This document shows positions 1 through 64,000 of a stretch of 64,000 bases of DNA, one piece after another. Position 1 is the first letter of the stretch, and each line of letters opens with the position of its first letter. The stretch is from Saccharopolyspora gloriosae. GTDB taxonomy: Bacteria > Actinomycetota > Actinomycetes > Mycobacteriales > Pseudonocardiaceae. The stretch spans positions 4,511,470-4,575,469 of the forward strand of contig NZ_CP059557.1 of the NCBI RefSeq assembly GCF_022828475.1, written 5' to 3'. The position numbers were made by a program, and so were the translations under genes. A model generated the notes under the pieces. It did not search any database, had not been told where the DNA came from, and saw only the letters and a list, made by a program, of their open reading frames with translations.

Positions 1-254
1 AGTGCTCCGACCGGCCACCGCCTGCGGGCGGGCACGAGCGTCGCGGCGTAGACGGCGAGGAACACGGCGACGGGCAGCGGCAGCGGATCGCGAAGCACGA
101 ACGCCGGAGTGAGCAGGCCCTCCGCCAGCAGCAGCGCGAAGCACACGGACTCCAGCACGATCGTCCGGCGGGGTGCGGCGCGCACAGCAGCGACGATCCG
201 TTCCGCCTCGGCGGCCACGGCGGACGGATACCGCGCTGGTTTTTCCCTGGACAC
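1..254 (-). CDS. Membrane protein, N-terminal fragment (sensor-kinase-like?)
   Basis: On the minus strand an open frame begins at a GTG (252-254) and runs off the left edge of the window, giving about 84 residues. After a short charged N-terminus (VVSREKPARYPSAVAAEAER), two hydrophobic segments are separated by a short polar loop. The arrangement resembles the membrane input region of actinobacterial sensor histidine kinases, but no kinase motif lies inside the window, so the family is a guess. It is divergent from the CPBP protease gene, and the 140 bp between them must hold both promoters. The start could be a little further upstream. Confidence 0.5.
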   Translation of the reverse strand, partial: MSREKPARYPSAVAAEAERIVAAVRAAPRRTIVLESVCFALLLAEGLLTPAFVLRDPLPLPVAVFLAVYAATLVPARRRWPVGA

Positions 255-394
255 AACGACATTCTCACCGCACCCCGATCGGCCCGGTAGCGCCGGGTGG
301 CTCGGAAGGCGTGTCCGATCGGCCATCGGCAGTGGCCGCTCGGATGAAGACCGTTCCACGAGCGCACCTCTAATGTTGATCAGGACCGATCGAT

Positions 395-1312
395 GTGAGG
401 ACTCAGATGCTTCAAGAGCAACCACCCCGGGCCGACCAGGCGGAAGGCGTTCCGTACCACCTGTTGCAGCGCACGTCTCGGCATCGCTGGTGGCGCACCC
501 TAATCGGGTTCGGGCTGCTCACCGTGCTCGGCGGGTTCGCACTGATGGCGACGTTCGGCGCGTTGGCCGGGATCGCCGTGATGGCCGGATTCGAGATGGA
601 CGTGGACGGGTTCGCGGACCCGACGTGGGAACTCGCGGCGATGATGGCGTCCATTGCCGCGCTGCTGCCCGCCGTGCTGCTGGCCGCCCGGTGGGCGCAC
701 CGCCGCCCGGCCGGAACGCTGTCCAGTGTGGAAGGACGGTTGCGGTGGCGGTGGATGTGGCGCTGCGGGTGGTGGGCGCTGGCCGGTTTCGCCGCGGTCA
801 CGGCGTTCGGCCTGGCCCGAGGAGAATCACTGGACCTCAGCGGGTGGCCGGGTTGGCCGCACTACCTGCTGCTCGCGCTGATCACGCTGGCCGTGGTGCC
901 GTTCCAGGCCGCCGCCGAGGAGTACCTGTGCCGCGGATTCCTGTTGCAGGGCTTCGCTTCCTGGCTGCGCACCCCGTGGCCGGGCGCGGTGCTCACGGCA
1001 CTGCTGTTCGTGGCACTGCACGAGTACGACGATCCGCTGGTGATCGCCGACCTGTTCGTGTTCGCGATCGCGATGAGCTGGCTGACGATCCGCACCGGTG
1101 GCCTGGAGGCGGCCATCGCGCTGCACGTGGTGAACAACGTCGGCTCCGTGCTGATGGAGTCGACCCAGGGCGTTCCGGGAATGGAGCAGGCCGGTGATTA
1201 CTCGGCGTGGGAAGTCCTGCCGCTCACACTGCTCACGGTGCTCTACACCTGGTGGATCGACCGCCTCTCCCGCCGCGCCGGCCCGCCCCGGCGAGCCGAA
1301 AGTGCGGAGTGA
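395..1312 (+). CDS. CPBP-family intramembrane metalloprotease
   Basis: A 305-aa multi-spanning membrane protein of the CAAX protease/bacteriocin-processing (Abi, CPBP) family. The glutamate pair motif EEYLCR starts near residue 175, followed by an F-x3-H motif (FVALH) and a distal asparagine pair (HVVNN). These are the expected catalytic and metal-site motifs. Several hydrophobic helices surround them. The start is a GTG at 395; an in-frame ATG lies at 407. Such proteins act in the membrane as site-2-like proteases, and the substrate here is unknown. The gene stands alone and ends in an inverted repeat shared with the convergent SDR gene. Confidence 0.85.
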   Translation: MRTQMLQEQPPRADQAEGVPYHLLQRTSRHRWWRTLIGFGLLTVLGGFALMATFGALAGIAVMAGFEMDVDGFADPTWELAAMMASIAALLPAVLLAARWAHRRPAGTLSSVEGRLRWRWMWRCGWWALAGFAAVTAFGLARGESLDLSGWPGWPHYLLLALITLAVVPFQAAAEEYLCRGFLLQGFASWLRTPWPGAVLTALLFVALHEYDDPLVIADLFVFAIAMSWLTIRTGGLEAAIALHVVNNVGSVLMESTQGVPGMEQAGDYSAWEVLPLTLLTVLYTWWIDRLSRRAGPPRRAESAE

Positions 1313-1355
1313 ACGGCCCATTCGACCAAGCGGACTGGGCGAACGGGCCGTTCAC
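1309..1355. terminator. Inverted repeat between convergent genes
   Basis: Perfect 11-bp arms GTGAACGGCCC (1309-1319) and GGGCCGTTCAC (1345-1355) flank a 25-nt spacer, between the converging CPBP and SDR genes. The stop codon of the CPBP gene lies inside the left arm. It probably acts as a bidirectional terminator. The same GTGAACGGCCC word recurs at 11228 and 11286. Confidence 0.55.
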
Positions 1356-1380
1356 CCGGATCAGGTGCCCGGCGGTGGCG

Positions 1381-2175
1381 TCAGGAGAACTGGATGCCAC
1401 CGTCGATCATCACCGACTGCCCCGTCATGTAGTCCGAGTCGGGCGAGGCCAAGTAGGACACGAACTTCGCCACGTCCTCCGGCACCGAGACCCGGCCGAG
1501 GTGGATCAGCTCGGAGTACTTGTCGATCGCCGCGCCCTTGCGCAGCCCCTCGTTCTCCGCGAGCTTCTCGTCGATGTGGTCCCACATGGCGGTGCCCACG
1601 ATGCCGGGGCAGTAGGCGTTGACGGTGATGTCGTGCTGCGCCCACTCCATCGCCGCGGCCTGCGTCAGTCCGCGCACCGCCCACTTCGACGCCGAGTACG
1701 GCCCCAGCAGCGGGAACGGCCGGTACCCGACGATCGAACACGCCCCGATGATCTTGCCGCCGCCGCCTTGGGCGATCATCCGCTTGGCCGCGGCGGTGTA
1801 ACACAGGTGCACGCCGCGGAGGTTGATCGACATGAGGTGGTCGAACTCGTCGGGAGTGACCTCCAGCAGCGGTTTGACGTGCGCGATCCCGGCGTTCGCG
1901 ATCATCACGTCGAGCTTGCCGAGGTCCGTTGCGACCTGCTCGACCATCTCGTCCACGGCCACCGGGTCGGACACGTCGGCGAGCACCGTCGTGCTCCGGC
2001 GCCCGGCGGCCTCGATCTCGGCTGCGACGGCCTTGAGCGCCGCCTCGTTCGACGGGATGTCGTTGACCGCGACGTCCAGCCCGTCGGCGGCCAGCCGCAG
2101 CGCGATGCTCCGGCCGATGCCCTGTCCAGCTCCGGTGACCAGCGCGACCCGCGGCGTCGTTGCCTGTGCGGCCAT
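1381..2175 (-). CDS. SDR oxidoreductase, acetoin(diacetyl) reductase / 2,3-butanediol dehydrogenase-like
   Basis: A 264-aa classical short-chain dehydrogenase. It shows the Rossmann motif TGAGQGIG near residue 15, the NAG motif (IANAG), catalytic Ser in CSIVGYRP and Y-S-A-S-K. The C-terminal stretch (YCPGIVGTAMW, then SPDSDYMTGQSVMIDGG) is what I recall from the BudC/diacetyl reductase group. It therefore probably reduces diacetyl or acetoin, or a similar small alpha-hydroxyketone, with NADH in the cytoplasm. Start ATG at 2175. It is divergent from the malic enzyme gene, with a palindrome in the intergenic region. The substrate is an inference; other SDR substrates are possible. Confidence 0.8.
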   Translation of the reverse strand: MAAQATTPRVALVTGAGQGIGRSIALRLAADGLDVAVNDIPSNEAALKAVAAEIEAAGRRSTTVLADVSDPVAVDEMVEQVATDLGKLDVMIANAGIAHVKPLLEVTPDEFDHLMSINLRGVHLCYTAAAKRMIAQGGGGKIIGACSIVGYRPFPLLGPYSASKWAVRGLTQAAAMEWAQHDITVNAYCPGIVGTAMWDHIDEKLAENEGLRKGAAIDKYSELIHLGRVSVPEDVAKFVSYLASPDSDYMTGQSVMIDGGIQFS

Positions 2176-2260
2176 GAGGTGCCTCCCATTCGTGTGGCCC
2201 GGCTCACCCGAGCCGGTCAGGTCGAATGTTGCCGTCCGCGAACCTCACCACCAAGTTGCT

Positions 2261-2277
2261 TTGTCACATGCTGACAA
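2261..2277. promoter_or_regulatory. Operator-like palindrome upstream of the SDR gene
   Basis: TTGTCA-CATGC-TGACAA is a perfect 6-bp inverted repeat with a 5-nt spacer, about 86 bp upstream of the SDR start. It sits in the 369-bp divergent region between the SDR and malic enzyme genes (2176-2544), where I see no coding sequence. The size suits a GntR, MarR or TetR dimer; no regulator gene is adjacent. Confidence 0.35.
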
Positions 2278-2544
2278 CGCCCCGCGCACGGCCGCGCCAC
2301 CGGTCGGCCGAGCTCGACCACCGGGCGCAGGAACGTCCGCCGCGACCGCCCTGCCGATCGTGCGAGGCACACGTTCCGGGAGCGGCCCTGGACGTGCTCC
2401 TCACGGTTTGAGCGGACGCGTGGGAGGACTTAGCGTGGTTGGTGACGAAGCATCGTCCGTCCGCCGTGGGGCAGCGCTACCGCCCGTGGGCCATCCTTCG
2501 AAAGCCGTCCAGGCCTCGAGGTTCACGGCAGGAACGGAGGGACC

Positions 2545-4218
2545 GTGGGCCATGTTCCACCCGTGCTGTGCGACCCGCTGCGCAACCGCGGCACCGCTTT
2601 CACACCGGCCGAGCGCGCGGAGCTCGGCCTCACCGGTCAGTTGCCGTCGGCGGTGGAGACCCTCGACCAGCAAACGTCCCGGGCCTACGCCCAGTTGAAC
2701 CAGCAGCCCACGGACCTGGCGAAGTACATCTACCTGGACACGCTGCACGATCGCAACGAGACGCTGTACTTCAGGCTCCTGCTGGACCACCTGCCCGAGC
2801 TCCTGCCCGTGGTCTACGACCCGACGGTCGGCGAAGCGATCCAGCAGTGGAGCCGTGACTACCGTCGTTCCCGGGCGGTGTACCTGTCCATCGACAGGCC
2901 GAACGACGTCCGGGCCTCCTTCGAGAACCTCGGGCTGGGACCGGACGACGTCGACCTCATCGTCGTCTCAGACGCGCAGCAGATCCTGGGAATCGGCGAC
3001 TGGGGCGTCAACGGCACCGACATCTCCATCGGAAAGCTCGCCGTCTACACCGCCGCGGCCGGAATCCACCCGGGGCGGGTGATCGCGGTCAACCTCGACG
3101 TCGGCACCGACAACCAGATCCTGCTCAACGACCCGATGTACCTCGGCAACCGGCACGCCCGCGTGACCGGTGGGGCCTACGACGACTTCGTGGCGCTGTA
3201 CCTGTCCACCGTCGCCGAGCTGTTTCCGCGGGCGGTGCTGCACTTCGAGGACTTCGGTCCGTCCAACGCCCGGCGCATCCTGGTCGACAACGCGGCGAAC
3301 CACCGGATCTTCAACGACGACCTGCAGGGCACCGGGGCGATCGTGCTGGCCGCCGTCATCTCCGGGCTCAAGGTGACCGAGCAGTCCTTCGCCGAGCAGC
3401 GGCTCGTCGTCTTCGGCGCGGGCACCGCCGGCACCGGCATGGCCGACCAGATTTCGGCCGCCATGGTCCGGGGCGGTCTCACCTCGGAGCAGGCGAAGTC
3501 CCGGGTGTGGCTGATCGACGAAGACGGCTTGGTCGCGGACGACATGGACGGCCTGCCCGAGTACCAGTCCGCTTACGCCCGCCCGGCGGCGGAGGTGCGT
3601 GACTGGGAGCGCACCGGCGGGAAGATCGACCTGCTGACCGTCGTCCAGCGGGTCGAGCCGACGATCCTCATCGGCACCTCCACCGTCCACGGCGCGTTCA
3701 CCCAGGAGGTCGTGGAAGCACTCTGCGCCGGAGTGGACCGCCCGATCCTGTTGCCCTTGTCCAACCCCACCTCGCGCATCGAGGTGCTACCGGAGCAGGC
3801 GATCCCGTGGTCGAAGGGCAAGGCCCTCGTGGCCGCCGGTATCCCCGTCGACCCGGTCACCTACGACGGCACCACCTACACCATCGGACAGGCCAACAAC
3901 GCCCTGCTCTACCCGGGCCTCGGGCTGGGCACCATCGTGGCCGGTGCGGAGCACATCACCGACGGCATGCTGCTGGCCGCGGCGAACGCGGTGGCCGCCC
4001 AGGCCGACGTCGCCGAACCGGGCTCCTCGCTGCTGCCACCGGTGCGGAACCTGCGCGCCTCCTCGGCCGTCGTCGCCGTCGCGGTCGCCGAGGCGGCCGT
4101 CGAGGACGGCGTCGCCACCGCCGCACCCGACGATCTCGTCCGAACCGTCCACGACGCGATGTGGCAGCCCACCTACGAGGCACCGGCGACCGCAACGGAG
4201 CAGGAGAACGACCGCTGA
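2545..4218 (+). CDS. maeA: NAD-dependent malic enzyme
   Basis: A 557-aa malic enzyme of the long (E. coli MaeA-size) form, decarboxylating malate to pyruvate with NAD+. The N-terminal malic domain has RNRGTAFT near the start, then YDPTVGEAIQ and a metal/substrate region (HFEDFGPSNA, FNDDLQGTGA). The NAD-binding domain carries the dinucleotide motif GAGTAGTG. GTG start at 2545, preceded at good spacing by a GGAACGGAGG ribosome-binding site. It is a single gene, followed 52 bp later by the 3' end of the convergent aldehyde oxidoreductase operon. Its role is anaplerotic: linking the TCA cycle to pyruvate and supplying reducing power. Confidence 0.93.
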   Translation: MGHVPPVLCDPLRNRGTAFTPAERAELGLTGQLPSAVETLDQQTSRAYAQLNQQPTDLAKYIYLDTLHDRNETLYFRLLLDHLPELLPVVYDPTVGEAIQQWSRDYRRSRAVYLSIDRPNDVRASFENLGLGPDDVDLIVVSDAQQILGIGDWGVNGTDISIGKLAVYTAAAGIHPGRVIAVNLDVGTDNQILLNDPMYLGNRHARVTGGAYDDFVALYLSTVAELFPRAVLHFEDFGPSNARRILVDNAANHRIFNDDLQGTGAIVLAAVISGLKVTEQSFAEQRLVVFGAGTAGTGMADQISAAMVRGGLTSEQAKSRVWLIDEDGLVADDMDGLPEYQSAYARPAAEVRDWERTGGKIDLLTVVQRVEPTILIGTSTVHGAFTQEVVEALCAGVDRPILLPLSNPTSRIEVLPEQAIPWSKGKALVAAGIPVDPVTYDGTTYTIGQANNALLYPGLGLGTIVAGAEHITDGMLLAAANAVAAQADVAEPGSSLLPPVRNLRASSAVVAVAVAEAAVEDGVATAAPDDLVRTVHDAMWQPTYEAPATATEQENDR

Positions 4219-4270
4219 CCGAGGATCGGCCCTGGCCAGAGCAGACCCTCCCGACGCGACCGTCCGGGGC

Positions 4271-6361
4271 TCACCCGGTGGCGCGGATTCGATCGAGGGT
4301 GATCGGGAGGTCGCGGACTCGAGTACCGGTGGCGTGGTGGACGGCGTTGGCGATGGCTGCCGCCGTTCCGGTGGCGCCGATCTCGCCGATTCCCTTGACT
4401 CCGGCCGGGTTCAGGTCGTCGTCGTGTTCGTCGATCCAGTGGGCCTCGATGTCGCGGACGTCGGCGTTGGCGGCGATGTGGTAGCTCGCGAGGTCGGCGT
4501 TGACGAAGTCGCCGTGCACCGCGTCGATCTCGCCCTGTTCGAGCAGCGCCGTCGACAGGCCCATCACCATGCCGCCCAGCAGCTGCGAGCGCGCGGTCAA
4601 GGCGTTGACGATGCGTCCGGCGGCGAACACGCCGAGCAGCCGGTCCACCCGCACCTCGCCGCTGTCGGAGTCCACGCGGACCGCGGCGAACTGGGCGCCG
4701 AACGCGTGCCGCGCCAGCTCCGGCCTGCCCGCGACGTCCTCGGAGGTGTCCGCCGTCGCCTCCAGTCCACCGTCGGGGACGACGCCGCCGTGTTCGCCGA
4801 TGTCCTTCTGCAGCAACCGAATCGCCTTGATCATCGACCAGCTCCAGGACGCGGTGCCCGCCGAGCCGCCCGCGAACGGCGCCGGCCCGAACGCGCTGCG
4901 CCCGACCCGCACCGACACGTTCTCGCACGGCACGTCGAGCTCGTCCGCTGCCAGCTGCAGCAGCGCGGTGCGCGCCCCGGTGCCGATGTCCACGGCCGCG
5001 ATCCGGACGGTGAACGTGCCGTCCTCGTGAGCCAGCACCGTCGCCGAGGACGGCAGCGTGAAAGCGGGGAAACTGGAAGCCGCCACACCGGTGCCGAGCA
5101 GCCAGCGCCCTTCGCGACGCGCACCCGGGGTGCGATCGCGGCCGTCCCAGCCGAACCGCCGCGCCCCGTCCCGCAGGCAGGCCACCAGATTCCGGCTGCT
5201 GAACGGCAATCCCGACTCCGGTTCCGCCTCCGGGTCGTTGCGCGCCCGCAGCTCGATCGGGTCCAGGTCGAGTTCGTGAGCCAGCTCGTCCATCGCGGAC
5301 TCCAGGGCGAACAGGCCCGGCATCTCCCCCGGCGCCCGCATCGGTCCCGGAGTCGTCAGGTCGACCCGCTGGATGCGGTGGGACGTGCGCAAGTTCGACG
5401 TCCCGTACATCACGCGGCCGACGGTGGCCGCCTGCTCGATGAACTCCCCGTACCGCGAGGTGTGCGTGATCGACTCGTGGTCGACTGCGGTGAGCCCGCC
5501 CGCGCTGTCGGCGGCGAGCCGCACGTGCTGCACCGTGGGCGCGCGGTGCCCGGCGAGGCTGAACATCTGCTGCCGGGTGGCGGCCACCTTCACCGGCCGC
5601 CGCACCAGTTTCGCCGCGAGCCCGGCCAGCACCGGAATCGAGCGCGGGAACGCCTTCGCGCCGAATCCACCTCCGATGTGCTCGGCGATGACCCGGACTC
5701 CGCCGTCGGGCAGGCCGAACAACGCGGCGAACTCCACCGCCGACATCGCCGGTCCTTGGTCGGAGTTGTGCAGCGTGAGTTCCTCGTCGTCCCAGCGCGC
5801 GATGGTCGCGTAAGGCTCCAGCGAACTGGTGTGCTCGGCGGGCATCGAATACGTCGCGGCGATCCGGGCGGACGCCGACTCCCACGCCGCGTCCACGTCG
5901 CCCCGATCGGTGATCGACGGGTATCCGGCGTTGACCGTCGGCGTCGTTTCCAGTTCACCGTCCGGGTCGAGCACCGACTGGTGCGGCTGTTCCTCGTAGT
6001 CGACGCGCACCAGCGACGCCGCCTCCCGAGCCGCTTCCAGCGAGCTCGCGACCACGGCACCGATGATCTGCCCGCGGAACAGCACCTCGTGGTCCTGCAG
6101 AATCCAAGTCTCCGGGTTGGCGCCGCGCACCAGCCGCCCCGAGGCGCCCGGCTCCATCGCCGTCAGCACCTCCGGAACGGCCAGTGCCGCGCCGAGGTCC
6201 ATCGACCTGATCCGCCCGCGCGCGATGGTGGCGGTGACGGGCCAGGCGTAGGCGGAGTGCTCCATCCGCCACTCGTAGGAGTAGGTGGCCTGGCCGGTGA
6301 CCTTCGCCCGGCCTTCGCTGCGGCGCAGCCCGGTACCGACGGTGCGTTCGGAAGTGGTCAT
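4271..6361 (-). CDS. Aldehyde/xanthine oxidoreductase, molybdenum-cofactor subunit (PaoC-like)
   Basis: A 696-aa large subunit of a xanthine-oxidase-family molybdenum hydroxylase. It has the glycine-rich Moco motif (HIGGGFGAKAFPR) and, near the C-terminus, the GVKGIGEIG segment holding the catalytic glutamate. Start ATG at 6361, chosen because it overlaps the stop of the upstream FAD subunit by ATGA; the longer frame upstream is a read-in from that gene. It is the last gene of a three-gene operon (2Fe-2S, FAD, Moco), the same order as E. coli paoABC. The likely role is oxidation of aldehydes or aromatic aldehydes. No dedicated maturation (XdhC/PaoD) gene is seen nearby. Confidence 0.88.
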   Translation of the reverse strand: MTTSERTVGTGLRRSEGRAKVTGQATYSYEWRMEHSAYAWPVTATIARGRIRSMDLGAALAVPEVLTAMEPGASGRLVRGANPETWILQDHEVLFRGQIIGAVVASSLEAAREAASLVRVDYEEQPHQSVLDPDGELETTPTVNAGYPSITDRGDVDAAWESASARIAATYSMPAEHTSSLEPYATIARWDDEELTLHNSDQGPAMSAVEFAALFGLPDGGVRVIAEHIGGGFGAKAFPRSIPVLAGLAAKLVRRPVKVAATRQQMFSLAGHRAPTVQHVRLAADSAGGLTAVDHESITHTSRYGEFIEQAATVGRVMYGTSNLRTSHRIQRVDLTTPGPMRAPGEMPGLFALESAMDELAHELDLDPIELRARNDPEAEPESGLPFSSRNLVACLRDGARRFGWDGRDRTPGARREGRWLLGTGVAASSFPAFTLPSSATVLAHEDGTFTVRIAAVDIGTGARTALLQLAADELDVPCENVSVRVGRSAFGPAPFAGGSAGTASWSWSMIKAIRLLQKDIGEHGGVVPDGGLEATADTSEDVAGRPELARHAFGAQFAAVRVDSDSGEVRVDRLLGVFAAGRIVNALTARSQLLGGMVMGLSTALLEQGEIDAVHGDFVNADLASYHIAANADVRDIEAHWIDEHDDDLNPAGVKGIGEIGATGTAAAIANAVHHATGTRVRDLPITLDRIRATG

Positions 6362-7353
6362 CGCTCGATTTCCTCGTTGAGGTCGCGGACGACGGCGGCG
6401 AGCACGTCGGCGGCCAAGTCGATCTTGAATTCGTTGTGCGGCAGCGGCCGCGCCTCGGCGAACTCGGCGCGGCCCGCGGCGCGCAGCAGCTCCGCGTCGG
6501 GCCGCTGCCCCCGTAGCGCCCGTTCGACGGCCCGCGCCCGCCACGGTTTCGGTGCCACCCCGCCGAAGGCGACGCGCAGTTCGGCGAGGGAACCGTCAGC
6601 GTGCGCGGTCAGCGACACGGCGACGGACACGACGGCGAACGCGAACGACGCCCGGTCCCGGACCTTGCGGTACCGCGTCCGCGCCCCGGCAGGCGGCGCG
6701 GGCACCGACACGGCGGTGATCAGGTCGCCGGGTTCGAGGACCGTCTCGCGTTGCGGGGTGTCGCCGGGCAGCCGGTAGAAGTCGTCGAGCGAATAGCGCT
6801 GCTCGGAGCCGTCCGCGCGCCGCACGTGCACCGCCGCGTCCAGCGCGGCCAGCGCCACCGCCAGGTCGGACGGGTGCGCGGCCACGCAGGAGTCGGAGGT
6901 GCCGATCACCGCGAGGTCGCGGTGCGCTCCCTCGATCGCCGGGCAGCCCGAACCGGGTTCCCGCTTGTTGCAGGGCTTCGTCGTGTCCTGGAAGTAGCGG
7001 CAGCGGGTGCGCTGCACCAGGTTGCCCGCCGTCGTGGCCATCGACCGCACCTGCCCGGAGGCTCCGGCCAGCACCGCCTCCGCGAGCAGCGGGAACCTGC
7101 GGCGAATCTGCTCGTCCCCGGCCAGGTCGCTGTTGCGGACGCCCGCGCCGATGAGCACTCCGCCGTCGGCGTCGTGTTCGATCCGGTCCAGGCCGAGTTC
7201 GGTGACGTCGACCAAGGAGCTCGGGCGCAGCACGTCGAGCTTCATCAGGTCGACGAGGTTCGTGCCGCCGCCGAGCAGCATCGCGCCGGGTCGCTGCGCG
7301 GCCAGCGAGGCGGTGGCGACGTCGGTGGCGCGGGCATAGCTGAACGGCTTCAT
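6358..7353 (-). CDS. Aldehyde oxidoreductase, FAD-binding subunit with 4Fe-4S insert (PaoB-like)
   Basis: A 331-aa FAD-binding subunit of the CO-dehydrogenase-flavoprotein type. An FAD motif (MLLGGGTNLVDLMK) lies near residue 35. A cysteine-rich loop (CRYFQDTTKPCNKR, then GSGCPAI and TSDSCVA) matches the extra 4Fe-4S site known from PaoB rather than from ordinary XdhB. That identifies the complex as the PaoABC-like subgroup. Start ATG at 7353, overlapping the 2Fe-2S subunit gene by 4 bp; its own stop overlaps the Moco subunit start by 4 bp, so the three are translationally coupled. It passes electrons from Moco through the clusters to an acceptor. Confidence 0.88.
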   Translation of the reverse strand: MKPFSYARATDVATASLAAQRPGAMLLGGGTNLVDLMKLDVLRPSSLVDVTELGLDRIEHDADGGVLIGAGVRNSDLAGDEQIRRRFPLLAEAVLAGASGQVRSMATTAGNLVQRTRCRYFQDTTKPCNKREPGSGCPAIEGAHRDLAVIGTSDSCVAAHPSDLAVALAALDAAVHVRRADGSEQRYSLDDFYRLPGDTPQRETVLEPGDLITAVSVPAPPAGARTRYRKVRDRASFAFAVVSVAVSLTAHADGSLAELRVAFGGVAPKPWRARAVERALRGQRPDAELLRAAGRAEFAEARPLPHNEFKIDLAADVLAAVVRDLNEEIER

Positions 7354-7907
7354 CGGTGCGCCCCCACCGTCGAAGCGACGTCCAGAACGGCCTCGCGGAT
7401 GCCCGCGTAGGCGCCGCAGCGGCACAGGTTGCCGCTCAGCCGCTCCCGCACCTCCGCCTCGTCCAGGGCGGCCGCGTCGGGGACGCCGTCGGCGACATCG
7501 GCCGTGACGTGGCTCGGCCAGCCCCGGTCGGCTTCGGCGAGCGCGCCGATCGCCGAACAGATCTGCCCCGGAGTGCAGTAGCCGCATTGGAAACCGTCGC
7601 GTTCCAGGAACGCCCGCTGCATCGGGTGCAGCCCTTCGGCGGAGCCGGCTTCGGCGACGCCTTCGATGGTCACGACCTCGCGGCCTTCGGCGGCCACCGC
7701 CAGCAGCAGGCACCCGTTGGCCCTCCTGCCGTCGACGAGCACCGTGCAGGCACCGCATTGGCCGTGGTCGCAGCCCTTCTTCGCGCCGGTCAGCCCGGCG
7801 TGTTCCCGCAGCGCGTCGAGCAGCGTCACCCGGTTGTCAACGGTCATGGGCAGAGCTCGCCCGTTCACCTGAAGCACCAGGTCGGTCGTGGTGGGATCGC
7901 CGGTCAT
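7350..7907 (-). CDS. Aldehyde oxidoreductase, 2Fe-2S subunit (PaoA-like)
   Basis: A 185-aa small subunit with two [2Fe-2S] clusters. The plant-ferredoxin-like motif CDHGQCGACTVLVDGR lies near residue 50, and the second-cluster motif CGYCTPGQI plus CRCGAY is further on. It is the first gene of the operon. Start ATG at 7907; a longer frame to 7994 adds 29 residues with no homology feel. There is no twin-arginine signal in the chosen N-terminus, so unlike E. coli PaoA the enzyme is probably cytoplasmic, unless the upstream start is used. Confidence 0.88.
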   Translation of the reverse strand: MTGDPTTTDLVLQVNGRALPMTVDNRVTLLDALREHAGLTGAKKGCDHGQCGACTVLVDGRRANGCLLLAVAAEGREVVTIEGVAEAGSAEGLHPMQRAFLERDGFQCGYCTPGQICSAIGALAEADRGWPSHVTADVADGVPDAAALDEAEVRERLSGNLCRCGAYAGIREAVLDVASTVGAHR

Positions 7908-8090
7908 TCTCGGGTGCACTCCTCGCGAGCGCTCGCCGCCGTGTTCGACGGCGGCGAGTGTGGACAACGCGTCCCGGGGTGGGGACGTGCCCACTCTGCG
8001 GGGCGCCCGGCGGCGGTAACAGGGTCGAAATGTCCTAGGTTCACGACACCCACCCGCCGCGACCGGTCACGGTGACCCGGTAGGTTCGGG

Positions 8091-8317
8091 GGGCCGGCAG
8101 GTCCGTGCGGGGTGATCTTCCGAGCGGTGTCCTGTCAGCGGCGGAGCCGAGCAGTGGCCGGCCGAGCAGGACGACCGGTGGCCGGTTCTGGAGCGGCTTC
8201 CTCGTGAGGACGGCACTTTCCCCGTGCCGGTGGCCTGGGGAAATCGCTGACGCACCAGCCGGGGACGCAGCGAGGAGCCGCCGAGGTTCCGCCACCGACC
8301 CACTACGCGAGCCGTGC
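8091..8317. repeat. Dispersed palindromic repeat, copy 1 (degenerate)
   Basis: The 423 bp between the aldehyde oxidoreductase operon and the CobW gene (7908-8330) has no convincing gene. Its right half is a degenerate copy of the repeat also found at 10205, 18920 and 62116. Shared blocks include a GACGACC-like block, GAGCGGCTTCCTCGTGAGGA, a central GGGAAA, and CGAGGAGCCGCCGAGGTTCC. The arms CGGCTTCCTCG and CGAGGAGCCG can pair imperfectly. It sits upstream of two divergent operons here, so it is not simply a terminator. Confidence 0.55.
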
Positions 8318-8330
8318 TGAGAGGAATCCC

Positions 8331-9350
8331 GTGGCAGGTAGGCAGATCCCGGTGGTGCTCGTCGCCGGCTTCCTCGGTTCGGGCAAGACCACGTTGCTCA
8401 ACCACCTGCTGGCCACCGCGGGCGGCACCCGCATCGGGGTGGTGGTCAACGACTTCGGCAGCATCAACATCGACGCGATGAACGTCGCCGGTCAAGTGGA
8501 TTCGATGGTGTCGCTGAGCAACGGCTGCCTGTGCTGCGCCGTAGACGCGAGCGGCCTGGACGCGATGCTCGCGCGGCTGGCCGAGCCCGGCGCGGGCATC
8601 GACGTGATCGTCGTGGAGTGCAGCGGCCTCACCGACCCGCGGGAACTGATCCGGATGCTCCTCGCGGGCGAGGACCCGAACACCGGCTACGGCGGGCTGG
8701 TCGAGGTGGTGGACGCCGTCGAGTTCGACGGGACACGGCAACGCCACCCGGAGTTCGCGGCGCACCTGCGCTACGCCGACGCGGTGGTGCTGAACAAGAT
8801 CGACCGCGTCTCGGCGACCGAACTCGCCGCGCTGCGCGACACGGTGGCCGCCGAAGCGCCCGGAGCGCCGGTGCTGGAAGCGGTGCGCGGGCAGGTGAAT
8901 CCGGCGTTCCTGTTCGACGGTCCGGAACGGCCCGCCGACACCGGGCCTCGGCAACTGTCCTTTTCGGACCTGATGGCCGAGCACGATTGCTCCGAGCACG
9001 CGCATTCCGCTTACCAGAGCGTGGAATTCACCTCGGACCGGCCGATGGACCCGCGAGCACTGATGGGCTTCCTCGACGACCGGCCCAGCGGGCTCTACCG
9101 AATGAAGGGCACCGTCCACTTCGGAATTCCCGGGCATCGGCAGAAGTTCCGGCTCAACACCGTGGGCAATTACGTCCGCTTCCACCGCGCGCCGTGGCCC
9201 GGCGACGAACCCCGCCGCACGTCCCTGGTGCTGATCGGCACCGAGCTGGACACTTCGGAGCTCCACGATCGCCTGGCGGCCTGCGCCGCCGACGCACCGG
9301 AGGACGCCGACGAGTACGCGATGCTCCCGGTGCTGCGCTTCACCGCCTGA
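8331..9350 (+). CDS. CobW/COG0523-family GTP-binding metallochaperone
   Basis: A 339-aa G3E GTPase. The Walker A motif GFLGSGKTT is near residue 15, a VVNDFG motif follows, and the metal-binding CxCC motif GCLCC is near residue 65. NKID-type guanine recognition (LNKIDR) and a CobW C-terminal domain follow. Family members hydrolyse GTP to deliver zinc or cobalt to client enzymes. GTG start at 8331. It is divergent from the molybdoenzyme operon and convergent with the MBL hydrolase 7 bp downstream. The neighbouring MBL protein would be a plausible zinc client, but that is only inference. Confidence 0.88.
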   Translation: MAGRQIPVVLVAGFLGSGKTTLLNHLLATAGGTRIGVVVNDFGSINIDAMNVAGQVDSMVSLSNGCLCCAVDASGLDAMLARLAEPGAGIDVIVVECSGLTDPRELIRMLLAGEDPNTGYGGLVEVVDAVEFDGTRQRHPEFAAHLRYADAVVLNKIDRVSATELAALRDTVAAEAPGAPVLEAVRGQVNPAFLFDGPERPADTGPRQLSFSDLMAEHDCSEHAHSAYQSVEFTSDRPMDPRALMGFLDDRPSGLYRMKGTVHFGIPGHRQKFRLNTVGNYVRFHRAPWPGDEPRRTSLVLIGTELDTSELHDRLAACAADAPEDADEYAMLPVLRFTA

Positions 9351-9357
9351 ACCGGTT

Positions 9358-10119
9358 TCACCGCAAGTGTCGTGCCGCGTTCTCCCGAGCCTCGCCCAAC
9401 GCCTTGCCGAGCGGCCCGGTGCGCATCGGCCCGTGCCCCGGCAGCAGCACGTCCGCCCGCAGGCCCTCCAGCGAGTCCAGCGACTGCAACGCGCGAGCGC
9501 CGTCGTGGTGGAACATCGGCAGCAGCATCTGCGGCCCCTTCACCCGGGACGTGCCGTGTTCGGTTACCACGGTGTCCCCGCTGATCAGCACCCCGCGACC
9601 GGGGAGGTGGTAGCTGCTGTGGCCGGAGGTGTGGCCGTGCGTCGGCACCGGCACCGGCCTGCCCGGCAGGTCCAGCGCGCCTTCACGCGGGAACGGCTCG
9701 GCGGACGGGATCGCGCACGGCTTCAACGCCCCGGCGCGCACCACGTGCGCGGCCCACGGCAGCACACCGGGCCGCCACGCGTTGGCGAGGATCTGCTTCG
9801 GCGTGGCCTGCTGGAGGTACTCGCGCTTCGCGTGCGCCACCTCGACCCGGTCCAGGTAAACGGGAATGCCGTACTTCGCGGTCAGCTGCGGCAGCGAACC
9901 GATGTGGTCCACGTGCGCGTGCGTGACCAGCACGGCCTCCACGTCCCGCATCCGGTACCCGACTTCGCGCACCGACGCCTCCACGGCGTCCGCGTCGTCC
10001 GGATAGCCGCCGTCGATCAACGTCACCGAGTCGTCTTCGACGAGGATGACCCAGTTGGTGCTGCTCCCGTGGACCAGGTACGTGCCTTCAGCGGCCTGGA
10101 CGACGCGGCTCTCGCTCAT
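9358..10119 (-). CDS. MBL-fold metallo-hydrolase
   Basis: A 253-aa metallo-beta-lactamase-fold hydrolase with the metal motif THAHVDH near residue 75, a following HGHTSGH, a GDT and a terminal LPGHG. These are the expected ligands of a binuclear zinc site. Start ATG at 10119, with a GAGGGAGGGG ribosome-binding site 5 nt upstream. The ORF could be opened 8 codons earlier, but that lacks a better site. Substrate unknown; glyoxalase-II- or quorum-lactonase-like roles are both possible. Confidence 0.82.
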   Translation of the reverse strand: MSESRVVQAAEGTYLVHGSSTNWVILVEDDSVTLIDGGYPDDADAVEASVREVGYRMRDVEAVLVTHAHVDHIGSLPQLTAKYGIPVYLDRVEVAHAKREYLQQATPKQILANAWRPGVLPWAAHVVRAGALKPCAIPSAEPFPREGALDLPGRPVPVPTHGHTSGHSSYHLPGRGVLISGDTVVTEHGTSRVKGPQMLLPMFHHDGARALQSLDSLEGLRADVLLPGHGPMRTGPLGKALGEARENAARHLR

Positions 10120-10204
10120 CGGATCCCCTCCCTCGTCGATCATGCCGCATCAACGAGGGCAGCGAACAGCGAGGTCACCTGGCCGGTGGTGCCCGGCTCA
10201 CGCG

Positions 10205-10420
10205 GAAGATCCCGCAGAATGATCTTCTAGTCGTGATCCTGTCAGCTGAGCAGCGACCGGCCATAGCAAGACGACCACCGGCGTATTCTCAGCGGCTTCC
10301 CCGTGAGGACGGCGATTTCGCTGTGCACGGCCTCGGACATACCGGCGAAGAGGCGGTGAGGAAGCCGCTGAGCGACCCGCTACGCAGGTCGTTTCCGATC
10401 CAGAACTCAAGCGGACACCA
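10205..10420. repeat. Dispersed palindromic repeat, copy 2
   Basis: The 303 bp between the MBL gene and the cycloisomerase remnant hold no gene but carry a second copy of the repeat family. Perfect 13-bp arms CTCAGCGGCTTCC (10288-10300) and GGAAGCCGCTGAG (10360-10372) flank a 59-nt interior that differs from the other copies. The preceding ACGACCACCGGCG block matches copies 3 and 4. Confidence 0.65.
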
Positions 10421-10422
10421 CC

Positions 10423-10785
10423 TCAGTCCTGGCGGTAGCGGGTGAGCTTGTCCGGGTCGATCTGCACACCCAGCCCTGGCCCGGTGCGGACCGGGAGCGT
10501 CCCGTCCCTGGTCTCCAGCGGTTCGGTGAGCAGGTCGTCGCTCATGTCCAGGAAGTTCGACAGCTCCCCCGCGCGCAACGAGGTCGCTTCGAACGCGGAT
10601 CCGAACGCGACGGCGCACATCGTGCCGAGCTGGCCGTCGATCTGGTTGCCCAGCACGACCTCCGCGCCGAGACCCGAGCTCAGCGCCAGCACCCGGTGCG
10701 ACAAGGTGAATCCGGTGCGGGCGGTCTTGATGCTGATCGCCGTCGCCGCGCCCGCCAGCAGTTCACGGGTGACCTCGCCGGGCCG
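10423..10785 (-). pseudogene. Muconate cycloisomerase/enolase-superfamily remnant (C-terminal third)
   Basis: The minus strand encodes about 120 residues ending at the TGA at 10423-10425. They read as the C-terminus of a mandelate racemase/muconate-lactonizing enzyme: ISIKTARTGFT includes the distal catalytic lysine region, followed by VLGNQIDGQLGT. The K-x-K motif and the metal-ligand Asp/Glu residues, which lie further N-terminal in this family, are absent. The frame loses sense at about 10785, where a fragment of an opposing regulator begins. So this is a 5'-truncated relic, not a short functional gene. Confidence 0.75.
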
Positions 10786-11219
10786 GGGGCGACATCGACG
10801 ACCTTCGAGAACTCGCTGCGGCTGCTGGAACCGCTACCGCTGCCCTACGAACGGCGCGGGTGAGCTTCGCCTACGGGCAGACGCTGCGGCGCGCGGGCAA
10901 ACGCCGGGAGGCCGACCTGCTGCTGCAGCAGGCGCGCGACGCCTTCCACGCCCTCGGCGCGCGGTCCTACGTGCGGCGCTGCGACCGGGAGCTCAAAGCG
11001 GGCGGCCTGCACGCGAAGCGCGCCACCGACCTGACCGGCCTGACCGCCCAAGAACGCGCGGTCGCCGGACTGGTCGCGGCGGGCATGACCAACAAGCAGG
11101 CTGCGACGGAGCTGTACGTGTCGGTCAAGACCGTCCAGTTCCACCTCACCCGCATCTACGCCAAGCTCGCCATCGCCTCCCGCAGCGAACTGGCCGCCCG
11201 CTTCCGCACCGAGGACTGA
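10786..11219 (+). pseudogene. LuxR-family (LAL-type) regulator remnant, frameshifted
   Basis: The C-terminus of a large ATP-binding LuxR regulator. A helical-repeat piece (SLRLLEPLPLPYER) is followed, after a frame change at about 10853, by SFAYGQTLRRAGKRREADLL. A complete LuxR helix-turn-helix follows (LTAQERAVAGLVAAGMTNKQ, then VSVKTVQFHLTRIYAKL). Adding one G in the run near 10853 would rejoin the two frames. The ATPase part is missing. An isolated LuxR domain could start at the GTG at 10860, but the truncation plus frameshift argue for a dead gene. Confidence 0.72.
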
Positions 11220-11344
11220 CCGACCAGGTGAACGGCCCCTTCGCGGTCAAGTCAACGGGGCCATCGGCTCGATGACACCGGTGAGGTGAACGGCCCACTC
11301 ACCCGGTGGGGCCGGACGAAGTGGCATTCACCTCGCCGGGAAGG

Positions 11345-11986
11345 TCAGTTCGTCACCAGGTTCTCGCCGAGGGCTCCGTGGCCGGAGACGACCCGGACGG
11401 TGCCCTCGTGGAGGCGGTAGGACAGGCCCGCCACGGCGCACTCACCGGAGGCGATCTTGTCGGCCAGGACTCCGGAGCGCTCCACGAGGAAGTCGGTGGT
11501 CTTGCGGATGTGCTCGTCGACCATCTCGTCGATCGAGTTCCGACCGGCGGCGCGGGCGCTGAGCACGCTCGGGTACACCCGTTCCACCACGTCGCGGATG
11601 TAGCCGGTGGGCGAATCGCCGTCGTCGTAGGCGTTCGAGGCGGCGGTGACGGCACCGCAGGAGTCGTGCCCGAGCACCACGACGAGCGGGGCACCGAGCA
11701 CGCCGGCGCCGTATTCGATGCTGCCGAGCACCTCGGAACCGGCCACGTGCCCGGCGGTGCGCACCACGAACAGGTCGCCCAGCCCGCGGTCGAAGATGAT
11801 CTCGGCGGCGAGCCGGGAATCGGAGCAACCGAACAGCACCGCGAACGGCTTCTGCCCGGGCGCCAGTGCGGCTCGGTGGTCGGCGTCCTGGTTCGGGTGC
11901 AGGCGGGCGCCGTCCACGAAGCGTCCGTTGCCGGCGAGCAGGAGCTGGAGGGCTTCGGCGGGAGAGGCCGGATCGGAGAATGGCAT
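11345..11986 (-). CDS. Beta-class carbonic anhydrase
   Basis: A 213-aa protein (from ATG 11986; an in-frame GTG at 12010 would add 8 residues). It carries the beta-carbonic-anhydrase zinc motif CSDSR with its Asp-Arg dyad, and the distal GHDSCGAV supplying His and Cys. It interconverts CO2 and bicarbonate in the cytoplasm and feeds carboxylases. It is convergent with the regulator remnant, with GTGAACGGCCC repeats in between (11228, 11286). Confidence 0.92.
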   Translation of the reverse strand: MPFSDPASPAEALQLLLAGNGRFVDGARLHPNQDADHRAALAPGQKPFAVLFGCSDSRLAAEIIFDRGLGDLFVVRTAGHVAGSEVLGSIEYGAGVLGAPLVVVLGHDSCGAVTAASNAYDDGDSPTGYIRDVVERVYPSVLSARAAGRNSIDEMVDEHIRKTTDFLVERSGVLADKIASGECAVAGLSYRLHEGTVRVVSGHGALGENLVTN

Positions 11987-12440
11987 ATTCGAAAAGCTAC
12001 CCCAGGTCACGCCGATTCAACGGTGCGCGAGATCACGCCGGGGCGCGGTAAGTGGATGAAGTCCGACGCACGCGGCGCGCATTGACACCGGGGGTCCGCG
12101 ATGCTGCGGAGAGCGACGACGAGCGCGGCGTCTCGCGGGCCGTTCGCACGAGCGACGACAACTCCGTACATCTCACCGAGCACGGCTGAGCGCACCGGCG
12201 CAATGAATCGAACGGGCGGAAACCACGGCCTCGTCGATCACCTTCCCTCACCGAACGGAGTCAACGCTGACCGCTTGACCGGTCACCAGGACACATGACA
12301 CCGTCTGCATGAGACTCAGGTCACTTAATTCCCCGTGTCCGGGGAGCGGGATCGACCGCGCTCCTCGCCCGATGCCGACGACGCCATCGTTTCTCCGGCG
12401 GACCGAGCCGTCCGCCCATGCCTCGCGGGAGGACAGAATC
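11987..12440. other. Intergenic region before the alcohol dehydrogenase
   Basis: About 450 bp between the divergent carbonic anhydrase and alcohol dehydrogenase genes. Frames here are short and lack coding character. A perfect TGACCGGTCA palindrome near 12276-12285 and a relatively AT-rich stretch (GGTCACTTAATTCCC, about 12321) mark the probable promoter zone for the dehydrogenase. Nothing else is recognised. Confidence 0.4.
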
Positions 12441-13568
12441 GTGCAGACCAAGGCCGCGCTTCTCCACGAACCTGGTCAGGATTGGTCCATCGACGAGATC
12501 GAAGTGGGAGATCCCGTCGCGGGCGAGGTGCAGCTCAAGCTCGCGGCGACAGGCCTGTGCCACTCGGACGAACATCTGCGCACCAACGCGATGCCGGTGC
12601 CGGTGTACCCGGTCCTCGGCGGGCACGAGGGCGCGGGGGTGGTGACGAAGGTCGGCGCCGGAGTCACCGGCGTGCAGGAAGGCGATCACGCGGTCCTCGG
12701 CTTCATCCCCGCCTGCGGTGTCTGCCGTCCGTGCTCGGCCGGGATGCAGAACCTCTGCGACCAGGGCGCCGGGCTGCTCACCGGTCAGGCCATCTCCGAC
12801 GGCACCCATCGGGTGACGTACCAGGGGAAACCGGTGGCCCCGATGTGCCTGCTGGGCACGTTCTCGCCGTACGTGACGGTGAACCAGTCCAGCGTCATCA
12901 AGATCGAGCAGGACATTCCGCTGGAGACCGCGGCGCTGCTCGGCTGCGGCGTGGCGACGGGCTGGGGTTCGGCGACCGAGGTCGGTGCGACCCGCCCCGG
13001 TGACACCGTGGTCATCGTCGGCGCGGGCGGCATCGGCATCAACGCCGTGCAGGGCGCGGCGGCCGCGGGCGCGCGTTTCGTCGTCGCGGTCGACCCGGTG
13101 GAGTTCAAGCGGGAGAAGGCCGTCGAGTTCGGCGCCACCCACACCTTCGGTTCGATGGAAGAGGCCCTCGAGCCGCTGCGGGACATCACCTGGGGCCGTC
13201 TCTCGCACACGACCATCCTCACGGTCGGCGAACTCGAAGGCGATCAGCTGGCCGAGGCGCTCGCGATGACCGGCAAGGGCGGGCAGGTGGTGGTGACCGC
13301 GCTCGCCGACACGGCCGCCACCGACGCGAAGATCGGCATGTTCGAGCTGACCCTGCTGCAGAAGCGCATCCAGGGCGCCATCTTCGGCGGTGCGAGCCCG
13401 CGCACCCAGGTACCGCGGTTGCTCGACCTGTACCGGCAGGGGCGGCTCAAGCTGGACGAGCTGGTGACCCGCACCTACTCGCTGGACGAGATCAACAAGG
13501 GATACCAGGACATGCGGGAGGGCAAGAACCTGCGCGGCATCGTCCGCTACACCGAAGCCGACTGGTGA
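12441..13568 (+). CDS. Zinc-dependent, NDMA-type alcohol dehydrogenase
   Basis: A 375-aa medium-chain alcohol dehydrogenase. Catalytic zinc ligands are visible in GLCHSDEH and GGHEGAG. A structural-zinc lobe has four cysteines (CGVCRPCSAGMQNLC), and the NAD motif is GAGGIGINAVQG. The C-terminal YSLDEINKGYQDMREGKNLR is typical of class III-like enzymes. The overall look is the actinobacterial nitrosodimethylaniline-dependent family, which binds nicotinamide tightly and often uses mycofactocin-type recycling; that placement is from memory. GTG start at 12441 with GGGAGGACAG upstream. The N-terminal extension of the longer frame has no coding character. Confidence 0.88.
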   Translation: MQTKAALLHEPGQDWSIDEIEVGDPVAGEVQLKLAATGLCHSDEHLRTNAMPVPVYPVLGGHEGAGVVTKVGAGVTGVQEGDHAVLGFIPACGVCRPCSAGMQNLCDQGAGLLTGQAISDGTHRVTYQGKPVAPMCLLGTFSPYVTVNQSSVIKIEQDIPLETAALLGCGVATGWGSATEVGATRPGDTVVIVGAGGIGINAVQGAAAAGARFVVAVDPVEFKREKAVEFGATHTFGSMEEALEPLRDITWGRLSHTTILTVGELEGDQLAEALAMTGKGGQVVVTALADTAATDAKIGMFELTLLQKRIQGAIFGGASPRTQVPRLLDLYRQGRLKLDELVTRTYSLDEINKGYQDMREGKNLRGIVRYTEADW

Positions 13569-13573
13569 TCCGA

Positions 13574-13616
13574 GTCCGGACGCGGGAGGCGCACCACCGC
13601 TCTCCCCCGTCCGGAC
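13574..13616 (+). terminator. Terminator-like hairpin after the alcohol dehydrogenase
   Basis: Arms GTCCGGACG (13574-13582) and CGTCCGGAC (13608-13616) pair perfectly. Inner CGGGAG/CTCCC bases add to the stem. It starts 5 nt after the dehydrogenase stop. There is no U-tract, as usual in actinomycetes. Confidence 0.5.
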
Positions 13617-13682
13617 GCGCGGCGAACGGCGAGCGGCGCAGCGCCGGGGCACCCGTGCTCTCGCGGCGGAGCGTGCTCAGGC

Positions 13683-14234
13683 ATGATCCCGATCATGTCG
13701 ATCATCCTCCGGTTCGGGGCAGGCCCCGCCGGTGCGCCGCTCGCGGCCGCGCAGGCGCAACCGACCGATCAGATGCGCGTCGTGTTCGTGCTCGTGCTCG
13801 TGCTGCTGGCGATCGCCCTGGTGCTGGTGGTGCTGAGCAAGTGGCTGCGGTTCCGGCAGGGTTTCAGCGCCCAGCGGCAGCGCGAGCTGCTGTGGGCGAT
13901 CCCGGTTCCGTGGGACATCCGGCAGGCGGTACGCGAGCTGATGCGCACCGGTGATCAGGCCCGCGCGGTGTCGATTCTGCGCGAGGCGATTCCGGCGATC
14001 TCGCTGCTGCAGGCGAAGTTGCTCACCGAACGGCTCGTCGAGGACGACGAGCACCCCACCGGCTACGCCGAGGTCGTCCGGGCGATCCGGGAACGCGACC
14101 CGGAATTGACCGCGCAGCTGCGCCCGCTGGTCGAGCACAAGGCGGAGATCGAGGTCGTCCGGCTGCTGCGCGAACGGCTCGGACTCGACCTGCGCATCGC
14201 GAACGAGATCGCCAAGTCCATGCAGGCCGGTTGA
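13683..14234 (+). CDS. Membrane-anchored protein with two L7/L12-like helical repeats
   Basis: A 183-aa protein. One hydrophobic helix (about residues 31-51, VVFVLVLVLLAIALVLVVLS) follows a short N-terminus, then a cytoplasmic region. That region has two similar segments, ARAVSILREAIPAISLLQAK and IEVVRLLRERLGLDLRIANE. Both resemble the KVxxVREATGLGLKEAK pattern of the ribosomal L7/L12 C-terminal domain, which occurs in several single-TM actinobacterial proteins of unknown role. The start could be the GTG/ATG cluster at 13683-13695. It lies 114 bp downstream of the dehydrogenase and is convergent with the monooxygenase. Function unknown. Confidence 0.7.
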   Translation: MIPIMSIILRFGAGPAGAPLAAAQAQPTDQMRVVFVLVLVLLAIALVLVVLSKWLRFRQGFSAQRQRELLWAIPVPWDIRQAVRELMRTGDQARAVSILREAIPAISLLQAKLLTERLVEDDEHPTGYAEVVRAIRERDPELTAQLRPLVEHKAEIEVVRLLRERLGLDLRIANEIAKSMQAG

Positions 14235-14253
14235 TCCGCTCGGGATGAGCTGA

Positions 14254-16035
14254 TCAGCGGCGAGCGAGGATCGTGCTCATCGCCGCGCGCAGCGCGTTCA
14301 CCGGGTCGGCGGGCAGCCCCTGCGAGCGCCAGCCGATGTGCTTGTCCGGGCGGACCAGCAGCACGCCGTCCTCGGCGACCTCCCGCAACCGCGCCCAATC
14401 GAAGTACAGGTCGGTGACCGTCCGGCCGGGACCGATCACCACGGTCTCCAGCGGTACGCCGAACTCGTGGGCGATCTTGTCGCCCGCGTCCTTCCACACC
14501 TGCCCGGTGATCCCGGTCAGCAGCGTGAACCGGGTGGCCGGTGCGAGGTCGTGCGTGGAGATCTTGCGCAGGCTGTCCCCGACCCACGCGTGCGGCAGTC
14601 GCGAACCGGGCACTGTGGACGGTTGGTAGTACAACTCCGGGTCGCGTTCCGGTTCCGGCCGGAGGGAACCGTCGGAGGCGATCGCGGCGGACTCGTAGAA
14701 CTGGCCCATTTCCACGCCGTGCGCGTTGAACTCGTAATCCTTGAGCTCCATCGCGCGACGCAGCGCATCCCGCTTGGCCGCCCCTTCCGGGGTGCCCGCC
14801 TTGCGCTGCTCCATGTTCGCGACCATCTCGGCGTCGGAGCCGGGCTCGGCGATGTCCAGCGCCTCGAAGAACCGTCCGAACTCGCGCCCGGATTGGTTGG
14901 CGCGCAACACGATCTGCTCCGCCACCGGCGCCCGCTCCGCCGTGTAGGTCGCCAGCAGTTCCGCTCCCGCCTGGCCGCGCAGCACGGCGGCGAGCTTCCA
15001 GGCCAGGTTGTAGGAGTCCTGAATGGACGTGTTGGAGCCGAGCCCGTTGCTCGGCGGGTGCTTGTGCACCGAGTCCCCCGCGCAGAACACCCGGCCGGAC
15101 TGCAACCGGGTGGCGTACTGCTCGTTGTTGCCCCACAACGATGTTCCGGTGATCTTCACGTCCAGCTCGGGCAAGCCGAGCAGCCGCCGCACGATCGTCG
15201 TGGCGCCGTCGTCGTCGAGCACCGGCGGCTCCCCGTGCACGTCGTAGCCGCACACGATCATCCACTCGTGCCACGGCCGGACCATGCGCACCGCTGCGGT
15301 GCCGATGCCGCCGACGTTCGCGCCCGGCTGCACCACCCAGTAGAGCACCGAGGGGCGGTGCGCGACGTGCTCGGTGAGGTCGGCGGTGAAGGTGATGTTC
15401 ATCGACCCGGCGGTGTCGAGCTCACCCCGCATCGGCAGCTCGATGTCCGCGGCGACCTGCGACCGCGCCCCGTCGGCGCCGATCAGGTAGCGGGCGCGGA
15501 TGTCGTACTCGTGCCCGGTGAACCGGTCCCGCACGCGGGCGGTGACACCGTCGGCGTCCTGCTCCAGGGAGAGGTATTCGGTGGCGAACCGGGTCTGGGT
15601 GCCGCGCTGGGTGGCGTTCTTGACCAGGATCGGTTCCAGGTAGGTCTGCGGGATGTCGCAGTTCCAGGACGGTGACGCGAGTTCGTAGTCGGCGTGCCGA
15701 GCCGGGTGGGTGCCCCAGGTGCGGATGCGGCCCAGTTCCTCCCCGGCGATGGCGGTGCAGAAGACGGTGTCGCCCATCAGCTCGTGCGGCGTGGCCTCGG
15801 CGAGGACCTGCTGCTCGATGCCGACGTCGCGGAAGATCTCCATGGTGCGCTGGTTGGTGATGTGCGCGCGGGGCGTGTTCGCGGTCCACCGGTACTTGGT
15901 GACCATGACGTTGTCCACGCCGAGCGTGGACAGGAACAGCGCGGCGGAGGCTCCGGCGGGGCCGGAACCGATGATCAGGACATCCGTCTCCACCTGGCGC
16001 GGCCGAGATTCGGGCGGAAGTTCGGAAACCGTCAT
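14254..16035 (-). CDS. FAD-dependent aromatic hydroxylase (phenol 2-monooxygenase / dichlorophenol hydroxylase type)
   Basis: A 593-aa group A flavoprotein monooxygenase. The N-terminal GxGxxG is in IIGSGPAGASAA, the DG motif in IGADGARSQ, and the FAD-ribityl GD motif in CAGDSVHKHPPSNGLG. A thioredoxin-like C-terminal domain follows, as in phenol and 2,4-dichlorophenol hydroxylases. It adds one oxygen to a phenolic ring using NAD(P)H. Start ATG at 16035, because AAGGA lies 6 nt upstream; the ATG at 16041 would leave no spacing. It is divergent from the feruloyl-CoA genes across a 356-bp region, suggesting a joint role in phenolic acid breakdown. Confidence 0.87.
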   Translation of the reverse strand: MTVSELPPESRPRQVETDVLIIGSGPAGASAALFLSTLGVDNVMVTKYRWTANTPRAHITNQRTMEIFRDVGIEQQVLAEATPHELMGDTVFCTAIAGEELGRIRTWGTHPARHADYELASPSWNCDIPQTYLEPILVKNATQRGTQTRFATEYLSLEQDADGVTARVRDRFTGHEYDIRARYLIGADGARSQVAADIELPMRGELDTAGSMNITFTADLTEHVAHRPSVLYWVVQPGANVGGIGTAAVRMVRPWHEWMIVCGYDVHGEPPVLDDDGATTIVRRLLGLPELDVKITGTSLWGNNEQYATRLQSGRVFCAGDSVHKHPPSNGLGSNTSIQDSYNLAWKLAAVLRGQAGAELLATYTAERAPVAEQIVLRANQSGREFGRFFEALDIAEPGSDAEMVANMEQRKAGTPEGAAKRDALRRAMELKDYEFNAHGVEMGQFYESAAIASDGSLRPEPERDPELYYQPSTVPGSRLPHAWVGDSLRKISTHDLAPATRFTLLTGITGQVWKDAGDKIAHEFGVPLETVVIGPGRTVTDLYFDWARLREVAEDGVLLVRPDKHIGWRSQGLPADPVNALRAAMSTILARR

Positions 16036-16357
16036 CTGCATTCCTTCGCGCTTGCGGCCGTGCTCCGGCCACGGCGGCCCGAGTTCAGAGGGGATTACAG
16101 CCGCCGCCCCACTCTTGATCAAGACTTCGGCGCACCGCGAGCACTTTTGCTCCACAGTGGACTCGATTCGGACATCTTCCAGGAAAGCAATTTCCGCACG
16201 AAGTGAGCACCGGCCCGGCCGCTCACCGCTGCCGCCAACTTCCGACTGTGAGCCTCACCACCGGATGATCAAGCACGGTCGCCTCCCCTTTCGGAGCGGC
16301 GAACAACCCCAGCGCTTCGCCGACCTTGACCACCCCGCAATCGCACTGCTAAACATC

Positions 16358-16374
16358 CATCAGGAACCCTGATG
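16358..16374. promoter_or_regulatory. MarR-type operator upstream of ech
   Basis: The perfect palindrome CATCAGGAACCCTGATG ends 17 bp before the ech start. Its core ATCAG-N5-CTGAT recurs upstream of vdh (20761-20775) and of the MarR gene (21463-21477). It is the only structured element I see in the 356-bp divergent region 16036-16391. Repressor binding here would block transcription or initiation of ech-fcs. Confidence 0.7.
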
Positions 16375-16391
16375 AATAAGCGAGGTGGCCG

Positions 16392-17261
16392 ATGAGTGCT
16401 GCGGTGAGCGACGGACAGCGGCAAGGAGCCCCGGAGCCCTGGGGCGACACGGTGCGGGTGGAGTTCAACGACGGCATCGCCTGGGTGACGTTGAACCGGC
16501 CGGACAAGCGCAACGCGATGAACCCGACGCTCAACGACGAGATGGTCCGCACGCTCGACCACCTGGAAGGCGACGATCGCTGCCGGGTGCTGGTGCTGAC
16601 CGGAGCGGGCGAGTCGTTCTCCGCGGGCATGGACCTCAAGGAGTACTTCCGCGAGGTCGACGCGACCGGCAGCGCCGCGGTGCAGACCAGGGTTCGCCGG
16701 GCCAGCGCCGAATGGCAGTGGAAGCGGCTCGCGCACTGGATCAAGCCGACCATCGCGATGGTCAACGGCTGGTGTTTCGGCGGCGCCTTCACTCCGCTCG
16801 TCGCGTGCGACCTGGCCATCGCCGACGAGCGCGCGCAGTTCGGGCTTTCCGAGGTGAACTGGGGAATTCCGCCGGGCGGCGTGGTCAGCCGCGCGCTCGC
16901 CGCGACGGTCAGCCAGCGCGACGCGCTGTACCACATCATGACCGGCGAGGCCTTCGACGGCACCGAGGCCGCCCGCATGCGGCTGGTGAACGAAGCCGTG
17001 CCCGCCGACAGGCTGCGGGAACGCACCCGCGAGCTCGCACTGAAGCTGGCCTCGATGAACCAGGTGGTGCTGCACGCGGCGAAGGTCGGCTACAAGATCG
17101 CCGCGGAGATGCCGTGGGACCAGTCCGAGGACTACCTGTACGCGAAGCTCGACCAGTCGCAGTTCGCCGACCAGGCCGGTGCCCGCGCGAAGGGCCTCAG
17201 CCAGTTCCTCGACGACAAGACCTACCGGCCCGGTCTCGGCACCTTCGATCCCGAAAAGTAG
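16392..17261 (+). CDS. ech: p-Hydroxycinnamoyl-CoA (feruloyl-CoA) hydratase/lyase
   Basis: A 289-aa crotonase-fold enzyme. It converts feruloyl- or p-coumaroyl-CoA to vanillin or 4-hydroxybenzaldehyde plus acetyl-CoA. The crotonase oxyanion region (AGMDLKEYF), EVNWGIPPGGVVSRA with the acid/base glutamate, and the C-terminal SEDYLYAKLDQ tyrosine segment match the hydratase-lyase subgroup as I know it. Start ATG at 16392 behind GAGGTGG. It is followed by the acyl-CoA synthetase, with the aldehyde dehydrogenase and MarR regulator beyond. That completes the CoA-dependent, non-beta-oxidative ferulate route. Confidence 0.9.
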   Translation: MSAAVSDGQRQGAPEPWGDTVRVEFNDGIAWVTLNRPDKRNAMNPTLNDEMVRTLDHLEGDDRCRVLVLTGAGESFSAGMDLKEYFREVDATGSAAVQTRVRRASAEWQWKRLAHWIKPTIAMVNGWCFGGAFTPLVACDLAIADERAQFGLSEVNWGIPPGGVVSRALAATVSQRDALYHIMTGEAFDGTEAARMRLVNEAVPADRLRERTRELALKLASMNQVVLHAAKVGYKIAAEMPWDQSEDYLYAKLDQSQFADQAGARAKGLSQFLDDKTYRPGLGTFDPEK

Positions 17262-17282
17262 CCGCGCGCGGCGGAAATTCAC

Positions 17283-17315
17283 CGCGCCGGGCCTCGTCCC
17301 GCGAGGCCCGGCGCG
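17283..17315 (+). terminator. Strong hairpin between ech and fcs
   Basis: Perfect 14-bp arms CGCGCCGGGCCTCG (17283-17296) and CGAGGCCCGGCGCG (17302-17315) surround a 5-nt loop in the 116-bp gap between ech and the synthetase gene. This could attenuate transcription or stabilise the ech transcript, making ech more abundant than fcs. Confidence 0.55.
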
Positions 17316-17377
17316 AGATCGTCCAAGGACAGCGCGGTCCGCGTCCGGTGGCGGACGCCCGGCGAAAGGTGAGTCCG

Positions 17378-18871
17378 ATGCGAAACCAGGGGCTCGGGTC
17401 CTGGCCCGCTCGGCGGGCGAGGATGACGCCGCACCGGATCGCGCTGCGCCACGGCGACAGGTCCACCACCTACGCCGAGCTGGCCGCCCGCGTCGCGAGC
17501 CTCGCGCACCGGCTGCGGTCGGCGGGCGTGCGTCCGGGCGACCGGGTCGCCTACCTGGGGCCGAACCATCCCGCGTACCTCGAGGTCCTGTTCGCCTGCG
17601 GCGGCCTGGGCGCAGTGTTCGTACCGCTGAACTTCCGGCTCACCGCACCGGAACTCGACTACGTGCTCGACGATTCCGGCGCCTCGGTCCTGATCTGCAC
17701 CGCCGAGCACGCGGACACGGTCGCCGCGCTCGCGACCCGCGCTCGCCGCTTCGACGTGGACGCCGAGGGCGAGATCACCTTGCCCGCCGGCGGCGCACCG
17801 GAGTCGGTGGACCTTCCCGTGAGCAGCGCCGATCCGTGCTTGATCATGTACACCTCCGGCTCCACCGGACGCGCCAAAGGTGTGGTGCTCACGCACGGGA
17901 ACCTCACCTGGAACAGCGTCAACGTGCTGGTCGAGACCGATCTCGCCGCCGACGAGCGCGCGTTGGTCGCCGCTCCCCTGTTCCACGCCGCCGCACTGGG
18001 CATGGTGTGCCTGCCGACGCTGCTCAAAGGCGGCACGGTGGTGCTGCACTCGTCCTTCGATCCCGGTACGGCGCTGGCCGCGATCGAGCGGGAGCGGATC
18101 ACGCTGATGTTCGGCGTGCCCGCGATGTACGACGCGCTCGCCGCGCACGAGCGCTGGGCGGACACGGACCTGTCGGGCGTGCGGACCCTGCTGTGCGGCG
18201 GTTCCCCGGTGCCGACCGGCACGATCCGGCGCTACCTGGACCGGGGCCTGGGTTTCGTGCAGGGCTACGGGATGACCGAAGCGGCGCCCGGAGCGCTGCT
18301 GCTGGATCAGGAGAACGCCACCGGCAAGATCGGCTCGGCCGGGGTGCCGTCGTTCTTCACCGACGTGCGGGTCGTCGGCGAGTCCGGCCGGGACGTCGCC
18401 CCGGCCGAACACGGCGAGGTCGTGGTCAGCGGCCCGAACGTGATGCCCGGCTATTGGGGTCTGCCCGCGGAGACCGCCGAGGTGTTGCGGGACGGCTGGT
18501 TCCACTCCGGCGACGTGGCCACCATCGACGCGGACGGCTACGTCTACATCGTCGACCGGCTCAAGGACATGTTCATCTCCGGCGGCGAGAACGTGCATCC
18601 CGCCGAGGTGGAGAACGCGATCCACGGCTTCCCCGGCGTCACGGCCTGTGCGGTGATCGCCGTCCCCGACGCCAAGTGGGGCGAGGTCGGCAGGGCCGTG
18701 GTCGTGCCCGCACCCGACACGACAATCGACCCCGCGACGCTGCTGACCTACTTGCGAGAACGCCTCGCCGGCTACAAGGTGCCCCGCTCGGTCCGCTTCG
18801 CCGACCAGCTCCCCACCACCGGCTCCGGCAAGATCCGCAAAGCACGAGTACGCGAACTCTTCGGCGACTGA
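17378..18871 (+). CDS. fcs: Feruloyl/p-coumaroyl-CoA synthetase (AMP-forming)
   Basis: A 497-aa ANL-superfamily acyl-CoA synthetase. The P-loop-like motif YTSGSTGRAKGVVLTHGN is near residue 155, the GYGMTE motif follows, and the hinge YIVDRLKDMFISGGENV and C-terminal lysine (TGSGKIRK) are all present. ATP activates a carboxylate to an acyl-adenylate and then a CoA thioester. Assignment to ferulate/coumarate rests on its place directly behind ech. Start ATG at 17378 with a GAAAGGTGAG site. The long in-frame extension upstream lies antisense-like over ech and is not real. Confidence 0.87.
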   Translation: MRNQGLGSWPARRARMTPHRIALRHGDRSTTYAELAARVASLAHRLRSAGVRPGDRVAYLGPNHPAYLEVLFACGGLGAVFVPLNFRLTAPELDYVLDDSGASVLICTAEHADTVAALATRARRFDVDAEGEITLPAGGAPESVDLPVSSADPCLIMYTSGSTGRAKGVVLTHGNLTWNSVNVLVETDLAADERALVAAPLFHAAALGMVCLPTLLKGGTVVLHSSFDPGTALAAIERERITLMFGVPAMYDALAAHERWADTDLSGVRTLLCGGSPVPTGTIRRYLDRGLGFVQGYGMTEAAPGALLLDQENATGKIGSAGVPSFFTDVRVVGESGRDVAPAEHGEVVVSGPNVMPGYWGLPAETAEVLRDGWFHSGDVATIDADGYVYIVDRLKDMFISGGENVHPAEVENAIHGFPGVTACAVIAVPDAKWGEVGRAVVVPAPDTTIDPATLLTYLRERLAGYKVPRSVRFADQLPTTGSGKIRKARVRELFGD

Positions 18872-18919
18872 ACCGAAACCCGCACCTACACCCTCCAACG
18901 AGCAACGAACCAGAGGTCG

Positions 18920-19255
18920 TGACGGCGAAGCCCACCAAGGGCCGCAAAACGACCCAGCCCCGCACCCAACGGCCTTGCCCGACGGCGAAGCCCTGCCGTT
19001 GGCGGCAAAGCCCTGCCTGACGGCGAAGCCGTGCCCTTGGCGGCGAAGTCCGCGAAGGCGGCGAAGCCAGCTGCCTCGCGGCCGAAGGCCGTGCCTGTAT
19101 GTGCGAAGCACATAGCCCACGTCCAAAAAACGACCACCGGCGGGTTCTCAGTGAGCCTCTCGCGAGGACAGCTTTTTCCCTCGTGGCGGAGCCACTAGGG
19201 AAAAAGATCCCGCAGCGAGAGGCTCACTGAGGTTCCGCCACCCGACCACCCAAGC
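18920..19255. repeat. Dispersed palindromic repeat, copy 3, with degenerate tandem lead-in
   Basis: This fills most of the 400 bp between the converging fcs and vdh genes. About 18925-19090 is a run of degenerate units around GGCGAAGCCGTGCC. Then comes a hairpin TATGTGC-GAA-GCACATA. The main palindrome follows, with outer arms CTCAGTGAGCCTCTCGC (19147-19163) and GCGAGAGGCTCACTGAG (19215-19231). An inner pair CTTTTTCCCT and AGGGAAAAAG (19172-19206) is extended by GTGGC/GCCAC. Bases 19089-19255 match 62249-62415 with one difference. Confidence 0.85.
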
Positions 19256-19271
19256 GAAACGAGCCGTGAAA

Positions 19272-20732
19272 TCAGAAAGGATAAGTAGCCACAGTAGGCC
19301 GCAGAGTGATCCACTGGGTTTCGGTGAACGCTTCGGCGTTGGCGTGCGGCCCGCCGACTCGGGACGAACCGGACGCGCCCACACCGCCGAACGGAGCGTT
19401 GGCGTCGTCGTTGAACGTCTGGTCGTTGATGTGCACCTGCCCCGACGGGATTCGGTCGGCGATGGACATCGCCGTGGCCAGGTCGTTTCCGAGCACGCCG
19501 AGGCTGAGCCCGAATTCGCTGTCGGCCGCCAGTTCCACGGCCTCGTCCACATCGGAGAAGGGGCGCACGCAGGCGACGGGGCCGAACACCTCTTCGGCGT
19601 AGGCCGGGGTGTCCGGGGTGCAGTCGGCGAGCACGGTCGGCCGGTAGAACAGCCCTTCGTGCGTGCCGCCCGCGACGAGCCGGGCACCTGCGGCGACGCT
19701 GCGGTCGACGAGGTCCTTGGCGTGGTCGAGCTGCTTGCCGTCGATGATCGGGCCGAGCTGCACATCGTCGCGGTACCCGTCGCCGACCCGCAGCGCTTCG
19801 GCCTTCGCGGCGAGCGCGTCGACGTACTCCTCGTAGATCGACTCGTGCACCAGGTGCCTGCCGACCGCCATGCAGACCTGTCCGGAGTGGATGAAGTTGC
19901 CGAACGCGCCGCAGGACGCGGCGGCCGCCACGTCGGTGTCCCCGAGCACGATGAGCGCGCTGTTGCCGCCGAGTTCCAGGTGCGTGCGGGTGAACGTTCG
20001 CGCCGCTTGCGCGCCGATGGCCCGCCCGGCCGGGGTGGAGCCGGTGAACGACACCACCCGCACCTGCGGCGCGTCGATCAAGGCGCTGCCGACTTCGACG
20101 CCGCCCGGCAGCAGTTGCAGCACTCCCGGCGGCAGCCCGGCCTCCTCGAAGATCCGGGCGATCACGACTCCGCCGCAGACCGCGGTGCGCGGGTCGGGCT
20201 TGAGCAGCACCGCGTTGCCCAGCGCCAGCGCGGGCGCCACGGATCGGATGGACAGGATCAGCGGGAAGTTGAACGGCGAGATGACGGAGACGACGCCTGC
20301 CGGGACGCGGCGTTGCGCGCTGAACCGGGGCATCGGCGAGTGCAGCAGTTCACCGTGGGGTGCGGTGGCGAGTGCGGCCGCCTCGGTGCATTCGGCGGTG
20401 GCGGCACCGGTCTCGATGCCCGCTTTGAACCGGGTGGAGCCGGATTCGCGCACGATCCAGTCGCCGATTTCGGCTGCGTGCTGCTCGAACAGGGCGGCCG
20501 CGCGGGAGAGCACGGCGGCTCGTTCGAACACCGGGGTCGCGGCCCAGTCCCGCTGTGCCTGCGCGGCGCGGCGGGCGGCGTCGAGGGCGTCTTGCGCGCT
20601 CGCCTGCCCGACTTCGCCCAGCACGGCACCGGTGGCCGGTTCGATCGCCTGGTTCGGCGGTCCTCCGGTGCCCTGCGACCAGGCGCCGGTGAAGATCCGC
20701 CCGGTCCATTCCGCGTCCTGCAGCAATCCCAT
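19272..20732 (-). CDS. vdh: Vanillin/benzaldehyde-type aldehyde dehydrogenase
   Basis: A 486-aa NAD(P)-dependent aldehyde dehydrogenase. The NAD-site region (VSFTGSTPAGRAIG), the general-base glutamate in THLELGGNSALIVLG and the nucleophilic cysteine in HSGQVCMAVGRH are all present. It oxidises the aromatic aldehyde made by Ech to vanillate or 4-hydroxybenzoate. Start ATG at 20732, with GGGAG upstream; the longer frame runs into the regulatory region. A MarR-type palindrome lies 28 bp upstream. The gene is convergent with fcs and lies 165 bp downstream of the MarR gene. Confidence 0.9.
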   Translation of the reverse strand: MGLLQDAEWTGRIFTGAWSQGTGGPPNQAIEPATGAVLGEVGQASAQDALDAARRAAQAQRDWAATPVFERAAVLSRAAALFEQHAAEIGDWIVRESGSTRFKAGIETGAATAECTEAAALATAPHGELLHSPMPRFSAQRRVPAGVVSVISPFNFPLILSIRSVAPALALGNAVLLKPDPRTAVCGGVVIARIFEEAGLPPGVLQLLPGGVEVGSALIDAPQVRVVSFTGSTPAGRAIGAQAARTFTRTHLELGGNSALIVLGDTDVAAAASCGAFGNFIHSGQVCMAVGRHLVHESIYEEYVDALAAKAEALRVGDGYRDDVQLGPIIDGKQLDHAKDLVDRSVAAGARLVAGGTHEGLFYRPTVLADCTPDTPAYAEEVFGPVACVRPFSDVDEAVELAADSEFGLSLGVLGNDLATAMSIADRIPSGQVHINDQTFNDDANAPFGGVGASGSSRVGGPHANAEAFTETQWITLRPTVATYPF

Positions 20733-20760
20733 GATCCGCTCCCGTTCGTCACCTTGAAGA

Positions 20761-20775
20761 CTCAGGGTTCCTGAT
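20761..20775. promoter_or_regulatory. MarR-type operator upstream of vdh
   Basis: Read on the minus strand this is ATCAGGAACCCTGAG, identical in 14 of 15 bases to the site before ech. It lies 28 bp upstream of the vdh start, where it would overlap the promoter or leader. Two identical sites at the two arms of one pathway support co-regulation by the adjacent MarR protein. Confidence 0.68.
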
Positions 20776-20897
20776 AATGTTACATCGACGACCAATGGAC
20801 AAGGCACAGCCGGATTCCAAGATCGGCGATCAGACTCCGAGCCGACGGCATGCCCGGAACGAACTCCGCCGCCCCGACCACGCCCGCCGGAGAACAT

Positions 20898-21401
20898 CTA
20901 GGCCCGCCGAGCCTCGGACACCGCGGCGAGCGTGGCGATGCCGTGCTCCAGCCCTTCCCGGAAGGTCTCGCGCTGCCCCGGACTGAGGTCGGCGAGCAGC
21001 TCGCCCTCCAGTTCCAGCACCGCGGGCGCGCACTCGGCGAGCAGCCGCGACCCGGCCTCGGTCAGCGAGGCGAGCAGCACCCGCTTGTTCCCCTCGTCCT
21101 GCCCGCGCGTGATCAAACCGCGCTTTTCCAGCGCCAGCACCATTTCGTGCATCGTCTGCGGCCGCAGGAACGACCGCCGCGCCAACTGCGCGGAGGACAA
21201 CGCGCCCTTGTTCTGCAGCACGGTCAACGCCGTGTACTGCAACGTGGTCAGCCCGAGCGGGCGCAGCACATCGTCGAGCAATGCCCGGATCACCAGTTCC
21301 AGCCTCTTGACCAGGTACAGTGTCAACGGCGGGTGCGGGATCACGGCATCCGCCTCGTCCACGGGGCCGGATTGCTCTGGTTGGCTGCTCACCCGCGTCA
21401 T
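20898..21401 (-). CDS. MarR-family transcriptional regulator of the phenylpropanoid genes
   Basis: A 167-aa winged-helix regulator. It has a dimerisation helix at the N-terminus (LVKRLELVIRALLDDVL), the recognition helix region SAQLARRSFLRPQTMHEMV, and the wing (KRGLITRGQDEGNKRVLLASL) with the conserved Asp-Arg pattern. Start ATG at 21401, behind GGAGGTGA at 5 nt. MarR proteins in this context (CouR, FerC and similar) usually repress and are released by hydroxycinnamoyl-CoA thioesters. Matching palindromes upstream of its own gene, vdh and ech suggest it controls all three. Confidence 0.87.
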   Translation of the reverse strand: MTRVSSQPEQSGPVDEADAVIPHPPLTLYLVKRLELVIRALLDDVLRPLGLTTLQYTALTVLQNKGALSSAQLARRSFLRPQTMHEMVLALEKRGLITRGQDEGNKRVLLASLTEAGSRLLAECAPAVLELEGELLADLSPGQRETFREGLEHGIATLAAVSEARRA

Positions 21402-21460
21402 GATGTCACCTCCGGGCGGACGCATCCGCATCACCTGCACGACCGCCGTGCCCGCCGAAC

Positions 21461-21479
21461 AGATCAGCATTGCTGATCT
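21461..21479. promoter_or_regulatory. MarR-type operator upstream of the MarR gene
   Basis: AGATCAGCA-T-TGCTGATCT is a perfect 9-bp inverted repeat with a 1-nt centre, 60 bp upstream of the MarR start. It shares the ATCAG-N5-CTGAT frame with the ech and vdh sites but has a different centre, as expected for an autoregulatory site. Confidence 0.62.
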
Positions 21480-21668
21480 CTCACATCGAACAGCTCCGTT
21501 GCCGAGTCCGACATCAATCTACTGTGGACCAACGACGATCGTCGTCTGCCGCAAGGACCATCCGCGGCGGCCGATCGGCCGAGCCCGCGACGGCCTGCCG
21601 CGAGCGCGTCATTACTATGCCAACCGGCACCAACTTGGCACTGCAATCGACTCATGGGGGTTCACTCG

Positions 21669-22064
21669 ATGGTGAACGGCAAGGTCGTCCGGTTCGACGA
21701 CGATCGCGGTTACGGCTTCCTCGCGCCCGACGACGGCGGCGAGGACGTGTTCGTGCACGCGAACGACATCCAGGAGGCCAAGCAGCAGTTCCGGCCGGGC
21801 GCTCGCGTCGAGTTCGAGATCGAGACGGGCGACCGCGGCCTGAAGGCCTCGAAAGTGCGGCTGCTGGACGCCGAGCCGGAATCCCGGCCGCGCCGCGACC
21901 ACGACGACGACGGCCTGTGCGACGTGCTGTCGGTGCCGGAGTTCCGCACCGAACTCACCGAAGCCCTCCTGGACGCGGCCCCCACCCTCACCGCCGCGCA
22001 GATCGTCCAGGTCCGCCGCAAGCTGACCGACCTCGCCCGCGCCCACAACTGGATCGAGGCCTGA
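21669..22064 (+). CDS. Cold-shock-domain protein with C-terminal extension
   Basis: A 131-aa protein. The first 65 residues are a cold-shock domain with RNP1-like DRGYGFLAPD and RNP2-like VFVHAND motifs, binding single-stranded nucleic acid. A charged, helical extension of about 60 residues follows, ending ARAHNWIEA, seen in some actinobacterial CspB-like proteins. Start ATG at 21669, behind a GGGGG stretch. It is a single gene, convergent with the nucleotidylyltransferase gene. Confidence 0.85.
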   Translation: MVNGKVVRFDDDRGYGFLAPDDGGEDVFVHANDIQEAKQQFRPGARVEFEIETGDRGLKASKVRLLDAEPESRPRRDHDDDGLCDVLSVPEFRTELTEALLDAAPTLTAAQIVQVRRKLTDLARAHNWIEA

Positions 22065-22081
22065 CATCAGCCGCGGCGCGG

Positions 22082-22972
22082 TCAGGTCACAGCGCGCAGC
22101 GCGGGCCGGGCCGCGGCGATCTCCATGACGTACTGCCCGTACCCCGAGTTCGCCATCCGCTCTCCCAGGCGGTGGCACGCGTCCCGGTCGATGAAACCCA
22201 TCCGCAGCGCGATCTCCTCGAGGCAGGCGATCCGCACGCCCTGCCGGTGCTCCAGAACTCGCACGTACTGCCCGGCTTCGGTCAACGACTCGTGCGTTCC
22301 CGTGTCCAGCCACGCGAAGCCGCGCCCCAAATCGACCAGTTTCGCCGTGCCGCGCGCCAGATACGCGCGGTTGACGTCGGTGATCTCCAGTTCGCCGCGG
22401 GACGACGGCCGCAGGCCGGCGGCGATCTCGAGCACGTCGTTGTCGTAGAAGTACAGCCCCGTGATCGCCCGGTTCGATCTGGGACGGTTCGGCTTCTCCT
22501 CGATCGAGATCAGCTCGCCCCGCACGTTGACCTCTCCCACCCCGTAGCGCCGCGGATCCTGAACGGGGTAGCCGAACAGAACGCAACCGTGCAGGTCCTG
22601 CGCCGTGCGCTGAAGCAGCGCCGAGAAGCCCTGCCCGTGGAAGATGTTGTCGCCCAGCACCAACGCCACCGAGTCGTCCCCGACGTGGTCGGCACCGAGG
22701 ATGAACGCGTCCGCCAGCCCCTTCGGCTCGGCCTGCTCGACGTAGTCGAGGCTCAGGCCCAGTTCGGCTCCGTCACCCAGCAAACGCCGGAAGCCGGGCA
22801 AGTCCTCCGGTGTGGACACCACCAGGATCTCCCGAATGCCGGCGAGCATCAGCACCGACAGCGAGTAGTAGATCATCGGCTTGTCGTACACCGGAAGCAG
22901 CTGCTTGGAGACGCCGAGCGTCACGGGGTGCAGCCGGGTTCCGTGACCGCCCGCGAGCACGATGCCTTTCAT
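22082..22972 (-). CDS. rmlA: Glucose-1-phosphate thymidylyltransferase
   Basis: A 296-aa RmlA/RfbA enzyme making dTDP-glucose from glucose-1-phosphate and dTTP. The N-terminal signature GIVLAGGHGTRLHPVT, the active-site stretch LVLGDNIFHGQG and EEKPNRPRSNRAITGLYFYD are all present at usual length. Start ATG at 22972 with GAGGTGA upstream. It is the first step of the deoxysugar pathway and marks the left edge of the polyketide cluster. It is divergent from the SnoaL-like gene. Confidence 0.92.
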   Translation of the reverse strand: MKGIVLAGGHGTRLHPVTLGVSKQLLPVYDKPMIYYSLSVLMLAGIREILVVSTPEDLPGFRRLLGDGAELGLSLDYVEQAEPKGLADAFILGADHVGDDSVALVLGDNIFHGQGFSALLQRTAQDLHGCVLFGYPVQDPRRYGVGEVNVRGELISIEEKPNRPRSNRAITGLYFYDNDVLEIAAGLRPSSRGELEITDVNRAYLARGTAKLVDLGRGFAWLDTGTHESLTEAGQYVRVLEHRQGVRIACLEEIALRMGFIDRDACHRLGERMANSGYGQYVMEIAAARPALRAVT

Positions 22973-23179
22973 TCCGTCACCTCTGGAATGTCGCCGGATC
23001 AGACGGAGAACACCATCGCCCGCAATCGTCCATCCCCGCTCGAAGGCCGCTCCAGAGAAGTCCGGAACGGACGCGAGCACCGTTGCGGGACAGGACTTCG
23101 AGGGTGCTTCCAGCGCGGTTCGACTCCCCGTCGCGAGGATTCGGTCAGGTCAGTACCGCACTCGCCTCCGGAGGAGAGC

Positions 23180-23626
23180 ATGCCCGATCGATCGGTACCA
23201 CCCGAGCTGTACGCGGAAGTCCTGCACTTCTACGGCAAACAGATGCAAGCGCTCGACAATGGAGATTTCGAAGCCTACGCCGCGACCTTCACCCCGGACG
23301 GCGTTTTCGCGCACTCACCGGCGCTGCCTGCCGCTCGCACTCGGGCCGGCATCGTCGAAGCACTGCGCGAGTTCGACCTGCGCTTCGAGAACGACCCGGT
23401 GCAACGGCGGCACTGGTTCAACCACGTGGTGCTGGAACAGCAGGAGGACGGGTCGCTGCGGTCCACCGCTTACGCGCTGATCCTCACCATCCGCCCCGGC
23501 GTCAAAGCACCCGAGGTCGGCCCGAGCTGCGTGGTCAACGACGTGCTGGTCCGCGATGGGTCCGGGCTGCACCTGTGTTCCCGAGCCGTCGACCACGACC
23601 AGGAGTTCGCCCCGGTCTCGGCCTGA
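23180..23626 (+). CDS. SnoaL/NTF2-like protein
   Basis: A 148-aa alpha+beta-barrel protein of the NTF2-like superfamily, as judged from the helix-rich N-terminus (YAEVLHFYGKQMQALDNGDF) and the YAATFTPDGVFAHSPA strand pattern. Relatives in aromatic polyketide clusters act as ring cyclases (SnoaL), hydroxylase partners or epimerases; the exact role cannot be read here. Start ATG at 23180, behind GAGGAGAG. It is convergent with the ketoreductase gene across a strong hairpin. Confidence 0.72.
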   Translation: MPDRSVPPELYAEVLHFYGKQMQALDNGDFEAYAATFTPDGVFAHSPALPAARTRAGIVEALREFDLRFENDPVQRRHWFNHVVLEQQEDGSLRSTAYALILTIRPGVKAPEVGPSCVVNDVLVRDGSGLHLCSRAVDHDQEFAPVSA

Positions 23627-23661
23627 CGCGGCCGGTCATCGCCGTAGAACCGGCCGGGCAG

Positions 23662-23706
23662 CGGCACGTCCGGTGCGCGGAAACATCGCGCACCGGACGT
23701 GCCGCC
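23662..23706. terminator. Bidirectional terminator hairpin
   Basis: A 19-bp perfect stem (left arm 23662-23680, right arm 23688-23706; core CGGCACGTCCGGTGCGCG) with the 7-nt loop GAAACAT. It lies between the converging SnoaL-like and ketoreductase genes. Confidence 0.8.
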
Positions 23707-23722
23707 CATCGACCGGCGGAGA

Positions 23723-24508
23723 TCAGTAGTTGCCGAGCCCGCCGCACACGTTCAGCGCCTGCGCGGTCACGACCGCCGCCGCGTCGCTGACCAGGTACTC
23801 GACCATGGCCGCGACCTCCTCCGGCCGCACGTACCGGCCCACCGGCACGCGACCGGTGACCCGGTCGTGGGCCTCCTGCTCCGAGACGTCCCAGATCTTC
23901 GAGTAGTGCTCGCGGACCCGTTCCGCCATGGGGGTCTCGACGAATCCGGGGCACACCGCGTTGACGGTGATCCCGCTCTTGGCCAGTTCCAGGCCGAGCG
24001 ACTTGCTGAAACCGACGACGCCGTGCTTGGACGCGGAGTACGGGGAACCCCAGATCACGCCTTGCTTGCCCCCGGTGGAAGCCACGTTGACGATCCGCCC
24101 CCGTTCGAGACCGAGCATGCCGCCCTTGGTCAGCACCTCCTTGGTCACCAGGAACACGCTGTTCAGATTGGTGTTGATCACGTCGAGCCAGACGTCGTCG
24201 GGCACTTCGACGGTGACGCCTCCGCCGCTGCGTCCGGCGTTGTTCACCAGGATGTCGATCGGGCCGAACCGGTCCACCGCGGTCCGCACCAGGTCCGGAA
24301 TCTGCGCGGGGACGCTGACATCGCACGGGGAGCCGTCCACATCAAGACCCTCCGCGCGCAAGGTCTTGATCGTCGTGGTCAGCTCGTCGGCGTTCCTGGC
24401 GCAGAGGTGGACGCGCGCGCCGAGCCCTCCGAGCCGACGTGCGATCGCCAGGCCGATTCCGCTGGTCGCGCCGGTAACGAGGGCGACGGGCTTGGTGTCA
24501 GCGGCCAT
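23723..24508 (-). CDS. Polyketide C9 ketoreductase (ActIII type)
   Basis: A 261-aa SDR that matches the actinorhodin ketoreductase closely. The cofactor motif is TGATSGIGL (residues 12-20), and the catalytic Ser144, Tyr157 and Lys161 fall at the same numbers as in ActIII. The 94-96 lid motif is a short SGG variant, and the C-terminus ends VTAQALNVCGGLGNY. It reduces one carbonyl, normally C9, of the nascent poly-beta-ketone on the ACP, using NADPH. Start ATG at 24508, with GGAGGACTC upstream. It is transcribed away from the KS operon. Confidence 0.93.
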   Translation of the reverse strand: MAADTKPVALVTGATSGIGLAIARRLGGLGARVHLCARNADELTTTIKTLRAEGLDVDGSPCDVSVPAQIPDLVRTAVDRFGPIDILVNNAGRSGGGVTVEVPDDVWLDVINTNLNSVFLVTKEVLTKGGMLGLERGRIVNVASTGGKQGVIWGSPYSASKHGVVGFSKSLGLELAKSGITVNAVCPGFVETPMAERVREHYSKIWDVSEQEAHDRVTGRVPVGRYVRPEEVAAMVEYLVSDAAAVVTAQALNVCGGLGNY

Positions 24509-24644
24509 GAGTCCTCCATTCTCATCTGCGGTGAGTCGTCCCGGAGTCTCGCCAGGTCTCGTCGAGGCCGAATCGAACTCCCGTGGAGGCCGAGTGCGGT
24601 GACCGGCGCGAAACGCCCACGACCCGCGATCCGGCGGTATTACG

Positions 24645-25130
24645 GTGGTGGGCGTGGAACGACCTTCCTGGGACACCAAGGAACTCACGATCGGCCAGGT
24701 CGCGGCCCGCAGCGGAGTCGCCGTGTCCGCGCTGCACTTCTACGAGGCCAAGGGGCTGATCCAGAGCCGGCGCACCGCGGGCAACCAACGCCGCTACCGG
24801 CGCGATGTGGTTCGACGGGTCGCGTTCCTGCGCGTGGCGCAGCGGATCGGCATTCCGTTGAGCACCATCCGGGACGCACTGGCCACGCTGCCCGACGAAC
24901 GAACTCCCACCAAAGAGGACTGGGCGAAGCTCTCCGACTCGTGGCGTGAAGAGTTGGAAACGCGCATCACCGACCTCGTGCGGCTGCGCGACAACCTGGT
25001 CGACTGCATCGGCTGCGGCTGCCTGTCGATGTCCAGTTGCCTGCTGACCAACCCGTACGACGAGCTCGGCGAACAAGGCCCGGGGCCGCGCAAGTTGTTG
25101 CGCGACGAGGACGACGACCTGGAGCCGTAG
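24645..25130 (+). CDS. soxR: SoxR, redox-sensing [2Fe-2S] MerR-family regulator
   Basis: A 161-aa MerR-family activator. The N-terminal winged helix is [20 protein letters not shown], followed by a dimerisation helix and the SoxR-specific iron-sulfur motif [12 protein letters not shown] near residue 123. In actinomycetes SoxR responds to redox-active secondary metabolites rather than superoxide alone. The start may be the GTG at 24645 or 24654; no clear ribosome-binding site separates them. The gene lies just ahead of the KS operon, and three SoxR-box-like promoters lie elsewhere in the cluster (39740, 43939, 48079). It is therefore probably the cluster's product sensor. Confidence 0.92.
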
Positions 25131-25260
25131 CGGGATTTCCCAGCATGCGCACCGGTTTCCGGTGAGCGCAATCCAGTTTCGAGTCGGGTTCGAGCCGTTG
25201 GCGCCACCGTTGCTCCCGGACTCAGCGGCACAGGGCCGCGAGGACTGGGGAGGTGTCGGG

Positions 25261-26529
25261 GTGACGCGACGCGTCGTGATCACCGGGCTCGGGGTGCGCA
25301 CCCCGGGGGGAGCCGGTGCGGGAGAGTTCTGGGACCTGTTGATGTCGGGGCGAACCGCGACTCGGCGGATCAGCTTCTTCGATCCGTCGCCATACCGGTC
25401 GCAAGTGGCCGGAGAGTGCGATTTCGACCCGCTCCGGGAGGGGCTCTCGCCGCGCGAAGTGCGCCGGATGGACCGTGCCGCGCAGTTCGCCGTGGTGTGC
25501 GCGAGGGACGCCGCAGCCGATAGCGGGCTCGACTTCTCCCACGTGCCTTCCGAGCGGATCGGGGTCAGTCTCGGCAGTGCCGTCGCGGCGGCCACCAGCC
25601 TCGAGCAGGAGTACCTGGTGCTGTCCAACGGCGGTGAACGGTGGCTGGTCGATCACGAGTACCTGTCACCGCACATGTTCGACTACCTCTCGCCCGGCGC
25701 GATGCCCGCCGAGGTGGCCTGGACGGTGGGCGCCGAGGGGCCGGTCACGCTGGTCTCCGATGGGTGCACGTCCGGGCTGGACGCGCTCGGGCACGCATGC
25801 GACCTGATCGAAGAGGGCAGTGCCGACGTCGTTCTCGCGGGAGCCGCCGACACCCCGATCACGCCGATCGTGGTGTCCTGCTTCGACGCCATCAAGGCGA
25901 CCACGCCGCGCAACGACGAACCGGAGCACGCGTCCCGCCCGTTCGACGCCTCGCGCAACGGCTTTGTGCTCGCCGAAGGGGCCGCGCTGTTCGTCCTGGA
26001 GGAGTTCGAGCACGCCCGCGCACGCGGCGCGCGGATCTACGCGGAGATCAGCGGTTACGCGACTCGGCTCAACGCCTACCACATGACCGGGCTCAAATCC
26101 GACGGCCGGGAAATGGCCGAGGCGATTCGGGTTGCCATGCACCAGTCCCGGATCGACCCGGTCGACATCGACTACGTCAACGCGCACGGTTCCGGCACCA
26201 AGCAGAACGACCGGCATGAGACCGCGGCGTTCAAGCGCAGCCTCGGCGAACACGCCCGCAGCACTCCGATCAGCTCCATCAAATCGATGGTCGGCCATTC
26301 GCTCGGCGCGATCGGTTCCATCGAGATCGCGGCCTGCGCGCTGGCCATCGAGCGCGGCGGAATTCCACCGACGGCGAACCTCCGCGAACCCGACCCCGAA
26401 TGCGATCTCGACTACGTGCCGCTGACGGCCCGCGAGCAGCGGGTCGACACGGTGCTCAGCGTGGGCAGCGGATTCGGCGGGTTCCAAACCGCGATGGTGC
26501 TGCGCAAGCCGGAAGGAGCGGACGTATGA
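25261..26529 (+). CDS. Type II PKS ketosynthase alpha
   Basis: A 422-aa ketosynthase of a minimal aromatic PKS. The nucleophilic Cys is residue 169 (SDGCTSGLD), the position it has in ActI-ORF1. The catalytic histidines are in [14 protein letters not shown] and [13 protein letters not shown], with the lysine in IKSM. It condenses malonyl extender units on the ACP together with the CLF. GTG start at 25261 behind GGGAGGTG; the longer frame to 25162 is not needed. Its stop overlaps the CLF start by ATGA, giving coupled 1:1 synthesis. Confidence 0.96.
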
Positions 26530-27740
26530 GCGCCTGGATCACCGGGCTCGGCGTGGTCGCGCCGAACGGGCTCGGCGCCGCCGAGTACTGGGACGCGACG
26601 CTCCGGGGCGAGCACGGCATCAGCCGGATCGATCGCTTCGACCCCTCCGGATACCCGGCGGTGCTGGCCGGGCAGGTGTCCGGGTTCGATTCCGCGGCGC
26701 ACCTGCCGAAGCGGCTGCTGCCGCAGACCGACCTCTCGACCAGGTTCGCGCTGGCCGGTGCCCAGTGGGCGCTTGAGGACGCCGGTATGGACCCGGCGGC
26801 GGCCCCCGAGTTCGGCACGGGGGTCATCACCTCCAACGCCCTGGGCGGCTTCGAGTTCACCCACCGCGAGTTCCGCAAGTTGTGGTCGCAAGGACCGGAG
26901 TTCGTCAGCGTCTACGAGTCGTTCGCCTGGTTCTACGCCGTGAACACCGGCCAAATCTCCATCCGCCACGGCATGCGCGGACCGGGCCGCGTGCTGGTCG
27001 GCGAGCAGGCCGGCGGCCTCGACGCGCTGGGGCACGCCCGGCGAGCGCTGCGGACGGGAACCGCCGCGGTGGTCACCGGTGGTGTCGATTCCGCGCTGGA
27101 CCCGTGGGGCTGGGTGTCCCACCTCGCGGGCGGCCGGATCAGCACGGCCACGTCCCCGGACGAGGCGTACCGGCCCTTCGATCCCGCGGCGCGGGGGCAC
27201 GTTCCCGGTGAGGGCGGCGCGATCCTGATTCTGGAGGACGCCGTCGCGGCCGCGGACCGAGGAGCGACGAGCTACGGCGAGCTGGCCGGGTACGCGGCCA
27301 CCTTCGATCCGAAACCCGGATCGGACCGCCCGCCCGCGCTGCGGCGCGCGGTGGAACTCGCGCTGGCCGATGCGGGCGTCGGCCCGGACTCGGTGGACGT
27401 GGTGTTCGCCGACGCGGCCGGTGCTCCCCTGCTCGACGAGATCGAGGCGCAGGCCATCCGTTCCGTCTTCGGCCCGCGCGGTGTCCCGGTCACCGCCCCG
27501 AAATCGCTGACCGGCCGGTTGCACGCCGGCGGCGGGCCGCTCGACGTGGCGACCGCGCTGCTGGCCATCCGGGACGGCGTCGTTCCGCCCACCGGGCACA
27601 CCACCACGACCGATCCCGCTTACGAGCTCGACCTCGTGTTCGGGAGCCCCCGGCGAGCCGAGTTGCGCACCGCGCTCGTCCTCGCCCGGGGCAAGCACGG
27701 CTTCAACTCGGCGACCGTCGTGCGCGGGCCGCACGACTGA
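26526..27740 (+). CDS. Type II PKS chain-length factor (KS beta)
   Basis: A 404-aa partner of the ketosynthase in which the active-site Cys is replaced by Gln161 ([11 protein letters not shown]). That is the hallmark of chain-length factors, which set chain length and may decarboxylate malonyl-ACP to prime. The start overlaps the KS alpha stop by 4 bp. Gate residues that determine chain length cannot be judged without an alignment, so octa- versus decaketide is left open. Confidence 0.95.
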
Positions 27741-27781
27741 ACTCGCCCCACGAACAACCGCCACAAGAGGAGAACACGATC

Positions 27782-28036
27782 ATGAGTGGACCGACGATGG
27801 ACGACTTGCGCCGCATCCTGCGCGACTGCGCCGGCGACGCGGAGGCCGACTTGGCCGCCGACATCGGCGATACCCCGTTCGAGGAACTCGGCTACGACTC
27901 GCTCGCCCTGATCGAGACCGCGGCCCGCATCAAGCAGGAATGGGGCGTGACGATCCCCGACGAGCTGGTGGCTGAACTGCGCACTCCGCGTGAAGTGCTC
28001 GACGTCGTGCGTGACACCGCGGTCGGTTCCGCCTGA
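27782..28036 (+). CDS. Type II PKS acyl carrier protein
   Basis: An 84-aa acidic helical ACP with the phosphopantetheine attachment serine at residue 40 in ELGYDSLALIE. Start ATG at 27782 with an AGAGGAG site. It directly follows the CLF, giving the classical KS-CLF-ACP order. It carries the growing poly-beta-ketone. Confidence 0.94.
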   Translation: MSGPTMDDLRRILRDCAGDAEADLAADIGDTPFEELGYDSLALIETAARIKQEWGVTIPDELVAELRTPREVLDVVRDTAVGSA

Positions 28037-28104
28037 CACCGCCGTTCCTTCCCACTGAACCCCGGACCCGGCTCGGCGGATCGCCGAGCGATCGGAGAGC
28101 GTTG

Positions 28105-29067
28105 ATGAGCCGAACGGAACCGCATCGCACCGAACATCGCCTCGTGGTGGCCGCGCCCGCCGACCGCTTGTACGCACTGGTCGCGGGCGTGCAGCGCTGG
28201 CCCGCGGTGTTCGCGCCCAACCTGCACGTGCACCACCTCCACCGAACACCGCACCAGGAGCGGTTCCGGATCTGGGCGCTGCTCAACGGCACGGTCCGGA
28301 ACTGGACCTCGCGCCGCGAGCTCGATCCGCGCGGCCTCCGGGTCACCTTCGAGCAAGAGGTCAGCAGCCCGCCCATCGCGTCGATGGGCGGCGAGTGGTC
28401 GATGCGACAGCTGTCCGGCTCGCGCACGGAACTGCTCTTGCTGCACCACTTCACGGCCGTGGACGACGACCCGTCGACCATCGATTGGATCAACCGGGCC
28501 GTCGATGCCAACAGCAAGCGGGAACTCGAAGCGCTGCGCGATGTCGCAGAGCGCGGCGCGGACCTGAACGACGTGGTGTTCTCCTTCGAGGATTCGCTGC
28601 GGTGCGCGGGCCGCGCGGCCGACTGCTACGAGTTCGTGCACCGCGCCGACCTCTGGGACCACCGTCTCCCGCACGTGAGCCGGGTGCGGCTGGACGAGGA
28701 CGACGAAGGCGTGCAGCAGCTCGAAATGGACACCACCACCGAGGACGGTGGCACGCACACCACCCGCTCCTACCGGGTCTGTTCCGCACCCTCCTGGATC
28801 GGCTACAAGCAGACCGTGCTGCCCGCGCTGTTGACCGGGCACAGCGGTCTGTGGACGTTCAGCGAGGATGCCGGGACCACCACGATGACGGCTCGGCACA
28901 CCGTCGCGATCAAGACCGACGTGATCAGCGATGTCCTCGGGCCGGGCCGCAGCGTCGCCGACGCCCGCACCTTCCTGCGCTCCGCGTTGGGAGCCAACAG
29001 CCTCACCACCCTCACGCGGGCGGCCGAGTTCGCCGAGTCCCGCTCCGGAAAGCAGGCTTCGCGATGA
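28105..29067 (+). CDS. Didomain aromatase/cyclase
   Basis: A 320-aa protein made of two START/SRPBCC (Bet v1-like) domains: residues about 5-150 (HRLVVAAPADRLYALVAGVQ) and about 155-310 (FSFEDSLRCAGRAADCYEFV, PSWIGYKQTVLPAL). This is the ActVII/GrhE-type layout, which closes and aromatises the first ring of C9-reduced polyketides. That fits the ActIII-type reductase nearby. Start ATG at 28105, with GGAGAGC upstream; TTG at 28102 is less likely. Its stop overlaps the next start by 4 bp. Confidence 0.92.
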   Translation: MSRTEPHRTEHRLVVAAPADRLYALVAGVQRWPAVFAPNLHVHHLHRTPHQERFRIWALLNGTVRNWTSRRELDPRGLRVTFEQEVSSPPIASMGGEWSMRQLSGSRTELLLLHHFTAVDDDPSTIDWINRAVDANSKRELEALRDVAERGADLNDVVFSFEDSLRCAGRAADCYEFVHRADLWDHRLPHVSRVRLDEDDEGVQQLEMDTTTEDGGTHTTRSYRVCSAPSWIGYKQTVLPALLTGHSGLWTFSEDAGTTTMTARHTVAIKTDVISDVLGPGRSVADARTFLRSALGANSLTTLTRAAEFAESRSGKQASR

Positions 29068-29981
29068 GCGGGACCGCACCTGAGCCGAAGCTCGTAGAGC
29101 TCGCCGACGGGGTCTACGCGCACACCCAGCCGGACGGCGGGTGGTGCCTGAACAACGCCGGTCTGATCGCCGGCCGCGACGGGGTCGTGGTCGTGGACAC
29201 GGCCGCCACCGAACGCCGAGCGCTGCTGCTGCGGAAAGCCGTCGACGCGCTCGGCACCGGTGGCCACCACCTGGTGGTCAACACCCATCACCACGGTGAT
29301 CACGTGTTCGGCAACTACCTGTTCGCCCCCGCCGCCGCCGTCATCGCACACGAGCGTGCACGCGAGGAGATCGCCGAAACCGGGATGGGCCTGACCCTGT
29401 TGTGGCCGGAGGTGGAGTGGGGCGACATCCGCCTCGCGTTGCCGACGGTGACCTTCCAGGACCGGATGACGCTGCACGTCGACGACCGCATCGCCGAACT
29501 GCACCACGTCGGCCCGGCGCACACGACCAATGACGTCGTCGTGTGGCTGCCCGCGGAGCGCATCCTGTTCGCCGGCGACGTGCTGCTCAACGGGTGCACG
29601 CCGTTCAACTTGATGGGATCGATCGAGGGGAGCCTGCTCGCGCTGGAACGGCTGCGCGCGTTCGAGGCCCGGATCGTCGTCGGCGGTCACGGCGAGGTGT
29701 GCGGGCCGGAGGTGATCGACCGCACCGAGCGCTACCTGCGCCGGGTCCAGCAGCTGGCGGCGGCCGGATTCGCCGCGGGCCGCACGCCGCTGCAAGTCGC
29801 CCGCGACGCCGACCTCGGGGAGCACGCCGAACTGCTCGATCCCGAACGTCTGGTGGGCAATCTGCACCGGGCCTACGCGGAACTGGAGGGCGGCGAGCCG
29901 GGCAGGCCGCTCGACGTGGTGGCGATCTTCCAAGAAATGATCGACTTCAACGGCGGTGAGCTACCCACCTGCCTCGCCTGA
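29064..29981 (+). CDS. MBL-fold polyketide cyclase/thioesterase (ActIV-like)
   Basis: A 305-aa metallo-beta-lactamase-fold enzyme with the ligand motif NTHHHGDH near residue 75, then GPAHTTNDVV, FAGDVL and GGHGEV. In the actinorhodin-type pathways, ActIV uses this fold to cyclise the second ring and release the chain from the ACP. The position directly behind the aromatase, with a 4-bp overlap, supports the same task here. The gene ends 12 bp before the convergent dehydratase gene. Confidence 0.87.
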   Translation: MSGTAPEPKLVELADGVYAHTQPDGGWCLNNAGLIAGRDGVVVVDTAATERRALLLRKAVDALGTGGHHLVVNTHHHGDHVFGNYLFAPAAAVIAHERAREEIAETGMGLTLLWPEVEWGDIRLALPTVTFQDRMTLHVDDRIAELHHVGPAHTTNDVVVWLPAERILFAGDVLLNGCTPFNLMGSIEGSLLALERLRAFEARIVVGGHGEVCGPEVIDRTERYLRRVQQLAAAGFAAGRTPLQVARDADLGEHAELLDPERLVGNLHRAYAELEGGEPGRPLDVVAIFQEMIDFNGGELPTCLA

Positions 29982-29993
29982 GCGACGGCGTCG

Positions 29994-30980
29994 TCACGGC
30001 ACTTCCGCCGGTGGCCCGATGCTTTCGGTGCGCCACCGGCCCCGGTTCTCCCGGTACCAGGCGACGACTTCGTGCAGACCTTCGTCAAGATCACGAACCG
30101 GGTGGTAGCCGAGCTCGGTTCGGATCTTGGCGTCGTCGATCGAGTAGCGCAGATCATGGCCCTTGCGGTCGGGAACCCAGCGGATCAGCTCCGTCCCGGC
30201 TCCGCAGAGTTCGAGCAGCCGATGGGAGAGCTCGATGTTGCTCCGTTCGGTGCCGCCGCCGATGTTGTAGATCTCGCCGGCCCGGCCGTGCGCCAGCACC
30301 AGGTGAATCCCCCGGCAGTGGTCCTCCACGTGCACCCATTCCCGGACGTTGCGCCCGTCCCCGTACAGCGGGATGGGCAGACCGTCGAGCAGGTTCGTGA
30401 TGAAGCGCGGCACCAGCTTCTCCGGATGCTGACGCGGGCCGTAGTTGTTGCTGCAGCGGGTGATCCGCACGTCCAGCCCGTGGGTCCGCTGGTACGAGCG
30501 GGCTATCAGATCGGCGCCCGCCTTCGATGCGGCGTAGGGCGAGTTCGGCAGCAGCGGTTCGGCTTCCGTCCACGATCCTTCGGCGATCGATCCGTACACC
30601 TCGTCGGTCGAGACTTGCACGACAGTGTCCACATCGGATTCCAGACAGGCGTCGAGGAGCGTCTGGGTGCCCAGCACATTGGTGTGCACGAACTCCCTCG
30701 CCCCGGCGACCGATCTATCCACATGGGACTCGGCGGCGAAGTGCACGACCTCAGCGTGCCCAGGAAGCACCCGGCGCAACAGCCGCTCGTCGCAGAGATC
30801 TCCGCGAACCACGCCCAACCGCGGATGCCCCGACGGCAGATTCCTGATGTCACCGGCGTAGGTCAGCTTGTCGACGACGGTCACCTCGGCGTCTTCGTAG
30901 CCGGGATACCCGCCCGCCAACATGGTCCGGACGAAGTGCGAACCGATGAAGCCGGCTCCGCCGGTCACGAGAACTCTCAC
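29994..30980 (-). CDS. rmlB: dTDP-glucose 4,6-dehydratase
   Basis: A 328-aa extended SDR. The N-terminal NAD motif TGGAGFIGSHFV, the STDEVYG motif holding the catalytic Thr-Asp-Glu, and YAASKAGADL with the Tyr/Lys pair are all visible. It makes dTDP-4-keto-6-deoxyglucose, the branch point of the deoxysugar pathway. GTG start at 30980 with GGAAG ahead. It is divergent from the 2,3-dehydratase operon across 198 bp. Confidence 0.94.
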   Translation of the reverse strand: MRVLVTGGAGFIGSHFVRTMLAGGYPGYEDAEVTVVDKLTYAGDIRNLPSGHPRLGVVRGDLCDERLLRRVLPGHAEVVHFAAESHVDRSVAGAREFVHTNVLGTQTLLDACLESDVDTVVQVSTDEVYGSIAEGSWTEAEPLLPNSPYAASKAGADLIARSYQRTHGLDVRITRCSNNYGPRQHPEKLVPRFITNLLDGLPIPLYGDGRNVREWVHVEDHCRGIHLVLAHGRAGEIYNIGGGTERSNIELSHRLLELCGAGTELIRWVPDRKGHDLRYSIDDAKIRTELGYHPVRDLDEGLHEVVAWYRENRGRWRTESIGPPAEVP

Positions 30981-31178
30981 CTTCCACCCCCAGGGACGCG
31001 GACAACGGTCGTCATGTTTCCCGTCACCGGTCGAGGTTCGATCGAGTCGCGCGGCACCGTCCCCATCGACCGGTCTTCGAGCGGAACGTCAGCCGGAATT
31101 CGAGCACCGGGGAACAGACTCGGCGCTGATCCGGGGCGGCTCCGCTGTGCGTCCCGCAGTCCAGGCGAGGGAGGCAAC

Positions 31179-32522
31179 GTGTTCCGGGAGATCTCGGAAT
31201 TCCACGAATGGTTCGCCGAACGCGGCCGGGCGAACGCCTACGAGGTCACCCGGACCAAGCTGGACGAGCTCGACGGCTGGCACTTCGACGACGAGACCGG
31301 CAACCTCGTCCACCGCAGCGGCAAGTTCTTCTCCATCGAAGGCCTCGAGATCAGCACCGACCACCGCGAGGTGGAGTCCTGGACCCAACCGATCATCCTG
31401 CAACCGGAGATCGGAATCCTCGGCATCCTGGTCACGAAGTTCGACGGCGTGCCGCACTGCCTGATGCAGGCGAAGATGGAGCCCGGCAACATCAACCTGC
31501 TCCAGCTCTCCCCCACGGTGCAGGCCACCCGGAGCAACTACACCCGGGTGCACCAGGGCAGCGCGGTGCCGTACCTGGAGCACTTCGTGGCCCCCAGGTC
31601 CGGGAAGGTCGTCTTCGACGCGTTGCAGTCGGAGCAGGGATCGTGGTTCCTCCACAAGCGCAACCGCAACATGATCGTGGAGACGACGGCGGACGTCCCC
31701 GTGCTCGACGACTTCTGCTGGCTCACCTTCGACCAGCTCGGCGCGCTGCTGCGCGAGGACAACCTGATCAACATGGACTCCCGGACCGTGCTGTCCGGGC
31801 TGCCCTTCCTCGCCGGCGAGGATGAACCGACCGCCGACCCCGGTCCGGACGCGGCCCCCGAGCATTCCTTCGAGCAGTTGCTGAGCTGGTTCACCGAAGC
31901 CCGTTCCCGCTACCGCCTCGACCGGCGCACGATGCCGTTGCGGCAGGTCCGCGGCTGGCTCCGGGAACCCGACCGGATCAGGCACGAGCAGCGGCGCTAC
32001 TTCAACGTGGTCGGGCTCGACGTGCGGGCCAGCAACCGGGAGGTCACCGGCTGGTCCCAGCCGATGATCGCACCCAGCGACCGCGGGGTGATCGCCTTCC
32101 TCGGCCGCCGGATCCACGGCGTGTTCCACGTCCTCGTGCAGGCCCGCACCGAGGCGGGCACCTCCGATGTCGTGGAGATGTCGCCGACGGTCAACTGCAT
32201 ACCGTCGAATTACCGGGACGCGCCCGCCGACAAACGTCCTCGCTACCTGGATCAAGTGCTGATGGCGCCGTCCTCCGCGCTGCTGCTGGACGTCGTGCAC
32301 TCCGAAGAGGGCGGGCGCTTCTACCACGCCGAGAACCGCTACTTGGTGGTGGAGGCCGACGAGTCGTTCCCGCACCAGGTTCCGGACGACTTCACGTGGA
32401 TGACTCCGCAGCAGCTCATGGGGTTCGTCCGGCACGGCAACTACGTCAACGTCGCCGCACGCTGCCTGCTCACCTGCATGAACGTCGGGCGCCGCGCGTT
32501 CGACGGTGCGGGACGCCGGTGA
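31179..32522 (+). CDS. NDP-hexose 2,3-dehydratase
   Basis: A 447-aa protein of the EvaA/TylX3/Gra-ORF27 family. It is built from two tandem homologous domains of about 215 residues; compare TQPIILQPEIGILGILVTKF with SQPMIAPSDRGVIAFLGRRI, and QLSPTVQATRSNY with EMSPTVNCIPSNY. It removes the C2 hydroxyl from dTDP-4-keto-6-deoxyglucose. GTG start at 31179 behind GCGAGGGAGG. It is the first gene of an operon with flavin reductase, 3-ketoreductase and 3,4-dehydratase. Confidence 0.93.
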   Translation: MFREISEFHEWFAERGRANAYEVTRTKLDELDGWHFDDETGNLVHRSGKFFSIEGLEISTDHREVESWTQPIILQPEIGILGILVTKFDGVPHCLMQAKMEPGNINLLQLSPTVQATRSNYTRVHQGSAVPYLEHFVAPRSGKVVFDALQSEQGSWFLHKRNRNMIVETTADVPVLDDFCWLTFDQLGALLREDNLINMDSRTVLSGLPFLAGEDEPTADPGPDAAPEHSFEQLLSWFTEARSRYRLDRRTMPLRQVRGWLREPDRIRHEQRRYFNVVGLDVRASNREVTGWSQPMIAPSDRGVIAFLGRRIHGVFHVLVQARTEAGTSDVVEMSPTVNCIPSNYRDAPADKRPRYLDQVLMAPSSALLLDVVHSEEGGRFYHAENRYLVVEADESFPHQVPDDFTWMTPQQLMGFVRHGNYVNVAARCLLTCMNVGRRAFDGAGRR

Positions 32523-32554
32523 ACCCCGCACCGCCGAGAACGAGGAGAACGCCG

Positions 32555-33088
32555 TTGAGCGAGCCGACATCGTCGATCACCGAGGAACCCGGAGCCACCG
32601 GAGCGCTCTCGAACACCGTCGACGGAAGCGACCTGCGCAGCACGATGGCCCGGTTTCCCACCGGTGTCACCATCACCACCACGCTGGACCGCGATGGTGC
32701 GCCGTGGGGGTTCACCGCCGGTTCGCTGGTCTCCGTCTCGCTCGATCCGCCGCTGATCTCGGTATGCGTGGCGTTCGGCGCGCGCTGCTACCCCGCGTTC
32801 GCCGAGAGCGGGACCTTCACCGTCAACGTGCTGCGCCATGACCGGGCGGAGCTCGCTCGCACCTTCGCCAGCAAGGGCGTCGACAAGTTCGCCGCCGCCG
32901 GGTTCACCCGGTCCGCGACCGGAATGCGCCTCGACGAGGGCACCGTCGCCGTACTCGGCTGCGAGGTGCACGGCAGGCATCCGGCAGGCGATCACCTGAT
33001 CCTCGTCGGCCTGGTCCGCGAGCTCGAGCGTTCCTCCGACGACCAGCTGTTGTTCGCCGACCAGCGATTCTCCCGGCTCGCACGATGA
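32555..33088 (+). CDS. Flavin reductase of a two-component monooxygenase (ActVB-like)
   Basis: A 177-aa FMN split-barrel flavin reductase (RFPTGVTITTTL near residue 35, GFTAGSLVSVSLDPPLIS). It supplies reduced FMN by NAD(P)H oxidation to a partner oxygenase. The probable start is TTG at 32555, with CGAGGAG upstream. The likely partner is the acyl-CoA-dehydrogenase-like monooxygenase at 40746, 8 kb away. Its stop overlaps the 3-ketoreductase start by 4 bp, so it is embedded in the sugar operon. Confidence 0.88.
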   Translation: MSEPTSSITEEPGATGALSNTVDGSDLRSTMARFPTGVTITTTLDRDGAPWGFTAGSLVSVSLDPPLISVCVAFGARCYPAFAESGTFTVNVLRHDRAELARTFASKGVDKFAAAGFTRSATGMRLDEGTVAVLGCEVHGRHPAGDHLILVGLVRELERSSDDQLLFADQRFSRLAR

Positions 33089-34095
33089 GCGGGGTGGACA
33101 ACAGCACCGTGTCGGTGGGCGTACTGGGCTGTGCCGACATCGCGGCCCGCCGGGTCCTGCCCGCGTTCGCCACGGCCCCCGGGGCCGAGATCACCGCGAT
33201 CGCCAGTCGCAGCGCGGACAAGGCACGGGCACTCGCCGCACGATTCACGGCCGACCCGGTCGAGGGCTACCAGCGACTGCTGGACCGCGCCGACGTCGAT
33301 GCCGTCTACCTGCCGCTGCCCTCCGGATTGCACGCGGAGTGGATCGAGCGAGCGCTGCGGGCCGGAAAGCACGTGCTCGCGGAGAAACCGCTGACGACCT
33401 CGCCCGAGGACACCAGTGCCCTGCAACGGCTCGCGGCGGACCTCGGCCTGGTGCTGGAGGAGAACTTCATGTTCCGGCACCACGGCCAGCACGCCGTCGT
33501 CCGCGCCTTGCTGGACGAGGGCGTGGTCGGGCGGCCGCGCGCATTCTCCGCCGCGTTCGCGATCCCGTCGCGCCCCCGCGGCGACATCCGCTACCAGGCC
33601 GAGCTCGGCGGCGGCGCGCTGCTGGACGTCGCGGGCTATCCGGTCGCCGCCGCGCAGTTGTTGTTCGGCCCGGACTGGCGGGTCGAGGGCGCATTCCTCA
33701 AGCACGAGCCGGAATTCGGCGTGGACGTGGCCGGGACCGCATTGCTGAGCACGCCCGCGGGGCCGGCGGCCACGCTGATCTTCGGCCTCGAACACCACTA
33801 CGGCTCGCGATACGAGATCTGGGGCGATGCGGGCCGGCTCGCCGTGGACCACGTGTTCACCACCCCGGCCGCCCACCGTCCCGTGGTTCGCATCGAACGC
33901 GCGGACCATCAGGAGGAACGGGTGCTTCCCGCCGAGGACCAGGTCTCCAACGCCGTCCGGGCGTTCCTGCGCGCGGTGCGCCGCGGTTCCGCTCACGGGA
34001 CACGTGCCACCGGGGTGCAGGCGGACCTGCTCGAAGCGATCCGCCACGCCGCACGGCCGGTTTCCTCCGCCCCTCACGTGGAGAAGCAGACATGA
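33085..34095 (+). CDS. NDP-hexose 3-ketoreductase (Gfo/Idh/MocA family)
   Basis: A 336-aa oxidoreductase. The NAD(P) motif GVLGCADIAARRVLPA is near residue 12, and the family EKP motif (HVLAEKPLTTS) is near residue 97. The family includes TylC1/LanT/UrdT-type enzymes that reduce the 3-keto group left by the 2,3-dehydratase, giving the 2,6-dideoxy sugar. Its position between the 2,3- and 3,4-dehydratases supports this. Start ATG at 33085, overlapping the flavin reductase stop. Confidence 0.9.
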   Translation: MSGVDNSTVSVGVLGCADIAARRVLPAFATAPGAEITAIASRSADKARALAARFTADPVEGYQRLLDRADVDAVYLPLPSGLHAEWIERALRAGKHVLAEKPLTTSPEDTSALQRLAADLGLVLEENFMFRHHGQHAVVRALLDEGVVGRPRAFSAAFAIPSRPRGDIRYQAELGGGALLDVAGYPVAAAQLLFGPDWRVEGAFLKHEPEFGVDVAGTALLSTPAGPAATLIFGLEHHYGSRYEIWGDAGRLAVDHVFTTPAAHRPVVRIERADHQEERVLPAEDQVSNAVRAFLRAVRRGSAHGTRATGVQADLLEAIRHAARPVSSAPHVEKQT

Positions 34096-34125
34096 CCCTC
34101 GCCGCACATTGGGAGACGACCGAAG

Positions 34126-35424
34126 ATGACTGACAAGGCGACGATCTTGCAGCAGGTTCGCGAATACCACGAGCGGAAATCCGGTGCGGATTTCGTCCCG
34201 GGTGAAACGCCCATCCCCGCGTCGGGAGCGGCACTCGACGCCGACGATCGAGTGGCGCTGGTCGAAGCCGCGCTGGAGATGCGCATCGCGGCGGGACCCG
34301 CTTCCCGCCGGTTCGAGCGCGAGTTCAGCCGGATGTTCGGTCTCCGCAAGGCGCACCTGACGAACTCGGGTTCCTCGGCGAACCTGCTCGCGCTCAGCGC
34401 GCTGACCTCACCGCAGCGCGAGGATGCCCGGCTGGTGCCCGGCGACGAGGTGATCACGGTCGCCGCGGGGTTCCCCACCACCGTGAACCCGATAATCCAC
34501 AATGGACTCATACCGGTGTTCACCGACATCGAGCTCGGCACCTACAACACGACCCCGGACCGGGTCGCCGCCGCCATCGGACCGCGCACCAAGGCCATCA
34601 TGATGGCCCACTCGCTCGGAAACCCGTTCGCCGCGACCGAGATCGCGGAAATCGCACAGCAGCACGGACTACTGCTGATCGAGGACAACTGCGACGCCGT
34701 CGGCTCCACCTACCAGGGCCGGCTCACCGGGACCTTCGGAGACATGGCGACGGTCAGCTTCTACCCCGCCCACCACATCACCATGGGCGAAGGCGGCTGC
34801 GTGCTCACCGACGACCTCGCGCTGGCGCGCATCGTCGAATCACTGCGCGACTGGGGACGGGACTGCTGGTGCGAACCCGGGGAGGACAACCGCTGCTTCA
34901 AGCGGTTCGACCAGCAGCTCGGCGACCTGCCGCACGGCTACGACCACAAGTACATCTTCTCCCACGTCGGCTACAACCTGAAGTCCACCGACCTGCAGGC
35001 CGCGCTCGGGGTGACGCAGCTCGGGCGGATCGACGAGTTCGGCGCCGTCCGGCGGTCCCACTGGCAGCGGATGCGCCACGCTCTGGACGGCCTGCCCGGC
35101 CTGCTGCTGCCCGAGCCCACGCCCGGTGGCGACCCCAGCTGGTTCGGCTTCGTGCTCACCGTGCTCCCGGAAGCACCGTACACACGCCGGGAACTCGTCA
35201 CCTTCCTCGAAAACCGGCGCATCGCGACCCGCCGGTTCTTCGGCGGCAACCTGACCCGCCACCCGGCCTACTTCGACCGCGAATACCGGGTCTCCGAGGA
35301 GCTCACCAACAGCGACATCGTCACCGAGCACACCTTCTGGGTCGGCGTTTACCCCGGGCTGACCGAGGAAATGATCGATTACACCATCGAGTCGATCAGA
35401 GAGTTCGTGCTCAAGAACTCGTGA
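34126..35424 (+). CDS. NDP-hexose 3,4-dehydratase, PMP/[2Fe-2S] type (SpnQ/E1-like)
   Basis: A 432-aa DegT-family enzyme in which the PLP lysine is replaced by histidine (FYPAHHITMGEGG, His216-His217). That is diagnostic of C3-deoxygenating E1/ColD/SpnQ enzymes. Cluster cysteines follow a C-x-C-x7-C pattern (CWCEPGEDNRC), with a further upstream Cys in EDNCDAVG. It removes the C3 hydroxyl, giving a 2,3,6-trideoxy-4-ketohexose. No dedicated E3-like reductase gene is present, so electrons probably come from cellular ferredoxin or flavodoxin, as known for SpnQ. Confidence 0.93.
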   Translation: MTDKATILQQVREYHERKSGADFVPGETPIPASGAALDADDRVALVEAALEMRIAAGPASRRFEREFSRMFGLRKAHLTNSGSSANLLALSALTSPQREDARLVPGDEVITVAAGFPTTVNPIIHNGLIPVFTDIELGTYNTTPDRVAAAIGPRTKAIMMAHSLGNPFAATEIAEIAQQHGLLLIEDNCDAVGSTYQGRLTGTFGDMATVSFYPAHHITMGEGGCVLTDDLALARIVESLRDWGRDCWCEPGEDNRCFKRFDQQLGDLPHGYDHKYIFSHVGYNLKSTDLQAALGVTQLGRIDEFGAVRRSHWQRMRHALDGLPGLLLPEPTPGGDPSWFGFVLTVLPEAPYTRRELVTFLENRRIATRRFFGGNLTRHPAYFDREYRVSEELTNSDIVTEHTFWVGVYPGLTEEMIDYTIESIREFVLKNS

Positions 35425-35454
35425 CGTGAATTCCTCGGCACGGCGCAAGACTCC

Positions 35455-35492
35455 GGCGCCCGCCGGTGGGAGTGCTCCCGCCGGCGGGCGCC
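35455..35492. terminator. Bidirectional terminator hairpin
   Basis: 17-bp arms (35455-35471 and 35476-35492, core GGCGCCCGCCGG) with one T-G wobble and the loop GTGC. It lies between the converging 3,4-dehydratase and SARP genes. Confidence 0.78.
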
Positions 35493-35535
35493 CGGTCTCG
35501 GTCGGCTGCCGCGCGAAACGGCGCCGCCACGAACT

Positions 35536-36411
35536 TCAGCCGCGAACCGTTGCCGTGAGCACCTGGTAGTGCAGTTCCTGGACGTCCTGCGAGGGGTCCA
35601 GGCCGAGTTCGCTGTCCAGGTTCAGGCGCAGTCGGTGGTAGATGTTGAGCGCATCGCTGCGCCTGCCACTGCGGTCGAGCGCCCGGATCAGCTGCGCGTG
35701 CAGCCACTCGTCGAAGGGATGCGTTTCCACCAGCGAGTGCAGCTCACCCAGCAGCTCTCGGTGCATGCCGAGCCGCATCTCCCCCTCGATCCGCAACTGC
35801 AGCGTGGCCATCTGGTGTTCACGCAGCTCCGCGACGTACGCGGACAGCTGTGACCCGTGGTTCACGTTGGCCAGCGGCGAACCGGACCACAGCGCGAGCG
35901 AGGCGCGCAGGTCGGCCACCGCTTCGTCGGGCCTGCCTTGTTCCAGGTGCCTCCTGCCGGATCTGCTCAACCGCTGGAACGACGCCAGATCCACCTGATC
36001 CGGGCGCACCCGCAAGGTGTAGCCGGGCGATCGCGTCACGACGAGCTGTTCGCCGTCATCGGCCAGCTGCTCGCGTTCGATCAATTTGCGCAGGTGGTAG
36101 ATGTAGGTCTGGATCGTGGTCAGCGCGCTGGGCGGCGGGTTCTCCCCCCACAACTCCTGGATCAGGGAGTCCGCGTAGACGACTTGGTTCGCCCGCAGCA
36201 CCAGCAGGGCCAGCACCTGACGCACCTTCGGCGCGCTCGGCGTGCACTCCCGTTCTCCGTCCACGACCTCCAACGGCCCCAGCACCCGGAACTCCGGGTC
36301 GCGGACGGCTTCTCGTTCATCCACGACCGAGGTCCCGGCCCCGGAAAAGGATAGGCCGGAGTCAAATTGTTTCACTCGAATCCCCCAGGATGAGTTGAAA
36401 TTCATATTCAC
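35536..36411 (-). CDS. SARP-family pathway activator
   Basis: A 291-aa Streptomyces antibiotic regulatory protein. An OmpR-like winged-helix domain (FRVLGPLEVVDGERECTPSA, QVLALLVLRANQVVYADSLI, TIQTYIYHLRKLI) is followed by a bacterial transcriptional activator (BTAD) helical domain with an HPFDEWLHAQLIRALDRSGR segment. Such proteins switch on antibiotic operons by binding heptamer repeats near the -35 region. The start may be GTG at 36411 or ATG at 36405. A 20-bp palindrome lies about 100 bp upstream. It is divergent from the SDR/LLM pair. Confidence 0.92.
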   Translation of the reverse strand: MNMNFNSSWGIRVKQFDSGLSFSGAGTSVVDEREAVRDPEFRVLGPLEVVDGERECTPSAPKVRQVLALLVLRANQVVYADSLIQELWGENPPPSALTTIQTYIYHLRKLIEREQLADDGEQLVVTRSPGYTLRVRPDQVDLASFQRLSRSGRRHLEQGRPDEAVADLRASLALWSGSPLANVNHGSQLSAYVAELREHQMATLQLRIEGEMRLGMHRELLGELHSLVETHPFDEWLHAQLIRALDRSGRRSDALNIYHRLRLNLDSELGLDPSQDVQELHYQVLTATVRG

Positions 36412-36509
36412 TTAACCGGTCATGCCGACCCCGCCCCTTGGGATCGGCACGACGCGATCGTATCTCACCGAACCGTTCGGCCGGCGAAAAAACACACACG
36501 CGAGACCAC

Positions 36510-36529
36510 TCGTCTTGCTCGCAAGACGA
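36510..36529. promoter_or_regulatory. Operator-like palindrome upstream of the SARP gene
   Basis: TCGTCTTGCTCGCAAGACGA: perfect 9-bp arms with a 2-nt centre, in the 490-bp divergent region between the SARP and SDR genes (36412-36901). That region contains no credible gene and is visibly richer in A+T than its surroundings. A weaker near-palindrome, CCGGACTTCAGTCCCGG, lies near 36746. These are the best candidates for control of the pathway activator. Confidence 0.5.
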
Positions 36530-36901
36530 ATAGCGCACCGCTTTAGCCGCGCTTCTCGGCCATCCGAATCGGAAATCCGACGACCTAGCTGAACACGGCG
36601 CAAACCATCGACTCGACCAGCCCTCGTGCAGACCAGACTACAGAGGGAAGCAAGCCGGACGATTGAGACGAACGAGTGAATCTTTCCGCAACCCGCGAAA
36701 CCTTCCCATCCCCGGACACACCGGAAAAACGAGGATTTAACATCCCCGGACTTCAGTCCCGGAGGAAGTTTGGCGGAAACACGACAGCCGGTTTCCGCAC
36801 CGCGCCGCTCCGAAACGACGACATCGAGTGGATCTCGGCCGATCCTTGAGCTGATGAAACCACGCTGAAGCGGTCCGAACCACTAGCACGAGGAATCCGC
36901 C

Positions 36902-37636
36902 ATGACGGGAAATCAGGTAGCCCTCATCACCGGTTCCGCGTCGGGCATCGGCGCGGGAATCGCACGTCGGCTCGCGGCTGACGGGATGCGCGTGGTCATC
37001 AACTCACGCTCCCCAGGCCCCGGCACCGACCTCGCGGAAAGCCTGCCGGGCGCGATCTACGTGCAGGCCGACGTGTCCGTTCCCGAGCAGGCCGAACGGC
37101 TCGTCGCGGAGACCGTCGAGCGGTGCGGCCGCTTGGACGCGCTGATCAACAACGCGGGAACGACGGAGGTCATCCCGCACGGTGATCTCGATTCGGCGAC
37201 CGTCGAAGTGTGGCGGCGAATACTGGACCTGAACGTGCTCGGAACCTGGCAGTTGTCCGCGATCGCCGCGTCGCACCTGAAGCATTCCGATTCCGGCACC
37301 ATCACGAACATCTCCTCGGTCGCCGGCAGCCGCCCGGCGGGAAGTTCCATTCCGTACGCCGTGAGCAAAGCGGCCATCGAGCACATGACTCGGTTGCTGG
37401 CAAAAGCACTCGGACCCCGAATCCGCGTCAACGCCGTCGCCCCCGGACTGATCGAAACCCCGTGGACCAGCGATGATCCGTTCTTCGCGGCCATCGCGGA
37501 AAAGGTTCGGGAAGCCACGCCGCTCGGCCGGGTCGGAAATCCCGAGGACGTCGCCGAAGCGGTCGCCGGCGTGCTCGCGGCCCGATACCTGACCGGCGCG
37601 GTGGTCCCGGTTGACGGCGGCGCGCATCTGATCTGA
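36902..37636 (+). CDS. SDR oxidoreductase (tailoring ketoreductase)
   Basis: A 244-aa classical SDR with the cofactor motif TGSASGIGAGIA, the NNAG motif (INNAGTTEV), catalytic Ser in NISSVAGSRP and Tyr/Lys in YAVSKAAIEH. It ends with the usual TGAVVPVDGG. It could reduce a keto group on the aglycone or a side chain, or the 4-keto group of the sugar; the sequence alone does not decide. Start ATG at 36902. It is followed 19 bp later by the F420-type oxidoreductase, probably as an operon. Confidence 0.82.
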   Translation: MTGNQVALITGSASGIGAGIARRLAADGMRVVINSRSPGPGTDLAESLPGAIYVQADVSVPEQAERLVAETVERCGRLDALINNAGTTEVIPHGDLDSATVEVWRRILDLNVLGTWQLSAIAASHLKHSDSGTITNISSVAGSRPAGSSIPYAVSKAAIEHMTRLLAKALGPRIRVNAVAPGLIETPWTSDDPFFAAIAEKVREATPLGRVGNPEDVAEAVAGVLAARYLTGAVVPVDGGAHLI

Positions 37637-37655
37637 CCACGACGAAAGCCGCAAC

Positions 37656-38693
37656 GTGATAGGGGCGCACCAGCACATGGAACTCGCCGTCAACCTGATA
37701 TTCAGCGATGCCGCCGCGCTGGCCGAGCGCGCGGAAGAACTCGGTTACGAACTCGCACTCGCACCCGAGGGGTACCGATCCGATGCGGCGAGCGTGCTCG
37801 GCCTGGTCGCGGGACGCACCCGGCGCATCGCGCTGGGCACGTGCGCGATGCAGATCCCGGCTCGGCCACCGGCCACCGCCGCGCTGACCGCGGCCACGCT
37901 CGACTCGATCTCGGGCGGCAGGCTGCGGCTCGGGCTGGGGGTCTCGAACCCGGACGTCTCGGAGGGCTGGTACGGCGTGCCGTTCGAGCGGCCGCTCGAG
38001 CGGACCAGGGAATACGTCGAGATCGTCCGCGCCGCACTGCGCGGCGACCCGGTCACCTACCAGGGCAGGCACTTCCGGCTTCCGGCCGGAGGGCGCCAGG
38101 CGGCGCCGCTGCACCTCTACACCGCCGGGCACCGACCGGACCTGCCCATCTACTTGGCCGCGGTCGGTCCGGCGAACCTGCGGCTGGCCGGTGAGATCGC
38201 GGACGGCTGGCTCGGTGCCTTCGTATCTCCGGAGGCCGTGGCGGACGCGTGCCGGCACATCGAGCGTGGACGCGCCCGCCGGGGCGGCGAGCTGCCCGAC
38301 TTCGCCGTCATTCCCTGCGTCCCGGCGGCCGTGGACACGGATCCGGGTGAGGCCGCCGACCGACTTCGCGGCCAGTACGGGTACTTGATGGGCATCGGCG
38401 ACCGGGACACCAACATCTACTGTGGACTGGCGCGCAGGCTCGGCTTCGCCGAGGCCGTGGACCGAATCCACGAACACGTCGCCGCCGGGGACCACGCGGC
38501 CGCGGCGGCCGCGGTGCCGTTCGAACTGATCAACGCCACGGCGCTGCTCGGGCCGACGGAGCGCATCGCGGCCCGGTTGGCCGAATATCGGGACGCGGGC
38601 GCGACGACGGTGAGCATCATGGTCTCGGCCGCCGACACCGATCTCGCCGGACGCCTCCAGATCTTGGAAACCTGCGCGGCCGCGGCCGCATGA
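37656..38693 (+). CDS. LLM-class (probably F420-dependent) oxidoreductase
   Basis: A 345-aa luciferase-like TIM-barrel protein (ALAPEGYRSDAASVLGLVAG, IALGTCAMQIPARPPA, DSISGGRLRLGLGVSNP). The pattern is that of F420H2-dependent hydride-transfer enzymes in actinobacteria, such as reductases of quinones or enones in antibiotic pathways; FMN dependence cannot be excluded. The start is GTG 37656, or ATG 37677 which lies closer to the conserved MELAVNL. It is in an operon with the SDR and ends at a strong hairpin. Confidence 0.82.
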   Translation: MIGAHQHMELAVNLIFSDAAALAERAEELGYELALAPEGYRSDAASVLGLVAGRTRRIALGTCAMQIPARPPATAALTAATLDSISGGRLRLGLGVSNPDVSEGWYGVPFERPLERTREYVEIVRAALRGDPVTYQGRHFRLPAGGRQAAPLHLYTAGHRPDLPIYLAAVGPANLRLAGEIADGWLGAFVSPEAVADACRHIERGRARRGGELPDFAVIPCVPAAVDTDPGEAADRLRGQYGYLMGIGDRDTNIYCGLARRLGFAEAVDRIHEHVAAGDHAAAAAAVPFELINATALLGPTERIAARLAEYRDAGATTVSIMVSAADTDLAGRLQILETCAAAAA

Positions 38694-38706
38694 CCCGTGA
38701 GCGTGA

Positions 38707-38741
38707 GAGGTGGGCGATACCGCACCGGTATCGCCCACCTC
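38707..38741. terminator. Bidirectional terminator hairpin
   Basis: Perfect 15-bp arms GAGGTGGGCGATACC (38707-38721) and GGTATCGCCCACCTC (38727-38741) with a 5-nt loop, between the converging LLM oxidoreductase and quinone reductase genes. Confidence 0.82.
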
Positions 38742-38757
38742 GTCGTCGCACCGGTGC

Positions 38758-39666
38758 TCACTCACCGACCAGCACGACGACCTTGCCCTTGCCGTGCCCC
38801 GTTTCGACATCCCGGTGCGCCTGCGCCGCGTGTTCCAGGTCGAAGGTCGACCGCACGTGCAGCCGCAGCTCCCCCCGCTGGTGGAGATCGACGAGCTCCG
38901 CGAGGCGCTGAGCGGAGCGCTCGGCGCGGATTCCCCGCGCCCCGAGCTGCTCGGCGAGATCGTGGTCGACCAGCGTCGCGACGCGGTCGGGGATGGAGAC
39001 CAGGTCGATCGAATCCCGCAGGGCTTGCCCGCCGGCCCCGTCGAGCACCGCGTCCACACCTCCCGGGGCGAGCGCTCTGACTCGGTCCACCAGCCCGTCG
39101 CCGTAAGTCACCGGCACGGCACCGAGTTCCTTGAGGTACGCGTGGTTGGCCTCGCTCGCGGTTCCGATCACGGTCGCCCCCCACGCCTTCGCGAGCTGCA
39201 CCGCCACGGTGCCGACCCCTCCCGCTGCCGCGTGGATCAGCACCGTGGTCCCGGACCCGACCCCGAGTTCGTGCAACGCGGTGTAAGCGGTCTGCCCGGA
39301 CGCCGAGAGCGAGCCCGCCACCTCCCACGTCATCGACGAGGGCTTGCGCACCGCCGCCGTCTCGTCGACGACCACGTACTCCGCGAGTCCGGACATGAAG
39401 ACCCAGCCCAGCACCTCGTCACCGACGGCGAAACCGGTGACTTCGGCACCGACCTCGTCCACCACCCCGGCGTACTCGTTGCCGATCTGCTGCGGGAACT
39501 CGACCGGGAATCCGGGCCAGCCTTGGCGCACGCCGGTGTCGAACGGCTGCACCCCGGCGGCCCGCACCCGCACCCGCAGCTGGCGCGGTCCGGGTCGCGG
39601 GTCGTCGAGTTCGACGACCCGAAGCACCTCCGGTGGCCCGTTCTCTTCAAACACCACGGCTTTCAC
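38758..39666 (-). CDS. Zinc-free MDR quinone/enoyl reductase
   Basis: A 302-aa NADPH-dependent medium-chain reductase of the quinone oxidoreductase type. It has an N-terminal GroES-like domain without zinc ligands and the cofactor motif HAAAGGVGTVAVQLAK near residue 142. Homologues in polyketide clusters include the ActVI-ORF2 enoyl reductase, while others are stress quinone reductases. A SoxR-box promoter 80-100 bp upstream favours a role in handling the redox-active product, but a biosynthetic role is not excluded. GTG start at 39666. Confidence 0.85.
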   Translation of the reverse strand: MKAVVFEENGPPEVLRVVELDDPRPGPRQLRVRVRAAGVQPFDTGVRQGWPGFPVEFPQQIGNEYAGVVDEVGAEVTGFAVGDEVLGWVFMSGLAEYVVVDETAAVRKPSSMTWEVAGSLSASGQTAYTALHELGVGSGTTVLIHAAAGGVGTVAVQLAKAWGATVIGTASEANHAYLKELGAVPVTYGDGLVDRVRALAPGGVDAVLDGAGGQALRDSIDLVSIPDRVATLVDHDLAEQLGARGIRAERSAQRLAELVDLHQRGELRLHVRSTFDLEHAAQAHRDVETGHGKGKVVVLVGE

Positions 39667-39739
39667 CGTTCAACACCTCCGGCCCCTCCGGTGGAACACC
39701 GCCGAGCGCAGCGCGCGGCCGGCGACAGGATCAACTACC

Positions 39740-39770
39740 ACCGTAAAAGCTCAAGTGCAGTTGAGGTCAA
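39740..39770 (-). promoter_or_regulatory. SoxR-box promoter of the quinone reductase gene
   Basis: On the minus strand, TTGACC (39770-39765) and TACGGT (39745-39740) are separated by 19 bp. The palindrome GCTCAAGTGCAGTTGAGG (39749-39766, plus-strand view) fills the spacer. It matches the known E. coli SoxR box CCTCAAGTTAACTTGAGG in the outer arms CTCAA-N6-TTGAG. The long 19-bp spacer is typical of MerR-activated promoters. The rest of the 258-bp gap to the methyltransferase gene holds nothing else obvious. Confidence 0.72.
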
Positions 39771-39924
39771 CCGATCCGGGCGCCGCCTCCAGCGTTCCTC
39801 CAGCTGTTCCGTCCCGAGAGGTCGGGAACACCGCGACTCGAAGCGGTGTCGAGCACGCCACGAGCACCGGCGAACACCATCCGGGTATCAGCACAACCGA
39901 GGCGACGGCGGAGGTTCGGCGATC

Positions 39925-40749
39925 GTGACCGACAAACACGCGATGACCCCTGACGAGGTCGGGGAGTACTACGACGACCGGAGCTGGCTCTACGAGATGT
40001 TCATGGGCCACAACCTGCACATCGGCTTCTGGGACGACGACGATCCGGACGCCGATCCGAAGGACCGCCTGACCGATGTGCTGCTCGGCGAGCTGGACTT
40101 GGGTGCGGGCGATCGACTGCTCGACGTCGGCTGCGGTCCTGGAAGGCCCGCGATCCGAGCGGCGCAGCGCACCGGTGCCGAGGTCGTCGGCATCACGGTC
40201 AGCTCCGAACAGGTCGAGACCGGCAACCGGCTCGCGGCGGAAGCCGAACTCGCCGGCCGCGTCCGATTCGAGCACGCCGACGCGATGCGGCTGCCCTACC
40301 CCGACGCGTCGTTCGACGCGGCCTGGGCCGTGGAGTCGATCATGTACTTGTCGGACCGCCCTGCCGCGGTGCGCGAGATTCGCCGTGTGCTGCGCCCGGG
40401 CGGCGTGTTCGTGCTCTCCGACTACACCGAACGCACCGTGCTCACCCCGGATCAGCGGGCGGTGCTGGCCGACGGGTTCACCGTCGACTCGTTGCCGACC
40501 GAACAGGGGTACCGGCGGATGATCGAGGAAGCCGGGCTGACCGTGCTGCGGACCACCGACGCGACCGCGCAGCTGCGTCGCTCGGTGGAGCGGACCGAAC
40601 AGATCGTCGGCGAGAACCACGACCGCATCGTCGAGCGAGGCGGAGCGGATTTCGCCGCGGAGTTCCAGGGCATGATCGCGCAGGTGATCGCGCTGGAACG
40701 GGAGCAACTCGGTTACGCGATCGTGAAATCGGCCAAGGCAGCGCGATGA
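39925..40749 (+). CDS. SAM-dependent methyltransferase (RebM-like)
   Basis: A 274-aa class I methyltransferase. The N-terminal motif EVGEYYDDRSWLYEMFMGHN precedes motif I (LLDVGCGPGRPAIRAA), then an ADAMRLPYPDASFDAAWAVE acidic region. The pattern is that of sugar or small-molecule O/N-methyltransferases such as RebM. It could methylate the amino or hydroxyl group of the sugar, or a phenol of the aglycone. GTG start at 39925 with CGGAGG upstream. Its stop overlaps the next gene start. Confidence 0.86.
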   Translation: MTDKHAMTPDEVGEYYDDRSWLYEMFMGHNLHIGFWDDDDPDADPKDRLTDVLLGELDLGAGDRLLDVGCGPGRPAIRAAQRTGAEVVGITVSSEQVETGNRLAAEAELAGRVRFEHADAMRLPYPDASFDAAWAVESIMYLSDRPAAVREIRRVLRPGGVFVLSDYTERTVLTPDQRAVLADGFTVDSLPTEQGYRRMIEEAGLTVLRTTDATAQLRRSVERTEQIVGENHDRIVERGGADFAAEFQGMIAQVIALEREQLGYAIVKSAKAAR

Positions 40750-41837
40750 TGGACCAGCTCACCCGCGCCACCGAGCTCGCCGCGACGAACGCGGCGGCCG
40801 CGGATCACCACCGCCGCCTCGACGATGAGGTCGTGGCGGGTCTCGTCGCGGCGGGGTTCCCGGCCCACTTCGTGCCCGCCGAGTTCGGCGGACGCGACGG
40901 CACCTTCCGGGATCTGGTGCGCGACGTCGCCCGGATCGGCGCCGCCTGCTCCTCCGCGGCGTGGTACGGGTCGCTGGGCGCAGCGGTCGGCCGTATCGCC
41001 GGGTTCCTGCCCCGCGCCGGGCGCGACCTGCTCTGGGCGGACGGGCCGGACGTGTTGCTGGCAGGTGCGCTGGTCCCCTCCGGTCGTGCGGAGCGGGTTC
41101 CCGGCGGATGGCGGCTCAGCGGACGGTGGCCCTACGTCAGTGCCGTCGAGCACGCCGCCTGGACGCTGGCCCGCAGCACCGAGTTCCGAGGGGAGCAAGC
41201 GGTGGAGAGCCGTTTCTTCCTGCTGCCGCGAAATTCCTACCGCACCACCGACTCCTGGCGCAGCGCCGGGATGCGCGCCACCGCCAGCAACGATCTGCAC
41301 GCCGCGGACGTGTTCGTCGCCGAGGAATGTTCGTTCCCCGCCGACGACGTGCTGGCCGGCTGCGGGCCGCGGGACGAACCGCCTCGACCGGCGGTGCCGC
41401 TGCGCGCGGTCAACGGGCTCTCGTTCGCCGCGCCGATGCTCGGTGCGGCCCGCGGCGCGCTGGCCGGTTGGTGGGACCTCGCCGCGGCACGTCCCGCCGA
41501 GCAGGCGCAGGCGGCGACCGAGGGCGAGATGGCGGTCGTGCGTGCGGAATGCGAGATCGACGCCGCGGAACTGCTGCTCGATCGGGTCGCCGAGATCGCC
41601 GACGCAGGGCACGTCACGCAGCGCGCAACGCTGCGGTCGATGCGGGACTGCGCCATGTCCGCCGAGCTGCTGACGACCGCCATCAACCGGCTGGTGCGCT
41701 CGGCGGGGACGCGCGGTCAGGACGACACCTGCCGGTTGCACCGGTTCGCGCGGGACGTGACCGCGGCCGGGACGCACACCATGCTGCGGTTCGGTCCGGC
41801 TGCGGCGGCGTGGGCCGGAAACGGGCGCCACGACTGA
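40746..41837 (+). CDS. Flavin-dependent monooxygenase, acyl-CoA-dehydrogenase fold
   Basis: A 363-aa oxygenase component of the HpaH/HsaA/ActVA-ORF5 type. The N-terminal helical domain has PAHFVPAEFGGRDGTFRDLV, the middle beta domain GGWRLSGRWPYVSAVEHAAW, and a four-helix C-terminal domain follows. Such enzymes hydroxylate aromatic rings, often to quinones, with reduced FMN supplied by a separate reductase. The reductase at 32555 is the natural partner. The ATG at 40746 overlaps the methyltransferase stop by 4 bp, so the two are coupled. Confidence 0.86.
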   Translation: MMDQLTRATELAATNAAAADHHRRLDDEVVAGLVAAGFPAHFVPAEFGGRDGTFRDLVRDVARIGAACSSAAWYGSLGAAVGRIAGFLPRAGRDLLWADGPDVLLAGALVPSGRAERVPGGWRLSGRWPYVSAVEHAAWTLARSTEFRGEQAVESRFFLLPRNSYRTTDSWRSAGMRATASNDLHAADVFVAEECSFPADDVLAGCGPRDEPPRPAVPLRAVNGLSFAAPMLGAARGALAGWWDLAAARPAEQAQAATEGEMAVVRAECEIDAAELLLDRVAEIADAGHVTQRATLRSMRDCAMSAELLTTAINRLVRSAGTRGQDDTCRLHRFARDVTAAGTHTMLRFGPAAAAWAGNGRHD

Positions 41838-41906
41838 CTTCTCCGCATCGGGGTCCTCCTTGAACGGAGCCCGGTGCGGTGGTGCCGATGACGATCCCGG
41901 ACATGC

Positions 41907-41941
41907 CGCAGCGGTGGCGCCTCACCGGCGCCACCGCTGCG
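41907..41941. terminator. Bidirectional terminator hairpin
   Basis: Perfect 15-bp arms (41907-41921 and 41927-41941, core GCAGCGGTGGCGCC) with the loop TCACC, between the converging monooxygenase and secreted-protein genes. Confidence 0.82.
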
Positions 41942-41956
41942 CGCACAACGGGTGGA

Positions 41957-42592
41957 TCAGCCCTGCTCGGTCGCCTGGACCGCCGTCGTGGTGAACCGCA
42001 CCGGCTTCTTCGGGTCCGGGTAGCACTGCAGGTCGCCGACCTGGCCGTTGCTCGGATCCTCGCTCGTCCAGCGGAAACCGGGATCGTCGTAGCTGGTACC
42101 CGCCGGAGCCGTCACCAGTTCTCCCTCCGCGGGGGCGACCAGTTCCACCACCAGATCGGGCAGGTCCGCGTCCTCATCGGCGACGAACGGCCCGGTGGCG
42201 TCCAAGATGAGGCGATCCCCCTCGACCTGGACGTTCTGCTGCGAGTCGCCGAGGTTCGAGCCGCCGACGAGCTCGTAACCGGCGACCTCGGCGTCCGCAG
42301 GCAGCGTGAACACCATCCGCACATCCCAGACCTGCTTGTTGAACTGCGGTAACGGGTTGATCGGCTCCGAGTCGAACTTGACGGTGAAGTGCTCGCCCGG
42401 CTGCACCTGGGCCGGGGCGGTGACGTCGTAACCGCGCTCGTAGTCGAGCACGAACGGCTCACCGTCGACCTCGGTCGGGCACAGGTAGGGCACGGCCGTG
42501 GCGGCGGTGCCTGCCTGCGCGGCCGGTGCCAGGAACGCACCGGCGGTGGCGAGCACGAACAGTCCGGCGGCGCTGCTGAGTTTCTTGTTCAC
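41957..42592 (-). CDS. Secreted protein of unknown function
   Basis: A 211-aa protein with a clear Sec signal peptide: MNKK, a hydrophobic stretch to about residue 23, and a likely cleavage after AQA near residue 27. The mature part is acidic and beta-rich in appearance. It has two cysteines, one near each end (PYLCPTEV and LQCYPDP), that could form a disulfide. I do not recognise the family. It sits inside the polyketide cluster between the tailoring oxygenase and the glycosyltransferase. It may be a passenger or an extracellular accessory. Confidence 0.72.
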   Translation of the reverse strand: MNKKLSSAAGLFVLATAGAFLAPAAQAGTAATAVPYLCPTEVDGEPFVLDYERGYDVTAPAQVQPGEHFTVKFDSEPINPLPQFNKQVWDVRMVFTLPADAEVAGYELVGGSNLGDSQQNVQVEGDRLILDATGPFVADEDADLPDLVVELVAPAEGELVTAPAGTSYDDPGFRWTSEDPSNGQVGDLQCYPDPKKPVRFTTTAVQATEQG

Positions 42593-42722
42593 GTGCGCAT
42601 GTCCTTTCTCGATGGTGCAGGCGACCCGGTCCGGGTCGCACGATCATGGGCCTCCCGCCGAGCGCGGGACGCCTGCTCGGATTGCTGGGGCGCGGTTCGG
42701 TGCCGACGGCGCCCGGCGCGGT

Positions 42723-43862
42723 TCACCCCCGCGTCGCCGCCAGCTCTTCCAGAACCCCGGTCACTTCGGCGGGAGTCGGCATCGCCGCGTTCTCCGCCGC
42801 CACCTCCTGCGCCCGGTCCCGGTAGGTGAGGTCGTTCACCACTTCGGTCGCCGCCTCGACGATCGCCTCCGCGGAATCCGCGCCGGGCTGGATCGTCTTC
42901 GCCGCGCCGAACGAGCTGAGCCTGTCGGCGTAGTCGACCACGTTCGGCAGGTACGGGATGAGCACCTGCGGCACGCCGTTGGCCATCGCCGTGAGCATCG
43001 TGTTCCCGCCCGCGTGGTGGACCAGCAGGTCGGTCGTGCGGACCACCACGTCCAGCGGAATCCAACCGGCGTGCACGTTCTCCGGCAGCGATCCGAGGTC
43101 GGTGGCGATGTCGTCCGGTGCGGCCACCAGCAGTTCGACGTCCAGCTTCGACACCTTGCGCACCAGCCCGTCCAGGACCTCGAAGTCGTACTCCTTGGTG
43201 ACCCGGCTGCCCGCGGTCACCAGTAGCCGCGGGCGCGTGCCGCGCCGGTACATCCACGGTTCGATGCGGCGTTGGCTGCTGACGGGGATGTAGCGCATCG
43301 GCTGGCAATCGGCCGCGTCGGCCCGCCGCAGGCTCGGCGGGCAGACGTCCACGAACAGGTCCGGCCGCGGCAGGTCGTCCAGCCCGAGCTCCGCGAGCTC
43401 CGGCCCCAGTTCCGCGGCCGCGGCGAGGTCGAGCACGCGCGGCTCGCCCATGTCGATGGCGTGCTTGACGTGCGGCACACCGAGCTTCGCCGCGATCAGC
43501 GGCGCGGAGTACGACAGCGCTCCGCCGACGACGACGTCGGGCCGCCAGTCCTCGGTGAGCTGGGTGAGCGCGGGGAGGCTGTGCGCCGCGAACCGGCCGA
43601 AGCCGCGACCGTTGAAGATCAGCCGCTCGTGCGGGTCCTTCGGCAGGGTCAACGGCGTGCCCAGCCGGTCGGCGAACATGAAGTCCATCATCGTCTTGTC
43701 GGTCGCCGCCACCGCCGGAAGACCGGTGCTGGTCACGGTCGGGACGGTGTTCTCAGGGGTGGCGACCAACACTTCGTGGCCGGCGTTTCGCACGGCGAGG
43801 GCCAGCGGAGTCACGGCGAAGATGACCCCGCCGCTGCCGCCTGCAACAAAGAGAACTCGCAT
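42723..43862 (-). CDS. Antibiotic glycosyltransferase (GT1, GT-B fold)
   Basis: A 379-aa glycosyltransferase with the N-terminal acceptor-domain motif MRVLFVAGGSGGVIFAVTPL and the C-terminal nucleotide-sugar motif VHHAGGNTMLTAMANGVPQV, where HHAGGNT is the GT1 signature. It probably attaches the deoxysugar made by the cluster to the aglycone. The N-terminus resembles the GTs of granaticin/medermycin-type clusters, some of which form C-glycosides, but O- versus C-linkage cannot be told from sequence. ATG start at 43862. It is divergent from the exporter gene. Confidence 0.9.
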   Translation of the reverse strand: MRVLFVAGGSGGVIFAVTPLALAVRNAGHEVLVATPENTVPTVTSTGLPAVAATDKTMMDFMFADRLGTPLTLPKDPHERLIFNGRGFGRFAAHSLPALTQLTEDWRPDVVVGGALSYSAPLIAAKLGVPHVKHAIDMGEPRVLDLAAAAELGPELAELGLDDLPRPDLFVDVCPPSLRRADAADCQPMRYIPVSSQRRIEPWMYRRGTRPRLLVTAGSRVTKEYDFEVLDGLVRKVSKLDVELLVAAPDDIATDLGSLPENVHAGWIPLDVVVRTTDLLVHHAGGNTMLTAMANGVPQVLIPYLPNVVDYADRLSSFGAAKTIQPGADSAEAIVEAATEVVNDLTYRDRAQEVAAENAAMPTPAEVTGVLEELAATRG

Positions 43863-43938
43863 TCCCCCACGGTCGTCGGGACCGCTCCAGCGTCACTCGA
43901 AAGCACCTCGACGACGCGCCGAACGGCGTGCCCGAACC

Positions 43939-43969
43939 TTGACCTCGACTTTGCTTGAGGTAGCAGACT
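43939..43969 (+). promoter_or_regulatory. SoxR-box promoter of the MFS exporter
   Basis: TTGACC (43939-43944) followed by a 19-bp spacer and CAGACT (43964-43969). The palindrome CCTCGACTTTGCTTGAGG (43943-43960) matches 5 of 6 positions in the outer arms of the E. coli SoxR box. It lies in the 226-bp divergent region between the glycosyltransferase and MFS genes and points towards MFS. It shares the TTGACCTC(A/G)ACT start with the other two boxes. Confidence 0.66.
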
Positions 43970-44088
43970 CCCGTCCGGGGGCGGCTCCATGCGCCCCCGC
44001 ACTGGGGATGACGACCTTTCCAAGGGGGACTTCACATGACGCCGACCAGACTCGTCCGGGCCAGGTACGGAGCGCCAGGTGATCGAGG

Positions 44089-45726
44089 ATGACCGACACG
44101 ATCCGCCCCGTGGCCGGCGAACGGCCACCACTGCCGAGCCGGGCCGCACTGATCTCCATCCTCGTCGGCTTGATGCTCGGCATGTTCCTCGGCGCGCTGG
44201 ACACCATGATCATGGCCTCGGCGCTGCGCACCGTCGCCGACCAGCTGCACGGACTCACGTTGCAGGCGTGGGTGACGACGGCCTACCTGGTCACCATGAC
44301 CGTCTCGGCACCGCTGTACGGCAAGCTCTCCGACATATACGGCCGCAAGCCGCTGTACCTCACCGCGATCCTGCTGTTCCTGGCCGGTTCGCTGCTGTGC
44401 GGGATGGCGCAATCGATCTACCAGCTGGCCGCGGCACGAGCGGTGCAGGGACTCGGGGCGGGTGGGCTCACCTCACTGGCCCTGGCCGTGGTCGCCGACA
44501 TCTCTCCGGCCGAGAAGCGATCGCGCTACCAGGCGAACCTCGGGGCGGTCTTCGCGCTGGCGAGCGTCGCCGGGCCGGTGCTGGGCGGGTTGTTCGCCGG
44601 TGCCGACCAGATCCTGGGCATCGCGGGCTGGCGCTGGATCTTCCTGATCAACCTGCCGATCGGCCTGGTGGCGTGCGTGCTGGTCGCCCTGCTGCTGCGG
44701 GTGCCGAACGAGCGGGTGGCCCACCGGGTGGACTTCGGCGGTGCGATCACGCTCGTGCTGTGCGTGTTCCCGCTGCTCGTGGTCGCCGAGAACGGGCGGG
44801 AATGGGGCTGGGGCTCGCCGTTGTCACTGTTGTCGTTCGCCGCGGGCGGGGTCGGACTGGCCCTGTTCCTGACCGTGCAACGACGCGTGGGCGATGGCGC
44901 GTTGCTACCCGGCAGGCTGTTTCGGAACCTGTCCTTCTCGTTGGTGAACGCGGTCAATTTCCTGGGCGGCATCGGCGTTTTCGCCGGCCTGGCCTTGCTG
45001 CCGCTGTACCTGCAGATCGTGCAAGGGCTCAGCCCCACCGCGGCCGGCCTGTTACTGCTGCCGCAGTCGCTGGCCACCACACTCGGTGCCCGCAATTCGA
45101 GCGCGCTGACCGAACGGTTCGGTTATCAGCCGGTGCTGGCCGCGGGCATGGCGCTGATGACCGTGGTGTTCGCGCTGCTCGGGCAGGTCGGGTTGCAGAC
45201 TCCGCTGTGGGTCCTCGGGGTGCTCGTCACCTGCCTCGGCTACGGGATGGGGTTGTTCTTCCAGGTGATCCTGGTGGCGATCCAGAGCAGCGTGCCCCAG
45301 TCCGACCTCGGGCTCGCCAGCGGCCTGTACAGCTTCTCCCGCCAGATCGGCGGTGTCGCCGGGACGGCGGTGTTCGTGTCCCTGCTGTTCGGGATCGCGA
45401 GTTCCCGGGCGGGCGAGGACTTCCGCGCCGCGGCGGCCGAACCTCCGCTGCGCTCGGCGCTGGGCGACCCCGGCACGCTCGCGGACCCCGCCAACGCGCA
45501 CCTGCTCGACCAGCTCCAGAACCGGGGAACGGTGGACTTCGACGACACCTCGTTCCTCACCCACGTCGACGACCGGCTGGCCCAGCCCGTCCTGGAGACC
45601 TTCGCCTCGTCGCTGAACGTGGTGTTTCTCGTCGTCGCCGGATTCCTCGCGCTGTCAGTGCTGATCACGCTGGCGTTGCAGGGCCGGAGCATGCCAGCGG
45701 AAACGGAATCGGAGGAGCGCGAATGA
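44089..45726 (+). CDS. MFS drug exporter, DHA2 (14-TM) family
   Basis: A 545-aa transporter with the DHA2 hallmarks. TM1 is followed by LDTMIMASALRTVADQLHG (motif D1), then GKLSDIYGRKPLY (motif A) and GLGAGGLTSLALAVVAD. Its length fits 14 helices with a larger extracytoplasmic loop before the last helix (about residues 445-510). It is a proton-driven exporter, most likely for the polyketide product, giving self-resistance. It is coupled to the DsbA gene by a 4-bp overlap and preceded by a SoxR-box promoter. Confidence 0.9.
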   Translation: MTDTIRPVAGERPPLPSRAALISILVGLMLGMFLGALDTMIMASALRTVADQLHGLTLQAWVTTAYLVTMTVSAPLYGKLSDIYGRKPLYLTAILLFLAGSLLCGMAQSIYQLAAARAVQGLGAGGLTSLALAVVADISPAEKRSRYQANLGAVFALASVAGPVLGGLFAGADQILGIAGWRWIFLINLPIGLVACVLVALLLRVPNERVAHRVDFGGAITLVLCVFPLLVVAENGREWGWGSPLSLLSFAAGGVGLALFLTVQRRVGDGALLPGRLFRNLSFSLVNAVNFLGGIGVFAGLALLPLYLQIVQGLSPTAAGLLLLPQSLATTLGARNSSALTERFGYQPVLAAGMALMTVVFALLGQVGLQTPLWVLGVLVTCLGYGMGLFFQVILVAIQSSVPQSDLGLASGLYSFSRQIGGVAGTAVFVSLLFGIASSRAGEDFRAAAAEPPLRSALGDPGTLADPANAHLLDQLQNRGTVDFDDTSFLTHVDDRLAQPVLETFASSLNVVFLVVAGFLALSVLITLALQGRSMPAETESEERE

Positions 45727-46391
45727 ACCGGCGAGATGAACTGCTGACGGTGGAGATCTGGGCCGACGTGGTGTGCCCGTGGTGCTACTTGGGCAAGCTC
45801 AACTGGACCGCGGCGCTGGAACGGTTCCCGCACGCCGAGCAGGTGCGCACGGTGTGGCGTTCGTTCGAACTGCGCCCAGGGCTGCCTCCGGGCCAGGGCG
45901 ACAAGCTCGTCGACATCATGCGGCGGGACTGGGGCATGCCGGAATCCGAGATCGAGAGCGTCTTCGACCGGATCAGGTCCGGCGGCGCCGCCGGGAACGT
46001 GGTGCTCCGGCCGGAACAGGTGCGGCCGGTCAACACCTTCGACATGCACCGGTTGCTCCACTCGGCGCGGGAGTCCGGGCACGAGGACGTGCTGCTGAAT
46101 CTGCTGATGCACGCATATCACGCGGAGGGCGCCGACCTGTCCGATCACGGCGTGCTGCGGCGCCTGGCGGTCGAGGCGGGCTGCGATGGCGGGGCGGCCG
46201 CGGCGTTGCTCGCCGGCGACCAGTACGCCGACCAGGTGCGGCTCGACGAGTCCAGGGCCTCCGATGTCGGTGTCACCGCCGTGCCCTCCTACCGGTTCGG
46301 CTCGGACCGGGCGGTGTCCGGCGCGTTGAGCGCCGCGGAACTGTTGTCCCTGCTCCAGGAACAGTGGCAGCGGACGGCAACGGTGAGCTGA
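45723..46391 (+). CDS. DsbA/FrnE-family oxidoreductase (first copy)
   Basis: A 222-aa thioredoxin-fold protein with the CPWC active site near residue 18 (WADVVCPWCYLGK) and the cis-proline loop GVTAVPSYRF. FrnE homologues are recurrent in aromatic polyketide clusters, named after the frenolicin cluster, with a poorly defined role in redox or isomerase chemistry. The ATG at 45723 overlaps the MFS stop by 4 bp. It is convergent with a second, divergent-sequence homologue at 46437. Confidence 0.87.
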   Translation: MNRRDELLTVEIWADVVCPWCYLGKLNWTAALERFPHAEQVRTVWRSFELRPGLPPGQGDKLVDIMRRDWGMPESEIESVFDRIRSGGAAGNVVLRPEQVRPVNTFDMHRLLHSARESGHEDVLLNLLMHAYHAEGADLSDHGVLRRLAVEAGCDGGAAAALLAGDQYADQVRLDESRASDVGVTAVPSYRFGSDRAVSGALSAAELLSLLQEQWQRTATVS

Positions 46392-46400
46392 CCGGGTCGT

Positions 46401-46434
46401 GGTGCGGGAACCGGCCATCGCCGGTTCCCGCACC
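46401..46434. terminator. Bidirectional terminator hairpin
   Basis: Perfect 15-bp arms GGTGCGGGAACCGGC (46401-46415) and GCCGGTTCCCGCACC (46420-46434) with the loop CATC, between the two converging DsbA/FrnE-like genes. Confidence 0.82.
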
Positions 46435-46436
46435 GC

Positions 46437-47096
46437 TCACGACCGGTTCGCGTTCGAGACCGCCGTTCCCAGCAGCTCGGCCACCTCCGCCGCAGGCGCC
46501 AAGCCTGATATCGGCCGGCCGCCGTCCAGCACGATCGAGGGGATCGCGGTCACGCCCGACTCCGCCGACCGGCGGTAATCGGCCCGCACTTGCTCAGCGC
46601 GCTCCGTACCGGTGAGCAGCCGGGTCACCTCGTCTTCCGCGAGACCCGCTTCGACACCGAGTTCCGCGAGCACCGTCGTCGAGGAGATCACCCGATGCTC
46701 GCTGAAGTGCGCTCGGAACAGCAGTCGCCACAGCTCTGCCGCGCACCCTCGGTCCGCGGCCAGCGCGAGCAAGCGGTGGGCGTCGAAGCTGGACACCTGT
46801 CGGGTACCGGCGAGGTCGATCACCAACCCGTGCTCGGAGCCCGTGGACTCGATCAGAGCTATCCGGGCGGGTACCTGCTCAGCGGGCAGGTACCCGGCCA
46901 TCGCCTCGGGCACGGTCGGCCCGGGCGTCTTAGGGGCGTCCGGGATCAAGGCATGACAACGCCACACCGGCTCCAACCGGTCTCGTACCGGTTCCGCCAC
47001 CATTCCCAGCGCCAGCTCCACGCGGTGCAGACCGATGTAGCACCACGGGCACAGGACATCGCCGAAGATCTCGACCTTCACCGCGTCCCGCATCAT
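46437..47096 (-). CDS. DsbA/FrnE-family oxidoreductase (second copy)
   Basis: A 219-aa homologue of the preceding gene, with GDVLCPWCYIGLHRVEL at the N-terminus and GVTAIPSIVLDG at the cis-proline. The two copies differ widely in the helical insert, so they are not a recent duplication. Start ATGATG at 47096/47093, overlapping the stop of the FMN split-barrel gene. It therefore lies in the SoxR-box-driven operon. Confidence 0.86.
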   Translation of the reverse strand: MMRDAVKVEIFGDVLCPWCYIGLHRVELALGMVAEPVRDRLEPVWRCHALIPDAPKTPGPTVPEAMAGYLPAEQVPARIALIESTGSEHGLVIDLAGTRQVSSFDAHRLLALAADRGCAAELWRLLFRAHFSEHRVISSTTVLAELGVEAGLAEDEVTRLLTGTERAEQVRADYRRSAESGVTAIPSIVLDGGRPISGLAPAAEVAELLGTAVSNANRS

Positions 47097-48019
47097 GAGG
47101 GTGCCAGCGCGGTCAGCGCCGACCAGTCGATGCGGGGAGCCGCGAGGCCGCGCCGCTGCAGGTACTGCTCGGTCCGAGCACGGCCATCGTCGATCCATTC
47201 CTCGAACGAGCCCGCTCCGTGCCCGGAGGCGAGCGCGCCGGGGATGCGCTCCGGGGTGAACCGCCACTCCCGTCCCGAGCCGTACGCGGTGCCGGCGACG
47301 TGCAACGAGAGCATCTCCCCGGAACGGCCGTCGTGCCGGTGCCACAACAGGTTCGCCGGGCCGACCTTGCCCGCGAAGTCCTCCGAGGTGCGCACCACCA
47401 GCTCGCCGTCCACATCCGACTCCGAGACCCGCGCGCGAACCGCGTAGGGGTGGCCGGTCGTGTCCCTGGCGGCGAACACCGCCGTGGGGTAGCGGCTCAG
47501 CGCGTCCTTGACCTGGACGGCGAGCGGTTCCTCCTCCGGGGGGTACGGCTCGAAGGTGCCTCCCGCCTCCGGTGCCTCCAACGCGTGCACCCGCTCCGGG
47601 GTGACGAAGAACGGCAACCGCAGGTAGTACCAGTCCATCGTCCCCTGCGCCTCCGCCTCGGCGACCTCGTCGGCGAGTGTCGGAGATTTGCGCAGAAGTT
47701 CCGCCCAGTAGTCCTTGATGTCCTGCGGCGGCGCGATCACGTTCGGCGCGCTCGCCGTCCCTTGCACGAGAACGTTCGGCTTTCCGCTCAGACCGCTTCC
47801 CGTCGGGTCGGAGAAGAGCAACGCCACCCGGCCGTCCCGGCGAATGTTGAACGCCTTCTGCGGATACGACAACGGGGTGGTGATGATGATCTGCTGCGTC
47901 TCGGGTACCCAGGCGCCCGCCATGGGCCGGACGTTGAGTCCGCCGTCGCGCGCGATCGTGCTCAGCTCCAGAACTCGCACCTCGGCGAGAACGGCGGACA
48001 GCTCGTCATCGATTCGCAT
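47093..48019 (-). CDS. Pyridoxamine-5'-phosphate-oxidase-like FMN/F420 split-barrel protein
   Basis: A 308-aa protein with two split-barrel halves. The first (about residues 1-125) reads LSTIARDGGLNVRPMAGAWV, then QKAFNIRRDGRVALLFSDPT. The second (about 165-290) has YPTAVFAARDTTGHPYAVRA. Such folds bind FMN or F420 and act on quinone-like or small redox substrates. Start ATG at 48019, with a SoxR-box promoter about 60 bp upstream. It is the first gene of a two-gene operon with the DsbA-like protein. Detoxification or tailoring of the product are both possible. Confidence 0.8.
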   Translation of the reverse strand: MRIDDELSAVLAEVRVLELSTIARDGGLNVRPMAGAWVPETQQIIITTPLSYPQKAFNIRRDGRVALLFSDPTGSGLSGKPNVLVQGTASAPNVIAPPQDIKDYWAELLRKSPTLADEVAEAEAQGTMDWYYLRLPFFVTPERVHALEAPEAGGTFEPYPPEEEPLAVQVKDALSRYPTAVFAARDTTGHPYAVRARVSESDVDGELVVRTSEDFAGKVGPANLLWHRHDGRSGEMLSLHVAGTAYGSGREWRFTPERIPGALASGHGAGSFEEWIDDGRARTEQYLQRRGLAAPRIDWSALTALAPS

Positions 48020-48078
48020 TCCCCATCCTTTCAGCGGCTATTCCGTCCGCTCCGGTCATTCGCGGACGACAGAACCGG

Positions 48079-48109
48079 ACGCTACAACCTGAACCAAAGT
48101 TGAGGTCAA
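48079..48109 (-). promoter_or_regulatory. SoxR-box promoter of the FMN-protein/DsbA operon
   Basis: On the minus strand, TTGACC (48109-48104) and TAGCGT (48084-48079) stand 19 bp apart around the palindrome-like CCTGAACCAAAGTTGAGG (48088-48105, plus-strand view). It matches the SoxR box with one arm mismatch. TTGACCTCAACT is shared exactly with the 39740 site. Confidence 0.68.
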
Positions 48110-48144
48110 TCGAACGCACGGTTCCCCGGGGCGATCCGCATCGG

Positions 48145-49371
48145 TCAGCGTCCGCGCGCCGATCGCTGCACCGCGGCGCGGACCACCTCCGATGCCGAGG
48201 GCAGCAGGTCGATCCGCCGCAGGTAGTCCGCGCGTCCGGCCGCCAGGCCGGCCCTGGCGTCAGGGTCGTGCAGCATCCGTGTGAGACCCGTCAGCACGGC
48301 GTCCTCGTCGAAGATGTCGGCCACCGATCCCGCGGGCAGAAAGGGATTCTCCGTCAGCGTCGGCCGCGTGATCGCATTCCAGCGCCACGGCCACAGAGTG
48401 AACGGGGGAACCTCGCCGGGGAACCGATCCAGCCACTCCCCTGTGATCGGCCCCGGCCTCGCACCGGGGCCGTGGGATCCGGTGGTGAGGAATCCGGGAA
48501 CATCGGCGAGCACGGCCATTTCCAAGACGGCGGCCGGGAAATACGACGACCACACCCCGTCCGCCGCTCGAACCCATTCACCGAGCTCGCTCGCGGTGTG
48601 CTCCGGCCGAATGCGAGTGCGTTCGGCAGGTAGCGCTCGATAGGCGTCGAATTCCGGACCGGGCAGCAAGAAATGCGTGTTCTCCGGCAACGCGCGGAGA
48701 TACGACACGACCAGTTCCGGCACTCGCGCCGCGAGCTCGCGGGTGGCCCCGCCGGCCCGGCTGATCATGTCGTACTGCGGCTGGAGCGTCGGTACGACGA
48801 GCAGCCTGTCGTCCGGGCCGAGCGAGAGCTCCTCCCGGACCCGTTGCCGCCGCTGGGTGCTCGGCCCCGGAGACACGGTGCTCCGGTAGGCGAAGCAGTT
48901 CGCGTCCGCGCTGTCCGGGCGAGCGGCCGGGACGGGCCGAAGCCGGGCGGGCATGTCCAAGATTCGGTCCGAGATCCGCTCGCTCCGGCCCATGATCTCG
49001 ACTTCGAGGCTGTCCGCGCTCAGTTCGTAGAGGTCCATCGGGATCACCGGCACGCCCAGCTCCTCGATGCACCACGGGTCCAGGCCGTAGCTGAAGGTGA
49101 AGGTCAACCAGTGCACCACGTAGTCGCTGAGCACCAACGCGTCCGGCCGCAGTTCGGAGACCAGGCGGCCCAGCACCGCGCGCACGTCTTCGCGGGAGTC
49201 CGGTGCGACGAGCGTGTACGGAAATCCCGCGGCCTTCAGCTGGTGCGAGTTGAACGGGTGCACCGCGAAGTGGCTGTCGATGCCCGCGCCGCGCACCTGC
49301 GTGGCCAGGTCCACCCCCATCGCCACCTCGTGATGTTCGTTCACGGCAGTGGCCAGGAACAGCAGTCGCAT
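48145..49371 (-). CDS. Glycosyltransferase-like protein (DUF6365-like)
   Basis: A 408-aa protein that looks GT-B-like. The N-terminus MRLLFLATAVNEHHEVAMGV leads into a Rossmann half containing LRPDALVLSDYVVHWLTFTF. The C-terminal half has VLADVPGFLTTGSHGPGARP in place of a standard nucleotide-sugar loop. From memory it resembles proteins annotated DUF6365 beside sugar aminotransferases. It might be an unusual glycosyltransferase or auxiliary protein. Start ATG at 49371, 8 bp after the aminotransferase stop, so the two form an operon. The function is uncertain. Confidence 0.7.
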   Translation of the reverse strand: MRLLFLATAVNEHHEVAMGVDLATQVRGAGIDSHFAVHPFNSHQLKAAGFPYTLVAPDSREDVRAVLGRLVSELRPDALVLSDYVVHWLTFTFSYGLDPWCIEELGVPVIPMDLYELSADSLEVEIMGRSERISDRILDMPARLRPVPAARPDSADANCFAYRSTVSPGPSTQRRQRVREELSLGPDDRLLVVPTLQPQYDMISRAGGATRELAARVPELVVSYLRALPENTHFLLPGPEFDAYRALPAERTRIRPEHTASELGEWVRAADGVWSSYFPAAVLEMAVLADVPGFLTTGSHGPGARPGPITGEWLDRFPGEVPPFTLWPWRWNAITRPTLTENPFLPAGSVADIFDEDAVLTGLTRMLHDPDARAGLAAGRADYLRRIDLLPSASEVVRAAVQRSARGR

Positions 49372-49379
49372 GGCGGCGT

Positions 49380-50531
49380 TCACCGCCGCTGCCGCGCGCG
49401 CGACCGGTTCGCGATGGCCTTGCGCACTTGTTCGGCGACCTGGTCGACCTGGGCATCGGTGAGCCCTTGGTGCAGCGGCAGGCACAGCGTCTCGTCGGAG
49501 GCGCGATCCGCCTCAGGCAACGACTCGGCGGCCCCGTAGGCGGGCACCTTGTGCAGCGGCGGATAGCGGAACGTCGTGTAGATCCCCGCGGCGTACAGGT
49601 CAGCGGCGACCTGGTCGCGGATTTCGGCGTCCATCTGGACCCAGTAGAAGTAGTAGGAGGAGCTGTGCCCGGCGGGCAGCGGCGGCGGTGGCCTCAGTCC
49701 GTCCACATCGGTCAGCGCCGCGTCGTACCGCCGGACGATTTCGCTGCGGCGCCGGACGAACTCGGGCAGCCTGCCGAGTTGCACGCTCCCGATGGCGGCG
49801 GTCAAGTCGTTGCCGATCACCCGCCGGGCGAAGTCGCGGACGTCGAGGTCCCACCAGCGGTGGGAGACCCTGGCCTTGGCGAACCCGCTGGACTGCTCCA
49901 AGCCGTGGTAGGCCAGCCGTCGCGCCCGCCTCGCCGCTTCCGGTTCACGCACGTAGAGCATGCCACCGTCACCGGTGCTGAGGATCTTCATCGCGTCGAA
50001 GCTCCACATCGCCATATCGCCGAATGTGCCGACGAGTCGGTCCCGCACTGTCGACGCGATCGCGCAGGCCGCATCCTCGATCAGCGCGACGCCGCGGGCA
50101 CGGCACAGTTCCGCCACCGCCTCGACCTCTCCGGGATATCCGCCGTAGTGCAGCAGCACCACCGCTTTGGTCCGCTCGGTCAACGCGGCCTCGACGTCGG
50201 CGACGCCGGGGTTCAGCCCGCGCGCGTCCACGTCGCAGAAGACCGTCCGGGCACCGGTCGCGGCGACGGCGTTCGCGGCCGCGACGAAGCTGATCGACGG
50301 CAGCACCACCTCGTCGCCCTCTCCCAGCTCCAGCAGTTCGGTGGCGATGAACAGAGCCGCGGTGCAGGAGTTCAGGAACACGACGTGCGCCGGATCGACG
50401 CCGAGGTGCTCGGCGAATTCGGTTTCGAAGGCGGCGGTGCGCGGTCCGTGGCCCAGCCATCCGCTGTCGAACACGTCCGAGACCGCCGCCAACTCGGCGG
50501 CGCCGAGCGTGGGCTGGAAGATGTTGATCAT
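49380..50531 (-). CDS. Sugar aminotransferase (DegT/DnrJ/EryC1/StrS family)
   Basis: A 383-aa PLP enzyme. The PLP lysine lies in WSFDAMKILSTGDGG, the phosphate-binding region in FLNSCTAALFIA, and EDAACAIAS provides the Asp that holds the pyridine nitrogen. Unlike the 3,4-dehydratase at 34126 it keeps the lysine, so it is a true transaminase. It probably aminates the 4-keto group of the trideoxy sugar. Start ATG at 50531. It is in an operon with the DUF6365-like gene and 45 bp downstream of the epimerase gene. Confidence 0.9.
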   Translation of the reverse strand: MINIFQPTLGAAELAAVSDVFDSGWLGHGPRTAAFETEFAEHLGVDPAHVVFLNSCTAALFIATELLELGEGDEVVLPSISFVAAANAVAATGARTVFCDVDARGLNPGVADVEAALTERTKAVVLLHYGGYPGEVEAVAELCRARGVALIEDAACAIASTVRDRLVGTFGDMAMWSFDAMKILSTGDGGMLYVREPEAARRARRLAYHGLEQSSGFAKARVSHRWWDLDVRDFARRVIGNDLTAAIGSVQLGRLPEFVRRRSEIVRRYDAALTDVDGLRPPPPLPAGHSSSYYFYWVQMDAEIRDQVAADLYAAGIYTTFRYPPLHKVPAYGAAESLPEADRASDETLCLPLHQGLTDAQVDQVAEQVRKAIANRSRARQRR

Positions 50532-50576
50532 AGTGCGCCTCCCTGGCTGAGGTGGGCGAAGGACCTGCCGCCCGGG

Positions 50577-51185
50577 TTAGCGAGCGGGCGTGGTCTCGGC
50601 TTGCGGGTCGGTGTGCTCGTCCGCCCACCGCGGCAGGATTCCCGCTGCTCGCGCCGCGAGCAGCGTCGGCGCCGCGGCGTCTTTGGCGGACATCAGCGGA
50701 GGCCCGGACAGCTCCCACGGCAGGGCGAGCTCGGGGTCGAGCGGGTCCACCTCGAACTGCGTTCCCGGCACGTGGGCGGACGAGAGCACGTAGCAGATGC
50801 AGCTGTCGTCGCGCAGCGCGAGGAATCCGTGCCCGAACCCCTCCGGCACGTGGATCGCGGTCCCCTCCGTCGCGTCGAGAATGGTCGAGACGTGCTGACC
50901 GAAGGTGGGCGAATCCACCCGCAGGTCGACGACCACGTCCTGAAGCACGCCGCGCGCGCAGGTGACGTACTTGGCTTGACCCGGCGGAATCAGCACGCCG
51001 TGCAAGCCGCGCAAGGTGTTCCGCTTGGAGACCGAATAGTTGATCTGTGCGACCCGGAACTCCGCACCGGTGCTTTCGGCGAGCAGGTCGGCGCGGAAAC
51101 CTTCGTAGAAGCATCCGCGCTCGTCCGACAGCCGGTCGGGCCGAATCCGGAACACTCCGGGCAGTGCGACTTCCTGAATCTCCAC
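50577..51185 (-). CDS. dTDP-4-keto-6-deoxyhexose 3,5-epimerase
   Basis: A 202-aa cupin (RmlC/EvaD family). The catalytic His lies in RNTLRGLHGV, QAKYVTCARGVLQDVVVDLR gives the family core strand, and the tyrosine region is CICYVLSS. GTG start at 51185, with GGAGG 5 nt upstream; the longer frame to 51320 is read-through. It inverts C5 (and/or C3), implying an L-configured or 3-epi sugar. It is the first gene of the leftward sugar operon and probably the right end of the cluster. Confidence 0.9.
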   Translation of the reverse strand: MEIQEVALPGVFRIRPDRLSDERGCFYEGFRADLLAESTGAEFRVAQINYSVSKRNTLRGLHGVLIPPGQAKYVTCARGVLQDVVVDLRVDSPTFGQHVSTILDATEGTAIHVPEGFGHGFLALRDDSCICYVLSSAHVPGTQFEVDPLDPELALPWELSGPPLMSAKDAAAPTLLAARAAGILPRWADEHTDPQAETTPAR

Positions 51186-51489
51186 CGGTCCTCCGCAATT
51201 CGACGCGTCCGGAGCTCGGCAAGCATCGAATCCGCTGCTCGAAGACGCCTCGTGCGGCGCTCGAACCCCACGGGTGGCGCGCGGACCGATCCTGGCCCCG
51301 GGGCGTGACCGAACAGGCATCCCGGTGCGCGTGGTGTCCGGCGTGGACTACACCGCGGACCGGTGTTCGCCGGAGAATCCCGTTCTCGTGGCGGGAAGCC
51401 CGGCCCGCGAGGCGAGCCGGCTGAGCCCGGCACCGTGCACACCCAGGCCACCGTCCGCTTCGGCTGAAGGAAGGAAGATACTGGCGGTC
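51186..51489. other. Divergent intergenic region
   Basis: 304 bp between the epimerase and the alpha/beta hydrolase gene. Frames crossing it are extensions of the flanking genes without their own coding character. I see no strong palindrome or repeat. A purine-rich GAAGGAAGGAAG near 51466 may serve the downstream gene. Confidence 0.35.
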
Positions 51490-52272
51490 ATGCGCGAGTT
51501 CACCACCTCTGATGGCGCCCGGATCAGCTACCGCGTCGAAGGGAATCAGGACGGTCCCGCCCTGCTCCTGCTGCAGGGACAGGCGAACTCACAACGCTGG
51601 TGGGACGGGGTGCGGACGGAATTCGAGTCCCGGTTCCGCACGATCACCTTCGACTACCGGGGAACGGGAGCCACGAGCGCGCCGGAAGCGGACTGGACGA
51701 CCCGGTCCTTCGCCGCCGACGCCGCCGCCGTGGTGCGCGAAGCCGGGTACTCGCAAGCCCACGTCTACGGCACGTCGATGGGTGGGCGCATCGCGCAGTG
51801 GCTCGCCATCGACCATCCGGAGCTGGTCGTCCGGCTGGTGCTCGGCTGCACCACGCCAGGGGGCGCGCACGCCGTCGAACGCGATCAACAGGTGCGCCGC
51901 TCCTTGATGACCCCCGACCCGGCCGAACGGCGGCGTGTCCTGTTCGAGCTGATGTACACCGACGCGTGGACCGGCGCACCGGAGCAGAGCACGGTGCTCG
52001 GCGACCCGTCGATGACTCCGGGAGCCACCCGCCTGCACTTGCGGGTCAGTTCCCGGCACGACGCTTGGGACCACTTGCCGGAGATCACCGCCCCCACGCT
52101 GATCCTGCACGGCGACGACGACCGCTTCGCCCCCGTCGTCAACGCCGACCTCTTGGAACAACGGATTCCCGGCGCCACCAAGCACGTTCTCACCGGAGCT
52201 CGCCACGCCTACTTCGACGAGTTCCGCGAAGAATCGGCAGCGCTGGTCTTGAAGTTCCTCGACGCGGGCTGA
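51490..52272 (+). CDS. Alpha/beta hydrolase
   Basis: A 260-aa alpha/beta-hydrolase. The nucleophile elbow is YGTSMGGRIAQ near residue 98, the acid is in HGDDDRFAP, and the histidine in GARHAYFDEF. It starts MREFTTSDGARISYRVEG, as in many lactonases, esterases and MenH-like enzymes. The start at 51490 is chosen from homologue length; the upstream frame to 51274 is not supported. It might belong to the polyketide cluster as an esterase or cyclase, or lie just outside it. Confidence 0.82.
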   Translation: MREFTTSDGARISYRVEGNQDGPALLLLQGQANSQRWWDGVRTEFESRFRTITFDYRGTGATSAPEADWTTRSFAADAAAVVREAGYSQAHVYGTSMGGRIAQWLAIDHPELVVRLVLGCTTPGGAHAVERDQQVRRSLMTPDPAERRRVLFELMYTDAWTGAPEQSTVLGDPSMTPGATRLHLRVSSRHDAWDHLPEITAPTLILHGDDDRFAPVVNADLLEQRIPGATKHVLTGARHAYFDEFREESAALVLKFLDAG

Positions 52273-52318
52273 CCCCGACAGCGGCCCGTGGCCCGATTCC
52301 CGTCCCCGGCATGAACTT

Positions 52319-52756
52319 TCACGTGAAGTTCGCGGTCCGGACGAATCGTCGCTGCCACGGAGTTTCCACCGCACGGCGCGAGTAGTGCTCCCGAACGTAG
52401 CCGATCGCCCGCTCGCGCGGCACGCCATCAAGCACGGAAAGGCAGGCCAAGGCGGCGCCCGTTCGCCCTACCCCGCCGCCGCAGGCGACCTCGACCCGTT
52501 CGTCCTCCGCGCGGGCCAGCAGTTCACGCAGCGCGGCGGCGAAGTCCGCCCGGTCCACGGGTAGCAGGAAATCGGGCCAGCGCACCCACCGACTCTCCCA
52601 CTCCGTCTGCGACGGCCGACGACCGCGCAAGTGCAGCGCGAACTGCGGGTGCGGCCCCGCCGGCAGCGAGTACCGCAACCCCCTGCCCCGGACGAGTTTT
52701 CCCGACGGCAACCGGAGAACTCCCGCCGCACCCGTCTCCCAGGTTGACACGATCAC
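52319..52756 (-). CDS. Dual-specificity/tyrosine-phosphatase-like protein
   Basis: A 145-aa protein with the phosphatase P-loop C-x5-R (VACGGGVGRTGAALACLS) near residue 91, and an upstream Asp-containing loop (LLPVDRADF) that could be the general acid. This fits the small cysteine-phosphatase family. GTG start at 52756 or 52750. It is convergent with the hydrolase and 13 bp downstream of a small membrane-protein gene. Confidence 0.78.
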   Translation of the reverse strand: MIVSTWETGAAGVLRLPSGKLVRGRGLRYSLPAGPHPQFALHLRGRRPSQTEWESRWVRWPDFLLPVDRADFAAALRELLARAEDERVEVACGGGVGRTGAALACLSVLDGVPRERAIGYVREHYSRRAVETPWQRRFVRTANFT

Positions 52757-52769
52757 ACCTCGCTCCCCG

Positions 52770-53174
52770 CTAGCGGACGCTGCGGAAGTTGTCCGCCGGA
52801 ACCTCCAAGGTCTCCCCTGATTCGAATCGCACTGCCACCCGGTCCGGCGACCATGCGACGTCGCTGATCCGCGGCTCCCCAGCGGCGCCGAGTGCCAGAA
52901 CCACCGGATAGTACGAGATCTCCGCCTGCGGGCCGATGTGCAGCTCGTACCTGACGCCGGTCGGGCGAAGGATCTTCAGCAGGTACAGGTCGCTGGAGTA
53001 CCACGATCCGACGTCCTCGTAGGTCACCCCGGAATCCTGGGAACGCTCCTCGTGCAGTACTTCCTCATGCAGCGAAACGGACGACGGCCCGAGGAGCGCG
53101 AGAACGGCCACGCACAACAGCACCACGCCGAGTAGTGCTTTGAGGACGATCGAGAACAAGCGTCTGCGCGGCAC
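52770..53174 (-). CDS. Small membrane-anchored protein of unknown function
   Basis: A 134-aa protein from GTG 53174. One hydrophobic helix (about residues 6-26, FSIVLKALLGVVLLCVAVLA) is followed by a polar, probably extracytoplasmic beta-rich domain (YSSDLYLLKILRPTGVRYEL). The start is set by GGGAG 9 nt upstream; the frame opens as far as 53267. It probably shares a transcript with the phosphatase gene. Family not recognised. Confidence 0.65.
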   Translation of the reverse strand: MPRRRLFSIVLKALLGVVLLCVAVLALLGPSSVSLHEEVLHEERSQDSGVTYEDVGSWYSSDLYLLKILRPTGVRYELHIGPQAEISYYPVVLALGAAGEPRISDVAWSPDRVAVRFESGETLEVPADNFRSVR

Positions 53175-53349
53175 TGCGAGCCAACTCCCTGCGATGACGG
53201 GCCGGGTGGGACGTGCACCCCTCGGTGCCCGACCCGTTTCGCGCCCAGCATGCCCGGCCCATCGCACGAGGGGCCTCGGCCGAACGGCCCTTTTCCCCGG
53301 CCGACGGGCGCAATCCCGCCGCTTCCGGAGTCGAGCCGCGCACTCACGA

Positions 53350-53529
53350 TCACCTCCGGTCGAAGCACCCCCGCTTCACCGCGTCCGTGAACGCGGGCAC
53401 GTCAACGCGTAATACCGGTCCCGCCGGGTCCTTCGAATCCCGCACCAGACGCAAATCCGCAGACACCTCGACGCAGTCAGAACCGTTCTGACTCCGGCTG
53501 GACTTCAACCACCTGCGCTGCTCGCTCAT
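53350..53529 (-). CDS. DUF397 protein
   Basis: A 59-aa DUF397 protein. It shows the family pattern RRWLKSSRSQNGSDCVEV, LVRDSKDPAGPVLRV and a final F-x-DAVKRG. DUF397 genes are usually paired with XRE/DUF5753 regulators in actinomycetes and modulate development or antibiotic production. Here the stop of the regulator gene overlaps this start by one base (TGATG), but the regulator is broken. Start ATG at 53529. Confidence 0.87.
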   Translation of the reverse strand: MSEQRRWLKSSRSQNGSDCVEVSADLRLVRDSKDPAGPVLRVDVPAFTDAVKRGCFDRR

Positions 53530-54232
53530 CACATTCGCTCCAGACTCTGCATCCGTCGGGTCATGGCTCTGCTGGACTCCGCCACGCCGAGGGCGATCTC
53601 GTGCAGGTGGTCCACGGCGTGCTGGTATGCGCTGATGTCGTCGTCCTCGTGCAGGAACAAGGTGGAACGCCGGTTCTCCAACTGCACGATCGGCGTGGAC
53701 ACCTCGGATTCGAGCAGGGTGAACGCACCTTCCAGCGCCGGTTGCCAGCCGCTGCGGAACGGAAATCACCCGCAGCTCCACGTTCGGACGGCATCCGCTG
53801 TCGACGAGGTTGCGGAGTTGGGCGGCCATGATCCCGGGGTCGCCGACGATCTGGTGCAGCACAGCCTCACCAAGGAAAGCCCGCATGGTCACCGGGTCGG
53901 TCCGGGTGAGCACTTCGCGGCGCCCCAACCGCAGTGCGACCCGCGCGGACACCTCGCTCGCCGGCACCCCGCCCGCGCCCATGATCGCCCGAACGTAGCC
54001 CGAATCCGGCAACAGACCCGGCACCAGCAGGGGAGACACCGCCGTGATGCGAGTCGCGGCCTGCTCGAAGTCGATCAAAGCTGGTCAGCGGCCGTTCCCC
54101 GTTCTCCCAGCGGGAGATCTCGCCGGAGTGGCGGCCTATCCGCTCCGCCAGCTCGCGCAACGTCACCTGGCGTTCGTTGCGGATCTTGCGCACGGCGATG
54201 CCCAGCGCACGTGCCTTCGGAGTCGCTGCCAC
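53529..54232 (-). pseudogene. XRE/DUF5753 regulator, disrupted by a deletion and a 1-nt insertion
   Basis: Pieces of one regulator lie in successive frames. The helix-turn-helix part (VRKIRNERQVTLRELAERIG, then SRWENGERPL) starts at GTG 54232. The middle (LIDFEQAATRITAVSPLLVP, ending VELRVI) begins at about 54085 in another frame. The end (GWQPALEGAFTLLE, then RSTLFLHEDDDISAYQHAVD) is in a third frame and stops at 53529. Compared with usual family length, some 40-50 codons between HTH and DUF5753 are missing. The AAA run at 53763-53765 appears to carry one extra base. Confidence 0.75.
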
Positions 54233-54436
54233 CTGCTCACTCCCCGGGTTCTCGTCCACACGGCACTCGCCCGATGTTCACCCGCTGCGCTCCTGGCAAC
54301 TCGGTAGCGGCGATCACCATGCTCCTACGAAGATCGCTATTACCAAAACGCGGCGAAGCTACCAGCGGATATGGCAACAACCTGGCCACAGCGGAAGTAG
54401 CGACCCGAATTCACCAGAATGAGCAGGGGCCGAGCA

Positions 54437-54643
54437 ATGAAACGTCATGATCGTCCCGAAGCGATGATGGAACACCGCGCGGACATCGCGGAGACCTCCG
54501 GCTGGACACCACTGGAACGGACGATCCGCACCTGCTACTACTGCCGCCAGCCGTACAAGGCAGCGGTGGATGCGACCAAGTGCGAACGGATCCACGAAGG
54601 GCTCGCCTCCCTCTCCAGGAGCGACGGTGATGGCGGTTCATGA
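54437..54643 (+). CDS. Small protein with Cys-x2-Cys motif
   Basis: A 68-aa hypothetical protein (MKRHDRPEAMMEHRADIAET) with CYYCRQPY and a later single Cys (DATKCERI), suggestive of a small zinc site. Start ATG at 54437. Its stop overlaps the next ORF, so the two may be a unit. Divergent from the broken XRE regulator. Family not recognised. Confidence 0.5.
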   Translation: MKRHDRPEAMMEHRADIAETSGWTPLERTIRTCYYCRQPYKAAVDATKCERIHEGLASLSRSDGDGGS

Positions 54644-54935
54644 CCGGTGCGGATCGATCGTGCCGCTACCGGACCACCACCCGGTGGCGGGCTGCACCTG
54701 GATGACATCGATCTTGGAGACCGCATGGCACCTGGTGCCCGCGCGGTACGAGACGTTCCGCATTCCCAGCGCCTGCGGGCACTTCCTCACCGGCCCGGTG
54801 CAACGACGTCTCCTGAGCAACCCACCCGCCGCACGCCGTTGCGCCGGCTGCGTGACCGAGGTTTCCCGCGAGGCGCCTCGAACGAAAAGCGTGGACTCCT
54901 GCGCACCTGAGGAAGCCCTCCGCTTGCCGCAGTGA
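54630..54935 (+). CDS. Small hypothetical protein
   Basis: A 101-aa protein beginning MAVHDRCGSIVPLPDHHPVA, with CGHFL and CAGC motifs that could bind a metal. Start ATG at 54630 with AGGAG 8 nt upstream, overlapping the preceding gene by 14 bp. Similar small Cys/His proteins lie near XRE/DUF397 pairs in this group of actinomycetes, from memory. Function unknown. Confidence 0.5.
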   Translation: MAVHDRCGSIVPLPDHHPVAGCTWMTSILETAWHLVPARYETFRIPSACGHFLTGPVQRRLLSNPPAARRCAGCVTEVSREAPRTKSVDSCAPEEALRLPQ

Positions 54936-55029
54936 GCCGAAGACCGAACCGGTGCCGGCTCCCCTCCCCCACCGGCACCGGCTCACCGCCCCGGTCGGCG
55001 TGGCCCTCCTGCGCCGACCGGCGGTGGTT

Positions 55030-55131
55030 CAGGCCGCCGTGCCACCCGTCGGCCGGGACGATCGCGCCCGTGATGTACGAGGCGCGGTCGCTGAGCAGCC
55101 ACGCCGCCGCCTCGGCGACCTCTTCGGACAA
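55030..55131 (-). pseudogene. SDR C-terminal fragment
   Basis: About 34 codons on the minus strand read SEEVAEAAAWLLSDRASYIT followed by GAIVPADG. That is the highly conserved tail of short-chain dehydrogenases. There is no upstream SDR sequence and the frame continues into unrelated codons, so this is a relic cut on both sides. The surrounding 54936-55176 stretch contains nothing else I recognise. Confidence 0.6.
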
Positions 55132-55176
55132 TGAAAACTGCGGATACCGTGCTGATTCCTACCTTGAGCAGGTCTC

Positions 55177-55689
55177 TCAGTAATCGAACTGCACGCTAGT
55201 TGCCCCGGAGGCCCGAAACAGCCACTCCAGAGCAGCCACCGGAGCGGGCCACCCCTGCATGGCAATGGTCACATCAAACAGATCTTGAGTGATCACATCA
55301 CCTTCCCACTACTGCCACTGTCGTTCTTCATCAGTAAACCAGTGCAGCCAACTTTCCAGGGACCACCACTCTTCATCCTCCTCTTTTATCCTCTCAGTCA
55401 GCGGAAGAGAACGTCGATGCTCCATCTTCGCCCGCGTCTGCGCCGAGGTTTCTTTCGGTGCACATTCGCCGCGGAACCATCCAGGAACCGAAGCCACTAG
55501 CTGATCACGATTTGGATCGGCACGTTCAAACGCGCGAAGCACCGAAAGGAGCACTTCCCGTGCATTTTCCAGAACATGATCAGCATTACCCGGACAGTTC
55601 ACTTCCACATGGGAAAACTCCATCCCAGAAGGAGATTCAACGCCTATTTCCTCACCCTTGATCCGGCAAATTTCTTCCGTTGGCGTCAA
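55177..55689 (-). pseudogene. Putative RHS-linked immunity protein, interrupted by an in-frame TAG
   Basis: From a TTG at 55689 (or an ATG at about 55625) the frame encodes 126 residues, ending WLHWFTDEERQWQ at a TAG (55309-55311). The same frame continues without another stop for 43 codons (WEGDVITQDLFDVTIAMQGW, then ALEWLFRASGATSVQFDY) to TGA at 55177. The continuation looks like natural protein sequence. Either the gene is killed by a nonsense mutation, or a shortened product is made. G+C is visibly lower than average. No family recognised. Confidence 0.62.
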
Positions 55690-55710
55690 TGCGAATTCAC
55701 CGCGTCCCCC

Positions 55711-55902
55711 TCAGTAGAAAGCATTCAAAAGTTCACCAATGGCGTCCGCAAGTACCTTTCTTCGGTCCACAGCACCTTCCCCAAGATCGAGGCTGGCCGA
55801 TATACCTTCCAACTCACGGCGAATTTCAGGATCCTCGTCCATCATCTTTTCGGCCGCTTGATAATCGAGAGTTCCGAGGTAGCGAGCGAGGGCACTCGCC
55901 AA
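55711..55902 (-). CDS. Small acidic helical protein overlapping the immunity gene
   Basis: A 63-aa ORF (MASALARYLGTLDYQAAEKM, ending AIGELLNAFY) of amphipathic helical character. It overlaps the end of the upstream gene by 61 bp. An alternative start at ATGATG 55845 gives 44 residues and a classical ATGA-type overlap with that gene's stop, but it cuts into what reads as continuous protein. It lies 21 bp ahead of the amber-interrupted gene. Possibly an accessory immunity or antitoxin protein; function unknown. Confidence 0.5.
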   Translation of the reverse strand: MASALARYLGTLDYQAAEKMMDEDPEIRRELEGISASLDLGEGAVDRRKVLADAIGELLNAFY

Positions 55903-56468
55903 TTCCGGATCGGGCGGCCCTGCCAGGTTATCCTCCAGCCCCCAACTAGGAACCGCTCAGGGTTATCCAGGTTCCACCCAACTACCTCACCTTTAAAACT
56001 AATCAGACTCAGCGACGAAGCTATTTCAAATTGATTCTCCATCATCGCGGAATCCAAGCGGTTCGTCCACGCGCATGTCAAAGATTTCCCGCCTGGCGCG
56101 ACACGTCGAAATATAGCCGAGGGCAGCTCAAACCGCTGCAAATCATCTCGACCGGCAAGCGTCAGCGACACGGCCTGCAATTTAATATTTACCGGCGGCT
56201 CGACTTTCGCAGCGTTCTCTTCGGGAATCCTAAGAATAAGACTTGACGCACTCCGCGACTTAGGGTCAAACCTAATCTCATCGCCTTCCGCAGGGTGCCA
56301 GTCGCCACTACCGATCGTGGCGAGAAAATGACTTTCATGCGCTTCTGGTGACAGGTACGGCCCGACCGTAACGGATAGGTCAGCAATCGACATCTTCGGC
56401 TGATGCGGCAACGAACTACCGAAATAGGCCTCGACGGCCACCCCAGATGTTCCCGGCAACCTCAACAT
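55842..56468 (-). CDS. Putative immunity protein of the RHS toxin
   Basis: A 208-aa protein of low local G+C starting MLRLPGTSGVAVEAYFGSSL, directly behind the RHS gene. ATG at 56468 with GAGGAAG at 7 nt; the ORF's TTG at 56483 would overlap the RHS stop. It is rich in beta-strand-like segments and has no signal peptide. Position immediately downstream of a polymorphic RHS toxin tip, plus atypical composition, are the usual marks of cognate immunity. No family recognised. Confidence 0.65.
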   Translation of the reverse strand: MLRLPGTSGVAVEAYFGSSLPHQPKMSIADLSVTVGPYLSPEAHESHFLATIGSGDWHPAEGDEIRFDPKSRSASSLILRIPEENAAKVEPPVNIKLQAVSLTLAGRDDLQRFELPSAIFRRVAPGGKSLTCAWTNRLDSAMMENQFEIASSLSLISFKGEVVGWNLDNPERFLVGGWRITWQGRPIRNWRVPSLATSELSIIKRPKR

Positions 56469-56479
56469 ATTCTGCTTCC

Positions 56480-59400
56480 TCAACGTATTTGCAGAGCAGG
56501 AGCAAGGGTTCCCCCGTCCGGACGAGGAACTTGGCCGTTTACGAGAGCATCGTGAGTGATCGGCATTCCCGGATCGCTCGGTTCACCACCATAGATGGAT
56601 GCACCGCTCTCACCTCTAGGGCCGGACGGACCGTAGCTGGTAACGACTTGTCCGGCACGGGCACCACTGCCTTCCGTGATAACAACGTCACCGTCAGTGC
56701 GGAAGATCAGCCGGCCTCCTGTTCCCGTGGAAGCGTAGACGGCATCCGGCCTCGACAAGATTTGTCCCTCAAGCTCTTCGGATAGCCGTCCGTGGTAGTT
56801 CCCTGCCCTTCGAACGGTGCCCTGCTCGGCATTTGCGCTGATCTTGTCCGCACGTTTCCCCGCCCTCTTGCAGTCCACGGCTAGACCGAGTGGGTCGATG
56901 AGCTCGTTCGGGTTCCCCACATAGGAATGTGGATTTGGTCCTGCAGCCAGCCCGAGCGGGTCCCCGCTCCCGTACCGCCCCGTGGCCGGGTCGTAGTGCC
57001 TGTGGAAGTTGTAGTTCAGGCCCGTTTCCGGGTCGGCGTACTGGCCCGGGAAGCGCAGCGGGGTGTAGGCGCCGGTGCGGCTGTGGTCGAGGGTGTTGCC
57101 CCACAACGTCGTTCGGTGGAACCACGCGACTCCGCCTTGGTCGTTGATGAGTTCCGTCGGGGAGCCGACCAAGTCCGTGATGATCGAGTAGAACTGCTGG
57201 TCCACCCAGTGCTGCGGCGCATGACGCAGCGGTGCGCGTTCGCGTTGGGTCAGCGGGCGGAAGGTGCCGGGTTCGTAGTCCCACACCGTCACGTGCAGGT
57301 CGCCGAGCTGGAGGCCGCCGGGCACGCCGTCGCTGTGGGCCTGTTCGGCGAGCACCACGCCGTCCCAGGTGAAGTCGATCTGTTCCAGAACGCGGTCACC
57401 CGGTCCGAGGCGCTGCTTCGCGACTCGACGGCCCAGCGGGTCGTAGCGGTAGCGCCAGCGTGAGCCGTCCGGCGTGAGCACGCCGGTCAGCCGGTCGTCG
57501 GCGTCCCAGAAATACCGCCAGGTGTTCGGCTTGTGCGACAGGCGCCGTTGCTGCCGCAGGACCATGCGGCCTTGGGCGTCGTGTTCGTAGCGCACCGAAC
57601 CGGCTCGGCGGACCAGCGTGCCGGAGTATTCGCGGTCGCCGACGGATTCGGCTTCGGGCGAGCCCACCGGCGTCGGCCACGCCGCATCCGTGACGTTCCC
57701 GGCGGCGTCGTAGGTGTAGCGCTCGGTCCAGCCGCCGGCCTGCACTGCGGTGACTCGGCCTGCGCGGTCCAGCTCGAACGTGCGCGGGCCGGTGAGGGTG
57801 TCGTTGACGCCGGTCAGCAGCCCGTCGGCCCGGTAGTTGTAGGAACGCTGCTGGACCTGGTGCCCGGTGGCTCCGGTGATGTGCTGCGACAGCAGCTGGT
57901 GGTTGGCGTCCCAGCCCTGGGTGAGCACGGCGTTCGCGCCGAGTGCGCGGGAGATCTCGTGCCCGGCGGCGTCGTAGTCGAAGCGCAGCGTGCGGTCGCC
58001 GGCGTGCAGCGCCACCGGCTGGTGCGCGGCGTTGTACTCCCAGGCGCTCTCCGCACCTGACGGCGTGCGGCGGCGGGTGCGCCTTCCGAGGGCGTCGTAG
58101 GCGGAGTGGACGGTGCGGCCGTTGACGCTCTCCGACAGCACCCGGCCCGCGGCGTCGCGCTGGAAGCGGATCTGGGTGTCGCCGTCCATGGCCTCGGCGA
58201 GGCGTCCGGCCAGGTCGTAGGTGAACGTGGTGGTGGCGCCGGAGGTTCGGCGTTCGATGACGTCGCCGAGGACGTTGCGCACGAACGTCGTGGTCTCGCC
58301 GACGCCGTTGGTGCGTTCCAGCAGCTGCCCGGCCGCGTCGTGCCGGTAGGTGACCTCGCGGCCGTTGAAGTCGGTCTCGCGCACGAGGTTGCCGACCGCG
58401 TCGTAGTCGTAGCGCCACACGAGTCCTTGCTCGTTGGTGACGCTGGTCAGGCGCAGTTCGGTGTCGTAGCCGAACTCCAGGCGGGTGCCGTCGGGCCGAA
58501 CCTCGGCGGAGGGCAGGTCGAAGTGGGTGACCTCGGTGTGCGTGGCCTGGCCCAGCGCGTCTACGTGGGTGCGGAGGTTGCCTTCGCCGTCGTAGATCCA
58601 CCGCTCGGTCGCGCCGTCCGGCAAGGTGCGCCACGCCGGTTTGCCGTCGACGGTCCAGCCGAACCGGGTGGCGCCGCCGAGCGGATCGACCATGGCCGAC
58701 GCTCGGCCGAAAACGTCCCGCTCGTAGCGGGTCGTCGCACCGGTCGCGTCGGTGAGGGTGAGCGGGAGCCCGGCCGCGTCGGTTCCGACTCGCCGCACTC
58801 CGCCCAGCGCGTCGGTGATCGCCGCGAGGTGGCCGTGCTCGTCGTAGGTGTAGGTCGTCGCCGCGCCCATCGGGTCGAGCAGCCGCGTGAGGTTGCCGCG
58901 CTCGTCGTACTCGCGGCGCGACACCGTGCCGTCGGGGGCGATCACAGTGGTCGGCAGTCGCAGTTCGTTGTACTCGAAGCGGGTCTGGGATCCGTCCGGC
59001 CGGGTCGCGGCCAGCAGGTTCCCGGATTCGTCGTAGTCGTAGCGCACCGTGCGCCCGAGCGGGTCGGTGCGGGACAGCAGCCGGTCGAACTCGTCCCACT
59101 CGGAGCGGACCTCGCCACCGACCGGATCGACCTCGCGGATCGTCTGGCCACGATCGTTGAGGTGGTAGGTGGTCTCCTGCCCCAACGAGTTCGTCCACGT
59201 GGTCGCACCGTCCTCATAGGACATGGTGCCGCTGAAGAACCCGCCGGAGCCGTCGGCCTGCACGACACGGCCTCCGTGGTCGTAGCCGTAGCGGTACCAG
59301 GCGCCGTTGCGGTCGGTCCAGCTCGTGATCCGGCCCGAATCGTCGTAGGTGAACGTCAGCGGCATCCCGGACGCGTTCGTGACCTCGGTGAGCCTTCGGC

Positions 59401-60349
59401 CGGAATAGCCGTACCGCACCAGCTGGAGGTCCTCGCCGCCGTCGGCATCCCGCAGGTGCAGCGCCGTGATCAGGCCGTCCTCGGAGTCGACGCGGATGCG
59501 GTAGCCGCCGCTGTGACGAACCTCTAGCGGCTTCCCGGCCGTGTCGCGTTCGAAGTCGATGCGATGCCCGTTGCGGTCGGTGATCGCCAGCAGCGGCAGC
59601 ACCGCACGCCCGAGTCCGACGCCGAAGTGCAGCGTGCGGCCCTGCTCGACGTCGGCGATCGTGAACCCGTCCGAGGTGCGGGTCAGGGCGCGGCGCGGAC
59701 CGGTTCGCGGCAGCACCGGCGACTCGTCCGCGGGCAGCGGGTAGAACAGCAGCGTGCCGTCGTCGGCGGCGAACGAGACCTCGCTCCCGTCGACCTCCAG
59801 CCGCTGGTCCAGCGTCGACGACCAGCTCGGCCCGAAGTGCCGCCCCACTCGGTACGACGACAGGTGCGTCCGCTTCAGCACCAGCGGCAGCACACCCGCC
59901 AGCTCCACGTCGGTCTGCACGAGCACCATGTCGCCGCTGGCCACGTCGATCGGGTCACCGCAGGTGTTCTTCTTCTCCGCCTCCACGCGCTCCGCGTCGG
60001 CACCGCGGTTGTTGCCCTGGATCGACGAGTCGTCCGGCGAACCGTTGCGACCGGACGGCGAAGTCCCGCTCGGACCGTCGGGCGTGTCGGCTCCCGACGG
60101 CTTCGTGCTGTCCGGTCCCGAACCGCCGAGGTCCGGGCCGGTCTGCGGCCCGCTGGACGGCGGCGCGCTGGTGCTGGAGGTGGACGCCGGTCCGGAACCG
60201 GAGGCGCGCCCGGCTTGCGCGGTCTGCTTGATGCTGTCCTGCGCGCCGGAAACGCTGCTGCTCGCGTCGATGTTCCCGTGCCGCTGCGAAGGCCTGCTGC
60301 CGGGGGCGTCACCACCGTCGCTGCCGCCGCCGTGAGGTTTCCTCGCCAC
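56480..60349 (-). CDS. RHS-repeat polymorphic toxin
   Basis: A 1289-aa RHS protein. A Ser/Gly/Pro-rich N-terminus (to about residue 125) is followed by a DUF6531-like start (DPIDVASGDMVLVQTDVELA). Dozens of YD repeats follow (YTYDEHGHLAAITDALGG and similar). The core closes with RFPGQYADPETGLNYNFHRHYDPATGRYGSGDPLGLA near residue 1155, given here by its key parts RFPGQYADPETG and DPLGLA. The last 130 residues form a variable tip (PDAVYASTGTGGRLIFRTDG, VVTSYGPSGPRGESGA) likely to be the toxin. GTG start at 60349. The WXG100/EspC genes upstream suggest type VII export. Confidence 0.9.
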   Translation of the reverse strand: MARKPHGGGSDGGDAPGSRPSQRHGNIDASSSVSGAQDSIKQTAQAGRASGSGPASTSSTSAPPSSGPQTGPDLGGSGPDSTKPSGADTPDGPSGTSPSGRNGSPDDSSIQGNNRGADAERVEAEKKNTCGDPIDVASGDMVLVQTDVELAGVLPLVLKRTHLSSYRVGRHFGPSWSSTLDQRLEVDGSEVSFAADDGTLLFYPLPADESPVLPRTGPRRALTRTSDGFTIADVEQGRTLHFGVGLGRAVLPLLAITDRNGHRIDFERDTAGKPLEVRHSGGYRIRVDSEDGLITALHLRDADGGEDLQLVRYGYSGRRLTEVTNASGMPLTFTYDDSGRITSWTDRNGAWYRYGYDHGGRVVQADGSGGFFSGTMSYEDGATTWTNSLGQETTYHLNDRGQTIREVDPVGGEVRSEWDEFDRLLSRTDPLGRTVRYDYDESGNLLAATRPDGSQTRFEYNELRLPTTVIAPDGTVSRREYDERGNLTRLLDPMGAATTYTYDEHGHLAAITDALGGVRRVGTDAAGLPLTLTDATGATTRYERDVFGRASAMVDPLGGATRFGWTVDGKPAWRTLPDGATERWIYDGEGNLRTHVDALGQATHTEVTHFDLPSAEVRPDGTRLEFGYDTELRLTSVTNEQGLVWRYDYDAVGNLVRETDFNGREVTYRHDAAGQLLERTNGVGETTTFVRNVLGDVIERRTSGATTTFTYDLAGRLAEAMDGDTQIRFQRDAAGRVLSESVNGRTVHSAYDALGRRTRRRTPSGAESAWEYNAAHQPVALHAGDRTLRFDYDAAGHEISRALGANAVLTQGWDANHQLLSQHITGATGHQVQQRSYNYRADGLLTGVNDTLTGPRTFELDRAGRVTAVQAGGWTERYTYDAAGNVTDAAWPTPVGSPEAESVGDREYSGTLVRRAGSVRYEHDAQGRMVLRQQRRLSHKPNTWRYFWDADDRLTGVLTPDGSRWRYRYDPLGRRVAKQRLGPGDRVLEQIDFTWDGVVLAEQAHSDGVPGGLQLGDLHVTVWDYEPGTFRPLTQRERAPLRHAPQHWVDQQFYSIITDLVGSPTELINDQGGVAWFHRTTLWGNTLDHSRTGAYTPLRFPGQYADPETGLNYNFHRHYDPATGRYGSGDPLGLAAGPNPHSYVGNPNELIDPLGLAVDCKRAGKRADKISANAEQGTVRRAGNYHGRLSEELEGQILSRPDAVYASTGTGGRLIFRTDGDVVITEGSGARAGQVVTSYGPSGPRGESGASIYGGEPSDPGMPITHDALVNGQVPRPDGGTLAPALQIR

Positions 60350-60480
60350 TTCCGCCGCCTTCGGGTCGTTCCAGTACGAGTTCCGGTTCGGTGCTCAGGC
60401 CGAGCGCCGCCGGTGCGCAACGGTTCCCCCAGGAGCCGCTGCTGTGCGCGGGGCTGGAGAGCTCCCTCCGCCCCGCCGCC

Positions 60481-61182
60481 TCACCCGTCGACGAGCTTGG
60501 TGAGGTTGGTCAAGCTGTCGATCAGGTCGCCGATGTAGCCGGTGATCTTCCCGACCCACTTGACCACGGCGGACGCGATCTGCGCGGCCACGACGGGGAT
60601 GGTCACCACGAAGATCGCCTCCGCGGCCCACACGATGACGCGCGCCACCAGGTCCGCGATCAGGTCCCGCACCATGTCGCGGGTCATCTGCACCAGACCG
60701 CCCGCGCCTTCGGTGGCGGCGGCCATCGCGGCGGACGTCGCGCCCAGCCCGCCGATGGCGTCCACGTTCGCGCCCATCATGGTGCGGTAGGCGTCGGCGG
60801 CCTGGCCTTCCCAGCCGGGCAGGTCCCGTTCCAGGTCCGCCTTCAGGTCCTCGGACATCGAAGCCAGTTCCGTGGCCATGTTCGTCCACGTGTTGGCGTG
60901 GGAGGTGACGACGTCGGGCATGCCGGTGAGTTCGTCGAGCATCTCCCGCAGCGGCTCGAAGTGCTCCATCGCCCAGCCCAGGCCGTTGGACAGCAAGGTG
61001 CCGAACGGGTCCAGCACGGCGGAGGCGACTTCCAGCCCGACTCCGACGCCTGCCAGCACGCCGCTGGTCCAGTCTCCGCTCTGGATCGAGGTGACCAGAC
61101 CCTCGACGCTGTCGGCCGTGCTCGCCCCGCTCCACGCCTTCTGCGTCGACTCGACGGGTGCTACCAGCGAATCCTCGCTCAC
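60481..61182 (-). CDS. WXG100-like type VII secretion substrate/partner
   Basis: A 233-aa protein with a helical N-terminal half containing the WXG-type turn PGWEGQAADAYRTMM near residue 120. A hydrophobic C-terminal part follows (LIADLVARVIVWAAEAIFVV). WXG100/LXG-like proteins accompany type VII-exported toxins. GTG start at 61182, overlapping the EspC-like stop by 4 bp. It ends 131 bp before the RHS gene and probably delivers or escorts the RHS toxin. Confidence 0.82.
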   Translation of the reverse strand: MSEDSLVAPVESTQKAWSGASTADSVEGLVTSIQSGDWTSGVLAGVGVGLEVASAVLDPFGTLLSNGLGWAMEHFEPLREMLDELTGMPDVVTSHANTWTNMATELASMSEDLKADLERDLPGWEGQAADAYRTMMGANVDAIGGLGATSAAMAAATEGAGGLVQMTRDMVRDLIADLVARVIVWAAEAIFVVTIPVVAAQIASAVVKWVGKITGYIGDLIDSLTNLTKLVDG

Positions 61183-61493
61183 AGGCCACCTCCGGCGGCC
61201 CGCAGGTTCTCGCCGTGCTCGTCCTCGCGGCGGTCGTAGTCGTCGGCGGTGGCGCGCAACCCCTCCGCCGCCTGCGTCAGGTTCTCCTCGACGAACGCCA
61301 GCAGCTCGTCCTGCTTAATGTGCCTGCCTTCCAAGATTCCGGAGATCCACGAGCACAGCACGCCGTAGGCCTGGTCGTCCTGCGCGATGTTCCCGCTGGC
61401 CGACTTCACCGCGCCGAAACGCTCCTGGATCGCCTCGACCTTGCTCGCGTGCGCGCGCAGTCGTTCCGCGTCGACGTTGAATCCGTCACCCAT
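61179..61493 (-). CDS. EspC-family type VII secretion-associated protein
   Basis: A 104-aa helical hairpin protein (MGDGFNVDAERLRAHASKVE, then TADDYDRREDEHGENL). The C-terminal Y-x3-D/E (YDRRED) is the general type VII signal. ESX-1 EspC-like proteins pair with WXG100 partners. Start ATG at 61493. It lies between the YbaB-like gene (2 bp gap) and the WXG100 gene (4-bp overlap), so the set is one transcription unit. Confidence 0.82.
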   Translation of the reverse strand: MGDGFNVDAERLRAHASKVEAIQERFGAVKSASGNIAQDDQAYGVLCSWISGILEGRHIKQDELLAFVEENLTQAAEGLRATADDYDRREDEHGENLRAAGGGL

Positions 61494-61495
61494 GA

Positions 61496-61954
61496 TCAGC
61501 TCCGGAAGTCCGAGGTCACGTCGTAGTCCTCATCGTCGTCCCGCGGGCGCCGCTCGGGCGCCGCGGGTTCGGGGGCGGGGCCGCTGCGCAACCGGTCGCC
61601 GAGTCGTTGCGCGATCTCCCGTCCCGCCGCGGAATCGGCACCGAGGGTGTCGGTGACGATCTCCTGCGAGCGATCCGCGGCCTGATTGCGGGCCGAGCCC
61701 AGCGCGGTCATCACGGCCTGCGCGACGACGGCCGGGGCCTTGCGCTTGATCTCGTCGGTCAAGCGGAGGTCCACCAGCGAACCGGTGGAGTCGACCGTGA
61801 CCTCGGCCAACCCCTGCGGATCCGACGCGCTGACCTTGACCTCGTTGATCCGCTCGCTCATCGCCTGGGTGTTGGCGGCCACCTGTTCGGCCCGCTCCCG
61901 CCAGGCCGCGAGCCGTTCACGGGCGGCGTCGGGATCCAGCATGTCCCCGTTCAC
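61496..61954 (-). CDS. YbaB/EbfC-like nucleoid protein
   Basis: A 152-aa protein (GTG 61954; ATG 61942 also possible). Residues 15-105 have the YbaB layout: a helical start (RERAEQVAANTQAMSERINE), central strands (EVTVDSTGSLVDLRLTDEIK), then a long helix. An acidic/basic tail follows. Proteins of this kind commonly begin WXG100/EspC/toxin cassettes in actinomycetes. It opens the operon that ends with the RHS toxin. Confidence 0.8.
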   Translation of the reverse strand: MNGDMLDPDAARERLAAWRERAEQVAANTQAMSERINEVKVSASDPQGLAEVTVDSTGSLVDLRLTDEIKRKAPAVVAQAVMTALGSARNQAADRSQEIVTDTLGADSAAGREIAQRLGDRLRSGPAPEPAAPERRPRDDDEDYDVTSDFRS

Positions 61955-62115
61955 GAGCCGAGCCCATCGACCACGCGTGCTTCGCTCGACACGGTCACTC
62001 CCCCAGGAACGATTGCGGATACAGCCCGACCCCCAGCGTCGCACCGCTGTCCGGGGTGCGGATCAAAACACTCACCCTTCACTCGATCAGCCTAGCGCCC
62101 GAACTGATCACCTTT

Positions 62116-62415
62116 CCCTTTTGCCAGCGGCGAAGCCGAACCCTTACGCCCGAATGCCGAGCCTTCCGACGACAACCAAGCTTCGCGGCGAAGCCGTGCC
62201 CTGCGGCAATAGCCGTGCCTTGCGGCGAAGCCGAACCCTGCGGCGAAGCCGTGCCTGTATGTGCGAAGCACATAGCCCACGTCCAAAAAACGACCACCGG
62301 CGGGTTCTCAGTGAGCCTCTCGCGAGGACAGCTTTTTCCCTCGTGGCGGAGCCACTAGGGAAAAAGATCCCGCAGCGAGAGGCTCACTGAGGTTCCGCTA
62401 CCCGACCACCCAAGC
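62116..62415. repeat. Dispersed palindromic repeat, copy 4, with degenerate tandem lead-in
   Basis: This fills the 353 bp between the toxin operon and the next gene. About 62116-62250 has degenerate units around TGCGGCGAAGCCGTGCCT. Then the hairpin TATGTGC-GAA-GCACATA (62259-62275) and the nested palindrome as in copy 3 follow. Bases 62249-62415 match 19089-19255 with one difference (T at 62399). That T creates the TAG stop of the downstream-read dehydrogenase gene, whose last codons are encoded by the repeat. Confidence 0.85.
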
Positions 62416-64000
62416 CAGATCACCCCGAAGACCCCCAAGCGAAGCGTGGAGGAGCTCCAGTGGGTGGTGGGCTTCGCGGGGAGTGCCGTGGGCGATCTGC
62501 TGGCGGCACGAGACGCCGGTGGCGGCGATGATCGAGGTGGCCGGTTCCGCCTTCACCGCGGGGAAAAGCCGGTCCGCGCCGACGGTCATCGACGTCTCGT
62601 AGTGTTCGGCTTCGAAGCCGAACGAGCCGGCCATGCCGCAGCATCCGGCGTCGACCTCTTCGACCTCCGCGCCGGGGATGCGCCGCAGCAGGCCGACCGT
62701 GGCGGCCGTTCCGGCCTCCGCTTTCTGGTGGCAGTGCCCGTGGAACAGCACGCGCCGCCGTGCGGGCCAGGTCTGCTCGGACAGTTCCAGGTCGCCCGCG
62801 TCGATGGCCTCGGACAGCACCTCCTCGATCTGGCGCACCCTCCCTGCGACGTCGCGGGCCGCCTGGTCGTCCGGCAGCAGCGACAACGTCTCGTCGCGCA
62901 AGGTGAGCACGCAGGACGGTTCGCAGCCGACGATCGGAGCGTCCGAACCGGCGAGCCGCGACACCAGGTCGCGCGCCTTGGCCTTCGCATCGTCGACGAG
63001 GCCCTTGGACAGGCTGGACCGCCCGCAGCAGCCCTCGTCGACCAGCCGCACCTCGTAACCCGCGCGTTCCAGCAGCTCCACCGCCGCCCGGCCGATCGCC
63101 GGTTCGGTGTAGGTGGTGAACGAGTCCGCGAGGAACAGGATCGGTCCCCGCGACGCCCGCTGCGGGACGCGGCGCTTGCGGAACCACGAGCCGAGGTGGC
63201 GCCGCTGGAAACGCGGCAGCGGACGATGCTCGGTGATGCCGAGCGCACGCCGCATCAGCTTGCGCAGCAACGGTATCCGGCCCGGCAGGTTCGATAGCGG
63301 AGCCGTGGCGGCGCCCAGCCGGTTCAGCGACCGGATGGACCCGAAGATCCGCGACCGCAGCGGCACCCCGTGCTCGTCGTGGTAGTGCGACAGGGTTTCG
63401 CTCTTGAGCTTCGCCATGTCCACGCCCAGCGGGCATTCGCTCTTGCACGCCTTGCACATCAGGCACAGGTCCAGCACTTCGTGCAGCCGCTCGTCGCCCA
63501 GCGCCCGCTTCGGGTCCGGTTCGGACAGTGCCTTCACCAGGGCGTTCGCCCGGCCGCGGGTGGCGTCCTGTTCCTTGGTCGTCGCCATGTAGGACGGGCA
63601 CATCACGCCGCTCTGGCTTTTGCGGCACAGCCCGATGTTCATGCACCGGTCCGCCGCGCCGCGCATGCCGCCGACCACCTCGAACGACAGCCGGGTGCGG
63701 AACGGTCCGGGCACCGGCTGCTCGGCGTCGCGCAGGTGATCGGTCATGGGGGGCGCTTCCACGATCTTTCCGGGGTTCAGGGTGTCCGCCGGGTCGAACA
63801 GCCGCTTCACCCGGCACATCGCCGCGTAGAGCTCCTCGCCGAACAGCTCCCGGTTGAACTCGCTGCGCGCCAGGCCGTCGCCGTGTTCGCTGGAGTTCAC
63901 CCCGCCGTACTCGCTGACCAGTGATTTCACTTCCTCGGCGACGGCCCGCATCTTCGCCACTTCGCTGGGCTGTGCCAGGTCCACGAACGGCCGGATGTGC
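62398..64000 (-). CDS. Fused FAD-linked oxidase / 4Fe-4S / cysteine-rich-domain dehydrogenase, 3' part
   Basis: About 533 residues are visible; the 5' part lies beyond the window. The start of the visible part is the end of a GlcD-type FAD domain (VSEYGGVNSSEHGDGLARSE, FDPADTLNPGKIV). Two 4Fe-4S motifs follow (CLMCKACKSECP and an earlier Cys group around CMNIGLC). Two GlpC-like CCG domains complete it (VDEGCCGRSSLSKG and VDAGCCGMAGSFGF). The layout resembles YdiJ-type D-2-hydroxyacid dehydrogenases that feed electrons to the quinone pool. The last codons and the TAG lie inside the dispersed repeat. Confidence 0.87.
   Translation of the reverse strand, partial: HIRPFVDLAQPSEVAKMRAVAEEVKSLVSEYGGVNSSEHGDGLARSEFNRELFGEELYAAMCRVKRLFDPADTLNPGKIVEAPPMTDHLRDAEQPVPGPFRTRLSFEVVGGMRGAADRCMNIGLCRKSQSGVMCPSYMATTKEQDATRGRANALVKALSEPDPKRALGDERLHEVLDLCLMCKACKSECPLGVDMAKLKSETLSHYHDEHGVPLRSRIFGSIRSLNRLGAATAPLSNLPGRIPLLRKLMRRALGITEHRPLPRFQRRHLGSWFRKRRVPQRASRGPILFLADSFTTYTEPAIGRAAVELLERAGYEVRLVDEGCCGRSSLSKGLVDDAKAKARDLVSRLAGSDAPIVGCEPSCVLTLRDETLSLLPDDQAARDVAGRVRQIEEVLSEAIDAGDLELSEQTWPARRRVLFHGHCHQKAEAGTAATVGLLRRIPGAEVEEVDAGCCGMAGSFGFEAEHYETSMTVGADRLFPAVKAEPATSIIAATGVSCRQQIAHGTPREAHHPLELLHASLGGLRGDLAWVVG

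Follow-up and report, generated by a model that had tools for sequence, protein, structure and literature searches.

Pyranonaphthoquinones that carry a 4-amino-2,3,4,6-tetradeoxy sugar are already known, with auricin and 3′-O-forosaminyl-griseusin A as examples (PMC10409956, PMC6784081, PMC8588249). Among the proteins of the actinorhodin (act) pathway, ActVI-ORFA has been discussed with regard to its residues Y33, H45, R76, and H78 (PMC11315284), and a further study gives opposite C3 centres for reductases of the SDR and 3-hydroxyacyl-CoA dehydrogenase (3HAD) types (PMC4498746). In S. coelicolor, actinorhodin is required by a SoxR regulon whose members include a quinone oxidoreductase and an ABC transporter (PMC4146615).

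We compared with these systems a locus of Saccharopolyspora gloriosae that is contained in a 64,000-nucleotide stretch of contig NZ_CP059557.1 (hereafter, the window). The original prediction was of a type II aromatic polyketide cluster with a trideoxy/aminosugar pathway, and our analysis supports it. By profile searches, the cluster extends over positions 22082-51188 of the window, with its parts where the original prediction had placed them. Our best reading of the whole, which we consider probable on the evidence of the genes, is a glycosylated benzoisochromanequinone (pyranonaphthoquinone), a coloured quinone resembling actinorhodin, with an unusual 4-amino-tetradeoxyhexose and an in-cluster SoxR circuit.

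Results

The gene families were read directly from the sequence. Profile searches recovered the expected polyketide core, namely a KS-alpha (25261..26529, +), a CLF, or KS-beta (26526..27740, +; 575 bits against 1tqy_B), an acyl carrier protein (ACP; 27782..28036, +; PP-binding, 1.5e-11), an ActIII-type C9 ketoreductase (KR; 23723..24508, -; adh_short, 2.6e-62), an ActVII-like aromatase/cyclase (28102..29067, +; 59% to S. rosea), and an ActIV-like MBL-fold cyclase (29064..29981, +; Lactamase_B, 3.6e-23). The predicted Cys169 of KS-alpha and Gln161 of the CLF were both borne out when numbered from the GTG at 25261 and the ATG at 26526, respectively. The aromatase/cyclase had been described as a didomain protein; the gene is present, and Pfam recognises its first domain only (Polyketide_cyc, 4.1e-14). 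The C9 KR, the aromatase/cyclase, and the ActIV-type MBL cyclase occur together in the cluster, a combination by which we recognise a benzoisochromanequinone pathway.

The type of the CLF could likewise be read directly. It shares 267 of 399 residues with ActCLF, along with the same three cavity residues (F/T/F), and F/T/F plus Gln was seen in 54 of 94 aligned CLF stretches (duplicates counted). The CLF of the auricin plasmid, pSA3239, which we took to be the decaketide Aur2B given the lack of an annotated ACP gene next to it, has F/G/L at the three positions. In a CLF tree, the window protein groups with that of Saccharopolyspora rosea (support 99/89), and the pair lies inside a 66-row clade holding ActCLF (100/99), separate from a 27-row clade with the pSA3239 CLF (taken as Aur2B). 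Judged by these residues and this tree, the window KS-CLF is of the octaketide type and not of the decaketide type found in the auricin and griseusin clusters.

Several proteins lay beyond the original list or were hidden by overlapping ORFs; these are an MDR enzyme, an NTF2-like protein, a DsbA/FrnE-like protein, a DUF6365 protein, and a 211-aa protein. The NTF2/SnoaL-like protein (23180..23626, +; SnoaL_4, 2.3e-14) is of the ActVI-ORFA/Med-ORF10 type, which is flux-directing rather than a cyclase, and has Y33, H45, R76, and H78 at the same numbers as ActVI-ORFA, with R at 135, not 136. The MDR protein is a quinone oxidoreductase/enoyl reductase (38758..39666, -; ADH_zinc_N_2, ADH_N), and the DsbA/FrnE-like oxidoreductase (46437..47096, -; DSBA, 1e-21) overlaps by 4 nt the gene of a PPOX-type (PNPOx/F420) oxidoreductase (47093..48019, -; PNPOx_N, 1.3e-6; TIGR03618, 42.4 bits, below the cut-off of 79.05). 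The 211-aa protein (41957..42592, -), apparently secreted, has a signal-like N-terminus, relatives in S. rosea (62%) and Streptomyces termitum (45%), and zero Pfam or NCBIfam matches. An alpha/beta hydrolase gene (51490-52272) adjoins the cluster; its membership is doubtful.

The remaining tailoring genes had been anticipated in part. An LLM-class (F420/FMN) oxidoreductase (37656..38693, +; Bac_luciferase, 4.9e-74) and the PPOX protein account for the predicted F420/FMN-type redox enzymes. Profile searches also found the predicted seven sugar genes, glycosyltransferase (GT), methyltransferase (MT), two-component oxygenase, SoxR, SARP activator (35536..36411, -; BTAD, 1.3e-42), and exporter, an MFS protein of DHA2/OtrB-like type (44089..45726, +; MFS_1, 1.8e-51). 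The flavin-dependent oxygenase (40746..41837, +; Acyl-CoA_dh_2, 2.1e-19), which matches the structures of 3-HSA hydroxylase and p-hydroxyphenylacetate hydroxylase, is presumably of the ActVA-ORF5-like class, and its partner would be an ActVB-like flavin reductase (32555..33088, +; Flavin_Reduct, 7.9e-36). An SDR detected by profile search (36902..37636, +) is the proposed C3 ketoreductase, replacing an ActVI-ORF1-type enzyme; the window has no match to the two 3HCDH-family proteins of S. termitum, and by that comparison no 3HAD was recognised in it.

Two of the sugar enzymes, RmlA (glucose-1-phosphate thymidylyltransferase; 22082..22972, -; TIGR01207, 433 bits, cut-off 360.65) and RmlB (dTDP-glucose 4,6-dehydratase; 29994..30980, -; profile search), are 77% and 70%, respectively, to those of S. 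rosea, the former to the copy in its cluster. They are accompanied by an NDP-hexose 2,3-dehydratase (31179..32522, +; Hexose_dehydrat, 3.1e-164), a Gfo/Idh NDP-hexose 3-ketoreductase (33085..34095, +; GFO_IDH_MocA, 1.2e-24), and a DegT-type dTDP-4-ketohexose 4-aminotransferase (49380..50531, -), which reached 529 bits with TlmJ (5uid), as against 173 with the next structure, and has counterparts (65-69%) in the cluster of S. termitum and in those on plasmids. What had been called a 3,4-dehydratase (34126..35424, +) proved instead to be a C-3 dehydrase acting on NDP-4-keto-6-deoxyhexose, of the RfbH/E1/SpnQ type (NF011936, 644.8 bits, cut-off 423; 3bcx, 483 bits; 3bb8, 479 bits), with E1 as its nearest match in the structure comparison. 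By homology, these enzymes comprise the set for a dTDP-4-amino-2,3,4,6-tetradeoxyhexose of the forosamine/ossamine type. There is also an RmlC-type 3,5-(or 5-)epimerase (50577..51188, -; dTDP_sugar_isom, 1.5e-50), whose start is not fixed, the ORF being open to 51320. The sugar is probably of the L series; this configuration is not certain, because the RmlC equivalog model, whose cut-off is 155.75, gives the RmlC-type protein only 134 bits, and because the compared region of the Streptomyces sp. NBC_00158 plasmid has neither an RmlC nor an MT like that of the window.

The SAM-dependent MT (39943..40749, +) is MitM/RebM-like by its best matches. It probably acts on the sugar, and in both S. termitum (64%) and Isolate_45 (58%) its homologue is a neighbour of the GT. 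No DesVI/SpnS-type N,N-dimethyltransferase was recognised in the cluster, and none is so named among the best 60 of 98 MT matches, which are headed by MitM and RebM-like proteins. The GT (42723..43862, -) falls, by sequence comparison, in the clade of UrdGT2, a C-GT, and LanGT2, an O-GT. Its switch segment agrees with UrdGT2 at 13 of 27 residues and with LanGT2 at 8, and the whole protein scores 388.0 bits with the chimera LanGT2S8Ac, 375.7 with LanGT2, and 364.6 with UrdGT2. A C-glycoside would be more likely than an O-glycoside, though the argument is thin, given a UrdGT2-like switch segment in a protein that scores higher with LanGT2. The DUF6365 protein (48145..49371, -; PF19892, 8.9e-100), found at 45-46% in three sister clusters, may work alongside the GT as a divergent GT-B protein, to judge from a weak structural hint.

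The in-cluster soxR gene (24645..25130, +) adjoins the KS-alpha gene and encodes a redox-sensing MerR regulator (MerR, MerR-DNA-bind) with a CX2CXCX5C iron-sulphur motif. The operator set was read directly from the window: exact SoxR-type matches to TTGACCTCRACTNNNNTTSAG, a consensus derived from the three window sites themselves, lie in the promoters of the MDR gene (39750..39770, -), the MFS exporter (43939..43959, +), and the PPOX-FrnE pair (48089..48109, -), all of them proposed SoxR targets. The 6.88-Mb genome has exactly these three sites, and none of 100 shuffles of the window reached three even with 3 mismatches. The plain SoxR palindrome was neither significant in the window (4 matches, a number reached by 12 of 100 shuffles) nor enriched genome-wide (9 sites versus 29 for the reversed control). 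Five distinct operator sites precede equivalent genes in two sister clusters, those of S. termitum and NBC_00158; the clusters of S. rosea and Isolate_45 have none. All eight promoters (three in the window, five in the sisters) have a 19-nt spacer, and in 8/8 the hexamer lying 19 nt past the -35 carries A and T at positions 2 and 6, respectively, a pattern seen in 0/8 at spacers of 15-18 or 20-22. The element stands 50-130 nt from the target gene. We predict a circuit in which the product is sensed and its export and quinone handling are switched on.

Two kinds of uncharacterised cluster are related to that of the window. The best match to the core is in S. rosea A22 (KS-alpha 83%, CLF 74%, KR 82%, MBL 77%, LLM 75%), where RmlA, RmlB, the 2,3-dehydratase, and the 3-ketoreductase are also found, together with a MycE-type MT; the 60 kb examined lack the 3-dehydrase, aminotransferase, RmlC, window-type MT, DUF6365, PPOX, SoxR, and operators. 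In the 60 kb of S. rosea, and likewise in 60 kb and 40 kb from the further genomes G105 and G045, respectively, the core is found but the aminosugar genes have no homologues. S. termitum JCM 4518 and the NBC_00158 plasmid repeat most of the aminosugar cassette (identities of 76/70% for the 3-dehydrase, 69/66% for the aminotransferase, 59/61% for the GT, and 45/46% for DUF6365), and pieces of it occur in Isolate_45. As in the window, the core in S. termitum and NBC_00158 is of pyranonaphthoquinone type, and SoxR-type promoters of the same form accompany it. The S. termitum cluster has two 3HCDH-family proteins; that of NBC_00158 has several KS-CLF pairs.

Discussion

From the genes we infer the following chemistry. 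Under the control of the SARP, which would drive biosynthesis, KS-alpha, CLF, and ACP would assemble a C16 octaketide, which the ActIII-type KR, ActVII-like aromatase/cyclase, and ActIV-like MBL cyclase would turn into a bicyclic intermediate, kept on route by the ActVI-ORFA-like protein. Reduction at C3 by an SDR instead of a 3-hydroxyacyl-CoA dehydrogenase predicts a granaticin-type 3R centre, and the MDR enzyme, the LLM enzyme, and the oxygenase/flavin reductase pair would complete the pyran-quinone. The seven sugar enzymes, from RmlA to the TlmJ-like aminotransferase and including RmlC, would yield the dTDP-4-amino-2,3,4,6-tetradeoxyhexose. The MT would methylate it (N or O), and the GT, perhaps with DUF6365, would attach it, more likely as a C-glycoside. 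The redox-active product would then be sensed by SoxR, which would act through three dedicated promoters to induce the quinone oxidoreductase, the exporter, and PPOX-FrnE.

The product might, of course, be an aminosugar benzoisochromanequinone already described, akin to medermycin, menoxymycin, and Sch 38519 or to forosaminyl-griseusin, with a cluster outside the collections searched. Several such compounds have been isolated without their clusters, which counts for this possibility, as do the described D-forosamine pyranonaphthoquinones (PMC8588249, PMC6784081). We regard it as somewhat unlikely: the CLF on the auricin plasmid is of another type, the described sugars are D-forosamine while the window carries RmlC, and the aminotransferase of the window is TlmJ-like, while medermycin carries angolosamine, which is a 3-aminosugar. 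Less probable still is that the aminosugar is borne by a dimeric or otherwise elaborated quinone, or by an aglycone of the anthraquinone shunt type. PMC4498746 reports DMAC and aloesaponarin II from the act intermediate in the absence of C3 ketoreductase, and the LLM enzyme and the apparently secreted 211-aa protein are parts without a known role; the candidate C3 reductase, the MDR enzyme, the two-component oxygenase, and the ActVI-ORFA-like protein with its four residues kept all fit a pyranoquinone route.

As for regulation, the three operators may be bound by a different MerR-family protein, with the in-cluster SoxR regulating something else. A SoxR paralog (59%) is encoded elsewhere in the genome (C1:1616648), and the wide occurrence of the element across the family (in 80 of 200 genomes when 1 mismatch is allowed) means that another MerR-family protein could bind it; no SoxR was found in the fetched regions of S. 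termitum and NBC_00158, both of which bear the operator. We nevertheless hold this alternative to be rather doubtful, as the exact element is confined to the cluster within its own genome and, at 1 mismatch, is absent from all five same-genus genomes, which is to be expected if it arrived with the cluster and its SoxR.

Within the favoured reading, a glycosylated benzoisochromanequinone with its own SoxR circuit, the fullest version would be an undescribed 3R C-glycoside with a methylated L-4-amino-2,3,4,6-tetradeoxyhexose, in which DUF6365, as a divergent GT-B protein, joins the UrdGT2-like enzyme in aminosugar transfer, and a private SoxR has its whole regulon (quinone oxidoreductase, exporter, PPOX-FrnE) in the cluster, such that the product moves together with its sensor and the means of self-protection. 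We consider this entire combination unlikely. More generally, the locus suggests a modular pathway, with one conserved octaketide quinone core and an exchangeable deoxysugar cassette, and offers a compact case in which a redox-active antibiotic apparently has a dedicated SoxR to sense it and control its export. With the eight aligned promoters as a sequence marker, redox-active products may be spotted in genomes, and aminosugar transfer gains, in DUF6365, a concrete candidate for a new component.

The original prediction held that the combination matched no nameable cluster and that the product may be undescribed. The parts are all of known kinds; no characterised cluster with the same gene set, and no matching characterised product, was found in the sequence collections and literature searched (MIBiG and antiSMASH being outside the comparison). 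The case is less exceptional than supposed, given that products of the auricin and forosaminyl-griseusin kind are known and most of the cassette is repeated elsewhere. Auricin (aur1/aur2, plasmid pSA3239) and 3′-O-forosaminyl-griseusin A (BGC 1.31) are of the same product kind as that predicted here; auricin, however, is a decaketide with D-forosamine, whereas in the window the CLF is of the octaketide type and an RmlC epimerase is encoded. The aminotransferases of pSA3239 and the window share 65% identity, and gene content differs in the 100 kb of this 241-kb plasmid that were compared (1-50 kb plus 191-241 kb, with the aur1 core outside). In common with the act and granaticin/medermycin systems, the window has an octaketide CLF, C9 KR, aromatase/cyclase, MBL cyclase, NTF2-like ActVI-ORFA, and the two-component oxygenase class. 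Unlike act, it apparently has an SDR in place of the 3-hydroxyacyl-CoA dehydrogenase, as reported for granaticin, and to all three systems it adds the 4-aminosugar set and a soxR gene inside the cluster, next to KS-alpha.

Genomic setting and gene content

The 64-kb window (G000:C1:4511470-4575469 in the host assembly) lies inside a single-contig genome of 6.88 Mb, whose 16S rRNA gene is 96.4% identical to that of Saccharopolyspora rosea and 90.5-93.8% identical to those of six other genera (a 16S gene was present in eight of the 15 genomes searched). These values point to a host that is probably a Saccharopolyspora-like organism within the Pseudonocardiaceae. Our gene calls rest on codon-position GC and profile searches, and by both, the genes listed in the original prediction, from the type II polyketide core to the aminosugar pathway, SoxR and exporter, are present. 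Cys169 of KS-alpha and Gln161 of its CLF partner likewise occur at the residue numbers assigned to them. The genes that had been overlooked are chiefly those encoding an MDR quinone oxidoreductase, an ActVI-ORFA-like NTF2 protein, an FrnE-like DsbA protein, DUF6365, and a conserved, apparently secreted protein. The last of these (211 aa, 41957-42592) is kept in the sister clusters of S. rosea (62%) and NBC_00158 (58%) and matched no family; it is perhaps the counterpart of ActVI-ORF3. Elsewhere in the window (56480-62044), a gene for an RHS-repeat protein of 1289 aa is followed by WXG100-like, EspC-like, and YbaB-like genes, an arrangement that resembles an ordinary polymorphic system linked to type VII secretion.

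Chain length and reduction at C3

The cluster CLF is 67% identical to ActCLF (267/399) and retains all three of its cavity residues, at positions that we take to be F109, T112, and F116 in the published act numbering. As a control, we used the single CLF within the first 50 kb of the auricin plasmid, pSA3239. This protein is unnamed in the record. We treated it as Aur2B on the ground that the annotation shows no ACP gene next to it, an absence also reported for aur2. Its cavity residues are F/G/L, and Aur2AB is described as serving a decaketide (PMC10409956). Among the 94 stretches in the alignment, a set that counts duplicates and two from KS-alpha, 54 combine F/T/F with Gln. In a CLF tree of 93 rows, the window protein pairs with that of S. 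rosea (99/89) within a 66-row clade containing ActCLF (100/99), and the pSA3239 CLF falls in a separate clade of 27 rows. On the cavity residues and the tree, we rejected a decaketide, griseusin-type reading.

In the NTF2-like protein, Y33, H45, R76, and H78 carry numbers identical to those of ActVI-ORFA, for which expression studies are reported to have confirmed the importance of R76 and H78 (PMC11315284). At the C3 center, according to PMC4498746, ActVI-ORF1 (3HAD family) leads to the 3S configuration and Gra-ORF6 (SDR family) to 3R. The window contains an SDR gene, and neither of the two S. termitum 3HCDH-family proteins has a match anywhere in it; from these observations and the ActVI-ORF1/Gra-ORF6 stereochemistry, we infer a product with granaticin-type stereochemistry at C3. 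Mutual exclusion of SDR and 3HAD was dropped as an argument, since the counts are too sparse (SDR alone in five, 3HAD alone in three, both in none, and neither in 72 of the 80 named loci). The S. termitum cluster (L101:17645-19453) also encodes a 602-aa fusion of a 3-hydroxyacyl-CoA dehydrogenase part with a part resembling the mycothiol-dependent, DsbA-fold protein Rv2466c, which hints at a thiol-redox step tied to the C3 reductase.

Aminosugar genes and glycosyltransferases

Judged by their sequences, the seven dTDP-sugar genes fit a pathway to a 4-amino-2,3,4,6-tetradeoxyhexose. The 3-dehydrase scores above the RfbH equivalog cut-off, with E1 structures nearest. For the aminotransferase, the best-matching structure is TlmJ at 529 bits, as opposed to 173 for the next one; TlmJ acts in making a 4-amino-L-sugar. 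The presence of RmlC suggests a sugar of the L-series, a reading weakened by the score of this protein, which falls under its equivalog cut-off, and by NBC_00158, which has most of the aminosugar cassette without RmlC.

The glycosyltransferase is placed in the UrdGT2/LanGT2 clade. The chimera LanGT2S8Ac matches it 12 bits better than LanGT2 does, and in the switch segment 13 of 27 residues are those of UrdGT2, compared with eight of 27 for LanGT2. C-linkage of the sugar is more likely than another linkage, and we put it no higher because the whole-protein score favors LanGT2 over UrdGT2.

A sequence relationship between DUF6365 and the cluster glycosyltransferases was not supported (hhalign probability 1.1%), and DUF6365 had no match in the PDB below an E-value of 0.39. 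AlphaFold, run on a two-row alignment, gave a poor model of it (pLDDT 45); the 50 Foldseek matches listed for this model are, by title, GT-B type glycosyltransferases at TM-scores of ~0.2-0.3, a hint that DUF6365 may resemble this fold. No paper among the matches listed in our literature search mentions DUF6365. For auricin, the transfer of forosamine is reported to involve two glycosyltransferases (PMC8588249), which makes a second glycosyltransferase-like protein in the cluster less surprising. An ion at m/z 142.1239 is reported for forosamine (PMC8588249).

Related clusters

Relatives were collected by a CLF scan of genome contigs, of which the best 80 of 560 confirmed relatives were used. 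S. rosea (60 kb examined) shares the core and a 2-deoxysugar set with the cluster, but lacks the 3-dehydrase, aminotransferase, RmlC, and DUF6365. Two further genomes, G105 (60 kb examined) and G045 (40 kb examined), have the core, and no homologues of the sugar genes were seen in these stretches. In S. termitum, the core stands together with the aminosugar set, as it does here; NBC_00158 is similar, but without RmlC and the methyltransferase. Isolate_45 has pieces of this gene content, and G087 parts, in each case split over two contigs. Of the five further genomes from the host genus, three contain a CLF match (56-60% identity); the other two gave no match at the threshold applied. Because the core occurs among these relatives both with and without them, the aminosugar genes appear to be a plug-in cassette added to a core of wide occurrence.

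The plasmid of NBC_00158 (L137, 56611-97753) and Isolate_45 (L107) carry several KS-CLF pairs in one cluster, with cavity residues F/T/F, A/G/L, and Y/G/L, one pair lying near the aminotransferase gene; multiple pairs are unusual for a type II system. A plasmid of S. exfoliatus (L139, 84691-125815) has an aminosugar gene run (aminotransferase 68%, RmlC 62%, RfbH 73%) that adjoins P450 and SARP genes, and no type II PKS is annotated in that interval.

SoxR and its predicted operators

The soxR gene (24645-25130) sits between the KR and KS-alpha genes, and a search of 96 comparison loci, duplicates from the same place included, detected no SoxR (around the 80 CLF loci, the flanks covered reached 10 kb at most). 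The plain SoxR palindrome, which is of the E. coli type, has four window matches at ≤3 mismatches, a number not significant alone; genome-wide, at ≤2 mismatches, there are nine distinct sites, two of them in the window, versus 29 for the reversed control. Of the four in the window, three occupy short intergenic stretches; they have an extended form in common, TTGACCTCRACTNNNNTTSAG, which was derived from these three sites themselves. They face the MDR gene (39750..39770, minus strand), the MFS exporter (43939..43959, plus strand), and the overlapping PPOX-FrnE pair (48089..48109, minus strand). Genome-wide, the extended form is matched exactly at these three window sites and nowhere else, and two further matches occur at two mismatches, compared with one match per strand for its reversed control.

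When the extended form was searched at ≤2 mismatches in 91 comparison loci totaling 1.83 Mb, overlaps between some of them included, it gave six matches, corresponding to five distinct sites, only in S. termitum and NBC_00158 (L137 at 14684, 18997, and 5277; L101 at 14982; L103 at 4525). Each lies 50-79 nt upstream of an MDR, MFS, DsbA, or NADP-dependent oxidoreductase gene, and the regions examined for these clusters contain no SoxR. The -35 element of the eight promoters, three here and five there, is TTGACC in seven and TTGACG in one; 19 nt past it, all eight have a hexamer whose second base is A and whose sixth is T, a combination that none has at spacers of 15-18 or 20-22 nt.

At one mismatch, the extended form occurs in 80 of 200 family genomes, with up to seven sites in some, and in none of the five further genomes of the host genus; the control gave two matches among the matches listed. 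The 80 genomes, set against these two control matches, argue that it is a real regulatory element of the MerR/SoxR type, common in the family; in this cluster it is predicted to be bound by SoxR. In S. coelicolor, the SoxR regulon is described as actinorhodin-dependent; its members include an ABC transporter and, besides a quinone oxidoreductase, further redox enzymes (PMC4146615), target classes that agree with those predicted here.

Comparison with known compounds

Among the papers listed in our literature search, none was seen to describe this cluster. MBL-AB01, an Actinoalloteichus xanthone (PMC12838262), was considered and set aside. Among characterized pyranonaphthoquinones, auricin and forosaminyl-griseusin A carry a 4-amino-tetradeoxy sugar (PMC6784081, PMC8588249, PMC10409956). 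We file the cluster as a further, putative locus of the benzoisochromanequinone glycoside type, differing from auricin in CLF type and in the epimerase, in a comparison that covered 1-50 kb and 191-241 kb of the 241-kb plasmid pSA3239.
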